Assembly: GCA_016202645.1 (NCBI GenBank) | Contig: JACQOF010000127.1 | Location: forward strand, 135,714-181,296 | Direction of reading: 5' to 3' | Length of the DNA: 45,583 nucleotides | DNA from: a bacterium | GTDB taxonomy: Bacteria; Lindowbacteria; 2-12-FULL-62-27 | In this document: one piece after another, positions 1-45,583 of the stretch | Layout: the number at the start of each line of letters is the position of its first letter | How positions within the stretch are numbered: position 1 is the stretch's first letter | Notes under the pieces: model-generated | Told to the model about the DNA's origin: nothing | Databases searched by the model: none | What the model saw: the letters and a program-made list of their open reading frames with translations, nothing else | Translations under genes and position numbers: made by a program

Positions 1-158
1 ACGCCCGTCGTCAATTCTCCAGCGGCGGCGCCGCCGAGCAGAGGCAATTCGACTTCGCGCCGGGGCGCATCGGCGGCGAGGACCCGCCCGGACACGGCGC
101 ACAGCGCAACCCATCCCATCGCGACGCGCAGACTGAAGAAACCAATGCGTCTGTTCAT
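1..158 (-). CDS. 5' end of a secreted protein, unknown function (partial)
   Basis: Only the first 52 codons are in the window; the gene runs off the left edge. The ATG at 158-156 overlaps the TGA of the upstream TPR gene (ATGA), so the two are translationally coupled. The N-terminus looks like a classical signal peptide: MNRR, a hydrophobic stretch of about 20 residues, then a VLAAD cleavage-like site near residue 29. The mature part begins with a Pro/Arg-rich segment and a Gly/Ala-rich segment. Coupling to a secreted TPR protein suggests a shared envelope role, but no domain is visible and no function is proposed. Confidence 0.6.
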   Translation of the reverse strand, partial: MNRRIGFFSLRVAMGWVALCAVSGRVLAADAPRREVELPLLGGAAAGELTTG

Positions 159-1081
159 TCGGGACTCGAGTCAAGCCCGCCCGTGGTATCCAGAGCGCGG
201 GCGCGGGCGCGATACTGGCCGGCCACGTCCGGCTGGCCGATCTGATCGAGGGCCATAGCCATGTGCAAGTCCCGTTCGGCCGTCTCACGCATGGCCATGG
301 ACCGCCGGAAATGTTCGAGGGCCTCGACCGGCCGGCCCTGGCGAAGGAGCGTGAGGCCGAGCGTATCGTAGAGAAAATCGACGTATTCATCCGCGCCGTC
401 CGCCAGGAACGCGCGGCGGATCAGAGTTTCGGCAGACGGATCTTCCAGCTCGCTCATGACGAGCGCGAGATTATTGAGCACGACCGGGTGTTCCGGATAA
501 ACGCGCAGAAGTTCCTGATACCGCGCGACGGATTCCGTCAGACGCCCCTTCTGCCGAAAAGTCTCAATCCGGCCAATTTCATCCCAGAGCGATACCGCCG
601 ACTTGCCGGCCCGGCGGCCAAATCCGTCCGCGCGGCGGCTCCTGGGAAGATCCCGGGGCGGCGCGAGGAGCAGTTCGTGAGGTTCGGCGTTTCGAATGAG
701 TTTGCGGGCGAAAGACCGGATTTCATTTCCCTCGGCGCCCCCGACGGGCGTCATCGCCGCGGCGGCGAGCGCAGCCGGCGCGCCGGGCCGTTCCAGAATG
801 GACGCGGCGTAGCCGAATTTCAGGAGGGCCTGACTCCGGAGCGGCTCGCCCGCGAGCTTGGCGACCACCGCGAACTGTACGGCGGCCTCATGGATTCGTC
901 CGGCGTGAAGCAGAGCCAGGGCGCGCTCGTAGTTAGCCGCCAGCGCCGGATCTTCGCCAGTCTGCGCCCGGAACGGTTTTTCCGACGCGACACCGATCGA
1001 CCCGTCGGCCGCCACATAGGTTACAGCCGAGAGAGCGGCACAGACGCCCAAGGCGCAGAGAAATCGTCTAGGAAACAGCAT
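155..1081 (-). CDS. Secreted TPR-repeat protein
   Basis: This is a 308-residue protein with an N-terminal signal peptide (MLFPRRFLCALG, hydrophobic core, cleavage near AAD at residues 24-26). A first TPR-like unit lies near residues 50-78 (NYERALALLHAGRIHEA). A group of two to four TPR units covers about 170-300, with the typical pattern of alternating small and aromatic residues, for example YPEHPVVLNNLALVMSEL and LGLTLLRQGRPVEALEHF. TPR arrays bind other proteins; the signal peptide places this one in the periplasm or on the envelope. It overlaps the next gene by ATGA, so both probably belong to one unit. No clear Shine-Dalgarno precedes the ATG. No enzyme domain is seen. Confidence 0.75.
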   Translation of the reverse strand: MLFPRRFLCALGVCAALSAVTYVAADGSIGVASEKPFRAQTGEDPALAANYERALALLHAGRIHEAAVQFAVVAKLAGEPLRSQALLKFGYAASILERPGAPAALAAAAMTPVGGAEGNEIRSFARKLIRNAEPHELLLAPPRDLPRSRRADGFGRRAGKSAVSLWDEIGRIETFRQKGRLTESVARYQELLRVYPEHPVVLNNLALVMSELEDPSAETLIRRAFLADGADEYVDFLYDTLGLTLLRQGRPVEALEHFRRSMAMRETAERDLHMAMALDQIGQPDVAGQYRARARALDTTGGLDSSPE

Positions 1082-1114
1082 ATTTCGGGAGAATAATAAT
1101 CCCCCGGCGGAATG

Positions 1115-4100
1115 TCAACGCAACTTCCGAAGCCGCCGGCCGGCCACCTGCAGATCGAGCAGGTGCGGCGCCGTGTGAATTTCCGTCAGGCGGCGCGCGG
1201 CGGTCGGTGGAACGCCGAGATTCCGGATCCGCCGATGATACTCCCGGAAAATTTTCCGCTCCGCAACCGACAAAAGGGATTCGGCGATCGGCAGGAGACG
1301 GGTCAGATGGCCGAAGGTTTCAAGGGCCGCTGTGACGTCCTGTTGGGCATACTCCTTGAGGATCCAGCGCGTGATTTCAAACAGATTTTCCTCCAATTCG
1401 TCCAGCGTCTCGATCCGCCCCCTACTCTGAGTGAAGGAAATGCCATCCCTGGCATTTCCCTGAGTTGAGGATTCGGGGACAGACATCCTTGTCCGCGCCG
1501 CCGCCGAACGGATCGACTCGGCGCCGGTCAGGCGTTCCGCCACGAAATAGGCCCGGACCGCCCGGGACCAGGACACATCGCAATCCTCCGCGAGACGAAA
1601 CGCGGCGGTGAGGCCCGCCCGGTTAACAAAAGCGTTTGCGGCGGCGGCCGCGACGATCTGATCCGCGAGGGGATGCCCGGTCAGGCGCCGTCCGAACGAC
1701 CGGACGATCTTCCGGGGGAAATAGGCCTGAAGAAACGGTCCGAGAACCGGATCCGCCGAGAGAGACGTTTTCGGGGCAACATCCTCAAGCAGGTCCCGGT
1801 TGACGGCGAGTTTCACATAGGCGAGGAGAACCGCAAGTTCCGGCCGCCAGAAGGACTGGGATTTTTTCGCGCGCTCGGAAATTTCCCGGTCGGAAGGCAG
1901 GCCCTCGATTTCCCGGGACATGCCCTGCCGGTCCTTCAGAGCATCCATCAGTTTGGGATAGACCTCTATCTGTCGGAGGCTTCGGCGTTCCTCAAGAGAC
2001 AGGACCCGGCTCTGACTTTCATTGTCTTCGAGCACCCGCGCCGTGACCGGCCCCGTCAGACCCCTCAGCATGCGGCGGCCCCGGGCGGCCGGCACGCGCA
2101 TTTCCCGCAGGAGGATTTTCAAATTGACTTCGTGGTCCGACAGATCCACGCCCGCGGAATTATCGACCGCATCCGTGTTGATTCTGCCGCCCGCCCTCGC
2201 GTATTCGATCCGGGCCGCCTGGGTGAGCCCGAGATTTCCGCCCTCGCCGATGATTTTCGCGCGGACTTCCGATGCGTTGACCCGGACCCGGTCGTTGATC
2301 GGATCGCCGACGTCCGGATGCCGCTCTTCCGTCGCTTTGACGTAGGTGCCGATGCCGCCGTTATAGAGGAGATCAACGTCCATTTTCAAAATCGCCCGGA
2401 TCACGTCCTCCCCGCTGACTCCGTGGACCGGCACGCCCAGCAGGCGTGCGGCTTCCGGCGAGAGGTTGAGGCGTTTGGAGGACCGGAGAGAAACGCCGCC
2501 GCCCTTGGAGATGGCTTTGGTATCGTAGTCATTCCAGTTGGACTGCGGCATGCGAAACAGGCGGCGCCGCTCCAGCCAGGCTTTACGGGCGTTCGGGTTT
2601 GGATCGAGGAAGATGAATTTGTGGTTGAAGGCCGCAAGGAGTTTGAGAGTCCTTGTCTCCGGGCCCCAAATCATTCCGTTCCCGAAAACGTCGCCGGCCA
2701 TGTCTCCGATGGCGACGCAGGTCAAGGAACCCGCGTGCGCGCGCATGTTCAGATGGTGCCGCAGGCACACCCACACGCCGCGCGCCGTGATCCCGAGTTT
2801 TTTGTGGTCGTACCCGTCTTTCCCGCCGGACGCGAACGCGTCGCCAAGCCAGAATCCCGCCGAAAGGGAAATGTCGTTGGCAACGTCGCTGTATTTGGCC
2901 GTGCCCTTGTCGGCCGCCACGACCAGATACGGATCCGGCTCGTCGTGAATGACGCACCCGACGGGCTGAATGACACGACCGCCAATCATGTTGTCCGTCA
3001 GATCAAGAAGCGTGCGGATGAACCGCCGGTATCCCTCCACCGCGTCCCGCGGTGTACCGCCGCGCTTGATGACAAAACCGCCTTTCGCTCCCACGGGAAC
3101 GATCACCGCATTCTTGACCATCTGCGTTTTCATGAGCCCCAGAACTTCCGTCCGATAATCATCCCGGCGGTCCGACAGCCGGATCCCGCCGCGCGCGATC
3201 AGCCCGCCCCTGAGGTGGATGCCTTCGACGTGCGAGTCCTGCACAAAAATCTCAAAGAGCGGCACCGGCCGCGGCATCGCGTGGATGTCGGCGCTGCGGA
3301 TTTTCATGCCGAGAGTCTGCCGGATCGGCGTCTGAAAATAATTGGTCCGGACCGTCGCCCGGATCGCGTCAGCCACGAGGCGTAGAATGCGGTCTTCCAG
3401 AAGGTCATCCACGCTGTTCAAGGCCTCCTCGAGCAGATCGACCTGATCCGATTCCCGCTTTTCGCGATGGACGGACCGGGGCGGACCGAAAGCCAGATCG
3501 AAGCGGGCGATGAACAGGTCGGTCAGGATCCGCGCCACCGCGGGATTTTCCACGAGGGCCGCATCGATCGACCGGAGTGTGTAGGCCGGGACGATCTGGT
3601 GGAGATAATTCCGATAAAGTCTCAGCATCAGCACTTCCCGGAGCTGGAGTCCGGCCAGGAGCGTGAGGGAACTGAGGGCGTCGCACTCGATCCGGCCGTC
3701 CAGCGATTCGACGATGCTCTCGGAGAGAATGGCGCCCAGCCGCTCGACATCAATCTTTCCGGCGGCGCTCTGGAGCCGGAAGGTGTGGATGAAGGCCATC
3801 GGCAGATCTCCCGCGGACGCGGGGGGGCGGACCGAATTGGACATTTCATCAACCACCCGGAATCCATGATGGGTCAAAACCGGCATGATGTCCGACAGGA
3901 CCAGTTTGGTGCGCAGGTGATACAGCTTGAGCCGCGAGCAGTCGGGGTCGGCCTTGGAGTTGAAGATATCCACGTGGATGTCGCCCGGATCCTTGAGTTT
4001 TTCGAGCATGAGGATGTCATGTTGGGCGCCCTGGGGCGGGGTGTGGTTATGGAACTCGACGCTGAAGGCCGTCCCATATTTTTTGAAGAGCCGATCGGCC

Positions 4101-5692
4101 ACGCGCGGGCCCGCCGAGGCCGCCAGGACCTCCCGCAGGCGGTCCGGCCAGGTCTTGCAGATTTCCGCGAGTTCCCGCTCCAGTTCTGTAAAAGACTTGC
4201 CGGCCGGAGTCTTGCGCCCGGTGACGCAGAAAAAATATAACCGCGCGAAATCGCCGCCCTCGGTTCCCATCGACAGCGAATAGTCGATGGACGCCGCCTC
4301 CAGACGCCGCCGCAGGACCGCCTCCATTCTGGCTCGCGCGTCGGTGTTGAACTTCTCCTTCGGCATCACCACCATCACCGATATCCCGCGTCCCCGGAGG
4401 TCCGGCCGGAAGGTCGCCTTGAAATCCAACTTGCTCTGGGCAACCAGGGCCGTCCGGATTTCCCGGCGAAGATCATCCACGGACGCCCCGAAGAGGAGGT
4501 CCTTGGGATAGCCCGCGAAAATCCCGTAGATCTCCCGGAAATCATGCGAATGCGCCTGCACCCCCTCCGCCTGGATCACCGCTTCGAATTTTTTCCGGAG
4601 TATCGGAATGTCGGTCGATGGAAGACCCTCGACGCGGTTCGTGAACAACCCCTGGATCCGCCGCTCGCCGGCCAGCCGCCCGGCGCCGTCAAAAATTTTC
4701 TGGCCGATGTAGGCCATCGGCTCCCGGCGGTAGATCGGCGACAGCGCCGATGTCTGCGCGACAACGAGGGAGGCACCCTGAAGTTTCAGGCCGCGGCGCA
4801 GGGACGGGACCACCCGGGTCAGAGGCACCGGCCGGTAAAACCGCGAGATGCGTTCGGCCCGGAGAATGCCAAGCCCGCTGCCGCGCCGGAGAGAAAAATA
4901 TTTCCGGCCGCGCTTGTTCGCAAGATTGTATTCCCGATATCCAAGCAGGATGAAATTCCCGTCCAGAAGCCACGTGAGAAACTCCGCTTCTTCACGCCGG
5001 GCGTCAGGGTCTGTATCCGAACGCTTTTCGATATCCGAACGCATCGCCACCGTCGCCGCCCTCATCCGGTCAAAATCCCGAACGACGTGGCGGATGTCGG
5101 CGTAAATAGACTCCAGCGACGTCTCAATCTGCCGGAGCCGCCTCGCATCCTCCACCCGGTCGACTTCCACATGGATCAGGGACTGTCCGGGTTCGCCCGG
5201 CCCGATCTGAACCGGCGTTATCCCGCCTCCGCGTTCGACGCGGATCGGAAGAATGGGATGGACAAGATGCACGACGTTGAGTCCCAGCCCGCGGAGACAC
5301 TCCCGGACGCTCGCGACATAAAATGGACCGTCCCTGGCCGAAATCTGCAGGACCGTCCGATCCGATGAAAATCCGGCCGGCGTCAGAGACGCCGGCACTT
5401 GGGGCCTCGGAGAGGCTGATCCGTCCTTTTTTTCCTCGGGATTGAATACCGCGACCCCAACACCCGTTCGCAGACTGAGCGCCATGACCCGGCGGGCGCT
5501 GTGGAGGATGGACGCCAGGTCCCCGGCGCTGTAGCCGAGCACAAAACCATCTGGTGCGTTTTTAAAGAAATGCGGCGCCACCGTCAACAGTTCACGGCCC
5601 GGGCGGCCCCCCCGGCTGAGCAACCGGCGAACCTCCCGCAACCGGCCGGCCACCGGCGGAAAACGAATCGTTACTGCGGTCGGGACTGACAT
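1115..5692 (-). CDS. gdhB: NAD-specific glutamate dehydrogenase, giant type
   Basis: This protein of about 1525 residues belongs to the bacterial NAD-glutamate dehydrogenase family (the 1500-1650 residue type known from Streptomyces and Pseudomonas). It oxidises glutamate to 2-oxoglutarate and ammonia in the cytoplasm. The catalytic block is clear: ARGGIRLSDRRDDYRTEVLG near residue 835, PVGAKGGFVIK near 870 with the catalytic Lys region, DPYLVVAADKGTAKYSDVAN, then ASGGKDGYDHKKLGITARG. The long N-terminal part is the family's regulatory region. I prefer the ATG at 5692, behind a weak GAGAA; a GTG at 5704 would add four residues. Two palindromic insertions sit in non-conserved linkers: a family A repeat near residues 93-109 and a GC-poorer hairpin near residue 1418. 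Neither breaks the frame. No neighbour is functionally linked. The gdhB symbol follows Pseudomonas usage. Confidence 0.93.
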   Translation of the reverse strand: MSVPTAVTIRFPPVAGRLREVRRLLSRGGRPGRELLTVAPHFFKNAPDGFVLGYSAGDLASILHSARRVMALSLRTGVGVAVFNPEEKKDGSASPRPQVPASLTPAGFSSDRTVLQISARDGPFYVASVRECLRGLGLNVVHLVHPILPIRVERGGGITPVQIGPGEPGQSLIHVEVDRVEDARRLRQIETSLESIYADIRHVVRDFDRMRAATVAMRSDIEKRSDTDPDARREEAEFLTWLLDGNFILLGYREYNLANKRGRKYFSLRRGSGLGILRAERISRFYRPVPLTRVVPSLRRGLKLQGASLVVAQTSALSPIYRREPMAYIGQKIFDGAGRLAGERRIQGLFTNRVEGLPSTDIPILRKKFEAVIQAEGVQAHSHDFREIYGIFAGYPKDLLFGASVDDLRREIRTALVAQSKLDFKATFRPDLRGRGISVMVVMPKEKFNTDARARMEAVLRRRLEAASIDYSLSMGTEGGDFARLYFFCVTGRKTPAGKSFTELERELAEICKTWPDRLREVLAASAGPRVADRLFKKYGTAFSVEFHNHTPPQGAQHDILMLEKLKDPGDIHVDIFNSKADPDCSRLKLYHLRTKLVLSDIMPVLTHHGFRVVDEMSNSVRPPASAGDLPMAFIHTFRLQSAAGKIDVERLGAILSESIVESLDGRIECDALSSLTLLAGLQLREVLMLRLYRNYLHQIVPAYTLRSIDAALVENPAVARILTDLFIARFDLAFGPPRSVHREKRESDQVDLLEEALNSVDDLLEDRILRLVADAIRATVRTNYFQTPIRQTLGMKIRSADIHAMPRPVPLFEIFVQDSHVEGIHLRGGLIARGGIRLSDRRDDYRTEVLGLMKTQMVKNAVIVPVGAKGGFVIKRGGTPRDAVEGYRRFIRTLLDLTDNMIGGRVIQPVGCVIHDEPDPYLVVAADKGTAKYSDVANDISLSAGFWLGDAFASGGKDGYDHKKLGITARGVWVCLRHHLNMRAHAGSLTCVAIGDMAGDVFGNGMIWGPETRTLKLLAAFNHKFIFLDPNPNARKAWLERRRLFRMPQSNWNDYDTKAISKGGGVSLRSSKRLNLSPEAARLLGVPVHGVSGEDVIRAILKMDVDLLYNGGIGTYVKATEERHPDVGDPINDRVRVNASEVRAKIIGEGGNLGLTQAARIEYARAGGRINTDAVDNSAGVDLSDHEVNLKILLREMRVPAARGRRMLRGLTGPVTARVLEDNESQSRVLSLEERRSLRQIEVYPKLMDALKDRQGMSREIEGLPSDREISERAKKSQSFWRPELAVLLAYVKLAVNRDLLEDVAPKTSLSADPVLGPFLQAYFPRKIVRSFGRRLTGHPLADQIVAAAAANAFVNRAGLTAAFRLAEDCDVSWSRAVRAYFVAERLTGAESIRSAAARTRMSVPESSTQGNARDGISFTQSRGRIETLDELEENLFEITRWILKEYAQQDVTAALETFGHLTRLLPIAESLLSVAERKIFREYHRRIRNLGVPPTAARRLTEIHTAPHLLDLQVAGRRLRKLR
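1436..1459. repeat. Perfect 10-bp inverted repeat inside the glutamate dehydrogenase gene
   Basis: GGAAATGCCA and TGGCATTTCC face each other across a 4-base loop. CTGAGT occurs on both sides, at about 1426-1431 and 1460-1465. It encodes a Ser/Thr/Gly-rich segment (ESSTQGNARDGISF) in the C-terminal helical region, which looks like an inserted linker. Confidence 0.6.
5376..5426 (+). repeat. Dispersed palindromic repeat, family A, copy 1 (in the glutamate dehydrogenase gene)
   Basis: The plus strand carries GGCCGGCGTCAGAGACGCCG, followed by GCACTTGGGGCCTCGGAGAG and GCTGATCCG. The first part is a hairpin with CCGGCGTC/GACGCCGG arms. It is antisense to the gene and encodes about 17 residues (SPRPQVPASLTPAG) in an N-terminal linker. 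It matches copies at 32661, 37380 and 38871, in a frame different from all of them. Confidence 0.8.
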
Positions 5693-5734
5693 CGAAGTTC
5701 TCACACGCTAGATCAGGCGCGCGGGTCTGTCAAT

Positions 5735-5833
5735 GTCGGGATGTATCGGGGTATCGGAGTATCGGAGCATTTGGACCAGGGGGCCGTTGGTGTTTCACCG
5801 ATACACCGTTACTCCGATACACCGATACTCTCA
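5735..5833. repeat. Inverted array of GTATCGGN octamers, family D, copy 1
   Basis: About three to four imperfect tandem octamers (GTATCGGG, GTATCGGA, GTATCGGA) face the same octamers in reverse complement across a spacer of about 35 bases. Together they could form a long imperfect stem. The element fills the space between the divergent glutamate dehydrogenase and glycosyltransferase genes. A second copy is at 41405-41490. Confidence 0.75.
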
Positions 5834-5864
5834 GACTTGAATTTTAGGGGCGTTGGGACTTACC

Positions 5865-6830
5865 ATGGGCGCCGTGGACCTGTCGATTGTGATTCCTGTT
5901 CTGAACGAGGAGGGGAACCTCGAGCGGCTGCAAAGCGAGATCGCCGCCGCCGTCGCGCCGCTGGGGCGCGCCTACGAAGTCATCTACGTGGACGACGGCT
6001 CGACCGACCGGAGTTTCGATATCCTGAAGGGGATGGCAGCGCGCGCATCGAATGTTCGGGTGATCCGGTTTCGGAGAAATTTCGGCCAGACCGCGGCGCT
6101 GGCCTGCGGGGCCGAGACAGCAACGGGCGAGACCGTGATTTTTCTCGACGCCGACGGGCAAAACGATCCGGCCGACATTCCGAAACTCCTCGAGACCCTG
6201 GACGATGGATACGACGTCGTTTCCGGCTGGCGGTTTGACCGCAAGGACGACCGGATCACGCGGATTCTGCCCTCGACCATCGCCAATTGGGTCATCTCCC
6301 GGGTCACGGGCGTTCACCTGCACGACTACGGGTGCACCCTGAAAGCCTACCGCCGGGAAATTCTCAAAAATGTCCGGCTCTACGGCGAGATGCACCGGTT
6401 CATTCCCGTCTACGCGAAGCTGGTCGGCGCGCGCATCACGGAGCTGAAGGTCAATCACCGGCCGCGCACCGCCGGGGTCACGAAGTACGGCCTGTCGCGG
6501 ACATTCAAGGTCATCCTGGATCTCTTCACGGCCAAACTCATGACGAGCTACATCACCAAGCCGATCCATTTTTTCGGGGGACTTGGATTCGGCCTCTGCG
6601 GACTCGGGATCCTTTCGGCCGTCGAGACCTTGATCGAAAAACGTCTCATGGGACACTACGTCCACTCCAACCCGTTCATCCTACTCGCCATTTTTCTCTT
6701 CCAGCTCGGTGTTTTGTTCATCCTCATGGGCCTGATCGCCGAGCTCATCATCCGCACCTACCACGAATCGACCGGCAAGGCGGTCTATTTCATCTCGGAC
6801 AGGATCAACATTCAGGGCCATGTCGATTGA
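5865..6830 (+). CDS. GT2 glycosyltransferase with C-terminal membrane anchor (DPM1/ArnC-like)
   Basis: This 321-residue family-2 glycosyltransferase is of the polyprenyl-phosphate sugar transferase type. It would transfer a nucleotide sugar to a lipid carrier at the cytoplasmic membrane. The N-terminal GT-A domain shows SIVIPVLNEEGNL, DDGSTDRS and the DxD-type DADGQNDP. The Y-GCTLKAYRR motif follows in the second half, and two predicted membrane helices lie near residues 225-250 and 265-290. I chose the ATG at 5865; an upstream TTG at 5853 is possible. Its end overlaps gatC by 11 bases, so it heads the gatCAB operon although the functions are unrelated. The lipid-linked sugar could feed the GT-C-like membrane proteins at 25-30 kb, but that is inference. 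Confidence 0.88.
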   Translation: MGAVDLSIVIPVLNEEGNLERLQSEIAAAVAPLGRAYEVIYVDDGSTDRSFDILKGMAARASNVRVIRFRRNFGQTAALACGAETATGETVIFLDADGQNDPADIPKLLETLDDGYDVVSGWRFDRKDDRITRILPSTIANWVISRVTGVHLHDYGCTLKAYRREILKNVRLYGEMHRFIPVYAKLVGARITELKVNHRPRTAGVTKYGLSRTFKVILDLFTAKLMTSYITKPIHFFGGLGFGLCGLGILSAVETLIEKRLMGHYVHSNPFILLAIFLFQLGVLFILMGLIAELIIRTYHESTGKAVYFISDRINIQGHVD

Positions 6831-7110
6831 CCGCAAGACCGTCGAGCACGTCGCCGCGCTTGCGCGCCTCGGGCTGACCGGGGAGGAAAAAACAAAACTC
6901 GAAGCTGAACTTTCCGGCATTCTCGATCACGTCGCACAGCTTTCGAAACTCGAGACCGGCAAGGTCGAACCGCTTTACCACATTCTGCCGATCCAGAACG
7001 TCTTCCGGGAGGACGCCGCATCCCCGGCCGGCGTCCGGGACGATGTGCTCAAGCACGCGCCCGGCGCGCGGCCGCCGTTTTTTGTCGTGCCGAACGTCCT
7101 CGATGAGTAA
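6820..7110 (+). CDS. gatC: Asp/Glu-tRNA amidotransferase subunit C
   Basis: The 96-residue GatC wraps around GatA and GatB in the amidotransferase that converts misacylated Glu-tRNA(Gln) and Asp-tRNA(Asn) to the Gln and Asn forms. The N-terminal pattern VEHVAALARLGLTGEEKTKL and the ending FFVVPNVLDE are typical, and the length matches the family. It starts inside the end of the glycosyltransferase gene, and its final bases (ATGAGTAA) contain the gatA start. This points to translational coupling through gatC-gatA-gatB. Confidence 0.95.
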   Translation: MSIDRKTVEHVAALARLGLTGEEKTKLEAELSGILDHVAQLSKLETGKVEPLYHILPIQNVFREDAASPAGVRDDVLKHAPGARPPFFVVPNVLDE

Positions 7111-8605
7111 AACCGGCCTGGACCTTTCCGCCTGTCAGCTGGCAGACGCGATCCGCGATGGGGAACTGAGGGCGGCGGACGTCTGTGGAACGTTTCTCGA
7201 ACATATCCGGGAACAGGATCCAAAACTTCAGGCTTTCGTCACCGTGCTGGAGGACGACGCGATGCGGCAGGCCGAGTCGGTCGACCGGGACCACTCCCAC
7301 GCGGGCGCGGCGCTGCTTCGCGGCGTGCCGATCGCGCTCAAGGACAACCTCTGCACGCGAGGTGTTCCGACGACCTGCTCCTCAAAAATTCTGGAGGGGT
7401 TCGTGCCGCCCTACGACGCGACGGTGGTGGCGCGCCTTCGGGGCGTGACGCCGTTTCTCGGCAAGACCAACCTCGACGAGTTCGCGATGGGATCGTCCAC
7501 CGAAAATTCCGCCCTCTTTGAAACCCGCAACCCGCACGACCCCGGGTGTGTTCCGGGCGGTTCTTCCGGCGGATCCGCCGCCGCCGTCGCTTCCGGCATG
7601 GCGCCCCTCGCGCTCGGGTCCGACACCGGCGGATCGATCCGCCAGCCCGCGGCCTTTTGCGGAGTTGTCGGCCTGAAACCGACCTATGGCCGCGTGTCCC
7701 GCTACGGCCTCATCGCATTCGCCTCCTCTCTCGACCAGATCGGCCCCTTCGCCCGCACGGCCGAGGACGCGGCGCTTCTCCTCGACGCCATCGCCGGACC
7801 CGACCCGCGCGACGCCACGTGTCTGGCGACAGCCGCGCCGTCTTGCCGCGCAGCGTTATCGAAACCGTTTGAAAAATTGCGAGTGGGCCTGCCCCGCGAA
7901 TATTTTCAGGAGGGTCTTTCGGCGCCGGTTGCGCAGGCGCTGGCGGCGACGCGCCAGTCCCTGCAGGACCTCGGATGCTCGATGGTGGATGTGTCTCTCC
8001 CGCACACCGATTACGCCGTGCCGACCTACTACATCCTCGCGCCCGCCGAAGCCTCCTCGAACCTCGCGCGGTATGATGGCGTGCAGTACGGACTCCGGGC
8101 GCCGGCCGGGAACTTGATCGAACAGTATCTGAACACGAGATCCGCGGGATTCGGCCGCGAGGTCAAACGCCGGATCATGCTTGGCACCTACGCGCTCTCT
8201 TCCGGCTATTATGACGCGTACTATCTCAAGGCCCTGAAAGTCCGCCGGCTGATTCATGACGATTTTTCCAAAGCCTTCGCCCAGGCCGACGTGCTTCTCA
8301 CGCCCACCACGCCGACGGCCGCGTTCCGGTTCGGCGAAAAAGTTTCCGACCCTCTGCAGATGTATCTCTCGGACATCTTCACCATCTCCGCCAACCTCGC
8401 GGGCCTGCCCGCCCTATCCTTCCCCTGCGGAATGGACGGTCATCTCCCCATCGGCGCGCAACTCATCGGTCCCGCGCTTTCCGAAGCGCGGCTCCTGCGG
8501 ATCGTCCACGAGTACCAGAAGGACACCAACTGGCACCTTCGGAGACCCCAGTCCATCCTGCGAAGCCCCCAGAAGCGCAAGCGTACTCCAGGCGAAGCAG
8601 GATGA
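7103..8605 (+). CDS. gatA: Glutamyl-tRNA(Gln) amidotransferase subunit A
   Basis: The 500-residue amidase-signature subunit releases ammonia from glutamine for transamidation. The Ser-cisSer-Lys triad is visible: the Lys of PIALKDNL (near 80), the Ser in GGSSGGSAAAVASG (near 154) and the Ser in GSDTGGSIRQPAA (near 178). The ATG at 7103 lies within the end of gatC and gives the expected MSKTGLDLSACQLADAI start. The stop overlaps the gatB start as ATGA. The last 15 or so residues (RSPQKRKRTPGEAG) are not conserved in the family. They come from a short repeat-like sequence shared with the 5' end of rpe (family E). Confidence 0.97.
   Translation: MSKTGLDLSACQLADAIRDGELRAADVCGTFLEHIREQDPKLQAFVTVLEDDAMRQAESVDRDHSHAGAALLRGVPIALKDNLCTRGVPTTCSSKILEGFVPPYDATVVARLRGVTPFLGKTNLDEFAMGSSTENSALFETRNPHDPGCVPGGSSGGSAAAVASGMAPLALGSDTGGSIRQPAAFCGVVGLKPTYGRVSRYGLIAFASSLDQIGPFARTAEDAALLLDAIAGPDPRDATCLATAAPSCRAALSKPFEKLRVGLPREYFQEGLSAPVAQALAATRQSLQDLGCSMVDVSLPHTDYAVPTYYILAPAEASSNLARYDGVQYGLRAPAGNLIEQYLNTRSAGFGREVKRRIMLGTYALSSGYYDAYYLKALKVRRLIHDDFSKAFAQADVLLTPTTPTAAFRFGEKVSDPLQMYLSDIFTISANLAGLPALSFPCGMDGHLPIGAQLIGPALSEARLLRIVHEYQKDTNWHLRRPQSILRSPQKRKRTPGEAG
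8555..8582 (+). repeat. Short shared motif, family E, copy 1 (gatA 3' end)
   Basis: ATCCTGCGAAGCCCCCAGAA, then GCGCAAGC, matches the sense strand of the 5' end of rpe (42147-42174) at about 24 of 28 positions. Both encode I-L-R-S-P-Q. A nearby GCGAAGCAGGA (8592-8602) could pair with its TCCTGCGAAG. Confidence 0.45.
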
Positions 8606-10047
8606 AGTACGAACCCGTGATCGGCCTGGAGGTCCACGTCCAGCTCAAGACCGCGTCAAAAATTTTCTGCTCCTGCTCCACCGAATTCGGCCGGGAACCG
8701 AACCTCAACACCTGTCCCGTGTGCATGGGGCTTCCCGGGAGCCTCCCCGTGCTGAACCGCCGGGCCGTCGACCTGGCGATATCGGCCGCTCTGGCCCTGG
8801 ACTGCCGCATCTCGCCGTTTTTCAAGTTCGACCGGAAGAATTATTTTTATCCCGATCTGCCGAAGGCCTACCAGATATCCCAATACGACCTGCCTCTCGC
8901 CACCGGCGGGCGGCTCGAAATTTCCGCAAACGGATCGTCCCGAAACATCGACATCGAGCGCATCCACATGGAGGAGGACGCCGGGAAACTCGTCCACGCC
9001 GAGCCCGGGCACGGGGTGCCGAAGGGGACGAGTTTTGTCGACTACAACCGCGCCGGCACTCCCCTCATCGAAATCGTCAGCCGGCCGGATTTACGAAGTC
9101 CCGCCGAGGCCCACGCCTACCTCGACGCCCTGAAGCACATCCTCCGGTATCTCGACGTCTCCGATTGTAATATGGAGGAAGGCTCCCTCCGCTGTGACGC
9201 CAACGTGTCGATCCGTCCGGCGGGCGAGACGGCGCTGGGCACCCGGTCGGAACTCAAGAATTTGAACTCTTTTAAATTCGTCGAGAAGGCCATCGAGATC
9301 GAGATCGAGCGGCAGACTGAGGTTCTCGAATCAGGCGGACGGGTCATCCAGGAAACGCGTGGATACGATTCGGCGAAAAACACGACCCATCCCCAGCGCA
9401 GTAAAGAGCAGGCGCACGACTACAGGTATTTCCCCGAACCGGACCTTCCGGGATTCACCGTCACGCCGGACCAGATCGAGCGCTTCCGGAGCGCGTTGCC
9501 GGAACTGCCGGCAGCCCGGCGGCGGCGCTTTCAGACAAAGCTAGGTCTTCCGGCCTACGACGCCGAAGTCCTCACGGCCGAATCCGACACGGCGGATTAT
9601 TTCGAGAAGGTCGTCGGGCTTGGCGCCGACCCCAAAAAAACTTCGAACTTCATCATGACCGAACTTCTGTTCAATCTGAAAACCGCCGGCCTCCCCGCCG
9701 GCCGTTCTCCCGTCACACCGGCGCGGCTTGCGGAACTGCTCAAGCTTCAGGCGGACGGCAAAATCAGCGGCAAGATCGCAAAAGATATTTTTCCGGCGAT
9801 GTTCGAGAAGGGCGTATCGGCGCAGGAGGTCCTCAAGGACCAGAAGATCGAACTGATCGCGGACGCTGGGAGCCTGGACGAGCCGATCCGCCAGGTCATC
9901 TCGGAAAATCCAAAGGCGATCGAGGACCTTCGGGCCGGTAAACTCACAGTCCTTGGATTTTTAGTCGGGCAGGTCATGAAGAAAACGAGGGGCCAGGCAG
10001 ACCCAAAAATTGTGCCCCAGGAGCTCAAAAAGCGTCTCGGGATTTGA
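8602..10047 (+). CDS. gatB: Asp/Glu-tRNA(Asn/Gln) amidotransferase subunit B
   Basis: The 481-residue GatB binds and phosphorylates the misacylated tRNA and completes amide transfer with ammonia channelled from GatA. Visible hallmarks are VIGLEVHVQL at the N-terminus, the zinc-type cysteines in CSCSTEF and NTCPVCMGLPG, YFYPDLPKAYQISQYD, and the C-terminal helical GatB/YqeY tail ending in QELKKRLGI. The start overlaps the gatA stop by ATGA. Having all three subunits together implies an indirect route for Gln-tRNA and/or Asn-tRNA in this organism. Its stop lies just before the flgM regulatory region. Confidence 0.97.
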   Translation: MKYEPVIGLEVHVQLKTASKIFCSCSTEFGREPNLNTCPVCMGLPGSLPVLNRRAVDLAISAALALDCRISPFFKFDRKNYFYPDLPKAYQISQYDLPLATGGRLEISANGSSRNIDIERIHMEEDAGKLVHAEPGHGVPKGTSFVDYNRAGTPLIEIVSRPDLRSPAEAHAYLDALKHILRYLDVSDCNMEEGSLRCDANVSIRPAGETALGTRSELKNLNSFKFVEKAIEIEIERQTEVLESGGRVIQETRGYDSAKNTTHPQRSKEQAHDYRYFPEPDLPGFTVTPDQIERFRSALPELPAARRRRFQTKLGLPAYDAEVLTAESDTADYFEKVVGLGADPKKTSNFIMTELLFNLKTAGLPAGRSPVTPARLAELLKLQADGKISGKIAKDIFPAMFEKGVSAQEVLKDQKIELIADAGSLDEPIRQVISENPKAIEDLRAGKLTVLGFLVGQVMKKTRGQADPKIVPQELKKRLGI

Positions 10048-10098
10048 CACGCGCCCGGGACAGTTTGATATCCTATTGATATTCAGAAGGTTTCCGGC

Positions 10099-10126
10099 TA
10101 AAGTTTTGGGTGAGGGTGGCCGATAA
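10099..10126 (+). promoter_or_regulatory. Sigma-28 (FliA) promoter for flgM
   Basis: TAAAGTTT at 10099-10106 and GCCGATAA at 10119-10126 are exact matches to the -35 and -10 boxes of the flagellar sigma factor. The spacer is 12 bases (11 is usual, or 11 if the first box is shifted one base). The flgM start follows 24 bases later. A TTGACA at 10044-10049 could be part of a second, housekeeping promoter, but its -10 is poor. Confidence 0.85.
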
Positions 10127-10150
10127 AGAGGTATAGAGGAGGTAACGCAC

Positions 10151-10456
10151 ATGGTTGTGGAACCCATTCACGGAGGACAGGAAGTCCAGCGCAGTCAGAA
10201 CATCAAGAATAAGGACGCTGCGAAGCTTAATGAAGCCTCCAAGTCTGGCAAATCAAGTGATTCGGTCGAAATCAGCGGAGCGGCCAAGGCGGCAGCCAGC
10301 ACGAAATCCGCGATTGACGCGGTGCAGGCGGTGCCCGATCTGGTCCGAAGAGACCGAGTGGAGGCAGCGAGAGAGCGAATCCTTGGCGGCGATTATCTGT
10401 CGCCAAAAGTCGTAGACGAAATAGCGGAAAAGATCGCGAATCTACTGATCAAGTAA
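10151..10456 (+). CDS. flgM: Anti-sigma-28 factor FlgM
   Basis: The 101-residue protein matches FlgM, which binds FliA and holds late flagellar genes off until it is exported through the finished hook-basal body. The N-terminal half is low-complexity and probably disordered, with SDSVEISGAAKAA typical of the family. The conserved C-terminal sigma-binding helices are VRRDRVEAARERILGGDYLS and PKVVDEIAEKIANLL. A strong AGAGGAGGT lies upstream of the ATG. It is expressed from its own FliA-type promoter, the usual autoregulatory arrangement, and ends in a terminator. No other confirmed flagellar gene is in the window. Confidence 0.9.
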   Translation: MVVEPIHGGQEVQRSQNIKNKDAAKLNEASKSGKSSDSVEISGAAKAAASTKSAIDAVQAVPDLVRRDRVEAARERILGGDYLSPKVVDEIAEKIANLLIK

Positions 10457-10466
10457 ACAATCCGCA

Positions 10467-10509
10467 GGGCTTTCATGAGATCCGCCAGGGGCGGGCCGCA
10501 TGAAAGTCC
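10467..10509 (+). other. Hairpin in the flgM 3' untranslated region
   Basis: GGGCTTTCATG (10467-10477) can pair with CATGAAAGTCC (10499-10509) around a GC-rich loop that could itself pair (CCGCC/GGCGG). It sits between the flgM stop and the terminator, so it would be in the mRNA 3' end. Confidence 0.5.
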
Positions 10510-10550
10510 GGCTTAATCCATACCATCATATCCTGTTGTTTGTGTTCCAA

Positions 10551-10595
10551 AGAGAGCTTGGGCCGGCGTTTCAATTCCGAGCTCTCTCTTTTTTT
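10551..10595 (+). terminator. Rho-independent terminator after flgM
   Basis: AGAGAGCTTGG pairs with CCGAGCTCTCT (11 positions, one G-T pair) around a 14-base loop. A run of seven T follows at 10589-10595. Confidence 0.9.
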
Positions 10596-10599
10596 GGGG

Positions 10600-10742
10600 A
10601 GCCCCCTACAACCTTCAGATGTCAGGAAAAAAAAAGACCACGGTGGGGCGGTCAAGCGCGGGGGAGAAAAAGTAGAATGATCAGGTTATCAAATGGCCGC
10701 GCTTGCCGTATGCCCCATCGTGGTTCAAATCAGCACTCCAAA
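10600..10742. other. Intergenic stretch with no recognised feature
   Basis: This stretch lies between the flgM terminator and the small minus-strand reading frame. It has a purine-rich patch near 10625-10680 but no convincing gene, RNA or repeat. The GGTTCAAATC near 10723 is not part of a tRNA. Confidence 0.4.
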
Positions 10743-10913
10743 CTAAGCGGAAACATCCACGTTCTGTCCGATGCCTAACGCCGTTTCCTTGGCGCCCGGT
10801 AAATTGGTCGTCGCTTGTTCCGGTGGAAATTCCGGCGGCAGTTTATGCCCCTGAATATCCCGCTGGAAAAGCTTGGATGCCGGCGTCGGGACCTGGACCG
10901 ATGCCACTTCCAT
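10743..10913 (-). CDS. Small 56-residue protein, possible YjfB-type motility protein
   Basis: An uninterrupted frame starts at an ATG (10913) with MEVASVQVPTPASKLFQRDI and ends ALGIGQNVDVSA followed by TAG. The short M-[DE]-[VI]-A-S start and the G-x-N-[VIL]-D-[VI] ending recall the small YjfB-like putative motility proteins, which usually end in LGQNIDI-type sequences. The middle is Pro/Gln-rich and does not resemble them well. A GGTG lies about nine bases before the ATG. It is near flgM but on the opposite strand. Both the reality of the gene and the family link are tentative; that it is a shorter, unrelated secreted or regulatory peptide is equally possible. Confidence 0.45.
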   Translation of the reverse strand: MEVASVQVPTPASKLFQRDIQGHKLPPEFPPEQATTNLPGAKETALGIGQNVDVSA

Positions 10914-11040
10914 AATCCATCACCATCCTGAAATCTCATCGGGCCCGATCGAAGAGGGGGCCCACACCCTCCCGAAACATCAGGTCGTATAGGGGTAAGT
11001 GTTCAGGTAAAGTTTGAGAAAGTCAAATTCTTTTTTGGAT

Positions 11041-12168
11041 TCAGCGCATCCTCAGATAAGGCAGCGGATCCTGCGGCAGGCCGTTCTTGCGGACTTCAAA
11101 GTGCAGGTTCGGGCCGGTGGCCAGGCCTGTGGCACCAATGGCGCCGATCGACTGGCCCTGTTCGACCCGCTGACCGCGGGAGACGCGGGTGGAGGAGAGG
11201 TGGGCATAGCGGGTGGTGAGACCGTTCTTGTGCCGGATGACGATGATCTTGCCGTAGCCCCGCATCCAGCCGACGAAGCTGACCTGGCCGTCCGCCGCGG
11301 AGAAGACCGTCGCGCCGCGGCCGCCACCGATGTCGATGCCTTCGTGAAAAATCCGCCGCTTCTTGATCGGGTGGACCCGAAATCCGAATCCCGAGTTGAC
11401 GGACCGATAGCTGGCCGGCCACAGGAGACCGTCCGGGTTCCGGCGCGCGAGCCGCTGAACGGTCTGAAGCGTCAGGTTCGGGTTGGGCACATAGACGGTG
11501 GCGCCCGCTTTGAGGTCCTTGCCGCTTTTCAGCTGATTGAACGTCAGAATATCCGGGGCGCCAACGGAAAAGCGCCGGCCGACAGACCAGAGCGTCTCTC
11601 CCGTCTTCAGTTTGACTTCGATCACGTCCATATTCGGAATGAGGATCTCCTTGCCAGGCCGCAGATATTTGGGATCCGACATGACGGCGGCGTTCGCCCA
11701 CATGAGGGTCACCGCCCGGATGCCATGCTTCTGCGCCAGGTCCCACGGGTTGTCACCAGGTTTGATCTTGTATTTTTTCAGCCGAAATTCGTTCTTCGTC
11801 AGCGCCGTCGCCGGGGTTTTGACCTCCTCCACCACTTCCTCGATCCGGTCCATGCTGTCCGGCTCGTACTCGTCCGGATCCGAAAGCGGCACACTGCGGA
11901 AACTCGTCAGGACTTCCCGTTGAACCAGCAAGGATTCATCCAATGGAGGGGGGGACGCGAAAGAAAGCCGCTGGACCTGCGATACCGCTAACACGGCGCC
12001 CAAGACGAGCAGGGTGGCCAGACCCCACTTGATTTTCCGGAGGCGCCGCCCCATCCCCCACCCGGACTGGCCCCGCAAACTCTCCTTCTCGCCGGCGTAC
12101 CCCTGCCGGTTCATGCCGGGCGCGCCGGCCGTTTTTCGGGCTGAACGGTGAGCGGAATAAATGAACAC
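11041..12168 (-). CDS. LysM-M23 cell-wall endopeptidase (NlpD/MepM-like)
   Basis: The protein of up to 375 residues has an N-terminal membrane segment (KWGLATLLVLGAVLAVSQ), then two LysM peptidoglycan-binding modules. The first runs from YKIKPGDNPWDLAQKHGI and the second from VKLKTGETLWSVGRRFSV. The C-terminal M23 domain carries FRVHPIKKRRIFHEGIDIG (zinc His and Asp), YAHLS and NLHFEV (HxH). It would cut peptidoglycan peptide cross-links, or activate amidases, in the periplasm. All zinc ligands appear present, so it may be active. Three starts are possible: GTG at 12168, which follows GGAGG-type sequence, and ATGs at 12114 and 12054. The last leaves just a short cytoplasmic tail before the membrane helix. 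It is divergent from the calpain-like gene. Confidence 0.9.
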   Translation of the reverse strand: MFIYSAHRSARKTAGAPGMNRQGYAGEKESLRGQSGWGMGRRLRKIKWGLATLLVLGAVLAVSQVQRLSFASPPPLDESLLVQREVLTSFRSVPLSDPDEYEPDSMDRIEEVVEEVKTPATALTKNEFRLKKYKIKPGDNPWDLAQKHGIRAVTLMWANAAVMSDPKYLRPGKEILIPNMDVIEVKLKTGETLWSVGRRFSVGAPDILTFNQLKSGKDLKAGATVYVPNPNLTLQTVQRLARRNPDGLLWPASYRSVNSGFGFRVHPIKKRRIFHEGIDIGGGRGATVFSAADGQVSFVGWMRGYGKIIVIRHKNGLTTRYAHLSSTRVSRGQRVEQGQSIGAIGATGLATGPNLHFEVRKNGLPQDPLPYLRMR

Positions 12169-12287
12169 GCCTCTCTGCTTCCTCCTTCCCTCTATATAAT
12201 ATATATATCGTCCGGTTCCCTCCCCGGGATGAGCACAGCGGGGGCAGTCAACTTGACAATATTTGTCTGCTGGGAGACCATCCGATC
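12169..12287. promoter_or_regulatory. Divergent promoter region, AT-rich core
   Basis: This region separates the divergent M23 peptidase and calpain-like genes. It contains a TATAAT at 12195-12200 within an alternating A/T run, and a TTGACA at 12254-12259 with no good -10 partner. It probably holds both promoters, but I cannot pin them down. Confidence 0.4.
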
Positions 12288-13991
12288 ATGCCTTTACCAT
12301 CCACATCGCGTGCATCCGCAGGTGACGCTTCCATCCGGCTGGCGTCTGAAATCCTCCTCAGAAAGCGAGATCAACCCCGCCTGACCAGCGGCGAAATCGC
12401 TTTTAAAAAACTCGATGGGCCTTTGTATGTCGACGGTGTCCGCCCCACTGACCCCCGGCAGGGATTTATAGGCGATTGCTATCTGTTGTGCGCCTTTTCG
12501 GCGCTCGCCCGATCACGGCCTCAGCTCGTCGAATCGATGATCCACTCGAACGGCGACGGAATTTATGACATCGCCTTTTACCGGAGGCTGGGTGATGGAA
12601 AATTCCAGCCGGAAACGGTCAGGATAGACGGCAAAATTCCTGTCACAGCCAAAGACGGCCATCCCATCTATGTGCGGACTCTTCCGGATGTTCGCGGCCA
12701 GATGGAAATATGGCCGATGATCGCCGAAAAGGCCTTTGCGGCGTGGAAAGGCGGCTATCACATCATGGGTGAGGGCGGCGCCGTGGAGGACACGCTTGAA
12801 GAACTCACCGGCAAGCCCACCCGCATGCTCTATGTTTCCGAACATCATCCGGAAGTTCTTTGGAAGATGCTGGCGCTGGCAACGCGCGAAAAGTGGCCAA
12901 CCACGGTCTGCACGTGGGGGCGTGTTGAGCGACCGGGCCTGGATGAACTGGGGATGCATCCAAACCACATTCACATTTTTCTTGGCGTCCATGCCCTGCG
13001 CGGCCGGCGAATCGTCTGGCTGCGCGACCCCTTTGACAAACCCACGTGCGGCAAATTGAATCTCCCGGATCCGGACGGCGTCTTCACTCTGTCCTGGGAA
13101 AATTTTCTGGCCTATTTCGGCGAAATTCACATCAACGGCCGGCAAATTTTTGAAATCCCCTCTCCGCCTCATCCTTCGGTCACCATCATGCGGGCCCTGG
13201 AGCGCTCCTATGTATTCCACGCGCTTGATCTGAAGACGCGCCGGACTCTGGCCAGGGATTTCAAGCGCGCCCGGATACCGGCCAACGAATACATTTTCAC
13301 GGCCGGCTCCGCGCCGGATTTTTACTATCTCATCCAATCCGGCGCGGCCGGTGTCGAAGTCCGCGTCAAAGGCTCGGCCAGGAAGCGGCGGGTGGCCGTT
13401 TTGAATGCCGGCGACCAATTCGGAGAAATGGCCTTGATCAACAACTCGCCCCGGGCGGCGGATGTGAAAACCATCACCCCTCTTGTGGTCTACAAGATGG
13501 CCGCGAAGAAATTTCAAAAGTGGATTTCATCCCGGCCCGATATGGTCAGCCGCATTCGCCGCCGGTTCGAGCTGCAGCTCTGGATGCAGAAATGGTCGAA
13601 GCGCCCCATCACGTCGATGTCGCTCGACATGCTGCTCGCCGCCGGGAAAGAGAAATTATACCGGAAGGGCGAAATCGTGTTCCGGCGGGGCGACGTTGCG
13701 GACAGTTTTTATGTAATTCTGGACGGCAGGATCGAGGTTTTTACGAAGGCAGGTCAATCTCTCAAACGAATTAAAATTTTGCACAGCGGCGACATTTTCG
13801 GCGAAGGCGCGGCGCTGAAACGCATGCCGCGGTCGGCGTGGGTGCGGGCGGTGGCCCCATCCAAACTCCTGCGGCTGGACATCGGCGTTGCGGAAAATCT
13901 AATGGAGAGTTTTGAGGTCGTGCAGCGCCAGCTCGAATTTATCGCGCGCCGACGATTCAGACGCCTCAAAAAAGTAAGGGGGCCGCATTGA
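12288..13991 (+). CDS. Calpain-like cysteine protease fused to two cyclic-nucleotide-binding domains
   Basis: In this 567-residue protein, residues 45-290 resemble the calpain (peptidase C2) core. RQGFIGDCYLLCAFSALA holds oxyanion Gln58 and nucleophile Cys64. NHIHIFLGV offers His227, and RIVWLRDPF stands where calpains have RNPWG, so the third triad residue is Asp247 rather than Asn. Residues about 305-430 and 445-560 are two cyclic-nucleotide-binding domains. Their phosphate-binding cassettes are FGEMALINNSPRAADV (Glu380, Arg389) and FGEGAALKRMPRSAWV (Glu506, Arg515), so both probably bind ligand. No signal peptide or membrane helix is seen, and there is no calcium-binding EF-hand. The next gene starts 13 bases after the stop. 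The architecture suggests a cytoplasmic protease switched by a cyclic nucleotide. The substrate is unknown. Confidence 0.8.
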   Translation: MPLPSTSRASAGDASIRLASEILLRKRDQPRLTSGEIAFKKLDGPLYVDGVRPTDPRQGFIGDCYLLCAFSALARSRPQLVESMIHSNGDGIYDIAFYRRLGDGKFQPETVRIDGKIPVTAKDGHPIYVRTLPDVRGQMEIWPMIAEKAFAAWKGGYHIMGEGGAVEDTLEELTGKPTRMLYVSEHHPEVLWKMLALATREKWPTTVCTWGRVERPGLDELGMHPNHIHIFLGVHALRGRRIVWLRDPFDKPTCGKLNLPDPDGVFTLSWENFLAYFGEIHINGRQIFEIPSPPHPSVTIMRALERSYVFHALDLKTRRTLARDFKRARIPANEYIFTAGSAPDFYYLIQSGAAGVEVRVKGSARKRRVAVLNAGDQFGEMALINNSPRAADVKTITPLVVYKMAAKKFQKWISSRPDMVSRIRRRFELQLWMQKWSKRPITSMSLDMLLAAGKEKLYRKGEIVFRRGDVADSFYVILDGRIEVFTKAGQSLKRIKILHSGDIFGEGAALKRMPRSAWVRAVAPSKLLRLDIGVAENLMESFEVVQRQLEFIARRRFRRLKKVRGPH

Positions 13992-14004
13992 GGTGATATC
14001 CTCC

Positions 14005-15267
14005 ATGGAAATCGCGGCGAGATTTGGAACGGACGGGGCGAGTCCACGCGCCGTCCACGATGTCGTCAAAGATCTTCCGATATACGCCGACCGGCCGTTT
14101 TGTCTCACCGACGGAACGGATGGATTTTTGGACGCCCTGCCGTTTATGACGAAGGCCGACTTGCGGCGTTATTTCCCTCACGGGTTCCTGCGGCCGGGAA
14201 CATCATTCGCGTCCCTGATTGCTTCGAAGAAAGTGGAAGTCGTTCGGACGTCCGGCACGAGCAGCGACCGTCTGCAGGTTCTCTGGGATGCCGACTGGTG
14301 GGAACGCCAGGAGGCGGCCGCGCTGAAGTCGCATGCCTACATTGGGCCGCGCATGACAGGCGAGTACACGGAGGCGGTGCTCACCACGCCCCTCTGTTCG
14401 GAGAGCGTATGCAAAACGGGGCCGGCCACCATGGAGGAACGGCGCGTCGACAATCTGCTTTTTCTCAATACCCAGCATGATCCCAGCCGCTGGACCCACT
14501 CCGACCTCGCGCGGATGGCCGACGAGATCGACCGGTTCCGGCCCGCCGCCATCGAGGCTGATCCGGTGTATCTTGCGGTTCTGGCCAGACATCTCCGGGA
14601 CAGCCGCCGGCCCGTTTTCAAATTCGATTGGATCATCCTGACCTATGAATTTGTTTCGGCGATTGACAAAACCGCGATCCGCGGCCTGTTTGGCTGTCCG
14701 GTTTTTGAATTCTACGGCCTGACCGAAGCCGGCGTTTTTTTTCTGGAGTGCCCCAAAGGCCGGCATCATTTCTGCGGCAGTGACTCGGTCGTCGAAGTTT
14801 TTCGCGTGACCGAAGGGGATGACGGATGGCGGGGGTTGCCGGTCAACACGGGCGAGGCGGTGGTCACCACATGGGGAAATTCCGCCGCGCCGCTGCTCCG
14901 GTATCGGACGGGCGACCTCGTGACGGTGGGAGTGGATCGGTGCGCCTGCGGCGCTCCCGGGCCGACAGTGCTCAGTTTTGAAGGCCGAATCCGGGATGTG
15001 ATCAAACTTCCGGATGGAAAAGTTTTCACGCCCCGGCTGATTGACGATACGCTTTTTGGCATCCCGGGTCTGGCCCAATACGTCTGTGTTCAGGAAGGCC
15101 CGGACTCCATGCGGGTGGATTATGTTTCCGACGGCCCGCGCGATCCCGGCGGCGAAATCGTATCCCAGCTGCATTCCATCTTGGGGACCGCGCGCGTCGC
15201 CGCAAGATCGGCGCCGTTTATCACGCCGGAGCAGTCCGGAAAATACAGAACGGCCGTGCCGCTGTGA
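14005..15267 (+). CDS. PaaK-like adenylate-forming enzyme (phenylacetate-CoA ligase family)
   Basis: This 420-residue member of the ANL superfamily activates a carboxylate as an acyl-adenylate and usually passes it to a thiol. Motifs occur in order: VRTSGTSSDR (phosphate loop), FEFYGLTEAG, YRTGDL, FEGRIRDVIKLPDGKVFTP (hinge) and SGKYRTAVPL with the catalytic Lys. A CACGAPGP segment resembles the cysteine pair of PaaK-type enzymes. The ATG at 14005 is preceded by GAGGTGA, which favours it over the GTG at 13993. It lies 13 bases after the calpain-cyclic-nucleotide gene and overlaps the SufS-like gene by one base, so the three are probably co-transcribed. The substrate cannot be read from the sequence; no phenylacetate pathway gene is near. 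Confidence 0.85.
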   Translation: MEIAARFGTDGASPRAVHDVVKDLPIYADRPFCLTDGTDGFLDALPFMTKADLRRYFPHGFLRPGTSFASLIASKKVEVVRTSGTSSDRLQVLWDADWWERQEAAALKSHAYIGPRMTGEYTEAVLTTPLCSESVCKTGPATMEERRVDNLLFLNTQHDPSRWTHSDLARMADEIDRFRPAAIEADPVYLAVLARHLRDSRRPVFKFDWIILTYEFVSAIDKTAIRGLFGCPVFEFYGLTEAGVFFLECPKGRHHFCGSDSVVEVFRVTEGDDGWRGLPVNTGEAVVTTWGNSAAPLLRYRTGDLVTVGVDRCACGAPGPTVLSFEGRIRDVIKLPDGKVFTPRLIDDTLFGIPGLAQYVCVQEGPDSMRVDYVSDGPRDPGGEIVSQLHSILGTARVAARSAPFITPEQSGKYRTAVPL

Positions 15268-16448
15268 TGTCAATCCGTTCCGAATTCCCGATTTTGAACC
15301 AGACCATCCACGGCATGCCGGTGACTTACCTCGACAGCGCATCGACCAGTCTCAAGCCCCGCTGTGTGCTGGAGGCCATTCGAAAATATTACGAAGAGGC
15401 GACGGCCAACGTTCATCGCTCGACCCATCTTTTTGGCGAGACCGCTACACAAGGCTACGAGGACGCGCGAAACAGAGCCGCCCATTTTCTGAACGCGCGA
15501 CCGGACGAAATCGTTTTTGTCCGCAACACCACGGAGGCCGTGAACCTCGTCGCCCTTAGCCTGCGGCTTGAAAAAGACGACGAGATCCTCATCACGCCCC
15601 TCGAACACCACTCCAACCAGCTGCCGTGGGCCTCGAAAGTCAAAGTGGTCTACGTGCCTCTAAGGCCGGACGGCCTGCCCGATTCCTCGCGCCTCGAGGA
15701 TCTCGTGACGCCGAGGACAAAACTGATGGGACTCGGGCTTCTTTCCAACGTCACCGGCACGCGCGGCGACGTCGAAGTCTGGCGGGAAGTGGCGTCGAAG
15801 CGCGGCATCCCATTTCTTTTGGATGCGTCGCAGGCCGGCGGGCACATGCCGATGGATGTCCAAAAGCTGGGGTGCGATTTTCTGGCTTTTTCGGGCCACA
15901 AGGTTTGCGGCCCGTCCGGGATCGGCGTGCTCTGGGGAAAACGCAGCTGGCTGGAACAGATGGCCCCCCCTTTTCTGGGCGGCGGGATGGTGCACGAAAG
16001 CCGGTTGGACGGATACACGGTCAAAGAGGTCCCATGGTGTTTTGAAGCCGGTACGCCGAACGTTGAGGGCGCGATGGGCCTGGCCGCCGCGCTGGAGTTT
16101 CTTGAAAAAATCGGAATGAAAAACGTGGAAGATCATTCGAAAGAACTGGGACGACAGATGTATGACGGATTAAAAGGCAATAGGCAGCTCCGCCTCGTGG
16201 CCGATCAAACTTCGGAACGATACGGCATCGTCAGTTTTTTTGTCGACATCCCCGGCCTTTCCGCCGAAGCCTTCGGACGGATCATGGCGGACACGTACGG
16301 CATTCTCCTCAGCGCCGGAAAACATTGCACGCACCCCTACCACGACCTGATCGGATTTTCCGCGACGGTCCGCGCGTCCACGCACGTGTACACGACGGAG
16401 GACGAGGTCAACCGATTTTTGGATGCGGTCCGGGAAATTACCGGATAG
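15267..16448 (+). CDS. SufS/CsdA-like cysteine desulfurase (class V aminotransferase)
   Basis: This 393-residue PLP enzyme probably removes sulfur from cysteine to give alanine and an enzyme persulfide. Seen are DSASTSLKPR at the start, ANVHRSTHLFGETATQGYEDAR, EHHSNQLPW, the PLP Lys in FLAFSGHKVCGPSGIGVLWG, and GKHCTHPYHD, which supplies the active-site Cys at the group II position. The stop of the PaaK-like gene overlaps its ATG (TGATG), indicating tight coupling. No SufU, SufE, SufB or other Fe-S assembly gene is adjacent, which is unusual for SufS. A dedicated sulfur-transfer role alongside the adenylating enzyme is possible. The 3' end overlaps the convergent ATP-grasp gene by 11 bases. 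Confidence 0.87.
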   Translation: MSIRSEFPILNQTIHGMPVTYLDSASTSLKPRCVLEAIRKYYEEATANVHRSTHLFGETATQGYEDARNRAAHFLNARPDEIVFVRNTTEAVNLVALSLRLEKDDEILITPLEHHSNQLPWASKVKVVYVPLRPDGLPDSSRLEDLVTPRTKLMGLGLLSNVTGTRGDVEVWREVASKRGIPFLLDASQAGGHMPMDVQKLGCDFLAFSGHKVCGPSGIGVLWGKRSWLEQMAPPFLGGGMVHESRLDGYTVKEVPWCFEAGTPNVEGAMGLAAALEFLEKIGMKNVEDHSKELGRQMYDGLKGNRQLRLVADQTSERYGIVSFFVDIPGLSAEAFGRIMADTYGILLSAGKHCTHPYHDLIGFSATVRASTHVYTTEDEVNRFLDAVREITG

Positions 16449-17448
16449 GCGGACGTCTTTCTTTACGCGCCCATGCGAGAATTCGAGAGACTAGGCCGTC
16501 GTATCCCCATCCCGCCGCCGCCGCCATTTTTGAGAGGCCGCCGACGGGGGAAAGATCGGGATTTGGATTTACCTCCAGCACGTAGATCCGGTTCCGCGCG
16601 CCGACGCGAAAGTCCACGCGGGCGTATCCCTCAACATTCAGGGCCGCCAGGGCGGAAAGTCCGACGCGGTTGAGCCGTTCCTTCAACCCGGCCGGAGCGG
16701 CCGCCGGGCATCGCGTTTGGGATCCTTTGAATTCCGGCGAATCGTATTTCCATTTGGATTCATACCCAAGGATATTCGGCCGGCCGCGGGGCATTCCGGA
16801 AAAATAAATTTCGGACACCGGCAAAACTTCCCGCCCGACGACGCCCACATTGAATTCCCGGCCGGCGATGAACGATTCAATCAGAATCGGTTGACGGAAT
16901 TTCCGATACAGATTCTTGACGTCTGAACGAAGCTTGCGCGGCGCGGCCGTCACCGAATCGGCAAAAATTCCGATACTGCCGTCCTCTTGCGACGGTTTGG
17001 TGATCCAGGGCTTCGGCGGCAGCGTTTTCGGCAGGCGGCCATCAACGGAGACGGCCATCGGCGGAGTCAAAATTCCATGTTCACGCAGAACGGCGTTCGC
17101 GGCCAGCTTGTCGCGGCAGAGACTCAGGGACTCCGCCGAGGATGACGTATGCGGAATGCCCAGAAGATCCAGCAGGGCGGCCATCCTGGATTCCCCGTTT
17201 GTTTCCCCGAATGCCGTCTCCGCAAGATGAAATACAGCTTTCGGCCGAGAATTTTGCAGTTGCTTGAAGACGGCGTTGATTCCCGAGCCGAGTGAAACGC
17301 GCCTGACCCGATACCCCAGGCGTCTCAGCGATATTTCAACCGCCCGGATGGATTCCCACACTCCCAGATGCGCCTCTTTTTCGTCCGAGTCCATCAGAGC
17401 GCGGGATTCGTCATATAGAATGACGACTTCCACTTGACCCCTTCGCAT
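16438..17448 (-). CDS. D-alanine-D-alanine ligase-like ATP-grasp enzyme
   Basis: This 336-residue ATP-grasp protein has the D-Ala-D-Ala ligase fold. It starts with VEVVILYDESRALMDSD where Ddl has its N-terminal strand, followed by VFHLAETAFGETNGESRMAA. PWITKPSQEDGSIGIF and ILIESFIAGREFNVGVVG supply ATP-binding residues, and GYARVDFRV with YVLEVNPNPDLSP supplies the metal ligands. These enzymes join carboxylates to amines through acyl phosphates. The canonical Ddl substrate loop is not clearly conserved, and the gene is not with mur genes, so it may act on another amino acid. I chose the ATG at 17448; a TTG at 17484 is possible. It converges on the SufS-like gene. Confidence 0.8.
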   Translation of the reverse strand: MRRGQVEVVILYDESRALMDSDEKEAHLGVWESIRAVEISLRRLGYRVRRVSLGSGINAVFKQLQNSRPKAVFHLAETAFGETNGESRMAALLDLLGIPHTSSSAESLSLCRDKLAANAVLREHGILTPPMAVSVDGRLPKTLPPKPWITKPSQEDGSIGIFADSVTAAPRKLRSDVKNLYRKFRQPILIESFIAGREFNVGVVGREVLPVSEIYFSGMPRGRPNILGYESKWKYDSPEFKGSQTRCPAAAPAGLKERLNRVGLSALAALNVEGYARVDFRVGARNRIYVLEVNPNPDLSPVGGLSKMAAAAGWGYDGLVSRILAWARKERRPPIR

Positions 17449-17507
17449 CACCCCGATTTGAACAAAGACGGACAAGAAGATCAAGCCGTCCCCGGAATGA
17501 GTCCCGA

Positions 17508-17537
17508 TTGACGACTGTTCCGAATCGATGGTATAAA
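17508..17537 (+). promoter_or_regulatory. Sigma-70-type promoter of the ilvN-leuA operon
   Basis: TTGACG (17508-17513) and TATAAA (17532-17537) are separated by 18 bases. A start site near 17544 would leave a leader of about 24 bases before ilvN, too short for an attenuator. Confidence 0.65.
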
Positions 17538-17567
17538 AATCTGTTTTTTGACGTGAAAGGAGCGGGC

Positions 17568-18101
17568 ATGCGGCACGTGTTATCGATTCTGGTGCAAAAC
17601 AAATTCGGCGTCCTGGCGCGGGTTGCCGGGCTGATTTCGGCGCGGGGCTTCAACATCGACAGCCTCAGCGTCGGCGAGACCGAGGACCCGAGGATTTCCC
17701 GGATGTGCATCGTCGTCCAGGGGGACGACTCGACCATCGAGCAGATCATCAAGCAACTGCGGCGGCTGGTCGAGACCCTGAAGATCATGGACCTGGCGGA
17801 AGGCCGCTATGTCGAGCGGGAGCTGATTCTCCTCAAAGTCGACGCCATCCCGGCGCGGCGGCTGGAGATTCTGCAGGTGGCCAATGTATTTGGCGCCAAG
17901 ATCATGGACATGACCGCCAAGGAGATCATCATGGAACTGGCGGGGGAATGCGGCAAGGTCGAGGCGTTCATCGCCATGATGAAACCGTACGGCATCAAGG
18001 AAATGGCCCGCACCGGAACGGTGGCGCTCGCGCGGGGTTCTCCGGCGTCGCAAGGCGCGTCCGTGCGTGACGCCGCCCCGGCCGGCGTCAACACCTTGTA
18101 A
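17568..18101 (+). CDS. ilvN: Acetolactate synthase regulatory (small) subunit
   Basis: The 177-residue IlvN/IlvH-type subunit confers valine feedback control on acetolactate synthase, the first common step of branched-chain amino-acid synthesis. An N-terminal ACT domain (RHVLSILVQNKFGVLARVAG, then ARGFNIDSLSVGETEDP) is followed by the second half (ERELILLKVDA, then LEILQVANVFGAKIMDMT). The ATG at 17568 follows AAAGGAG. The C-terminal tail of about 20 residues (Ser/Ala/Pro-rich) goes beyond the conserved core. The catalytic IlvB is not next to it; a promoter lies directly upstream instead. It heads an operon with ilvC, psd, pssA and leuA. Confidence 0.95.
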   Translation: MRHVLSILVQNKFGVLARVAGLISARGFNIDSLSVGETEDPRISRMCIVVQGDDSTIEQIIKQLRRLVETLKIMDLAEGRYVERELILLKVDAIPARRLEILQVANVFGAKIMDMTAKEIIMELAGECGKVEAFIAMMKPYGIKEMARTGTVALARGSPASQGASVRDAAPAGVNTL

Positions 18102-18113
18102 GTGGGGCTGGAA

Positions 18114-18270
18114 CGCAACTATTCAGGCCGGCATGCCCGCCCCGTGGCTGTCATTCCCGCGAAAGCGGGAATCCAGCGCGGGGTAAACTCCAGCGGGCAT
18201 CCGGATCAATCGCAGAGCAGACTGGATTCCCGCTTTCGCGGGAATGACACCAGGAGCCGAATAGTTACGC
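18114..18270. repeat. MITE-like repeat, family B, copy 1
   Basis: The outer ends are inverted: GCAACTATTC (18115-18124) and GAATAGTTAC (18259-18268). Inside are two facing 27-bp arms, at 18150-18176 and 18222-18248. Each arm is itself a hairpin of the form ATTCCCGC-GAAA-GCGGGAAT. The element lies between ilvN and ilvC and carries no gene. The inner GTCATTCCCGCGAAAGCGGG motif is widespread in bacteria as an extragenic repeat. Confidence 0.85.
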
Positions 18271-18301
18271 CGGAACAACACGATCTAGAAGGAGACATCT
18301 G

Positions 18302-19321
18302 ATGGCTGAAATTTGTTATGACAAGGACGCCGATCTGGCGTTTCTGAAAAACCGCAAGATCGCCATGATCGGTTACGGCTCTCAGGGCCACGCCCAGGCC
18401 CAGAATCTCAGGGACAGCGGCATCCAGGTCATCATCGCCGCGTCGAAACCCGGAAGCGCGTCCTGGGAAAACGCGAAGAAAGCCGGGTTCGAAGTCATGA
18501 CGGCCGCCGACGCGGCCAAGAAAGCCGACGTCTATTTCATGCTGGCGCCGGACGAGAAACAAAAGACGATTTTCGAGCGGGACATTCTGCCGGCCGCGAA
18601 GGAAAAGTCCGTTCTGGTTTTTGCGCACGGATTCAACATCCGCTTTTTCCGCGTCGTCCCGCCGGCTTTCATGGACGTCATCCTCGTCGCGCCGAAAGCG
18701 CCCGGCCACACGCTCCGGTCCATGTTCAAGGAGGGCAAGGGCGTTCCATCTCTGCTTGCCGTTCATCAGGACGCCAGCGGCCAGGCCCGGAACATCGCGC
18801 TGGCCATCGCCAAAGGCATCGGCTCGACGCGGGCCGGCGCCCTCTGGACGACCTTCACGGAGGAATGCGAGTCGGATCTGTTCGGCGAACAGGTCATTCT
18901 CTGCGGCGGAGTCTCGCACCTGATCCACGCGGCGTTTGAGACCCTGGTTGAAGCCGGATACCAGCCCGAGGTGGCATATTTCGAAGCCTGTCACGAGCTG
19001 AAGTTGATCGTCGACATGATCCAGGAGGGCGGCATATCCTGGATGCGATACTCGTGTTCCGACACCGCCGAATTCGGCGACTACAGCCGGGGCCCGCGGA
19101 TCATTACGGACGAGACCAAAGCCGAAATGAAGAAAATCCTGAACGAAATCCAGACTGGCCAGTTCGCCCGGGAGTGGATGCTGGAAAACGAGGTCGGCCG
19201 GCCTGTCTTTAATTCGATGCGAGCCCGGCACAAGGCCCACCAGATCGAAACGGTCGGGGAAAGCGTCCGGTCGATGATGTCCTGGATCCGGCGGCGCCGC
19301 ACGGAGACCGGGGAGGATTAG
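18302..19321 (+). CDS. ilvC: Ketol-acid reductoisomerase
   Basis: The 339-residue class I enzyme isomerises and reduces 2-acetolactate (or 2-aceto-2-hydroxybutyrate) with NADPH in valine, leucine and isoleucine synthesis. The N-terminal Rossmann motif [17 protein letters not shown] is clear, and the cofactor loop reads SKPGSASW. The knotted helical domain contains [20 protein letters not shown] and [15 protein letters not shown] with the metal-binding acidic residues. A strong AGAAGGAGA lies just before the ATG. A family B repeat separates it from ilvN and could affect coupling within the operon. Confidence 0.98.
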
Positions 19322-19338
19322 GCCCCGCGGGGTTCGAC

Positions 19339-19962
19339 ATGGCGCCGGAGGGGCTGAAATTCATCGTTCCCATCTGCGCCGCGGCCGTGCTCTCTCTCTT
19401 GTTCATCGGCCCGGGGTGGCCCGCGACCGCGTGCGCCGCGGCGGCGTTTCTGGTCGGCCTTTTCTTCCGTCTGCCCGCGCCGCCCCCTGAAGCCGACGGG
19501 GCGGTGATTCTTTCGCCAGCCGGAGGATTCGTCATCGAAATTGTCGAGGAGGAGGAACCGGTGTTTCTGAAGGAGATGGCCCGCCGCATCAGCATTTTCA
19601 TGACGCCCCTCGACGTTCACATCAACACCGCGCCGATGGACGGCACCGTCCGTCACACCGACTACCGGCCAGGCGCGTTTTTCAAAGCCGACCGGCCCGA
19701 GGCGCGTTTGCACAACGAGCGGATGAGCGTCGGCATCGAGCGCCCGGACGGCGTCAAGTGTCTGGCCCATCAGGTTGCCGGCTGGCTGGCGCGGCGGATC
19801 GTCTGCGACGTGTCGGTCGGCGACCGCGTCGAGCGAGGCCGCCGGTACGGCCTCATCCAATTCGGTTCCCGCATGGATTTGTATCTGCCGGTCCGGGCCG
19901 ACATCCGGGTCAAGCCGGGCGAGCACGTCCGCGCCGCGCGCACGGTTCTCGCCAGCGTCTGA
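19339..19962 (+). CDS. psd: Phosphatidylserine decarboxylase proenzyme, short form
   Basis: This 207-residue, self-cleaving, pyruvoyl-dependent enzyme makes phosphatidylethanolamine at the membrane. Two membrane segments lie near residues 8-45. The catalytic part has ISIFMTPLDVHINTAPMDG, then NERMSVGIE. The C-terminal LIQFGSRMDLYLP contains the Gly-Ser cleavage site whose Ser becomes the pyruvoyl group. This short form often sits with pssA and branched-chain amino-acid genes in Geobacter-like operons. Its stop overlaps the pssA start (TGATG). Confidence 0.95.
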   Translation: MAPEGLKFIVPICAAAVLSLLFIGPGWPATACAAAAFLVGLFFRLPAPPPEADGAVILSPAGGFVIEIVEEEEPVFLKEMARRISIFMTPLDVHINTAPMDGTVRHTDYRPGAFFKADRPEARLHNERMSVGIERPDGVKCLAHQVAGWLARRIVCDVSVGDRVERGRRYGLIQFGSRMDLYLPVRADIRVKPGEHVRAARTVLASV

Positions 19963-20740
19963 TGGACGGCAGTCCCATGCAAAAATGGCGCTACAAATTT
20001 TCCATCCGGCGCGGCGTCTATCTTCTGCCCAGTCTCTTTACCCTGGCCAACATGCTCTGCGGATTTTACGCCATCGTCCTGGCCTACCGTGACCGCTATC
20101 TGGACGCCTGCATCGCTCTCGTGATCGCCGGCCTGGCCGACGGCCTGGACGGGCGGATCGCGCGGCTGACGAACACCACGAGCGAATTCGGCGTCGAGTT
20201 CGACTCCCTGGCGGACCTCCTCTCCTTTTGCATGGCCCCGGCCTTCCTCCTCTATTTCCGCTGGCTGGAGGATCTGCCGAAGATCGGCTGGGTCTGCGCG
20301 TTTGTCTTCGTCGCCTGCGGCGCGATCCGCCTGGCCCGATTCAACGCCTACGACTCCACCTCCGACACCGCCTACTTCAACGGCCTGCCGACTCCCGCCG
20401 CCGCGGCCGGCGCGATCTCGCTGGTTCTTCTGGAGGAAAGCATCTTTCCGGGCGCGACCCACGCGGGCGTGGTCGCCCCCTGGTCATGTCTGGTGCTGGC
20501 GTTTTTGATGGTATCGAACATTCGGTATCCCAGTTTCAAGGGCCTGAAGTGGGGCGGGCGGGTGCCGGCGCGGCTGCTGATCGCGATCGTCTTCTTGATT
20601 TTCATCTTCATCTCCAAACCCGACGTCGCCATCTCCTCCTTCTGCTTCGTTTACGTCCTCTCCGGCCCCGTGATCCAACTTCTGATCATGGCCGGCATTA
20701 GAAAACCGCGCCCGGTTGCTTCCGGAGAGGAGGCGCATTC

Positions 20741-20744
<4 letters not shown>
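19962..20744 (+). CDS. pssA: CDP-diacylglycerol-serine O-phosphatidyltransferase
   Basis: This 260-residue multi-pass membrane enzyme makes phosphatidylserine, the substrate of the Psd encoded just upstream. The CDP-alcohol phosphatidyltransferase signature is complete: [20 protein letters not shown], then [18 protein letters not shown] opens the first membrane helix, and five or six further hydrophobic segments follow. The ATG at 19962 overlaps the psd stop; a second ATG at 19977 is an alternative. The end overlaps leuA by ATGA, placing lipid and leucine synthesis on one coupled message. Confidence 0.95.
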
Positions 20745-22282
<1,538 letters not shown>

Positions 22283-22318
22283 TTTGTAATCGGCCGGTGA
22301 ACAGTGGTTTTGTAAAAA

Positions 22319-22412
22319 CTCCTCCCCCCTTGAGGGGGAGGTTGGGAGGGGGGTTCCACAAAAGCGCCGTGCCGATACCCCCCATCCACCTTCCCCCTCA
22401 AGGGGGGAAGAG
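22319..22412. repeat. G-rich palindromic repeat, family C, copy 1
   Basis: CTCCCCCCTTGAGGGGGAGG forms a hairpin. After a G-run, CCCCCCATCCACCTTCCCCC and TCAAGGGGGGAAGAG complete a larger inverted structure. The same layout occurs at 42657-42752. This copy lies between leuA and the 839-residue cyclic-nucleotide-binding gene. Confidence 0.8.
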
Positions 22413-22471
22413 CTTATATGCCCCCTTTTACCGACCTGATTCTTTGATTTTCTCCGCCCAGTGGATGTCCG

Positions 22472-24991
22472 GTGGCTGAGGAGACCGCGAAGGGCGACGG
22501 CAAAGCCGCGGCGATGCCGAAACCCGAGAAGCTCAAGTTCGAGCCCGGCGACGTCATCTGTCTGCAGGGCGAAGCGAGCAAGGAGCTCTATCTTTTAAAC
22601 ACCGGCAAGCTCGAAATCCTCGTCTGCGACCAGATGCCGCCGCCCAAGTCGAAGGACGAGCTGATCCGCAAATCAAGCCGGGTCGCCACCATCGAAACGC
22701 CCGGGCCCTTCGGCGAACTCGCGTTTCTCCTTCAGCTCCCCCGCACCGCGTCGGTCCGGGTCATCGAGAACACCGAAGTCACCAAATTCGCCGCCGTCGA
22801 CGGCGCGTTCCAGGGCATGATCGCCCGCACACCGAAACTCGGCCTCGACTTTTCGAGAAACATCCTCAAACGATACACCATATCCCTTCAGGACGTCTCC
22901 GAAGCCAACCGCCTCCTCAAGATTTTTCAGAGGCTGTACGACAATTCCTGCCTGATCCTCGCCATTCACGCCGCGGAGGCTCTTGAAAAACAAACCATGT
23001 TTTCCCAGGTGAAATTTGACGACAAAAATTCCAAGGCCTTCCAGCGCGGCCAGAAGATATACCAGATTCTGTCGAAAGCCGACCAACTCCCCAAGAAAAT
23101 CGGGCCGACGATTCTCGAGAAGGACCATTCGGACGCCATCGGCGTCAAGTACGGCGGCAAGACCGTCCGCACGGCCGAGATCCGGGAGGCTGATTTTTTC
23201 AGGAAGCTCATGTCCGACGTTGAAGGCCATTTTGCATCCATGATTGAAACCGACCCGTCCCTCGTCGTCTTCATCGCCCAGCGCCTCGCGTCCAAGCTCC
23301 CCGCCGTGAACGCCCTGTTTCTCTCGCAGAAGGACGCCGTCGACGACGCCGTGGAGGCCTACATCGGAAAATCGAACAGCATCCTGTCCGATCTGCTGGA
23401 ATTGACTGAAGCCGTTTCCAAAAAGGAGGACCTGGCCGCCCTGAAGGCGCCGCTGGACGAGCTTCTCCACAGCATCTGCCGCAGCGCCCGGCCCATGGTG
23501 TCCATCTACGAAGACCTCTGGGGCGTGCCGCCGCCGCGCCTGTCAGGAAGTTTCCGGAAAGTGGTGACGGAGATGGAAAAGAAAGAGGAGGAGGACCGCA
23601 AAACCGCCGAGCGGGAGGCGGCGGCGCGGGAAGCCGCCGCGGCCGGGAAGGGCGGGACGGTCATCAAGGACACGCTCCCGCTTTTCATGAAGAGTTTCAA
23701 CGTGGAGGACGACGTCAAGACCAAGCTCGAGGCCGTCATCGAGGCCTACAAGGGACTCGAGAACAAATTAGACTTTACGGGAGACGCGCGGAAGGTCAAG
23801 AACGAGCTTTCGGCCAACTACTGGAAAGTCTACCGGAACGCCGTCCGGTCCTATTTCGAAAATCCCGCCGCGTTCCCCGCCGAGGGAAAATTGCTCCTAC
23901 GCTACGGCCTCCTCGACGAGCGGATGATCGAGCCGGACGACCTGGACACCCTGCCCAAAATTCCCTACACCCAGATCAGCGACGATTTTCCGATCTATTT
24001 CGCCGACGAGTGGCTCCACCGGGTGTTCGAAGGCAAGGAAGGCCCGAGTTCGACCGAACTCGGGGAGACGTTTCAGGAAGTGGTCAAGCGCGGCGAGGAC
24101 GAAGTCAAAGTCTACACGGACGACGCCACGTTCGGCCTTGTCGCCTACGAGATCGACCACCTCGCCAAGAGCGCCGTCCGGATGTGCGCCGGCGGCCCCG
24201 CATTCAATTTCCCGATCCTCTGCAAGGATTTCTGCGGCACGGGTCTTGAAAAGAAAATCCTGACCAAGGAAAAACTCGCGGCGGCCGTGGCCGACATTCT
24301 CAAGCTCGATTACCGCGTCTTCGTGCGGGACGTGAAGGTGGTGGCGCAGGACAAAGCCTATTTCGTCGACAAGGAAGTCCGGCCGAACTTCATTTTACTG
24401 CCCTCCTCCGGGTCTCAGGCCATTTGCTGGCAGGAACTGGACGGCCGGAGCAAGGAAACCCGCGCGCGGATCGTCCTGCCGACGCTTCTGCAGGGCGACC
24501 TCAAAGACATCCTGATGGACGTCTTCGCCAAGTTCCGCTGGAACCTCGGCAAGACCATCGCCGGCTACAACTGGGCGAACCCCGCCGAGGGCGGCCTCAC
24601 GGGGGCGTACTTCGACTACGTGAGCTTCTACAAGAAAAACACGGAACTCACCGAGGACGAAAAGGAAAAGTGCAAGGAGATGTTCGACAAGTACCCAGCC
24701 GTCGGCGACAAGTTCGCCGCGAACTACAAGGAATGGATGACCTTCGAAAAGGAGGGCGTCCAGAAGCTCAACAACATCTGCCGCGGGATCTTTTTCAAGT
24801 TCGTCCCGTTCGCGCGGCGGATCCGGGAAGGCCTCGGCAAATTCCCGGCCTTTGAAAAGCATCTCTACAAGGACAACAATCTCCGTACCAAACAAATCCA
24901 GGAACTCGAAACGCGCATCAAGGCCTTCGAGAACGACGGCGTGGAGGTCCCCCAGGAGTTCCGGGACGCGATCGAGTTTATGAAGAAATAA
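22472..24991 (+). CDS. Large cyclic-nucleotide-binding protein of unknown function
   Basis: In this 839-residue protein, residues about 18-125 form a cyclic-nucleotide-binding domain with cassette FGELAFLLQLPRTASVRV (Glu82, Arg91 present). The remaining 700 residues match no family I recognise. They are mostly helical and charged, with a Lys/Glu/Ala-rich hinge near 365-395 (EKKEEEDRKTAEREAAAREA). After the hinge comes a long globular region with distinctive stretches such as PYTQISDDFPIYFADEWLHR, NFILLPSSGSQAICWQELDG and KFRWNLGKTIAGYNWANP. No membrane segment or signal peptide is seen. The start is GTG at 22472, without a strong Shine-Dalgarno. The segment after the domain (RYTISLQDVSEANRLLKIFQ) recalls that in the 332-residue protein at 42770-43768, hinting at a paralogous core. 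Likely a cytoplasmic sensor or effector. Confidence 0.85.
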   Translation: MAEETAKGDGKAAAMPKPEKLKFEPGDVICLQGEASKELYLLNTGKLEILVCDQMPPPKSKDELIRKSSRVATIETPGPFGELAFLLQLPRTASVRVIENTEVTKFAAVDGAFQGMIARTPKLGLDFSRNILKRYTISLQDVSEANRLLKIFQRLYDNSCLILAIHAAEALEKQTMFSQVKFDDKNSKAFQRGQKIYQILSKADQLPKKIGPTILEKDHSDAIGVKYGGKTVRTAEIREADFFRKLMSDVEGHFASMIETDPSLVVFIAQRLASKLPAVNALFLSQKDAVDDAVEAYIGKSNSILSDLLELTEAVSKKEDLAALKAPLDELLHSICRSARPMVSIYEDLWGVPPPRLSGSFRKVVTEMEKKEEEDRKTAEREAAAREAAAAGKGGTVIKDTLPLFMKSFNVEDDVKTKLEAVIEAYKGLENKLDFTGDARKVKNELSANYWKVYRNAVRSYFENPAAFPAEGKLLLRYGLLDERMIEPDDLDTLPKIPYTQISDDFPIYFADEWLHRVFEGKEGPSSTELGETFQEVVKRGEDEVKVYTDDATFGLVAYEIDHLAKSAVRMCAGGPAFNFPILCKDFCGTGLEKKILTKEKLAAAVADILKLDYRVFVRDVKVVAQDKAYFVDKEVRPNFILLPSSGSQAICWQELDGRSKETRARIVLPTLLQGDLKDILMDVFAKFRWNLGKTIAGYNWANPAEGGLTGAYFDYVSFYKKNTELTEDEKEKCKEMFDKYPAVGDKFAANYKEWMTFEKEGVQKLNNICRGIFFKFVPFARRIREGLGKFPAFEKHLYKDNNLRTKQIQELETRIKAFENDGVEVPQEFRDAIEFMKK

Positions 24992-24993
24992 TG

Positions 24994-25084
24994 GTTACGA
25001 TTCAGCCTTCCGCGTCATTCCCGCGAACGCGGGAATCCAGTCCGCCCGGCGATCATCTGGATTCCCGCGTTCGCGGGAATGACG
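24994..25084. repeat. MITE-like repeat, family B, copy 2 (right end lost)
   Basis: The left end reads GGTTACGATTCAGCC. The two 27-bp facing arms are at 25014-25040 and 25057-25083, here with GAAC/GTTC loops. The right terminal GAATAGTTAC of the other copies is missing. The element begins three bases after a stop codon. Confidence 0.8.
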
Positions 25085-25111
25085 AGATGATCAACGGATT
25101 CTGAGGCCCGC

Positions 25112-26626
25112 CTGAATTCACTCTTTTCCCGCCGCCTCTGGATTTGCCTTGCGCTGTTCCTGCTCGTCGATGCCGCGTTCTGGAACGTCATCCACAACGA
25201 CTTCATCAATCTCGACGACGACCTCTACGTCTTTGACAACCCCCACGTCCAGCGGGGCCTGACCGCCGAATCCGTTCGATGGGCCTTTTCGGCCGATCTG
25301 CTCTTCGATTCCATCCACGCCGATTACTGGCGGCCGATCTCATTCCTATCGCATCTTCTCGATGTCTCCTTCTTCGACCTCCGGCCGGCCGGCCATCATC
25401 TCACCAGCCTGGTCATCCATCAGTTGAACGCCGTCCTTCTCTTCTGGCTCCTGACCCGGCTCACGGGCAGGACCGCGCTCGCCGCCGTCGCGGCCGCGCT
25501 CTTTGCGGTCCATCCGCTTCGGGTTGAATCGGTGGCCTGGATCGCGGAACGGAAGGACGTGCTCTGCGTGTTTTTTTCATTGGCGTCCATGCACGCCTGG
25601 CTCTCTTACGTCCGCCGCCCGGGGGCCGGCTTCTACGCGCTCACAACCTTCGGATTCGCCCTTGCGCTCATGAGCAAACCCATGGCCGTGACGCTGCCCA
25701 TCCTCCTTCTGCTTCTCGACCGATGGCCGCTCGGCCGGCGGCAGATTCTCGAAAAAGTTCCGCTGATCGCGCTCTCCGCGATTTCCGGCTGGATCACGCT
25801 GAACATCGCGCACGACCTCGCCTTCAAACCGGCGGATCTCGGCGAAACACTCGCGCGCGCGGCTGTGGCCTATGCCGTCTATCTGCAGAAAACATTCTGG
25901 CCCTCGGGTCTCGCGATCTTTTACCCGGCCGTGCCCGTGTCAACCGCCGCGGCGGCCTCCGCGGTCTTCCTTCTCATTGGAATCACCGCCTTCACCCTTC
26001 GGCAACTCAAACCCCGGCCGTTTCTCTTCACGGGCTGGGCATGGTATGTCGTCGCGCTGACGCCCGTCATCGGTCTGTCAACCATCTCCCACGCGGACCG
26101 GTTTACCTATCTTCCGCACGTCGGCCTCATGATCGCCGCCGTCTGGGGCGCGGCGGATCTGCTCGATCGCCGGCCGGCTCTCAGACCGGCGGCCGCGGCG
26201 CTCGCAGTGATGGCGGCGGCCGGATTGGTTTTCTCCACCCGATCGTACGTCGATATCTGGCGCGACAACGTATCGCTTTTCGGGAATGCCGTCCGGGTCA
26301 CGCGGGGCAATGAGTTCGCGCACCATCAACTCGCATCCGCGCTTGTCGCGGCCGGCCGCGCGGATGAGGCGATCCCGCAGTACAGGGCCGTGATCGATCT
26401 GAATCCCGCCCACATGCTGGCTCACATGAATCTGGCCATGGTCCTGGACGGGCTCGGAGAAACCGCGGAGGCTATCCGGCACTACGAAAAGGTCCTCGAA
26501 CTCTCGCCGGACTTCTCCGGGGCCCACACTCGCCTCGGGAACGCGCTCGCGCGGAGCGGAGACCCGGCCCGGGCCATCCCGCATTTCGAGCGGGCGGCGG
26601 AGCTTGAGGCCCGGAAAAAGAATTGA
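25112..26626 (+). CDS. Polytopic membrane protein with C-terminal TPRs; start codon lost or non-canonical
   Basis: This protein of about 504 residues belongs to the family of multi-pass membrane proteins ending in TPRs (GT-C-like, related to TMTC/PMT-type proteins). The N-terminal loop shows FINLDDDLYVFDNPHVQRGL with the acidic GT-C-type motif, then YWRPISFLSHLLD, HHLTSLVIHQLNAV, VHPLRVESVAWIAERKDVL and about nine membrane segments. Two or three TPRs follow (residues about 405-500; AGRADEAIPQYRAVIDLNPA). The conserved part starts well upstream of the first plausible TTG (25424). In that frame no ATG, GTG or TTG follows the stop at 25088; a CTG at 25112 behind GAGG is the best guess. A truncated family B repeat sits immediately upstream and may have removed the original start. 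Possibly a pseudogene in translation terms, although the frame is intact. Confidence 0.72.
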   Translation: MNSLFSRRLWICLALFLLVDAAFWNVIHNDFINLDDDLYVFDNPHVQRGLTAESVRWAFSADLLFDSIHADYWRPISFLSHLLDVSFFDLRPAGHHLTSLVIHQLNAVLLFWLLTRLTGRTALAAVAAALFAVHPLRVESVAWIAERKDVLCVFFSLASMHAWLSYVRRPGAGFYALTTFGFALALMSKPMAVTLPILLLLLDRWPLGRRQILEKVPLIALSAISGWITLNIAHDLAFKPADLGETLARAAVAYAVYLQKTFWPSGLAIFYPAVPVSTAAAASAVFLLIGITAFTLRQLKPRPFLFTGWAWYVVALTPVIGLSTISHADRFTYLPHVGLMIAAVWGAADLLDRRPALRPAAAALAVMAAAGLVFSTRSYVDIWRDNVSLFGNAVRVTRGNEFAHHQLASALVAAGRADEAIPQYRAVIDLNPAHMLAHMNLAMVLDGLGETAEAIRHYEKVLELSPDFSGAHTRLGNALARSGDPARAIPHFERAAELEARKKN

Positions 26627-26634
26627 AGTGAACT

Positions 26635-26764
26635 CGTTACTATTCAGCCCTCTCCGTCATCTCCGCCCCGGATCTGTCATTCCCGCGAAAGCGGGAATCC
26701 AGATTGCTTTGCGATTAGTCTGGATTCCCGCTTTCGCGGGAATGACGACCTGGTAATAGTTACG
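26635..26764. repeat. MITE-like repeat, family B, copy 3
   Basis: The left end is CGTTACTATTCAGCC and the right end is GTAATAGTTACG. The nested 27-bp arms are at 26676-26702 and 26720-26746. The final G is the first base of the GTG start of the next gene. With copy 2 it brackets the TPR membrane gene. Confidence 0.85.
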
Positions 26765-28686
26765 TGAAATCTTCGAAATACTCCACCATGTCCTTCCTTC
26801 TCATCCTGTTGGCCGCGGATATATTCCTCGTGGTTCTGCCCGGTTGGACCGGCGCAATACCCCTGGGTGTTGATACCGAAATCGAATTTCTGCCGAGACG
26901 AGCATTCGCCATTTCCGCCCTGGCCGGGGGTGAATCCCCGCTGTGGAATCCGTACCTTTTTTGCGGATGGCCCCAGTTCGCCGCCCTGCAGGACGGCATG
27001 CTTTTCCCGACGTTCTGGATCTATCTTTTTTTTGCCCCTGAAAGGGCGCTCTGGATAGAGATCGGCCTGCTCTTCTGGCTGGCAGGGGCCGCCTATTTTA
27101 TTTTTTCACGATACACCATGAACATCTCGGTCTCCGGGTCCATTCTCGCCTGCCTGACTTTCCTTCTGGGACATTATTATCTTTTGAGAATATTCTCCGG
27201 ACAGCTTCCCTTTCTTCGAGCTTTTTCCCTCCTTCCCGTCGTATTTGGGGCGGTCTCCATGGCCTGGAGGAGGATCGCCCATGAGGGGGAATCTCGTCCG
27301 TTCTGGATATTGTTCTCCAGCATTGTATTTGCCTTTTTTTTCCTCGCCGGTTACCCCCCGGTTTATGGATTGGGCATGATCGCGCTGGCCGGGTGGGGCA
27401 TTCTGACTTTCCGAAGTCGTTCCTTCCTGCTTTACCTGGCCCTGTCACTTCTGCTGAGTTTCTTCTGGTCCGCGCCTCAACTCCTGACCTTCCTGGAATT
27501 TCTGGGCGAGGCGCATCAGGCCGAGCTTGCGCCCGCGATCATGTTCCCCCTGTCCAAGCTTGTCCTCCTTGTCATGCCCGAGTTTTTTGGAAGCTTGATC
27601 GAGGGAACCTGGTCGGGCGAAATCTGGGAGTACTGGGAGCAATCGCTGTTTTTTGGCTGGCTCCCCCTGCTTTGCGTGTTTCTGTCATTCCGGAACACCG
27701 GCCAACGGAAAGCCGTGTGGGTGATCGGAATTCTGGGGATGACAGGCGTCCTGGCGGCCGCCTTCCTGCCGCTTCCGTCGTGGAATATTTTTTCGCTTCT
27801 GCGCCAGAACAGCCGCTGGCTGATGCTCTCCCATTTTTTTCTGCCTCTGCTTGCCGGATGCGGGTGGGATTGGGCGGTTGAGCGATTCCGGATCGGCGGC
27901 ATCCCGCAAATCTGCCTCTTTGCCTTATTTCTCATCCAACTGTATTTCCATAGTTATTCCTATCTTTTATCCAATGCCGTCCTGCCGGCCCTTCCCGCTT
28001 TGAGGCATCCCGAAGTTTCCGCCAGGCTGTCCGATCCGGTATTGGCCCCTTACCGGATTGCGGGCATTTACCCGGTCCGCCTGTACAATCTGCCGGCCGC
28101 ATGGCGCATACCCTCCTTTGACGGGTACGACATTCTGGTGACGCGCAGATATCACCGCCTGTTCTTGAAGGCGGAACATATGGATGGTCCCGCCGATCCC
28201 CGTGTCCATACGCTTCGTTCGCCGGATCCGGCGGTCTTGAAGGAGGCGGGAGTCGGCGGAATCGTGGAGTGGATCGGTCCCCATCGGGCCTGGCACGAGC
28301 CCAATCCCAACCACCTCCGGGTTTCGTTCGCAAAAGACGCCCGACCTGTCGTGGACGTCTCCGGTGGCGTCATTCTATCCAAAGATGAAGGTCTCAATTC
28401 ACTGCGGTTGACTCTCAACGTCACGGAGGATCGGGGAGAACTGATCTGGAGGATGATTCTTTACCCAGGTTGGCAGGTCATCCTGGATGGAATCCCTTTC
28501 CATCCGGATGTTTCCGCCGACGCCGTCTTTTATAGAATTCCCCTCGCCCACGGCGCTCACACGGTTCTGTTCCGGTACCGCCCGGCATCCCTGACGCTGG
28601 GGTGCCTGCTCTTTCTTCTGGTTCTCGTGTCTTCAGTTATTTTTTTGACTCTGCGTTTGAGGCGCACGATCTTTTTTCTTCCATAA
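26764..28686 (+). CDS. YfhO-like polytopic membrane protein
   Basis: This 640-residue protein has about 11-12 membrane segments in its first 440 residues and a soluble C-terminal domain of about 180 residues ending in one more helix. The pattern NPYLFCGWPQFAALQDGMLF, then FPTFWIYLFFAP, is typical of YfhO-family proteins. These are GT-C-like enzymes implicated in glycosylating lipoteichoic acid or other envelope polymers. The C-terminal part (LRLTLNVTEDRGELIWRMIL, then YPGWQVILDG) also fits that family. The GTG at 26764 lies in the terminal repeat of a family B element; an ATG at 26788 is the alternative start. Codon use is less GC-biased than in the flanking housekeeping genes, which suggests transfer. 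Its 3' end overlaps the convergent gene by 54 bases. Confidence 0.8.
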   Translation: MKSSKYSTMSFLLILLAADIFLVVLPGWTGAIPLGVDTEIEFLPRRAFAISALAGGESPLWNPYLFCGWPQFAALQDGMLFPTFWIYLFFAPERALWIEIGLLFWLAGAAYFIFSRYTMNISVSGSILACLTFLLGHYYLLRIFSGQLPFLRAFSLLPVVFGAVSMAWRRIAHEGESRPFWILFSSIVFAFFFLAGYPPVYGLGMIALAGWGILTFRSRSFLLYLALSLLLSFFWSAPQLLTFLEFLGEAHQAELAPAIMFPLSKLVLLVMPEFFGSLIEGTWSGEIWEYWEQSLFFGWLPLLCVFLSFRNTGQRKAVWVIGILGMTGVLAAAFLPLPSWNIFSLLRQNSRWLMLSHFFLPLLAGCGWDWAVERFRIGGIPQICLFALFLIQLYFHSYSYLLSNAVLPALPALRHPEVSARLSDPVLAPYRIAGIYPVRLYNLPAAWRIPSFDGYDILVTRRYHRLFLKAEHMDGPADPRVHTLRSPDPAVLKEAGVGGIVEWIGPHRAWHEPNPNHLRVSFAKDARPVVDVSGGVILSKDEGLNSLRLTLNVTEDRGELIWRMILYPGWQVILDGIPFHPDVSADAVFYRIPLAHGAHTVLFRYRPASLTLGCLLFLLVLVSSVIFLTLRLRRTIFFLP

Positions 28687-30267
28687 CCCCGCGATCCAGA
28701 CACCCTGAAGGGTTCTGCCCCGGATCCATTCCCAGTCCTCTTCTCGAAACCCATAGGCCTGCAACACTCCGGGGCGGTTCTGAGTATAGACAAAATCCGC
28801 GGTCTCCGGCTCGTCCAGCTTCCAATCGGGCATTTGAATCCCCTGCCCTGCAAGCCGACGGGCGTAATGCGTCATCAATCCCGGTAGGGCGCCGAGAATG
28901 GTGAGTTGATCCGACTTGAATTCACGGGCCAATTGGATGATATCCCGTTCGTGGGTTCCATCCCACCAGTACGTCGGGAGGAGACCGATGGAACTCGCGC
29001 CCCGAAGCGAGCCTGCCCAGAGGTTATAGTAGGACAACTGACAGGGATGAAACAGGAGGAGAGTAAGCGTCAAGTAGAGGCAGTTCGCACCGGCGATGAA
29101 CGCCAGGCGGGATTCAAAATATTTCTTGAGGCCGCACAGGATGGCCAGCCAGCCAAAAAAAATGGATGGAAAGAGGAGCCGGACGCCATCCCATTTTGGG
29201 GTGTCCGGCAGAGAAAAAATAAGCGGCAAAACCAGGAAAGAAAAAAAATGAAAGACGCCTCTTCGACCGAGGATTGTCCGTAATTTCCATTGGGCAGGCC
29301 CCGCCCTGCGTGTTTTCATCAGGATGAGAACGCCGAGGAGAACCCAGGGTGTGGGCAGGGTGGCCAGGAGGTACACCCACCCGTAATACCAGGGAGGATT
29401 TCCCAGGGGATAATGGACGCCAAGAAAATTTTCCGGGAGGACCGGGAGAATTTGCCGGCGATCCACCCACTGCTGAATCAAGATTAAAACGTGCGTCAAG
29501 GGGTCATCCCAGACGAGGGGATTGAGCGACAAAAACAGCGAACCGGCCGCCAGCAGGAAGAGGACCGTCCCCGACCCGCGCAGGGTCAGTGGAAGACGCG
29601 GCGAAAACAGAAGAAATATGCACCACACCCCGATCAAAGGCAGTGTTGTTTCCCGGAAGGAAATGGCCAGACCCGCAAACACTCCGCCCAGAAGATACCC
29701 CATCAAGATTTTGCTGGGGTTTCCCTCATCCCCTGCTTCCTTCGGAAAAAGAACCCCATCGAGAAAATAAGTCCCCGCCATCAGGCAAGCCACCGTTGCG
29801 CCTTCCAGGGTTCCCAGGTGGGAAAAGGCAAACTGGTGCGGTTCAAGAAGCCAGATCAGGGAAAACCAAAAGGCGAGGGCCTGGGAAAATCCAAATCTGA
29901 TCAAAAGTCCATACAGACACAGTATCCCCACAAGGACAAAGGCCGTTGTGCCGGCCCTTCCCGCGCGGACATCGCCGGATCCGCCGTGGATGAATTCAAA
30001 CAGACCGTGAAATATCTTCCAGCCTTCCGGATGAACATCCCTGACTTGATCCTCCAGCAAAATCTCGTCCCGGGTTGGAGACCGCAGGGAATCCGGAATC
30101 GTCGTCAGCCAGCGGGCATACCGGCTTGAATAAAAAACGTAGGTCGGCTCATCCCAGACCACGCCAAAATCATCCATCCAGAATCCGCCGGAAAAGACGG
30201 CAAGGGCGGCCAAGATCGCCATGAGAAGCCACGAAAATCGGCGCCGCCGAATATCCTTATTCTCCAT
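28633..30267 (-). CDS. Polytopic GT-C-type glycosyltransferase-like membrane protein
   Basis: This 544-residue protein has an N-terminal membrane helix (FSWLLMAILAALAVFSGGF), followed by the acidic loop MDDFGVVWDEPTYVFYSSRY. This is the ArnT/PMT-like position for catalytic Asp/Glu, and about ten further hydrophobic segments follow. Such enzymes use polyprenyl-phosphate sugars on the periplasmic face. The loop between helices 1 and 2 (DSLRSPTRDEILLEDQVRDV) and the C-terminal soluble tail are not diagnostic of a substrate. I chose the ATG at 30267; the reading frame continues upstream into the histidine kinase gene without family-like sequence. It lies 14 bases after the kinase stop, so they are probably one unit. 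Confidence 0.78.
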   Translation of the reverse strand: MENKDIRRRRFSWLLMAILAALAVFSGGFWMDDFGVVWDEPTYVFYSSRYARWLTTIPDSLRSPTRDEILLEDQVRDVHPEGWKIFHGLFEFIHGGSGDVRAGRAGTTAFVLVGILCLYGLLIRFGFSQALAFWFSLIWLLEPHQFAFSHLGTLEGATVACLMAGTYFLDGVLFPKEAGDEGNPSKILMGYLLGGVFAGLAISFRETTLPLIGVWCIFLLFSPRLPLTLRGSGTVLFLLAAGSLFLSLNPLVWDDPLTHVLILIQQWVDRRQILPVLPENFLGVHYPLGNPPWYYGWVYLLATLPTPWVLLGVLILMKTRRAGPAQWKLRTILGRRGVFHFFSFLVLPLIFSLPDTPKWDGVRLLFPSIFFGWLAILCGLKKYFESRLAFIAGANCLYLTLTLLLFHPCQLSYYNLWAGSLRGASSIGLLPTYWWDGTHERDIIQLAREFKSDQLTILGALPGLMTHYARRLAGQGIQMPDWKLDEPETADFVYTQNRPGVLQAYGFREEDWEWIRGRTLQGVWIAGLWKKKDRAPQTQSQKNN

Positions 30268-30281
30268 TCGGCGTTGGCGTG

Positions 30282-31289
30282 TTAGTGGACGGGCAGGGTC
30301 AGACGGAACGATGCGCCGCCGAGGGTGGGATGCGATGCGGCGTCCAGATCGAGGCGTCCGCCGAGCGCCACGGCCCACAGTCGGGAAATGTAGAGGCCAA
30401 GACCGTGGCCGCCGGCCGCCGTCGTAAAAAATGGCCGGAACAGTTTTTCGGCATGTTTCGAAGAAACGCCCGGCCCGTCGTCCGTGACGATCAGCCAGGC
30501 CGACCCCGCCTCCAGGCCGCATTCGACCGACACTTTGGATTTCGCGTGCCGGAGGGCGTTATTCAGGAGGTTGTCGAGGATTTCCGACAGCAGGACCTGA
30601 TCGGAGAGCACCGGGATGTTTTCCGAAAGCTTTTGTTCGCAGGAAATTTCCCCCCGCTGAAGAATTCCCAATCTCTCTTGAACGATGCGATCGAGCATCA
30701 GCGGCCTCACAGTGACCTGACGGTTTCGGAAGTGATTCATGAACCTCCGGAGCCGCTCCGCGAGCGCCGGGATTTCCCGCGCGATGGTCTTCAATGCCTC
30801 CGGATCGCCTTCCGCCGCAAGTTTGGACAGCGTCGAAAGCGCCGAGAGCGGCGAGGCGAGTTCATGGACAAGACCATCGCTCTGCAGGCCGAGCGCCGCG
30901 AGCTGAGACTGAAGCGCCCGTTCCTGTTCGAGGCGTGCGCGGTCAGCGCGTTCGTTCGTCAGCGCCGCGACCATCCGGTTGTAGCCGTCTATCACGTCCG
31001 CGATCTCGTCCCCGGCCGGAGACGGCGGGACCGTCTCCAGCTGATCGTACCGGGCGCGCTGTAATTTTCGCCGGAGTTCCCGAAGGGGAGTGAGGACCCG
31101 TCGGCGAATCTGGAAATAGACCGAGACAATCAGCCATGCCGCCACCAGCCCGACCAGGCCGGCCGAGAGCGCCCGCATGGGCGGCAGGTGCTGTTTTGCC
31201 CAGAGGTCAAAAGAGATGGCGAGCATCAGGATCACAAGAAGCCCGATGAGGGGCAGCATCAGGGACAGCGGCAAACTACGCCGGAACAT
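30282..31289 (-). CDS. Orphan sensor histidine kinase
   Basis: This 335-residue membrane kinase has two helices (residues about 7-27 and 41-60) enclosing only a very short periplasmic loop. A HAMP-like linker (about 60-112), the phospho-acceptor box GLVHELASPLSAL (His142) and an HATPase domain follow. The HATPase shows N-box ILDNLLNNALRHAKSK, VTDDGPGVSSKHAEKLFRPF and GGHGLGLYISRLW. The short loop argues against an extracellular ligand site and favours sensing within the membrane. No response regulator is nearby. It lies between the O-antigen ligase gene and the glycosyltransferase-like gene on the same strand, so its signal may relate to the envelope. Confidence 0.92.
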   Translation of the reverse strand: MFRRSLPLSLMLPLIGLLVILMLAISFDLWAKQHLPPMRALSAGLVGLVAAWLIVSVYFQIRRRVLTPLRELRRKLQRARYDQLETVPPSPAGDEIADVIDGYNRMVAALTNERADRARLEQERALQSQLAALGLQSDGLVHELASPLSALSTLSKLAAEGDPEALKTIAREIPALAERLRRFMNHFRNRQVTVRPLMLDRIVQERLGILQRGEISCEQKLSENIPVLSDQVLLSEILDNLLNNALRHAKSKVSVECGLEAGSAWLIVTDDGPGVSSKHAEKLFRPFFTTAAGGHGLGLYISRLWAVALGGRLDLDAASHPTLGGASFRLTLPVH

Positions 31290-31325
31290 GAAAAAAGTAT
31301 GTTACAGGCTGGCCCAGATTGTCAA

Positions 31326-33182
31326 TCAACCCTCCGGTCCGGAACGGGACAGCAGCCAGGCGTCGTACCGGGCGCTGTTTTTGTTAAAAATCGAGTACTC
31401 CAGAAATTTTTGCCGGACCTGAGGCCCGTAAAATTCCCGGATCAGGGCGGCCAATTCCGAATATTTCTCCGCGGGGCCGGCCCTTCCGGCAAGATGCGCG
31501 GCATCCGCCATGCGGTCATAGACCCGCGCGGCGCGGGGCTCAAACTGCAGGACCCGGTGAAATCGCCAGTCGCGTTCCCGTTCCGTGCGCGACCAGTCCG
31601 CCGCCTCCATGGCCATGGGCTGGTCACAGGTCTGAAGTTGGCCCAGGGACAGAATGAACTGCCGGCCCTTCTGGTAGAATGGCCCGCGGGATTCGGCACC
31701 GGCCAGTATCCGGTACATCCGGGAGCCGTGGTAGAGAACCGCTGAGGGATTTTCACTCCTTTCCAACGCGGACTCGATCGACCGGTCGGCCAGATCGGCA
31801 TGGCCGGCCCGGACCGCCGCCTGGGCGAGGTGGAGGCGCGGCTGTTCGTCCCACGGCCTGAGCCGGGCCGATTCTTCGTAGGACGCCATCGCTTCCGGAA
31901 GTCTTTCCGCCGATTCCTCATTCATGCCGGCGCGCATCGACTGTCGGGCGAAGAGGTCCTGGATGCCCGTGTAGAGTAGAAAGGCGCCGACGAGCACCAC
32001 GGAGAGTCGAAACAGCGCCGTCGACCTGCGCATCATGACCACGGACACATCCGCCGTCAGAGCGACCAGACCGACCAGTCCCATCCAGCGGATCGGCGCT
32101 AGAGTTTCTGTAATGTTGACCATGAGTTCGAAAATAAACGCGGGCGCCCAGATGAGGCCGGCGCGGCGCGGCCAGTCCGCGCCCGGCGCGGCGGCGCATC
32201 TTTGAACGAGCCGCGCGGCGCAGATTAGAAACGCCAGGCACGTCGCGATGCCCAGGATGCCGCTTTCCGCCGCCCACTGCAGAAGCACATTGTGCGCGTG
32301 GTGGTTGATCCTGGCAAACTGCGCCAGGATCCGCGGATCCGTCACCGGGAACTCTCTGGACATCATTTCCGTGGAAAACATTCCCAGGCCAGATCCGCCC
32401 GGATCATTTGAAAAAATGTTCAGAGCCATAAAAAAAATCCGGGGCCGGAGTTCCGCCAATGGATTCATTTCGACCCGCGCCGCCGTCAAGGCAAGAACCG
32501 CCGCTAGGGCGGCGGCGCCCACCGCCACCGCCATGCGCCGCGCGGACAAGTGGATCCAGAGATACGCGAGGAATACCAGTCCCAGGCCAAGCAGTCCCGA
32601 GCGGCTGCCGTTGAGAAGGATTCCGGCGCACAGGACGGCCGACCACGCCCACCGGGTGACCCGGCCGGCGTCAGAGACGCCGGCACCTGGGGCCGCGGAG
32701 CGGCTGACCCGGCCGAGGCGTGCTGCGAGAAGGCTCCCGGCCAGACCGCCGAGCAGAATCTGCGCCTCGGCGCTTCGCATGAGCCCAATGCCCCGGCCCT
32801 GCGCGTTCATTTGAATCTGGATGGCATAGAGAATCGTCAAGATTGCCCCGCACCAGCGGAGGGCCGTAAAAAGGGCCGCCGGCAAGTCATGCCGACCCGC
32901 GAGAAGGGTGGGCAGGAGGATGAAGAGGGATAAAGCGATCAGCCACCAGCCGCAGGCGTGTACAGCCGTCGCGGCAAAAACACGGCCCGTCAGGAGAATC
33001 AGGAGGGCCGGGATGAGAAAAAAACTGAGGAAGTGAATCCGGACAGGATGACGGCCAAGAAGAAGGGCGCCGCACATGACGGCGCCCCCTCCCCACCAGA
33101 AATCAAATAGTTTCCAGTTGTCTGTATAACCGCTGAAGATCAGCGCGACTAGAAAATGGGCGATCAGAATGAGCGCAAGCAC
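31326..33182 (-). CDS. O-antigen ligase/polymerase family membrane protein with TPR tail
   Basis: In this 618-residue protein the first 430 residues are polytopic with a large periplasmic loop, as in the Wzy_C/WaaL family that joins or polymerises envelope glycans. GSGLGMFSTEM followed by NHHAHNVLLQWAAESGILGI is the conserved family motif, including the catalytic-type HxxHN. The last 180 residues carry TPR-like units (MASYEESARLRPWDEQPRLH, then LAQAAVRAG). The GTG start at 33182 follows AGGGAGGGG. A family A repeat encodes RVSRSAAPGAGVSDAGR in a loop between membrane helices. It sits downstream of the pseudopilin gene and upstream of the histidine kinase. Confidence 0.88.
   Translation of the reverse strand: MLALILIAHFLVALIFSGYTDNWKLFDFWWGGGAVMCGALLLGRHPVRIHFLSFFLIPALLILLTGRVFAATAVHACGWWLIALSLFILLPTLLAGRHDLPAALFTALRWCGAILTILYAIQIQMNAQGRGIGLMRSAEAQILLGGLAGSLLAARLGRVSRSAAPGAGVSDAGRVTRWAWSAVLCAGILLNGSRSGLLGLGLVFLAYLWIHLSARRMAVAVGAAALAAVLALTAARVEMNPLAELRPRIFFMALNIFSNDPGGSGLGMFSTEMMSREFPVTDPRILAQFARINHHAHNVLLQWAAESGILGIATCLAFLICAARLVQRCAAAPGADWPRRAGLIWAPAFIFELMVNITETLAPIRWMGLVGLVALTADVSVVMMRRSTALFRLSVVLVGAFLLYTGIQDLFARQSMRAGMNEESAERLPEAMASYEESARLRPWDEQPRLHLAQAAVRAGHADLADRSIESALERSENPSAVLYHGSRMYRILAGAESRGPFYQKGRQFILSLGQLQTCDQPMAMEAADWSRTERERDWRFHRVLQFEPRAARVYDRMADAAHLAGRAGPAEKYSELAALIREFYGPQVRQKFLEYSIFNKNSARYDAWLLSRSGPEG
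32661..32715 (+). repeat. Dispersed palindromic repeat, family A, copy 2 (in the O-antigen ligase gene)
   Basis: CCGGCCGGCGTCAGAGACGC, then CGGCACCTGGGGCCGCGGAG and CGGCTGACCCGGCCG, on the plus strand, antisense to the gene. It encodes GRVSRSAAPGAGVSDAGRV in a membrane-protein loop. It differs from copy 1 at only a few positions and is read in another frame. Confidence 0.85.
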
Positions 33183-33252
33183 AACCCCTCCCTACAACGG
33201 ATGCGCCCCTAAGCAGCCTTCCCGCGCGCTTGGAGTAGAACCGGTTAGACCT

Positions 33253-33651
33253 TTACGGGCAACTCGTCCCGCCCGTGTTCATCACACCGGTTGAGGCTTG
33301 AAAATAGACGTAGCACCCAGCGCCTGTGCCTCGGCATGTGATCGTGTAATCACCGCCGGCGCTGGCCACCGCCCATCCCATCGCCTCCGTCGTCGGGCCG
33401 GGAGGAGGTGAAACCGGAAGGTACTCCGTGGCCATTGCCGATAGACCTGTCGGCCAGTTACCCTTATCCATGTTGTACATCTGCGCTGCGCCGCGAACAG
33501 CCGCCGCGTCAGACTTGCAACGTCCAAGCCGAGCCTTGTCCATTGCCGCCATAAGTTTCGGAATGGCCGCCGCCGCCAAAATTCCGATGATGGTGACCAC
33601 CACCAGAAGTTCAATCAGCGTGAATCCTTTTTCCTTGCGAGTACGAATCAT
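33253..33651 (-). CDS. Type IV pilin-like pseudopilin (GspG/PilA-type)
   Basis: This 132-residue protein has a class III leader: a short positive leader ending in KEKG, cleavage before FTLIELLVVVTIIGILAAAA, and Glu at mature position 5. The C-terminal globular part is small, with Cys residues in TITCRGTGAGCYVYF and a final SCP that could form a disulfide. The protein would be processed by a prepilin peptidase and assembled into a pseudopilus or pilus. No assembly ATPase, secretin or peptidase gene is in the window. The ATG at 33651 stands behind AAAGGAGGC at good spacing; a GTG at 33654 directly precedes it. Its long AT-rich leader contains a hairpin. Confidence 0.9.
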   Translation of the reverse strand: MIRTRKEKGFTLIELLVVVTIIGILAAAAIPKLMAAMDKARLGRCKSDAAAVRGAAQMYNMDKGNWPTGLSAMATEYLPVSPPPGPTTEAMGWAVASAGGDYTITCRGTGAGCYVYFQASTGVMNTGGTSCP

Positions 33652-33829
33652 CACAATGCCTCCTTTGGCAAATCTCTCTTCAGCGGTTCGGATAGCTGGA
33701 ACCCAGCTACTCCGACCTTATGTACTGCAATAACTGTACTATCGGCACAATCTACAGAAAAACATATATAACATACTGTATTGCAGGAAATAACAACTAA
33801 TTCAGATACTCTTTAAAAATTCTGGAACG
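33652..33829 (-). promoter_or_regulatory. AT-rich leader and promoter region of the pseudopilin gene, with hairpin
   Basis: In transcript orientation, GGTCGGAGTAGCTGG and CCAGCTATCCGAACC (33685-33717) form a hairpin of about 14 pairs with one bulge on each side and a GTT loop. No T-run follows. An 8-base inverted pair, CTGCAATA (33725-33732) and TATTGCAG (33779-33786), lies further upstream. Base composition is much more AT-rich than in neighbouring genes. I see no c-di-GMP riboswitch signature. Confidence 0.5.
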
Positions 33830-35251
33830 TCATTGCTTTGACTTTTTGATAGTGCCTTGACAGACAAAATTGACTAATTTTTCCAATTTCATTCGCTGGG
33901 AAGCCTTAAAGAGAAAGAGCGTTCTTTTTCGAGAATGGATCAATTCGAACAGGTCTTCTTCAATGTCCTTCGACGTATTGGAAAACCGAACGGACGAACA
34001 TTTGGCGCCGCTGGACTCGTATCCCCTTTGGAACCATTTGGATTCCGCGCCGATAAAGTACAGACGATCAGGCTGGGCGCCGCCGGCCACAACACCCAGT
34101 TCTCTGTGGTATTTGGCGGTATATCGGCCGAGTTCCAGCATGTCGCCCAAGACCAGGACCAGCCGCATTCCAAACTTCCGGCTCAGCCGCCGCGCCCTTT
34201 CGATGGCAGCTCGCATCGATTCTGGATTGGCGTTGTAACTGTCGTCGACAATGAGATGCGGCCCGGCCCGCAGGACAACGCCGCGGCCGGCCGGAAGGCG
34301 CAGACGGGAGACCGCCGACCTGATTTTTTTTAAAGGCACGGCGAAATGAGAGGCGATGGCGATGGCCAGAAGCACATTCTGGATCTGGTGCGCGCCCATG
34401 TCCGGGCATCGGAACGACCGGTCCCCCGCATCGAATGCGATCGCGGTCCTGCCCTCGCGGACGTTTCCGATCCGCCAATTTGCCCCGGGCGCGCGGCCGA
34501 AGGAAATGACGGATTGACGTTTCGCGCGCGCCTTCAGAAACGGGAAGAACGGCGAATCGATCGGCAGAAACGCGGGGATGCCGGCCCGCGCAGCCGTCAG
34601 AATTTCCGATTTGGCGCGGGCGATTCCCCGGAGTCCGGAAAAAAATCCGGCATGGGCCGGCGCGACGGAGGTGATCGCGACGAGATCGGGGTCGGCGATG
34701 CGCGTGAGCGCGGCGATCTCGCCGGGATGGTTCATCCCGATTTCCAGGACTCCGGCTTGGGTTTTTTCGGTCATCGACAGCAGGGTGAGGGGAACGCCGA
34801 TCGCGTTGTTGAAGCTCCGGGGCGCCGCGACTGTCCGATAGGTTGTCGAGAGCAGCGCCGACACGAATTCCTTGGCGCTGGTCTTGCCGTTCGATCCGGT
34901 GATCGCCACGATTTTTGTTCCGAGTCCGGCGCGATGCCGCCGCGCCAGTTCTCCCAGCGCGGCCGGCGTGTCGGGCGCCGAAACCGCGGCGCCCAGCCCG
35001 GACTCGCGGAGAGACTTGGCGATTTCAGCCCCCCTCGGCTCGATCAGGACCGCGCCCGCGCCGGCCGCGGCGGCCTGAGCCAGAAATTCATGCCCGTCGA
35101 ATCGCTCACCCTTGAGCGCCACAAAAAGTTTCCCCCGGATGTCCGGGTCGCGGCTGTCGATCGTCACGCCGGTCAGCGTCTGCGAGGGATTCCCGAACAA
35201 CAGGCGCGCGCCGGGAAGGTCCGCGGCGGCGGAGACGCAGAGGTCAGGCAT
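33830..35251 (-). CDS. murF: UDP-N-acetylmuramoyl-tripeptide-D-alanyl-D-alanine ligase
   Basis: This 473-residue Mur ligase adds D-Ala-D-Ala to the UDP-MurNAc-tripeptide in the cytoplasm. The N-terminal domain has VTIDSRDPDIRGKLFVALKG, the ATP loop is VAITGSNGKTSAKEFV, and the central domain has NNAIGVPLTLLSM and EIGMNHPGEI. The C-terminal domain has VDDSYNANPESMRAAI. I chose the ATG at 35251 (TTG at 35254 precedes it); the phosphofructokinase stop is seven bases away. It ends the dnaE-accA-pfp-murF run. No other mur gene is here, so it is split from the usual division/cell-wall cluster. Confidence 0.95.
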   Translation of the reverse strand: MPDLCVSAAADLPGARLLFGNPSQTLTGVTIDSRDPDIRGKLFVALKGERFDGHEFLAQAAAAGAGAVLIEPRGAEIAKSLRESGLGAAVSAPDTPAALGELARRHRAGLGTKIVAITGSNGKTSAKEFVSALLSTTYRTVAAPRSFNNAIGVPLTLLSMTEKTQAGVLEIGMNHPGEIAALTRIADPDLVAITSVAPAHAGFFSGLRGIARAKSEILTAARAGIPAFLPIDSPFFPFLKARAKRQSVISFGRAPGANWRIGNVREGRTAIAFDAGDRSFRCPDMGAHQIQNVLLAIAIASHFAVPLKKIRSAVSRLRLPAGRGVVLRAGPHLIVDDSYNANPESMRAAIERARRLSRKFGMRLVLVLGDMLELGRYTAKYHRELGVVAGGAQPDRLYFIGAESKWFQRGYESSGAKCSSVRFSNTSKDIEEDLFELIHSRKRTLFLFKASQRMKLEKLVNFVCQGTIKKSKQ

Positions 35252-35257
35252 CAAGCA

Positions 35258-36526
35258 TCAGGATGAGGCAAGGCGCGTGAGGGGTTCAAAGCGCTGACGG
35301 AACGACTCGGGGGTCATCTTGGCCAGGGCCGCCAGCTTTCCGAGCTTTTCGGGATCTTCCAAGTCGGTTCGTTCCAGCCGGATCATGTATTTGCGGGCGA
35401 TGCGGTAATGGATCGAGGATATGTTCACCATCCGGACGCCCATTTTGCCGGTAGCCGGGTCGATGATCTGATCGAAGGCGATGGGGGTTATGAAGTTTCC
35501 CTGGATCGACACGAGCACGTTGCTGCGGCCCTGCTTCAAAAGTTCCACCGCGGCATAGCCGAGGTGCCGGGAGTACTCGATGTCGAAAGCGACGGGATGC
35601 GCGCACCGGACTTCATATCCGACCACGTGGTCGATCATGCGGAGTTTGATCCCCATTTCGGCGAGGCGCTGTTCCACCCGGTGCTTGACGATCGCGCCGA
35701 ATTTGACTTCCGACAAGAGCATGTGCCCGAACTCGTCCCGGGGGACTTCGTCCAAGTGCTGAAGGTCCGCCGGGTCCATTTTTTCGAGAAGGCCCTCGGC
35801 CAGGACCGCCACGCCGTAGTTCCGGCCGCCGGCGAGCCGTTTGAGGATGGACGTCACGACCAGGTCGGCGACGGTGTCGAGCCGGACGGCCGAATCGAAT
35901 TCCTCCGGGATCAAAATTACCGTCGCCCCGGAGGCCTTGCCGATCCCCAGAGCGAGATGTCCGGCCTTGCGGCCCATCGCCACCACGAGAAACCACCGGC
36001 CGATACTGCGGGCGTCTTCCGCCAGATTCTGGACGATGACCGACCCGACCTGCCGGGCGGTCTCGTATCCGAAGGTCGGAGTGCCCTCCGGGAGGGGCAG
36101 GTCATTGTCGATGGTCTTGGGCACGTGAACGACCCGGAAATCCGCGCGGCGTTCCTCCCGGGCGACGGCGGAAACCCGGGAGGCGGTGAAGGCGGTATCA
36201 TCGCCGCCGATGGAGATGAGGTCGGTGACGCCGATCCGAAGAAGATGGTCGACGACCTGTTTCAATTTTTCGGGATCCTTGCCGGGGTTGGTGCGGGAAG
36301 TCCGCAGGAGGGACCCGCCCCTGTTGTGGATCCGGCTGACGTCGGATATGTCCAGCGGCATCACTTCGGGATTGGGCCCCACGAGGTGCTTGTATCCGTC
36401 CAGAAACCCGATGACCTCCCAGCCGGTGTTGCGCGCCTCGATGGTCGCGGCGCTGATGACGCCGTTGATTCCGGGCGCCGGGCCTCCGCCTACGATGATG
36501 CCGACCAGCCGTTTCGACGCCGCCAT
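35258..36526 (-). CDS. pfp: 6-phosphofructokinase, pyrophosphate-dependent type
   Basis: This 422-residue enzyme phosphorylates fructose 6-phosphate in glycolysis. The phosphate-donor loop is GGGPAPGINGVISAA. ISIGGDDTAFTASRV carries the second Asp (GGDD) and VPKTIDNDLPLPEGTPTFGY carries Lys. Both are signatures of PPi-using enzymes rather than ATP-using ones (GGDG, GTIDND). A PPi-dependent enzyme is reversible and can also serve gluconeogenesis. The ATG overlaps the accA stop (TGATG). The length fits the mid-size clade of PPi enzymes. Donor assignment rests on these two motifs and is not tested. Confidence 0.92.
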   Translation of the reverse strand: MAASKRLVGIIVGGGPAPGINGVISAATIEARNTGWEVIGFLDGYKHLVGPNPEVMPLDISDVSRIHNRGGSLLRTSRTNPGKDPEKLKQVVDHLLRIGVTDLISIGGDDTAFTASRVSAVAREERRADFRVVHVPKTIDNDLPLPEGTPTFGYETARQVGSVIVQNLAEDARSIGRWFLVVAMGRKAGHLALGIGKASGATVILIPEEFDSAVRLDTVADLVVTSILKRLAGGRNYGVAVLAEGLLEKMDPADLQHLDEVPRDEFGHMLLSEVKFGAIVKHRVEQRLAEMGIKLRMIDHVVGYEVRCAHPVAFDIEYSRHLGYAAVELLKQGRSNVLVSIQGNFITPIAFDQIIDPATGKMGVRMVNISSIHYRIARKYMIRLERTDLEDPEKLGKLAALAKMTPESFRQRFEPLTRLASS

Positions 36527-37524
36527 CAGGCCGCTCCGTAACGCCGGAACCGCGCGCGGCGGCTGTCCCGCATCCGGTCAAGCGGCTCCCGGGAAAGTTC
36601 CGTCATGGCCGCCTGCAGGGTCCGGCGGATTTCCGCCGCGGCGGATTCGAGGCCGCGATGGGCGCCGCCGAGAGGTTCGGGAATGACGCCGTCGATGATG
36701 CCCAGTTTCAATAATTCATCCGCGGTCATCTTCAGCGCCGACGCCGCTTCCTGAGCACGCGCCGCATCCTTCCACAAAATGGCGGCGCATCCTTCGGGAG
36801 ATATGACGGAGTAAATGGCGTTCTCCAGCATGTAGATGCGGTCCGCGACGCCCAGGCCCAGCGCGCCGCCGCTGCCGCCTTCCGACACGATCACCGAGAT
36901 GACCGGCACGGCCAGGTCCGAGAGCGCCATCAAATTGACGGCAATCGCCTCCGCCTGCCCGCGTTCCTCGGCGGCCAGGCCCGGGTAGGCGCCGGGGGTG
37001 TCGATGAGGGTCACGACGGGACAGCCGAAGCGTTCGGCCATTTCAAACATGCGGCGGGCCTTGCGGTATCCTTCCGGATGCGACATGCCGAAATTCCGGC
37101 GAAGATTTTCCTGAGTGCCCTTGCCTTTGGCCTGCACCGCCATGACGGCTGTTTTCCCGTCGATGCGCCCGATGCCCGTGATCACCGCCTGGTCATCCCC
37201 GAAGCATCGGTCCCCATGAAGTTCGACGAAATCGTCCACGATGTGCGTCATCATCTGCTGAACGGTGGGCCGCATGGGGTGCCGGGCCATCTGGACGCGC
37301 TGCCAGGGGGAAAGATTCCCGTAGATTTCCTGCTTCTTTCCGGCCAGTTCCGCGTCCAGTTTCCGAATGCGCTCGTCCACCGGCCGGATCAGCCGCTCCG
37401 CGGCCCCAAGTGCCGGCGTCCCCGACGCCGGCCGGCCGGCGGATTTCTCCTCCTGAAGGGATTCCAGTTCGCGATCGAGGGCTTCAATGGGCTGTTCAAA
37501 GTCGTGGTAGAAGAACATCGTCAT
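36526..37524 (-). CDS. accA: Acetyl-CoA carboxylase carboxyltransferase subunit alpha
   Basis: This 332-residue subunit works with AccD to move the carboxyl group from biotin to acetyl-CoA, the first step of fatty-acid synthesis. Family motifs include NLSPWQRVQMARHPMRPTVQ, FVELHGDRCFGDDQAVI, GKGTQENLRRNFGMSHPEGY and the oxyanion region VISVIVSEGGSGGALGLGVA. The ATG at 37524 overlaps the dnaE stop (TGATG), a well-known gene pair. Between the first helix and NLSPWQ it carries about 20 residues (GRPASGTPALGAAERLIRP) encoded by a family A repeat. That stretch is absent from typical AccA proteins and lies in a variable linker. Confidence 0.97.
   Translation of the reverse strand: MTMFFYHDFEQPIEALDRELESLQEEKSAGRPASGTPALGAAERLIRPVDERIRKLDAELAGKKQEIYGNLSPWQRVQMARHPMRPTVQQMMTHIVDDFVELHGDRCFGDDQAVITGIGRIDGKTAVMAVQAKGKGTQENLRRNFGMSHPEGYRKARRMFEMAERFGCPVVTLIDTPGAYPGLAAEERGQAEAIAVNLMALSDLAVPVISVIVSEGGSGGALGLGVADRIYMLENAIYSVISPEGCAAILWKDAARAQEAASALKMTADELLKLGIIDGVIPEPLGGAHRGLESAAAEIRRTLQAAMTELSREPLDRMRDSRRARFRRYGAA
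37380..37440 (-). repeat. Dispersed palindromic repeat, family A, copy 3 (in accA)
   Basis: The minus strand reads GGCCGGCGTCGGGGACGCCG, then GCACTTGGGGCCGCGGAGCG and GCTGATCCGGCCG. It is in the sense orientation of accA, opposite to the other three copies relative to their genes. It encodes GRPASGTPALGAAERLIRP. Confidence 0.85.
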
Positions 37525-40500
37525 CAGACGGATTCCGCCGGGGGTTTGGATTTGAGAAAAAAAACGGAATGAGGGCCCAGAACCGTTTCGAGCCTGCGGC
37601 GAAGATCCGCTGACGGACGGCAACTCCAGCCGAGCCGGAACTCGAATATCCCGCCGCTTTCCGGCATCTCGACGTGGACCGGCCGGTCGCCCGGATGGTC
37701 TTTCAAGATCTGCTTCACTTTCTTCATGGTATCCATTCCCGTTTCCTGATCTAACTTGAGAAAGATGGATTCATAGAGTTTGTCCGGCTGATCCACTCCC
37801 ACAGCCTGATCGGCGAGGAGTGTAACAGACGCGCCTTTTTTTTCAAGACGGCCCCGGAGGAGCAGCGGCATGCCGGGCGTCAGGATGGCCTTGTAACGCT
37901 GGTACGCGTCGGCAAAAAAAATGACGTCGATTTCGGCGTCGCCATCCTCCGCTTTGACAAACGCCATCTCCCGGCCCGCCTTGTCCGTGTGGAGACGGAT
38001 GCCGGTCACAAGCCCGGCCACTGTCACCGGCGCGGACGCGCCGGGGGCCGCGCCCGGAGCATGGGAAGGATCGGATTCCCGGCGGCGGACGCTCGCCGCG
38101 GCGACCAACTCGCCGAGGGGTCCGGAACAAAACTCGGCGATGATGTCCCGCAGGTCATCGAGGGGAGAGCCTGTCGCGAAACAGCCAAGCGCCTCGTGCT
38201 CGAAGAACAGACTCTCCTGCGCGGGGGCAACCCGGGGCCGGTCCGCGGGACTGGATTCAGGCGGCGGCGATGGTTCGTCGAAGAGATCCGTCTGATACGC
38301 TCCGTCGGCGCCCGACCGGCGGATTTTGTCGGACCACATCGGCAGAGACTCGAGAATGGCGCCGCGGGCCGGCCCGAATTCGTCCAGCGCGCCGGACTTG
38401 CAGAGCGCCTCCAGGGATTTGCCCTTGAGCAGTTCCGGGACCTTGATGAGCAGATCCGTGAGATCGTCGAAGGGCCGCGTCCGGAGAATTTCCGAAAGAG
38501 CGGCGTCCGAAAGATGCCGGACGAGGCGCAGTCCCAGCCGGATCACGCCGTTTTCCGGCTGAGGCACGCACTCGAGGCTGGACCGGTTGATGTCCGGAGC
38601 GGCCACCCGCAGGCCGCGCCGCCGGGCTTCCGAAAAAATTTCTCCCAGACGGCGCCGGTCGTCCGTGGATTCGTTGGCGAGAGCGGCCAGAAACGCGGCC
38701 GGGAAATGACATTTGAGATACGCGGCCCGGTAGACCAGCATCGCGTAGGCGACGGCATGCGCCTTGTTGAAGGCGAACGCCCCATGCACGGAAATCTGCG
38801 AGAGTACGGCGGCGGCGGCCGTTTCGGATAGGCCGGTCGCGCGGAGACCGTCGACGAAACGATCGACGGCGGGGGCCCTTGGGGCCGCGGAGCGGCTGAC
38901 CCGGCCGACCGCCAGCCGAAATTCGTCCGCCTCGGCGGCGCTTAAGCCGGACCGGACGGCGCAGTCCATGAGCTGTTCCTGATAGAGAATCAGGCCGAAG
39001 GTTTCCTTCAATCCTGATTCGAACACCGGATGAGGAGGGGTCGGCGCCGAGCGGCCATGCCGGCGCTCGATGTAGGCGGCCGGCACGCCCGCCTCGAGCG
39101 GGCCGGGCCGGTAGAGGGCCAGGGCGGCCGCGAGGGATTCGATGGAGCCCGGCGCCAGGTCCTTGAGGAGGCGCCGCATGCCGGCGCTTTCAAGCTGAAA
39201 AATGCCAAGCGTGCGGCCGGATGCGAGCATCGAAAATGTTGCGGCGTCATTTTGGGGCAGATCGGACAGATCAAGGTCGGCGGCGCCGGCGCGTTTCAGC
39301 CACCGCACAGTCTCGTCCATGACCGCGAGGATCTTCAAGGGCAGGATGTCGAGTTTCTGAAGCCCCAAAGTTTCCAAATCGTCGCCATCGAACTGCAGCC
39401 ACGCCGCGCCGTCGGCGGAGGCGTAGAGTGGGAGCAGGGATTCGCGGCCGGCCGGCACCGCCACCACGCCCGCGGGATGGCCGAGCGATCCGCGAGGAAG
39501 ACCAGCGAGGGTATGGATGGCCGGCGCCCAGTCCGACCAGGGCGGGCGCTCATCCCGGCCAAGCCTGATGGCGCCGTCGGGAAGACTTCGGACTTTGTCG
39601 TCCACTTCCCGGTACGACATCCCGCGGCTCCGCGCGACTTCGCGGAGAGCGGCCTTCAAACCAACCGAGGAACTGCCGCCGGCCCGGAAAGTCCGGATCG
39701 AATCATCGAGCCCGCTCAATATCGCCACCATCCGGTCGCGGCGGCGCTGGTCTACGTCCAAATCGATGTCCGGCATCGTGCGGCGGGCGGGGGAGACGAA
39801 GCGTTCGAACGAAAGACCGTACGCGAGCGGATCGACTTCCGTGATGCCGAGCAGAAACGCCGCGTAAGACCCCGCGGCCGATCCGCGGCCGGGACCGATG
39901 AGAATTCCCTCCCGGCGGGCCTCCGACACCAGCTCGTGGACCCGGAGCATGTAGCCGGAAAGTCCGGCCGCGGCCAGGGCCTTCAGTTCCCGCTCGATGC
40001 GCTCTGTCTGCTCTTCCGTGAGGCGGGACGCGCGGCGCGAGATGATCTCAAGGACAACCGACCGGAGACGCTCTGCCGACTGCGCTTCTGTTTCAGGCGC
40101 CAGACCGGATTGCAGATCGGACAGGCGGACTTTGCAGCGGCCGGCGATTTCGGCGGAAGTTTCGAGGGACTCCGGTACGTCCGCGAAGGCCTCTTTCCAC
40201 TCCGACGCCGTCAGAAGGCCATACGCAGGCTTGAGAAACCGGGACCGGCGCGGGTCAGTCGGAAGTTTTCGCGAGCGCATGTCCATCGCCAGCTGGTGGG
40301 CCTCGGCATCCGCGGAGGAAAGATAATGAACGTCGTTCGTGGCGGCGATCCGGAAGCGGCGGGCCCGGGAAATGCCGCGAATGGCCTCTCGAAGTTCGGC
40401 CTCCTGATCCAGGCCGTGACCCTGCAGTTCCAGAAACACGCGGTCGCGGCCGAATGATTCCAGATAAAATCCCAGAAGTTTTTCCGCACCCGCGCGGTCC

Positions 40501-40946
40501 CGGCGCAGGAGGCGGTCGGCGAACGCCGAGTGAATGCATCCGGTAAGCAGAATCAATCCCGCGCTCGACGCAGCCAGAAGCTCAAGATCAATCCGGGGTC
40601 GATGGAAAAATCCCTCCATGTATCCGGCGGTCGACAGCTTGACCAGGTTCCGATAGCCTTCGACCGTTTCGGCCAGAAGCGTCAGGTGGTAGCCAACGGG
40701 CCGGAGGTCCGGCGAGCGGTCCGTCCGCGTCGTCGGCGAAACATATAACTCACAGCCAACCACCGGACGGACGCCCGCCGCTTCCGCCGCCTTCAGAAAC
40801 CGCGGCACGCCAAACAGCCCGCCATGGTCTGTCAGGGCCAGCGCCGCGTAATCGAGATCCTTCGCGCGGGACACCAGGTCCTCTGGGGAGGCCAGGCCGT
40901 CGAGGAAGCTGAAATAACTGTGCGCGTGAAGCTCAACCGGTTTCAT
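37524..40946 (-). CDS. dnaE: DNA polymerase III alpha subunit (DnaE type)
   Basis: The 1140-residue replicative polymerase subunit has, in order: a PHP domain (ELHAHSYFSFLDGLASPEDL, ALTDHGGLFGVPRF); the palm with IGPGRGSAAGSYAAFLLGIT; MPDIDLDVDQRRRDRM with the catalytic Asp pair; LGLQKLDILPLKILAVMDE with a third Asp; LILYQEQLMDCA; FNKAHAVAYAMLVYRAAYLK; and an OB domain (VTVAGLVTGIRLHTDKAGRE). The region after the catalytic Asp pair (DSIRTFRAGGSSSVG) and LGHPAGVVAVP differ noticeably from the usual DnaE sequence, so it is a divergent member. It leads the accA-pfp-murF operon, overlapping accA by TGATG. A half-copy of repeat A encodes RVSRSAAPRAP in a loop. A second polymerase gene elsewhere cannot be excluded. 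Confidence 0.93.
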   Translation of the reverse strand: MKPVELHAHSYFSFLDGLASPEDLVSRAKDLDYAALALTDHGGLFGVPRFLKAAEAAGVRPVVGCELYVSPTTRTDRSPDLRPVGYHLTLLAETVEGYRNLVKLSTAGYMEGFFHRPRIDLELLAASSAGLILLTGCIHSAFADRLLRRDRAGAEKLLGFYLESFGRDRVFLELQGHGLDQEAELREAIRGISRARRFRIAATNDVHYLSSADAEAHQLAMDMRSRKLPTDPRRSRFLKPAYGLLTASEWKEAFADVPESLETSAEIAGRCKVRLSDLQSGLAPETEAQSAERLRSVVLEIISRRASRLTEEQTERIERELKALAAAGLSGYMLRVHELVSEARREGILIGPGRGSAAGSYAAFLLGITEVDPLAYGLSFERFVSPARRTMPDIDLDVDQRRRDRMVAILSGLDDSIRTFRAGGSSSVGLKAALREVARSRGMSYREVDDKVRSLPDGAIRLGRDERPPWSDWAPAIHTLAGLPRGSLGHPAGVVAVPAGRESLLPLYASADGAAWLQFDGDDLETLGLQKLDILPLKILAVMDETVRWLKRAGAADLDLSDLPQNDAATFSMLASGRTLGIFQLESAGMRRLLKDLAPGSIESLAAALALYRPGPLEAGVPAAYIERRHGRSAPTPPHPVFESGLKETFGLILYQEQLMDCAVRSGLSAAEADEFRLAVGRVSRSAAPRAPAVDRFVDGLRATGLSETAAAAVLSQISVHGAFAFNKAHAVAYAMLVYRAAYLKCHFPAAFLAALANESTDDRRRLGEIFSEARRRGLRVAAPDINRSSLECVPQPENGVIRLGLRLVRHLSDAALSEILRTRPFDDLTDLLIKVPELLKGKSLEALCKSGALDEFGPARGAILESLPMWSDKIRRSGADGAYQTDLFDEPSPPPESSPADRPRVAPAQESLFFEHEALGCFATGSPLDDLRDIIAEFCSGPLGELVAAASVRRRESDPSHAPGAAPGASAPVTVAGLVTGIRLHTDKAGREMAFVKAEDGDAEIDVIFFADAYQRYKAILTPGMPLLLRGRLEKKGASVTLLADQAVGVDQPDKLYESIFLKLDQETGMDTMKKVKQILKDHPGDRPVHVEMPESGGIFEFRLGWSCRPSADLRRRLETVLGPHSVFFLKSKPPAESV
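38871..38908 (+). repeat. Dispersed palindromic repeat, family A, copy 4, half-length (in dnaE)
   Basis: CTTGGGGCCGCGGAGCGGCT, then GACCCGGCCG, matches the second half of the element; the CCGGCGTC/GACGCCGG hairpin is missing. Like copy 2 it is antisense to its gene and encodes GRVSRSAAP in the same frame. Confidence 0.75.
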
Positions 40947-40972
40947 GACGGGAACAGATTAGAAGGAAAATC

Positions 40973-41001
40973 TTGCAAGTTGCAAGGCCTTTGTGTAAAG
41001 A
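40973..41001 (+). promoter_or_regulatory. Promoter of rnpB
   Basis: TTGCAA (40973-40978) and TAAAGA (40996-41001) are separated by 17 bases. The RNA start would fall near 41007. Confidence 0.65.
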
Positions 41002-41006
41002 TTAAC

Positions 41007-41397
41007 GCGTGGGGGTGCTCAGGGCGTCGCCCGCCTCAGGCGGGAGGAAAGTCCGAGCGCCACGTGGCCCCGTCCGATGGCGGGGCGGATGGCCGCTAAC
41101 GGCGGCCGGTCGAGTGCGGGGTCTGCCGGGCTAAACCCGGGAGGCCTCATGCGAAGATCAGGGAAAGTGCCACAGAAATGACACGGCCCACCCCCGCTTT
41201 CGGGCGGGGCGGCAAAGGTGAAACTGTGCGGTAAGAGCGCACACACGACAGCCTGGAGACAGGCGGTGCGGCAAACCCCATCCGGCGCAACCCCAAACCC
41301 GGTTTAGAATGGGAGCGGGGGCAAGAGCCTCGCGGCAACGCGGGGCCCAGAGAGATGACGTCCCCAGACAGAACTCGGCTTACGGGCACCCCCGCTT
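41007..41397 (+). ncRNA. rnpB: RNase P RNA, bacterial class A
   Basis: This is the catalytic RNA that removes 5' leaders from tRNA precursors. It has the near-universal GAGGAAAGTCCGAGCGCCAC at 41044, GGTGAAACTGTGCGGTAAGA followed by GCGCACAC in the middle, and the closing CAGACAGAACTCGGCTTACG. Helix P1 forms between GTGGGGGTGC (41009-41018) and GCACCCCCGC (41386-41395). The following T-run (41395-41401) makes P1 double as a terminator stem. The length of about 390 nt suits class A. It is transcribed divergently from dnaE behind its own promoter. Confidence 0.96.
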
Positions 41398-41404
41398 TTT
41401 TGTT

Positions 41405-41490
41405 AGTATCGGAGTATCGGCGTGTCGGTGTATCGGTGAACCATCTGCAGTCTCTCCGATACACCGATACTCCGATACTCCGATACTGCC
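41405..41490. repeat. Inverted array of GTATCGGN octamers, family D, copy 2
   Basis: The left arm reads GTATCGGA, GTATCGGC, GTGTCGGT, GTATCGGT. The reverse complement of the right arm reads GTATCGGA, GTATCGGA, GTATCGGT, GTATCGGA. A 32-base stem with few mismatches could close around a loop of about 15 bases. It fills the space between the end of rnpB and the stop of rpe. Confidence 0.8.
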
Positions 41491-41494
41491 CGAC

Positions 41495-42193
41495 TCAGGC
41501 TAGGAGAGACCGGATGGCACGCCCGTAATTGGAATTCCCGAAAACCGAGTTGCCCGCGACGAGGAGCGTGACGCCGGCGCGGCGGGCGAGGCAGGCGGTT
41601 TTTTCGTCGATGCCGCCGTCCACGGAGAGGATGGCCGGATGATGGTTCCGGTCGAGCCATTGGCGGGCGCGGCGGATTTTGGGAAGGACCGACCGCATGA
41701 ATTTCTGCCCGCCGAATCCTGGATGGACGGTCATGAGAAGCACAAGATCGAAATGATGGAGGTAGGGTTCGACGCGCGCGAAGGGCGTTTCCGGATTTAC
41801 CGCGACACCGGGCCGGACACCGAGCGCCCGGATGGCGCGCGCGGCCGCCGGCAGTCTCGATCCGCAGGCTTCGACGTGGACGGTCAGGTAATCGGCGCCG
41901 GCTTTGGCGAAGGCTTCGAGGTACGAGAGCGGATGCGTCATCATGAGATGCACGTCAAACGGCAGGCGAGTCGACTGGCGAATTTTACGGATCACCGGCG
42001 GGCCGATCGTGAGGTTGGGGACGAAGTGCGCGTCCATGACGTCAACATGGATCAGATCGGCGCCGGCTTTGGTCACGGCGCGGATTTCGGCGCCGAGCCG
42101 CGAGAAATCGGCCGAAAGAATCGACGGCGCAACCCGGACGGCCGCAGGCCTGCGCTCTTGGGGGCTTCGCAGAATGGTTATGTCTCCAGCCAT
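41495..42193 (-). CDS. rpe: Ribulose-phosphate 3-epimerase
   Basis: This 232-residue TIM-barrel enzyme interconverts ribulose 5-phosphate and xylulose 5-phosphate in the pentose phosphate pathway. Metal and acid-base residues lie in APSILSADFSRLG, HVDVMDAHFVPNLTIGPPVI, DVHLMMTHP, LMTVHPGFGGQKFM and LSVDGGIDEKT. The ATG at 42193 is the only usable start and overlaps the end of dtd by 16 bases. It gives an N-terminal extension of about 18 residues (MAGDITILRSPQERRPAAV) before the family's usual start. Part of this extension is encoded by the family E motif shared with gatA. The octamer repeat abuts the stop. Confidence 0.95.
   Translation of the reverse strand: MAGDITILRSPQERRPAAVRVAPSILSADFSRLGAEIRAVTKAGADLIHVDVMDAHFVPNLTIGPPVIRKIRQSTRLPFDVHLMMTHPLSYLEAFAKAGADYLTVHVEACGSRLPAAARAIRALGVRPGVAVNPETPFARVEPYLHHFDLVLLMTVHPGFGGQKFMRSVLPKIRRARQWLDRNHHPAILSVDGGIDEKTACLARRAGVTLLVAGNSVFGNSNYGRAIRSLLA
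42147..42174 (-). repeat. Short shared motif, family E, copy 2 (rpe 5' end)
   Basis: On the coding strand ATTCTGCGAAGCCCCCAAGA, then GCGCAGGC, matches the gatA 3' end at about 24 of 28 positions. It encodes the extra I-L-R-S-P-Q segment before the conserved Rpe start. Confidence 0.45.
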
Positions 42194-42615
42194 ATCGTAA
42201 CTGGCCCCTCGTTCACGATCCGGACGCTCATCATCGCGGCAAAGCGGCCGGTCTGGGCCGGAACGCCTTCCGATTTCAGATCGGCGACGTATTGCTCGTA
42301 CAACCGCTCCGCGCGGTCCGGCGGCGCGGCGCCGGTGAATGAGGGACGGTGGCCCTTTTGGGTGTCGGCGTAGAGCGTGAACTGCGAGATGACGAGTGCT
42401 TCGCCGTGGACGTCTTTGAGGGACAAGTTCATTTTATGGGATTCATCGCTGAAAATTCTCAGGTTCGCGGTTTTCTTCGCTAGACCGGCCGCGTGAGTCT
42501 CGGTGTCGGCTTGACCGACGCCCAGGAGAATCAGAAATCCCCGCCGGATTTTTCCCAATACTTGATCATCAACCTGAACCGATGCCTCCGATACCCTCTG
42601 GATCAGGGCTCTCAT
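42178..42615 (-). CDS. dtd: D-aminoacyl-tRNA deacylase
   Basis: This 145-residue enzyme hydrolyses D-amino acids, and mischarged glycine, from tRNA. It is of standard length and starts MRALIQRVSEASVQV. The active-site motifs ALVISQFTLYADTQKGHRPS (SQxTL type) and the cross-subunit Gly-cisPro loop at NEGPVTIWLET are present. The ATG at 42615 is the only start that gives family length; the frame extends upstream into the family C repeat without conserved sequence. Its stop overlaps the rpe start, so the pair is probably co-translated. Confidence 0.96.
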   Translation of the reverse strand: MRALIQRVSEASVQVDDQVLGKIRRGFLILLGVGQADTETHAAGLAKKTANLRIFSDESHKMNLSLKDVHGEALVISQFTLYADTQKGHRPSFTGAAPPDRAERLYEQYVADLKSEGVPAQTGRFAAMMSVRIVNEGPVTIWLET

Positions 42616-42656
42616 GCGAGTTCGCCGAAATCCGCCGACAGTGTGCTCCTGCAATC

Positions 42657-42752
42657 TCCTCCCCCCTTGAGGGGGAGGCCGGGTGGGGGGTGCCCCGCAG
42701 TGCCTTTCTGAAACCCCCCATCCACCTTCCCCCCCAAGGGGGGAAGAGTTAG
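42657..42752. repeat. G-rich palindromic repeat, family C, copy 2
   Basis: CTCCCCCCTTGAGGGGGAGG is identical to copy 1. A G-run, a spacer, CCCCCCATCCACCTTCCCCC and AAGGGGGGAAGAG follow in the same layout. It lies between the 332-residue cyclic-nucleotide-binding gene and dtd. Confidence 0.8.
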
Positions 42753-42769
42753 TGGGTTTCCGGAGCACG

Positions 42770-43768
42770 CTATGACTTCAAGTATTCCTTCCACTTGTCC
42801 TGCAGGCGGCCGATGTACTCGCGGTCCAGCTCGAATCGTTTGGCGACGGAGGCGAGGGGCATATTTTTGTGGCCGGGTTCCTCCGCCAGGGCTTTAACCG
42901 AGCGGTCGAACTCGGTGATCTGCCGGCGGAAATCGTCGAGACTGCCCTTGGCGTATTTGCCGAGCATGAGTTCCTTGAGGATCTGCTCGCGGGCGTCGAA
43001 GGGAAGGGTTTCCTCGATGAGAATGAGTTCGGACTCAAGTCTGGCCATGCCAAGGGACTGGCAGGCGACCAGCTGGTCGGACATGTCCAGGATTTTCCGG
43101 ACGACGTCCCGCGCGGCGGTCTGAAGATCGGGAAATGTTTCCGGCCTCTGGACCCGGAACGTCTTCAGGTCCATCGGAGCGAAAGACTTGAATCGGTTCG
43201 TCACGCCCGCCTGGAACTTGTCGGACACGCCCGTTGATCGGGCGGCTTTGTGAAGATTCGAAAAATCCTCGACGGCGTCCCGCCGGGTCAGGTTCTGGGC
43301 AAGCATCACCTCGACGTCGCGCCGGATGTTTTTCATGTCGGTAAACTGAAGTTTCTTTTCCGTCATTTTTTTCTCGGAAATGAGCACCGCCAGGATCTTG
43401 AGGCATTCGTCCAGAAAGGCGTTGTGGTACTCGGTGACCCGGTTCCGAATCAGTTCGAACCGTTCGGACAGGCCGCGCAGGAATTTAACGCCATGATCGC
43501 TGTTCAGGCTGAGTTTGGCCATGAAGGATCCGCCGTCGTAGATGTCCAGCACGCAGGGTGTTTTGGCGATGAGGGTCATGCTTCGAGGCTGGCCGAGAAC
43601 CACGCCGATTTCTCCCACAAAGCTCAACGCGCCGACTTGGCCGACGATTACACTGCCCTTCAAAATCAGGATCGTGCCGGTTCGGATCCAATACAGTTCC
43701 GCCGACGGGTCGCCCTCTTTGCAGAGTTTCTCGCCCTGCCCAAGACTGCGGCTTCTGGCCAGATCCAC
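42770..43768 (-). CDS. Cyclic-nucleotide-binding protein, unknown output
   Basis: In this 332-residue protein, residues about 8-95 form a cyclic-nucleotide-binding domain with cassette VGEIGVVLGQPRSMTL (Glu53, Arg62). The rest is helical and charged and holds no recognised DNA-binding helix-turn-helix of the CRP type. The end, PLASVAKRFELDREYIGRLQ, looks helix-turn-helix-like but is atypical. The segment after the domain (LSERFELIRNRVTEYHNAFL) resembles the corresponding part of the 839-residue protein at 22472-24991. The start is GTG at 43768, 13 bases after the gmk stop, so it belongs to the yicC-gmk unit where rpoZ is often found. Function is unknown; a transcription factor or a scaffold is possible. 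Confidence 0.85.
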   Translation of the reverse strand: MDLARSRSLGQGEKLCKEGDPSAELYWIRTGTILILKGSVIVGQVGALSFVGEIGVVLGQPRSMTLIAKTPCVLDIYDGGSFMAKLSLNSDHGVKFLRGLSERFELIRNRVTEYHNAFLDECLKILAVLISEKKMTEKKLQFTDMKNIRRDVEVMLAQNLTRRDAVEDFSNLHKAARSTGVSDKFQAGVTNRFKSFAPMDLKTFRVQRPETFPDLQTAARDVVRKILDMSDQLVACQSLGMARLESELILIEETLPFDAREQILKELMLGKYAKGSLDDFRRQITEFDRSVKALAEEPGHKNMPLASVAKRFELDREYIGRLQDKWKEYLKS

Positions 43769-43781
43769 GCGCGGGCCGCCT

Positions 43782-44378
43782 TTACTTCAGGGCCTTGAGC
43801 CGGGAATCGGCCCGGTGGGCCCGCCAGCGCTCGGATTCGAGGATGTTCTTGACCCGCTCGACGGCGGCGTCAAGATCATCGTTCAACACAACGTAATCGT
43901 ATTTCTGCGCGGCCTGCAGTTCCCGCTTGGCCGCGATCAACCGGCGCCGGATGACGTCCGGGCTGTCGGTGTGCCGCTCCCGGAGCCGCCGGGAAAGTTC
44001 GCGGAGGGTCGGGGGGATGAGAAAGATGTAGACGCCGGAACCGTATTTCTTTTTCAGCTGAAGCGCTCCCTGGACGTCGACGTCGAGGAGGGGGAAATAT
44101 CCGAGGGCGATTTTGGCGTCGAGGAATTTTCTCGGGGTGCCGTAGTAATGGCCGTGGACATTGGCCCACTCCGCCAGCTCGCGCTTGCGGACCATCCGCT
44201 CGAAGGCGGGCTTGGACACGAAAAAATAATCGCGTCCGTTCCGCTCGCCCGACCGGGGCGACCGGGTGGTGGCCGAAACCGAGTAGGCGGCTTTCGGCAT
44301 GTCCCCCAGGATCCGGTGAACGAGGGACGTTTTACCGCCGCCGGACGGCGACGAGATGACGATCGGATAGCCACGCAT
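43782..44378 (-). CDS. gmk: Guanylate kinase
   Basis: This 198-residue enzyme phosphorylates GMP to GDP. The P-loop is YPIVISSPSGGGKTSLVHRI. The GMP-binding lid contains SVSATTRSPRSGERNGRDYF and EWANVHGHYYGTPRKF, and LLDVDVQGALQLKKKY follows. A strong AGGAGG lies eight bases before the ATG. It follows yicC, the usual order in many bacteria, and is followed by a cyclic-nucleotide-binding gene. Confidence 0.97.
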   Translation of the reverse strand: MRGYPIVISSPSGGGKTSLVHRILGDMPKAAYSVSATTRSPRSGERNGRDYFFVSKPAFERMVRKRELAEWANVHGHYYGTPRKFLDAKIALGYFPLLDVDVQGALQLKKKYGSGVYIFLIPPTLRELSRRLRERHTDSPDVIRRRLIAAKRELQAAQKYDYVVLNDDLDAAVERVKNILESERWRAHRADSRLKALK

Positions 44379-44432
44379 ATGTGATCCTCCTAAGGGTTGC
44401 CTGTTGCCCCGCGCAAGGCGGGGGAAAAACAG

Positions 44433-45323
44433 CTATTCCACATTCTGGACCTGCTCCCGCATCCGCTCCACCAGGTCCTTGGCTTCGACGGTCCAGCGGG
44501 ACAGACTCTGGTCCCGGCCTTTCGCGCCGACGGTGTTGACCTCCCGGTGCATTTCTTGAAGCAGAAAATCGAGTTTTCGGCCGCGGGTCGGGCCGCCCTC
44601 CGCCGCGAGGGTCTTTTGAAATTCGGCGATATGGAAATTCAGCCGGGAACATTCCTCGGAAACGTCCATCCGGTCCAAGAGCGCCGCGATCTCGAAACTC
44701 ACGCGGTCTTCCACCGCTGTCGGATTCGATACCGACCGGTGTACGATCGCCCGCAGGCCCTCTTCCGCCTCTTTCTTGGCGGAAGCGGCCCGGCCGGCGA
44801 TGTTCGCCGACAGACGGAGCAGACGGCGGGCGTAGGCCGCAAGCTCCCGCTCGATTTTGCGGCCCTCGGAAGACTTGAACTGTAAAAAGGATTCCAGACT
44901 TTTTTTCAGAAGCTGTTCCAAAAGCCGGCGGCCTTTCGCGGTGACCTGGTCGATGCCGTTGGAAACAAGAACGCCCGGCTGGCGAAGCGCCTCCCAGCGG
45001 GCGGCCTGGCCGGCGGGGCCGGCGGTCGGAAGACCGAGGGACTTGCAGACGGCGAGATATTTTTTGACGGCGGCGGCGTCGCAGTGGAGTTTGGCGTTCC
45101 GGAAGATTTCAAAGTTGCCGTTGACGGTCAGCGTGACTTTGCCGCGGCCGACGCTTTTTTGCAGGATCGCCCGGAGGCTCTGCTCCTGGGCCGACAGCAC
45201 CTGGGGCAGTTTGAAATTAAATTCGGCAAAGCGGCTGTTCACGCCCTTGATCAGAACCTCAAAGGAAAACCCGTTCTGCTGGTGAAAGGACCGGCCAAAT
45301 CCGGTCATGCTGCGCAGACTCAA
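44433..45323 (-). CDS. yicC: YicC/YloC-family endoribonuclease
   Basis: This 296-residue protein starts SLRSMTGFGRSFHQQNGFSF and has VLIKGVNSRFAEFNFKLPQV. The C-terminal half has LDRMDVSEECSRLNFHIAEF and LDFLLQEMHREVNTVGAK, all hallmarks of the YicC family. Members in E. coli and B. subtilis cleave RNA. The best start is TTG at 45323, which overlaps the stop of the upstream gene and gives the usual MxxRSMTGF beginning; an ATG at 45308 is possible. It precedes gmk. Confidence 0.95.
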   Translation of the reverse strand: MSLRSMTGFGRSFHQQNGFSFEVLIKGVNSRFAEFNFKLPQVLSAQEQSLRAILQKSVGRGKVTLTVNGNFEIFRNAKLHCDAAAVKKYLAVCKSLGLPTAGPAGQAARWEALRQPGVLVSNGIDQVTAKGRRLLEQLLKKSLESFLQFKSSEGRKIERELAAYARRLLRLSANIAGRAASAKKEAEEGLRAIVHRSVSNPTAVEDRVSFEIAALLDRMDVSEECSRLNFHIAEFQKTLAAEGGPTRGRKLDFLLQEMHREVNTVGAKGRDQSLSRWTVEAKDLVERMREQVQNVE

Positions 45324-45583
45324 TGCGTTTCCACCTTTTCGGTCATTTTCATCAGAAACCGGATCTCGGCAAGACCCAACCCCATTTTTTCCGCGATCTG
45401 CCGTTCCGAGAGGCCCCGCCGATGAAGGCCTTCAACCGCTTCCGCTTTCGAAACCGGCCGGGCTGGAATTTCGGGGGGGATCACGGAAGGCAATGCTTCG
45501 GGTTCCGGAAACGCCGGCGCGTCGGTCAGCGTCTTCTTGACGCGCTGGACGCGGCCGAGAAGGATTTCAAGATCGGTGAGGGA
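45320..45583 (-). CDS. C-terminal part of a helix-turn-helix-like protein (partial)
   Basis: The final 88 codons of a gene that enters from the right edge, ending VETH. A Pro-rich linker (PEPEALPSVIPPEIPARPV) precedes a small helical domain, HRRGLSERQIAEKMGLGLAE, then IRFLMKM. This has the repeat-like helix-turn-helix pattern found at the C-terminus of DUF6115/DUF2802-type proteins, which are often linked to motility or envelope loci. That link is tentative without the N-terminus. Its TGA overlaps the TTG start of yicC. Confidence 0.7.
   Translation of the reverse strand, partial: SLTDLEILLGRVQRVKKTLTDAPAFPEPEALPSVIPPEIPARPVSKAEAVEGLHRRGLSERQIAEKMGLGLAEIRFLMKMTEKVETH

What the first reader, a model, noticed from the sequence alone, without database searches (positions are those of the whole stretch)
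5376..38908. A palindromic repeat inserted in frame into four protein-coding genes
Seen: a sequence of about 52 bp (GGCCGGCGTC-n3-GACGCCGGC, then ACYTGGGGCCGCGGAGCGGC, then TGAYCCGGCCG) lies inside the glutamate dehydrogenase (5376), O-antigen ligase (32661), accA (37380) and, as a half-copy, dnaE (38871) genes. It is antisense in three genes and sense in accA. It is read in at least three ways: SPRPQVPASLTPAG, RVSRSAAPGAGVSDAGR, and GRPASGTPALGAAERLIRP. Every site looks like a linker or loop, and no frame is broken. Known precedent: Rickettsia palindromic elements (RPE) inside ORFs. Inference: this lineage has its own mobile, protein-tolerated palindromic element that adds peptides to essential enzymes. 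Its open frames on both strands would help survival in genes.
Basis: partly seen in the sequence, partly recalled or inferred. Interest (0 to 1): 0.78.

Follow-up and report, generated by a model that had tools for sequence, protein, structure and literature searches.

The report
Mobile double-hairpin element inside genes
A tiny 48-base mobile DNA element made of two hairpins has jumped dozens of times into this little-known bacterium's genes, including essential ones, adding a 16-amino-acid loop each time without breaking the gene; in behaviour, though not in sequence, it resembles the palindromes known from Rickettsia.

Summary
They belong to a dispersed family: about 31 full copies plus variants in this genome, about 60 in Ca. 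Lindowbacteria RIFCSPLOWO2_12_FULL_62_27, and one in a third family member. A strict pattern found none elsewhere among 84,980 species genomes.

The unit is 48 nt, two GC-rich hairpins with strong compensatory covariation: GCCGGCGTC-nnn-GACGCCGGC-ACTTGG-GGCCGC-GGA-GCGGC-TGAYCCG.

At 16 sites an orthologue in a sister genome lacks exactly 16 residues (48 nt). No examined insertion is shared between the genomes, and one gene was hit twice independently. Targets resemble the element's own head-to-tail junction (CCG^GCCG). There is no target duplication, and some copies sit in hairpin loops of older copies. At least 49 of 97 copies lie inside reading frames. Frame use is strongly skewed to three Gly/Ala/Ser/Pro-rich readings; the stop-containing frame is never used. 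The dnaE copy is a truncated half that replaced native residues (+2 aa).

It works like Rickettsia palindromic elements but is not one. RAYT linkage was tested and not found. The mobilising enzyme is unknown; I favour insertion of a circular, hairpin-folded intermediate by a trans-acting recombinase (inferred).

The parts
5376..5423 (+). 48-nt double-hairpin element inserted in NAD-specific glutamate dehydrogenase (gene 1115-5704, - strand), read DGSASPRPQVPASLTPA, inside the GDH_ACT1 domain
   Evidence: G001 and G002 orthologues lack exactly these 16 residues
32664..32711 (+). 48-nt element inserted in the Wzy_C/O-antigen ligase-like gene (31326-33182, - strand), read RVSRSAAPGAGVSDAG
   Evidence: G001 orthologue (L218) shows a 16-residue gap at low similarity, G002 (L207) a messier one
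37385..37432 (-). 48-nt element inserted in accA (likely start at 37524, - strand), read RPASGTPALGAAERLI, in the loop between the first two helices
   Evidence: AlphaFold2 model: residues 31-40 pLDDT 57 between helices 8-29 and 42-68
38873..38903 (+). right half of the element in dnaE (37524-40946, - strand), read RVSRSAAPRAP; replaces native residues, net +2 aa against Thermus and sister-genome DnaE
5376..5396 (+). hairpin 1 of the GDH copy (9-bp stem, 3-nt loop)
5404..5416 (+). hairpin 2 of the GDH copy (GCCTC GGA GAGGC subtype, 5-bp stem)

Best explanation
It is a family of non-autonomous mobile elements, 48 nt long, consisting of two independent GC-rich hairpins and a conserved ACTTGG spacer, so far seen only in the Ca. 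Lindowbacteria family. Shown: it inserts as an exact 48-nt unit without target duplication, at sites resembling its own right-end/left-end junction (CCG^GCCG), on either strand. Because 48 nt is 16 codons and five of six frames lack a stop, insertions in genes add a 16-residue, mostly Gly/Ala/Ser/Pro loop and keep the frame. Shown: frame use among surviving genic copies is strongly skewed. Inferred: copies in the wrong frame or place are purged by selection. Inferred: it moves as a structured, probably single-stranded circle whose junction is exchanged with junction-like targets (including loops of older copies) by a recombinase or Y1-type transposase supplied in trans. I put the core identity at about 0.9 and the circle-junction route at about 0.35.
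For: Dispersed copies in two independently assembled genomes (G001 = MFPR01); one identical core at 12 loci in the set. Structure: 97.9% of stem cells paired in 93 copies with 87 double-change cells; none of 500 shuffles reaches the observed covariation score. Empty sites: a single contiguous 16-residue gap in orthologues at 16 sites (7 in G000, 9 in G001; AcrB, TrmD, AccA, GDH, Crp, response regulator, redoxin and others). The redoxin gene carries it at different places in G000 and G001. Target: positions -3 to +4 match the element's own junction, mean 6.5 of 9 matches against 3.0 at random sites; base -4 tracks element base 45, p = 8e-5, and 0.0013 without nested copies. Nested copies in hairpin loops. 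Frame use 11/3/0/25/9/2, not explained by the codon phase of candidate sites.
Against: No enzyme was tied to it: ten, eight and six Y1 transposase genes occur in the three genomes, none flanked by the element. The -4 match is partial (A or G in the flank is tolerated), so neither strict site identity nor a strict duplication holds. Truncated copies such as dnaE are not predicted by precise site exchange. Gene calls rest on a home-made codon score, not a gene finder. Movement was inferred from comparison of genera, not seen within a species.
Confidence: 0.85

Rival explanations
1. It is a REP/BIME-type element moved by RAYT tyrosine transposases, the palindrome acting as the hairpin recognised on single-stranded DNA.
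For: Y1_Tnp genes are present in all three genomes. Precise insertion next to a short motif without duplication, and a right end that repeats the target motif, resemble IS200/IS605 logic (own knowledge).
Against: No Y1 gene is flanked by the element. No GTAG tag, two hairpins instead of one, and about half of the copies genic. G002 has six Y1 genes but one clear copy. The right flank is also specific, which IS200/IS605 targets are not (own knowledge). No orientation bias with GC skew, though gene orientation confounds that test.
Confidence: 0.2
2. It spreads as RNA copied by a group II intron reverse transcriptase, as has been proposed for yeast mitochondrial GC clusters.
For: Group II introns with reverse transcriptase occur in G000 and G001, the element-rich genomes, and no strong reverse transcriptase in G002. 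Right-end copies with lost left parts exist. PMC4478555 suspects RNA-mediated copying for GC42.
Against: Three genomes are too few for a correlation. Almost all copies are full length with exact ends. Truncation also occurs on the right (L297). No transcript data were available.
Confidence: 0.15
3. It is not a transposing element: copies arise by replication template switching at hairpins and short homologies.
For: Half copies replace host sequence of similar length (dnaE, C86:832, C92:5720), as template switching would.
Against: Full copies are exact 48-nt insertions at unrelated loci with a defined target motif.
Confidence: 0.12
4. The residues are ancestral or functional parts of these proteins.
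For: All host frames are open and the added peptides resemble each other.
Against: Absent from sister-genome, outside-family and PDB homologues; the same DNA is read in five ways in unrelated proteins.
Confidence: 0.02

Closest known systems
Rickettsia palindromic elements (RPE) and Wolbachia palindromic repeats
   Same: Small palindromic DNA inserted in frame in conserved, often essential genes and also between genes; no known enzyme that moves it (PMC2229807, PMC10969869).
   Different: RPE are 105-146 bp long stem-loops with terminal inverted repeats; this is 48 nt, two separate hairpins, no duplication, GC-rich, and found only in Ca. Lindowbacteria. No sequence relation is claimed.
GTAG- and CGTC-tagged REP sequences, including intragenic REPs
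   Same: Short palindromes in many copies, some inside genes (PMC3733652).
   Different: REPs are single 20-40 bp hairpins with a tetranucleotide tag, mostly between genes; GTAG ones lie beside RAYT genes, which was tested here and not seen.
Yeast mitochondrial GC clusters (GC42) and double-hairpin elements of mitochondria
   Same: GC-rich palindromic elements of about 40-50 nt that merge, shuffle and spread without a known enzyme (PMC4478555).
   Different: Those are in mitochondrial DNA and bear a putative AG target duplication; this is a bacterial genome, no duplication, and about half of the copies are genic.

Membership tests
Rickettsia palindromic element (RPE) | inserted in frame inside protein genes that orthologues have without it | tested here: met
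Rickettsia palindromic element (RPE) | 105-146 bp with about 12-bp terminal inverted repeats forming one long stem-loop | tested here: not met
   48 nt, two hairpins; outer helix only 57% paired
Rickettsia palindromic element (RPE) | found in Rickettsia (Wolbachia for its relatives) | tested here: not met
   only Ca. Lindowbacteria among 84,980 genomes with a strict pattern
Rickettsia palindromic element (RPE) | sequence homology to a named RPE family | not tested
   no RPE sequence was fetched for comparison
REP/REPIN with RAYT | GTAG (or CGTC) terminal tag and single hairpin | tested here: not met
   ends are GCC and CCG, two hairpins
REP/REPIN with RAYT | copies flank a RAYT (Y1_Tnp) gene | tested here: not met
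   24 Y1 loci in three genomes scanned
MITE of a DDE insertion sequence | target site duplication and terminal inverted repeats | tested here: not met
   net gain equals the element; flanks vary while ends do not
MITE of a DDE insertion sequence | autonomous parent with the same ends | tested here: inconclusive
   right-end pattern search and the copies inspected gave only full, nested or truncated copies; no long parent seen, but the genomes are incomplete
GC-cluster / double-hairpin element | GC-rich hairpins, modular, nesting or merging | tested here: met
GC-cluster / double-hairpin element | mitochondrial location and putative AG duplication | tested here: not met
   bacterial genome; no duplication

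The most novel reading that the evidence does not exclude
A new class of prokaryotic mobile element that integrates precisely at sites imitating its own circle junction, without target duplication, and whose length (48 nt, with a 57-nt three-hairpin variant) and stop-poor frames have been shaped by selection for survival inside translated genes.
Probability: 0.3. Interest if true: 0.8.

Novelty: new variant of a known kind. Interest (0 to 1): 0.64.

Why it matters
In-frame palindromes in protein genes are best known as a peculiarity of Rickettsia, where how they move is unsolved. Here an unrelated element in an uncultured phylum does the same with cleaner boundaries: exact unit, empty sites, a target motif and a covarying structure. 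That makes the mechanism testable with one synthetic 48-mer. It is also a natural experiment in protein loop insertion: nearly the same 16-residue linker put into TrmD, AccA, an AcrB-type pump, a receiver domain and many others.

Tried and rejected
RAYT linkage: rejected. IS110: one copy in G001, two in G002, none in G000, so no link. Orientation against GC skew: no signal, and confounded by gene orientation. Classic target duplication: rejected because the flanking CCG and GCC vary while the element's own ends do not. Cruciform target: outer helix pairing is near what GC content gives. Weak covariance hits below about 30 bits were dropped; those in M20-peptidase-like genes (C86:21505, G002 C176) are the native VGVGDPDTWKWDP motif shared by both orthologues. 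Viral contigs: no match. Rfam: no match to the element in the window. C75, C76, C118, the ACT-domain, histidine kinase and PP2C sites carry the insert but did not give a clean single 16-residue gap, so they are not among the 16.

Full report
What was checked. The four copies were read in the sequence and found again by repeat search. Coordinates of the 48-nt unit are 5376-5423 (+), 32664-32711 (+), 37385-37432 (-), and a right half at about 38873-38903 (+). Hosts are NAD-specific glutamate dehydrogenase, a Wzy_C-type ligase, AccA and DnaE, all on the minus strand.

The family. In the own genome (2.9 Mb, 146 contigs, 82% complete) a single copy finds 36 matches; a covariance model built from 27 copies finds 31 strong ones and some 10 variants or fragments. 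In the family member G001 it finds about 60 strong copies, in G002 one clear copy. G001 is Ca. Lindowbacteria bacterium RIFCSPLOWO2_12_FULL_62_27: contig numbers and lengths agree with MFPR01. A strict 36-nt pattern over 84,980 species genomes hits only that organism (records of the own genome may be left out there), viral contigs give none, and of 57 genomes outside the family two give single weak matches at E just under 1e-3. Two separately assembled genomes make an assembly artefact very unlikely.

Anatomy. GCCGGCGTC nnn GACGCCGGC / ACTTGG / GGCCGC GGA GCGGC / TGAYCCG. In 93 copies 97.9% of stem cells are paired; both stems change by compensation (GCCGC..GCGGC, GCGCC..GGCGC, GCCTC..GAGGC, GCGTC..GACGC in stem 2; GCCGGCGTC, GCCGATGTC, GTCGGCGTC, GCAGGCGTC in stem 1). 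Pairing is as good in genic as in other copies (98.0 and 97.8%), so the structure is kept at the level of the mobile DNA or RNA and not by the host proteins (inference). The hairpin-2 subtype GCCGC dominates in G000 and GCGCC in G001, which indicates separate bursts. A 57-nt variant with a third hairpin in place of the spacer occurs in some G000 copies; 57 is also a multiple of three.

Insertion is exact. Orthologues were found with concatenated protein queries in the sister genomes and aligned. At 16 sites an orthologue shows one contiguous gap of 16 residues: in G000 a redoxin, an AcrB-family pump, a Crp-family regulator, a response regulator, GDH, AccA, and C126:30880; in G001 C1:258119 (sensor-kinase-like), C40:62580, TrmD, C30:39905, a FAD-binding subunit, the redoxin, C43:163749, C37:15549 and C4:465878. 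Names rest on Pfam, PDB hits or reading of the sequence. The redoxin gene is hit at different places in G000 and G001. Among the orthologous sites examined no insertion is shared, so they post-date the split of these genera or turn over. In AccA, 26 sequences from genomes outside the family lack the insert; one further sequence is too short to tell.

Half copies behave differently. In dnaE, C86:832 and C92:5720 the right half is present but the protein is only 2-3 residues longer than the closest homologues, so native residues were replaced (for C92:5720 only G001 was informative). Clean insertion does not explain this; it may reflect a second, template-switch-like event or later deletion.

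Target. Aligning 85 non-nested copies shows specificity from -3 to +4, CCG^GCCG, which is the element's own right-end/left-end junction; targets average 6.5 of 9 junction matches against 3.0 for random sites. Base -4 of the flank tracks the variable Y near the right end (23 CC, 21 TT, 9 CT, 5 TC, p = 8e-5; 0.0013 without nested copies). No duplication is seen: for the response regulator the empty allele reads GAC GGT, the filled one GAC GGA-...-GCC GGT, a gain of 48 nt. Six copies lie inside a hairpin loop of an older copy, again 48 nt.

Translation. With a codon-usage score trained on window genes, 49 of 97 copies are strictly internal to a coding frame that continues on both sides; others lie at gene ends or are unresolved. 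This is a home-made call, and the proportion should be read as approximate. With accA added, frames are used 25 (RVSASGAPSAGVSDAG, antisense), 11 (AGVGDAGTWGAGGADP, sense), 9 (GSAPPAPQVPASPTP, antisense), 3 (RPASGTPALGAAERLI, sense), 2 (arginine-rich, antisense) and 0 (arginine-rich with TGA, sense). The codon phase of available sites does not explain this for any of nine motif definitions, even leaving the stop frame out (p from 6e-4 to 4e-12). The simplest reading is a filter on the encoded peptide. In AccA, AlphaFold2 places the insert in a low-confidence loop (pLDDT 57) between two helices.

How it moves. Shown: exact unit, no duplication, junction-like target, use of hairpin loops. Inferred: a circular intermediate exchanged at junction-like sites by an enzyme supplied in trans. 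Y1/RAYT genes exist but none is flanked by the element; IS110 shows no link; group II intron reverse transcriptases occur in the two element-rich genomes, which keeps an RNA route open, as suspected for yeast GC clusters (PMC4478555).

Comparison. Behaviour matches Rickettsia palindromic elements (PMC2229807, PMC10969869), structure recalls GC clusters and double-hairpin elements, and neither membership test is fully met. REP membership fails on tag, hairpin number and RAYT linkage (PMC3733652). I therefore file it as a new variant of a known kind. No paper naming Lindowbacteria in the library searched (14 papers) has a title or abstract on such repeats; those papers were not read in full.

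Noticed in passing
window 18149-18249, 25013-25084, 26676-26746: Three inverted pairs of a second, REP-like repeat, GTCATTCCCGCG..CGCGGGAATCCAG; one Y1 transposase locus (L240) has the same repeat nearby.
   Followed up: partly
window 22313-22418 and 42653-42748: A third dispersed palindromic repeat, CCCCCTTGAGGGGG..CCCCCTCAAGGGGG, in two copies 74% identical.
   Followed up: no
window 5735-5837 and 41405-41495: Arrays of an 8-bp unit (CTCCGATA/CACCGATA) arranged as inverted repeats; the second lies just after the RNase P RNA gene at 41011-41397.
   Followed up: no
L302 and L303: Closely similar group II introns with reverse transcriptase in G000 and G001; no strong one in G002, which has almost no element copies.
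   Followed up: partly
L292 1666-1937: Two right-end-only copies in inverted orientation about 160-200 bp apart in G001 contig C31.
   Followed up: partly
window 38873-38903 (dnaE, about residue 685): The half copy replaces the region that in Thermus DnaE reads GKKRVEEMQKHR; whether the polymerase keeps full function there would be worth testing.
   Followed up: partly

Follow-up and report, generated by a model that had tools for sequence, protein, structure and literature searches.

A bacterial gene predicted to join a calpain-type protease to two cyclic-nucleotide-binding domains

The regulation of bacterial calpains is essentially unknown, and as of a 2015 survey only one bacterial calpain had received any biochemical characterization (PMC4631099). 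We analyzed a stretch of 45,583 nucleotides from a bacterial draft genome (the window), in which one gene raises the question of whether a calpain can be controlled by sensors of its own, which would offer a directly testable switch. The gene covers positions 12288..13991 (+) and encodes 567 amino acids; the open reading frame, coordinates and length given in the initial annotation agreed with the ORF list. The sequence GGGAG (12272-12276, +) is located 11 bases before the ATG.

The Peptidase_C2 profile of Pfam (cut-off 23.8 bits) matched residues 46-249 of the window protein with 75.6 bits (E 4.6e-21), and two stretches following this domain matched the cNMP_binding profile (131.8 bits, E 8.7e-39). 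These scores are far above chance level. The calpain-type (peptidase C2) domain was delimited to residues 43-289 (12414..13154, +), cNMP-binding domain (CNBD) A to about residues 309-430 (13212..13577, +) and CNBD B to about residues 443-555 (13614..13952, +). By sequence, the nearest solved structures were calpain-1 for the first half and the regulatory parts of PKG and PKA for the second half. The window protein showed no hydrophobic segment resembling a signal peptide or a membrane span (highest 19-residue Kyte-Doolittle mean 0.88), and neither a calpain III (C2L) domain nor EF hands were matched in it by Pfam. It was the only Peptidase_C2 match in its own 2.9-Mb draft genome, which is 82% complete and in which the gene sits on a 181-kb contig.

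The domain composition and the fold were both computed here. An AlphaFold2 model of the full-length protein, built with six sequences, had a mean pLDDT of 54, with most of the C2 part at 70-90 and a poorly modeled CNBD half. All of its 37 best Foldseek matches (37/37) were nevertheless calpain structures, with a top Z of about 20. When residues 37-289 were modeled alone, the mean pLDDT was 81 and the pTM 0.82, and the model matched the core of human calpain-3 (6bjd_A) with a Z of 25.6 (231 residues superposed, 2.1 A). The Z range against calpain protease cores was 20-26, compared to 11 or less for other papain-like enzymes. The initial annotation had named an unrelated fold of residues 40-290 as the outcome that would speak against a protease; it was the calpain core that was matched. 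According to these models, the predicted fold is the calpain/papain-like fold of family C2. The proposed combination of a calpain-type protease with two CNBDs was thus confirmed by the Pfam matches and by the model of the C2 domain, and the window protein is a member of family C2 with a domain arrangement that is new to the family.

Both CNBDs carry an intact phosphate-binding cassette. It reads FGEMALINNSPRAA in domain A (residues 378-391, 13419-13460) and FGEGAALKRMPRSA in domain B (residues 504-517, 13797-13838), where it is followed by WVRA. The invariant phosphate-binding Glu and Arg were present in both (FGE...R.A), as the initial annotation had stated. With the profile match and the Glu/Arg pair, both domains are cNMP-binding domains (PF00027) with predicted nucleotide binding. 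We take the PRAA of domain A to resemble that of the cAMP-selective PKA, and the RSAWVRA of domain B to resemble the corresponding segment of E. coli CRP. Domain B has Ala509 at a position that is usually, as we assume, taken by a larger hydrophobic residue in such cassettes. A CNBD may also act constitutively or fail to bind cyclic nucleotides. Both points count against gating by a nucleotide.

A supply of cyclic nucleotide is likely, since the same genome contains 11 class III cyclase domains (Guanylate_cyc matches) and 12 CNBD places, and two further CNBD genes lie in the window. These are located at 22472-24991 (+; 839 aa, E 1.9e-9) and at 42770-43768 (-; 332 aa, E 1.2e-11), which fits a genome rich in cyclic-nucleotide signaling. 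In a genome of the same family (G001), a 693-aa ORF resembling a membrane protein (L004:1405-3483, -) also ends in tandem CNBDs; its N-terminal part contains hydrophobic segments and has no Pfam name. Judging from this second occurrence, the tandem CNBDs appear to form a sensor module that is reused within the lineage.

Calpains are usually controlled by calcium, with which the initial annotation had contrasted this protein. We aligned the window protein to calpain-1 and tallied the alignment columns in two sets of rows: bacterial homologues aligned to an iterated profile, counted where a row has a letter in the column, and a set of 91 rows comprising the window protein and homologues from the phylum of genome G030. 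The transfer of the Ca2+ site 1 definition to calpain-1 numbering is our assumption. The definition itself was taken from the literature (PMC4631099). The ligand positions of site 1 are occupied by Val48, Gly50 and Asp55 (12429..12452, +) and by Glu140 as the fourth (12705-12707, +). Asp55 was found in 89/91 and Glu140 in 86/91 rows of the second set, that of the G030 phylum. The first ligand of site 2 that follows RNPWG falls on position 253, where 84/91 of these rows have Glu and the window protein has Thr. Site 1 seems to be kept and site 2 to be impaired. The contrast with calcium regulation therefore held for the replaced Glu of site 2 and did not hold for site 1, which is preserved in sequence. 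By these features, the window protein is not a classical Ca2+ calpain: the site-2 Glu, calpain III and the EF hands are all absent. It is suggestive that site 2 seems impaired in a protein that also carries CNBDs, although this is seen in a single sequence.

We consider it fairly probable that the gene encodes a cytoplasmic protease of the calpain family that is gated by a cyclic nucleotide, possibly together with Ca2+. Gating of this kind is plausible because the cassettes are intact and the genome is rich in cyclases; ligand, gating and substrate are what we infer. The protein would be a soluble cytoplasmic C2 cysteine endopeptidase with the C-terminal CNBD pair as its regulatory part. The ligand of the CNBD pair would be a 3',5'-cyclic mononucleotide produced by one or more class III cyclases of the same genome; cAMP is the likeliest candidate, as judged from the PRAA and the CRP-like RSAW of the cassettes. 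Its binding could move the CNBD helices and thereby release or align the two subdomains of the protease, which would then perform limited cleavage of a host protein. Since V48, G50, D55 and E140 are preserved, Ca2+ may remain an input, possibly as a second required one. For the more specific version, in which the calpain is switched directly by a cyclic mononucleotide and the loss of site 2 was accompanied by the gain of a PKA-like CNBD pair, we see about an even chance. It is unlikely that Ca2+ at site 1 is still the switch and that the CNBD pair only tethers, dimerizes or localizes the calpain without gating it. The four kept site-1 positions support such a role of Ca2+; the Thr in place of the widely conserved site-2 Glu argues against it, as do the two intact cassettes, which would be superfluous if the pair were only a tether.

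The predicted active site bears on whether the protein is a protease at all. Gln58 at the oxyanion-hole position (12459..12461, +) and the predicted nucleophile Cys64 (12477..12479, +) both fall within QGFIGDCYLLCAF. Each was found in 80/80 rows of the first set and 91/91 rows of the second, which substantiated their earlier assignment to a calpain-type motif. His227 (12966..12968, +), already named as a candidate, is the predicted catalytic histidine (H in 79/79 and 91/91 rows); the aligned His is 227 and not 229. These three residues are essentially invariant among about 170 bacterial calpains. Asp247 (13026..13028, +) lies within LRDPF and aligned to the column of the catalytic Asn, in agreement with the initial reading of RDPF. 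Asp occurred in this column in 4/78 and 2/91 rows, the window protein counted. The four carriers among the 78 rows were the window protein, L092 and the pair of L002 proteins, and nearly all other rows have Asn; in the G030-phylum set 89/91 rows have Asn. The L002 locus (2880-4876), on a Deltaproteobacteria (Myxococcota) contig, consists of two adjacent C2 genes that both have Asp for the catalytic Asn. The Trp that comes after Asn in RNPW is replaced by Phe in the window protein. As far as can be read from the alignment, the protein has the Gln, Cys, His and Asn-or-Asp of family C2, with Asp247 as a presumably tolerated variant.

The protease could be weak or dead, because Thr replaces the site-2 Glu and Phe replaces the Trp after Asn/Asp. 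An inactive calpain homologue would act as a binding or scaffold protein that responds to cNMP. The exchanges of Asn to Asp and of Trp to Phe are compatible with this, and non-peptidase homologues made up 29/267 of the calpains in a survey (PMC4631099). The same survey gives PalB (yeast PalB/Rim13) as an example of a functional enzyme with Asp in place of Asn. Given also that Gln58, Cys64 and His227 are kept and that the predicted fold is complete, we regard an inactive homologue as rather improbable.

The initial annotation had also raised the possibility of an antiphage effector. Downstream of the protease gene follow an AMP-ligase-like gene of the PaaK/DVU_1553 type (14005..15267, +), whose ATG lies 13 bases past the protease stop, with an earlier GTG at 13993, and a gene for a SufS-family cysteine desulfurase (15264..16448, +), whose start overlaps the end of the ligase gene. 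The three genes probably share one transcript. For the AMP-ligase-like gene no match was found in two genomes of the same family, and matches elsewhere were only generic. A cysteine desulfurase was found near a C2 gene in 1/14 loci, as a weak match. The surroundings are mostly housekeeping genes (ilvH, leuA, dnaE, accA and similar), and by our own reading of the ORF list gatA/gatB-like genes are also nearby. ARAGORN called a tRNA-SeC at 7620-7712 (-) of the window, within the span of a gatA-like gene that runs in the other direction; the call is probably a false positive.

No cyclase domain was present in the window, the nearest on the contig being about 87 kb away, and no defense genes were detected in the window, where the PADLOC matches reflected generic CNBD or cysteine-desulfurase similarity. 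A role as Pycsar effector was rejected, as no PycC-type cyclase is adjacent and the PADLOC similarity is generic only. More broadly, a nucleotide-activated antiphage effector of the Pycsar or CBASS kind is very improbable. The CNBDs resemble those of PycTIR, and signal-activated defense proteases such as CalpL and SAVED-CHAT do exist (PMC11417357); against this stand the housekeeping context without adjacent cyclase or defense neighbors and the phage records, in which no relative was found.

To find the same architecture elsewhere, we performed PF00648 scans of the gene's own genome, a domain-wide sample of relatives, and the phyla of G265, G332, G323, G090 and G030. None of the roughly 170 bacterial C2 homologues whose sequences were examined had a CNBD. 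A tandem-CNBD profile matched the window protein alone across all C2 sets; from the CNBD set that served as a control, it recovered 31 ORFs. In most bacterial homologues examined, C2 is at or near the C terminus: 90 homologues from the G030 phylum have it there and lack a CNBD, and in 60 extra homologues the chain ends ≤19 residues past the C2 domain. In the window protein C2 comes first and is followed by 279 residues. Many of the G030-phylum calpains are proteins of about 600 aa in which the C-terminal C2 domain is preceded by an N-terminal half without assignment. Genomes carrying calpains were rare overall (6/386). The G030 phylum had calpain-family genes in 63/195 genomes, with up to eight per genome (L135-L224), and the G323 phylum had C2 matches in 90/386 genomes (59 above cut-off). 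The scan of genome contigs gave one distantly related locus, where two C2 genes lie next to each other and neither has a CNBD. In a tree of C2 domains the window protein was on a long branch, grouped weakly with L002. Plasmid records gave three weak C2 matches. Three C2-type proteins, in which no CNBD was seen, were on contigs filed as viral (L117:2596-3684, L118:1384-3825, L116:1-981); their viral origin is uncertain, and two of these contigs are about 200 kb long.

Cyclic-nucleotide domains are unmentioned in an analysis of 267 representative calpains (PMC4631099), in a cyanobacterial survey (PMC9380684) and in PMC3563603. We found no description of a C2-CNBD fusion in the literature, and an undescribed UniProt/InterPro entry may exist. 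The earlier statement that no protein with such an architecture has been described thus stood, within the literature and about 170 C2 homologues, and the fusion is unique in our sample, as one gene in one draft genome. An assembly artefact that fused two genes might be suggested by the single occurrence in a draft genome and by the GC3 of 0.63 in the C2 part versus 0.72 in the CNBD part. It is hardly credible for one stop-free open frame on a 181-kb contig, with contiguous coding through the linker and a start signal at the C2 end, and neither half departs from the local GC3 range of 0.63-0.80.

If gating by cyclic nucleotides holds true, it would show that calcium is not the only second messenger able to drive a calpain core; the protein would be the first cNMP-gated calpain and might serve as a protease tool triggered by cAMP. 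With bacterial C2 peptidases such as Tpr of Porphyromonas gingivalis (PMC4631099) it shares the predicted fold and the Gln/Cys/His positions, and with some of them Ca2+ site 1; it differs by the N-terminal position of C2 before two CNBDs, Asp for Asn, and the missing site-2 Glu. With the cyclic-oligoadenylate-activated CalpL and SAVED-CHAT (PMC11417357), the window protein would have in common that a nucleotide messenger gates a protease within one chain, which is proposed here for the window protein. CalpL is non-homologous despite the similar name, having a Lon protease and a SAVED domain in a CRISPR context; neither Pfam nor PADLOC matched these two domains in the window protein. By the features tested, the window protein is neither a Pycsar nor a CalpL protein. 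CNBDs that serve as signal input within one chain are also known from the tandem CNBDs of the PKA regulatory subunit and PKG and from the bacterial CNBD-enzyme fusions Pat acetyltransferase and the EAL protein Bd1971. Unlike in all of these, and with no described example found, the output domain of the window protein is a calpain-type protease.
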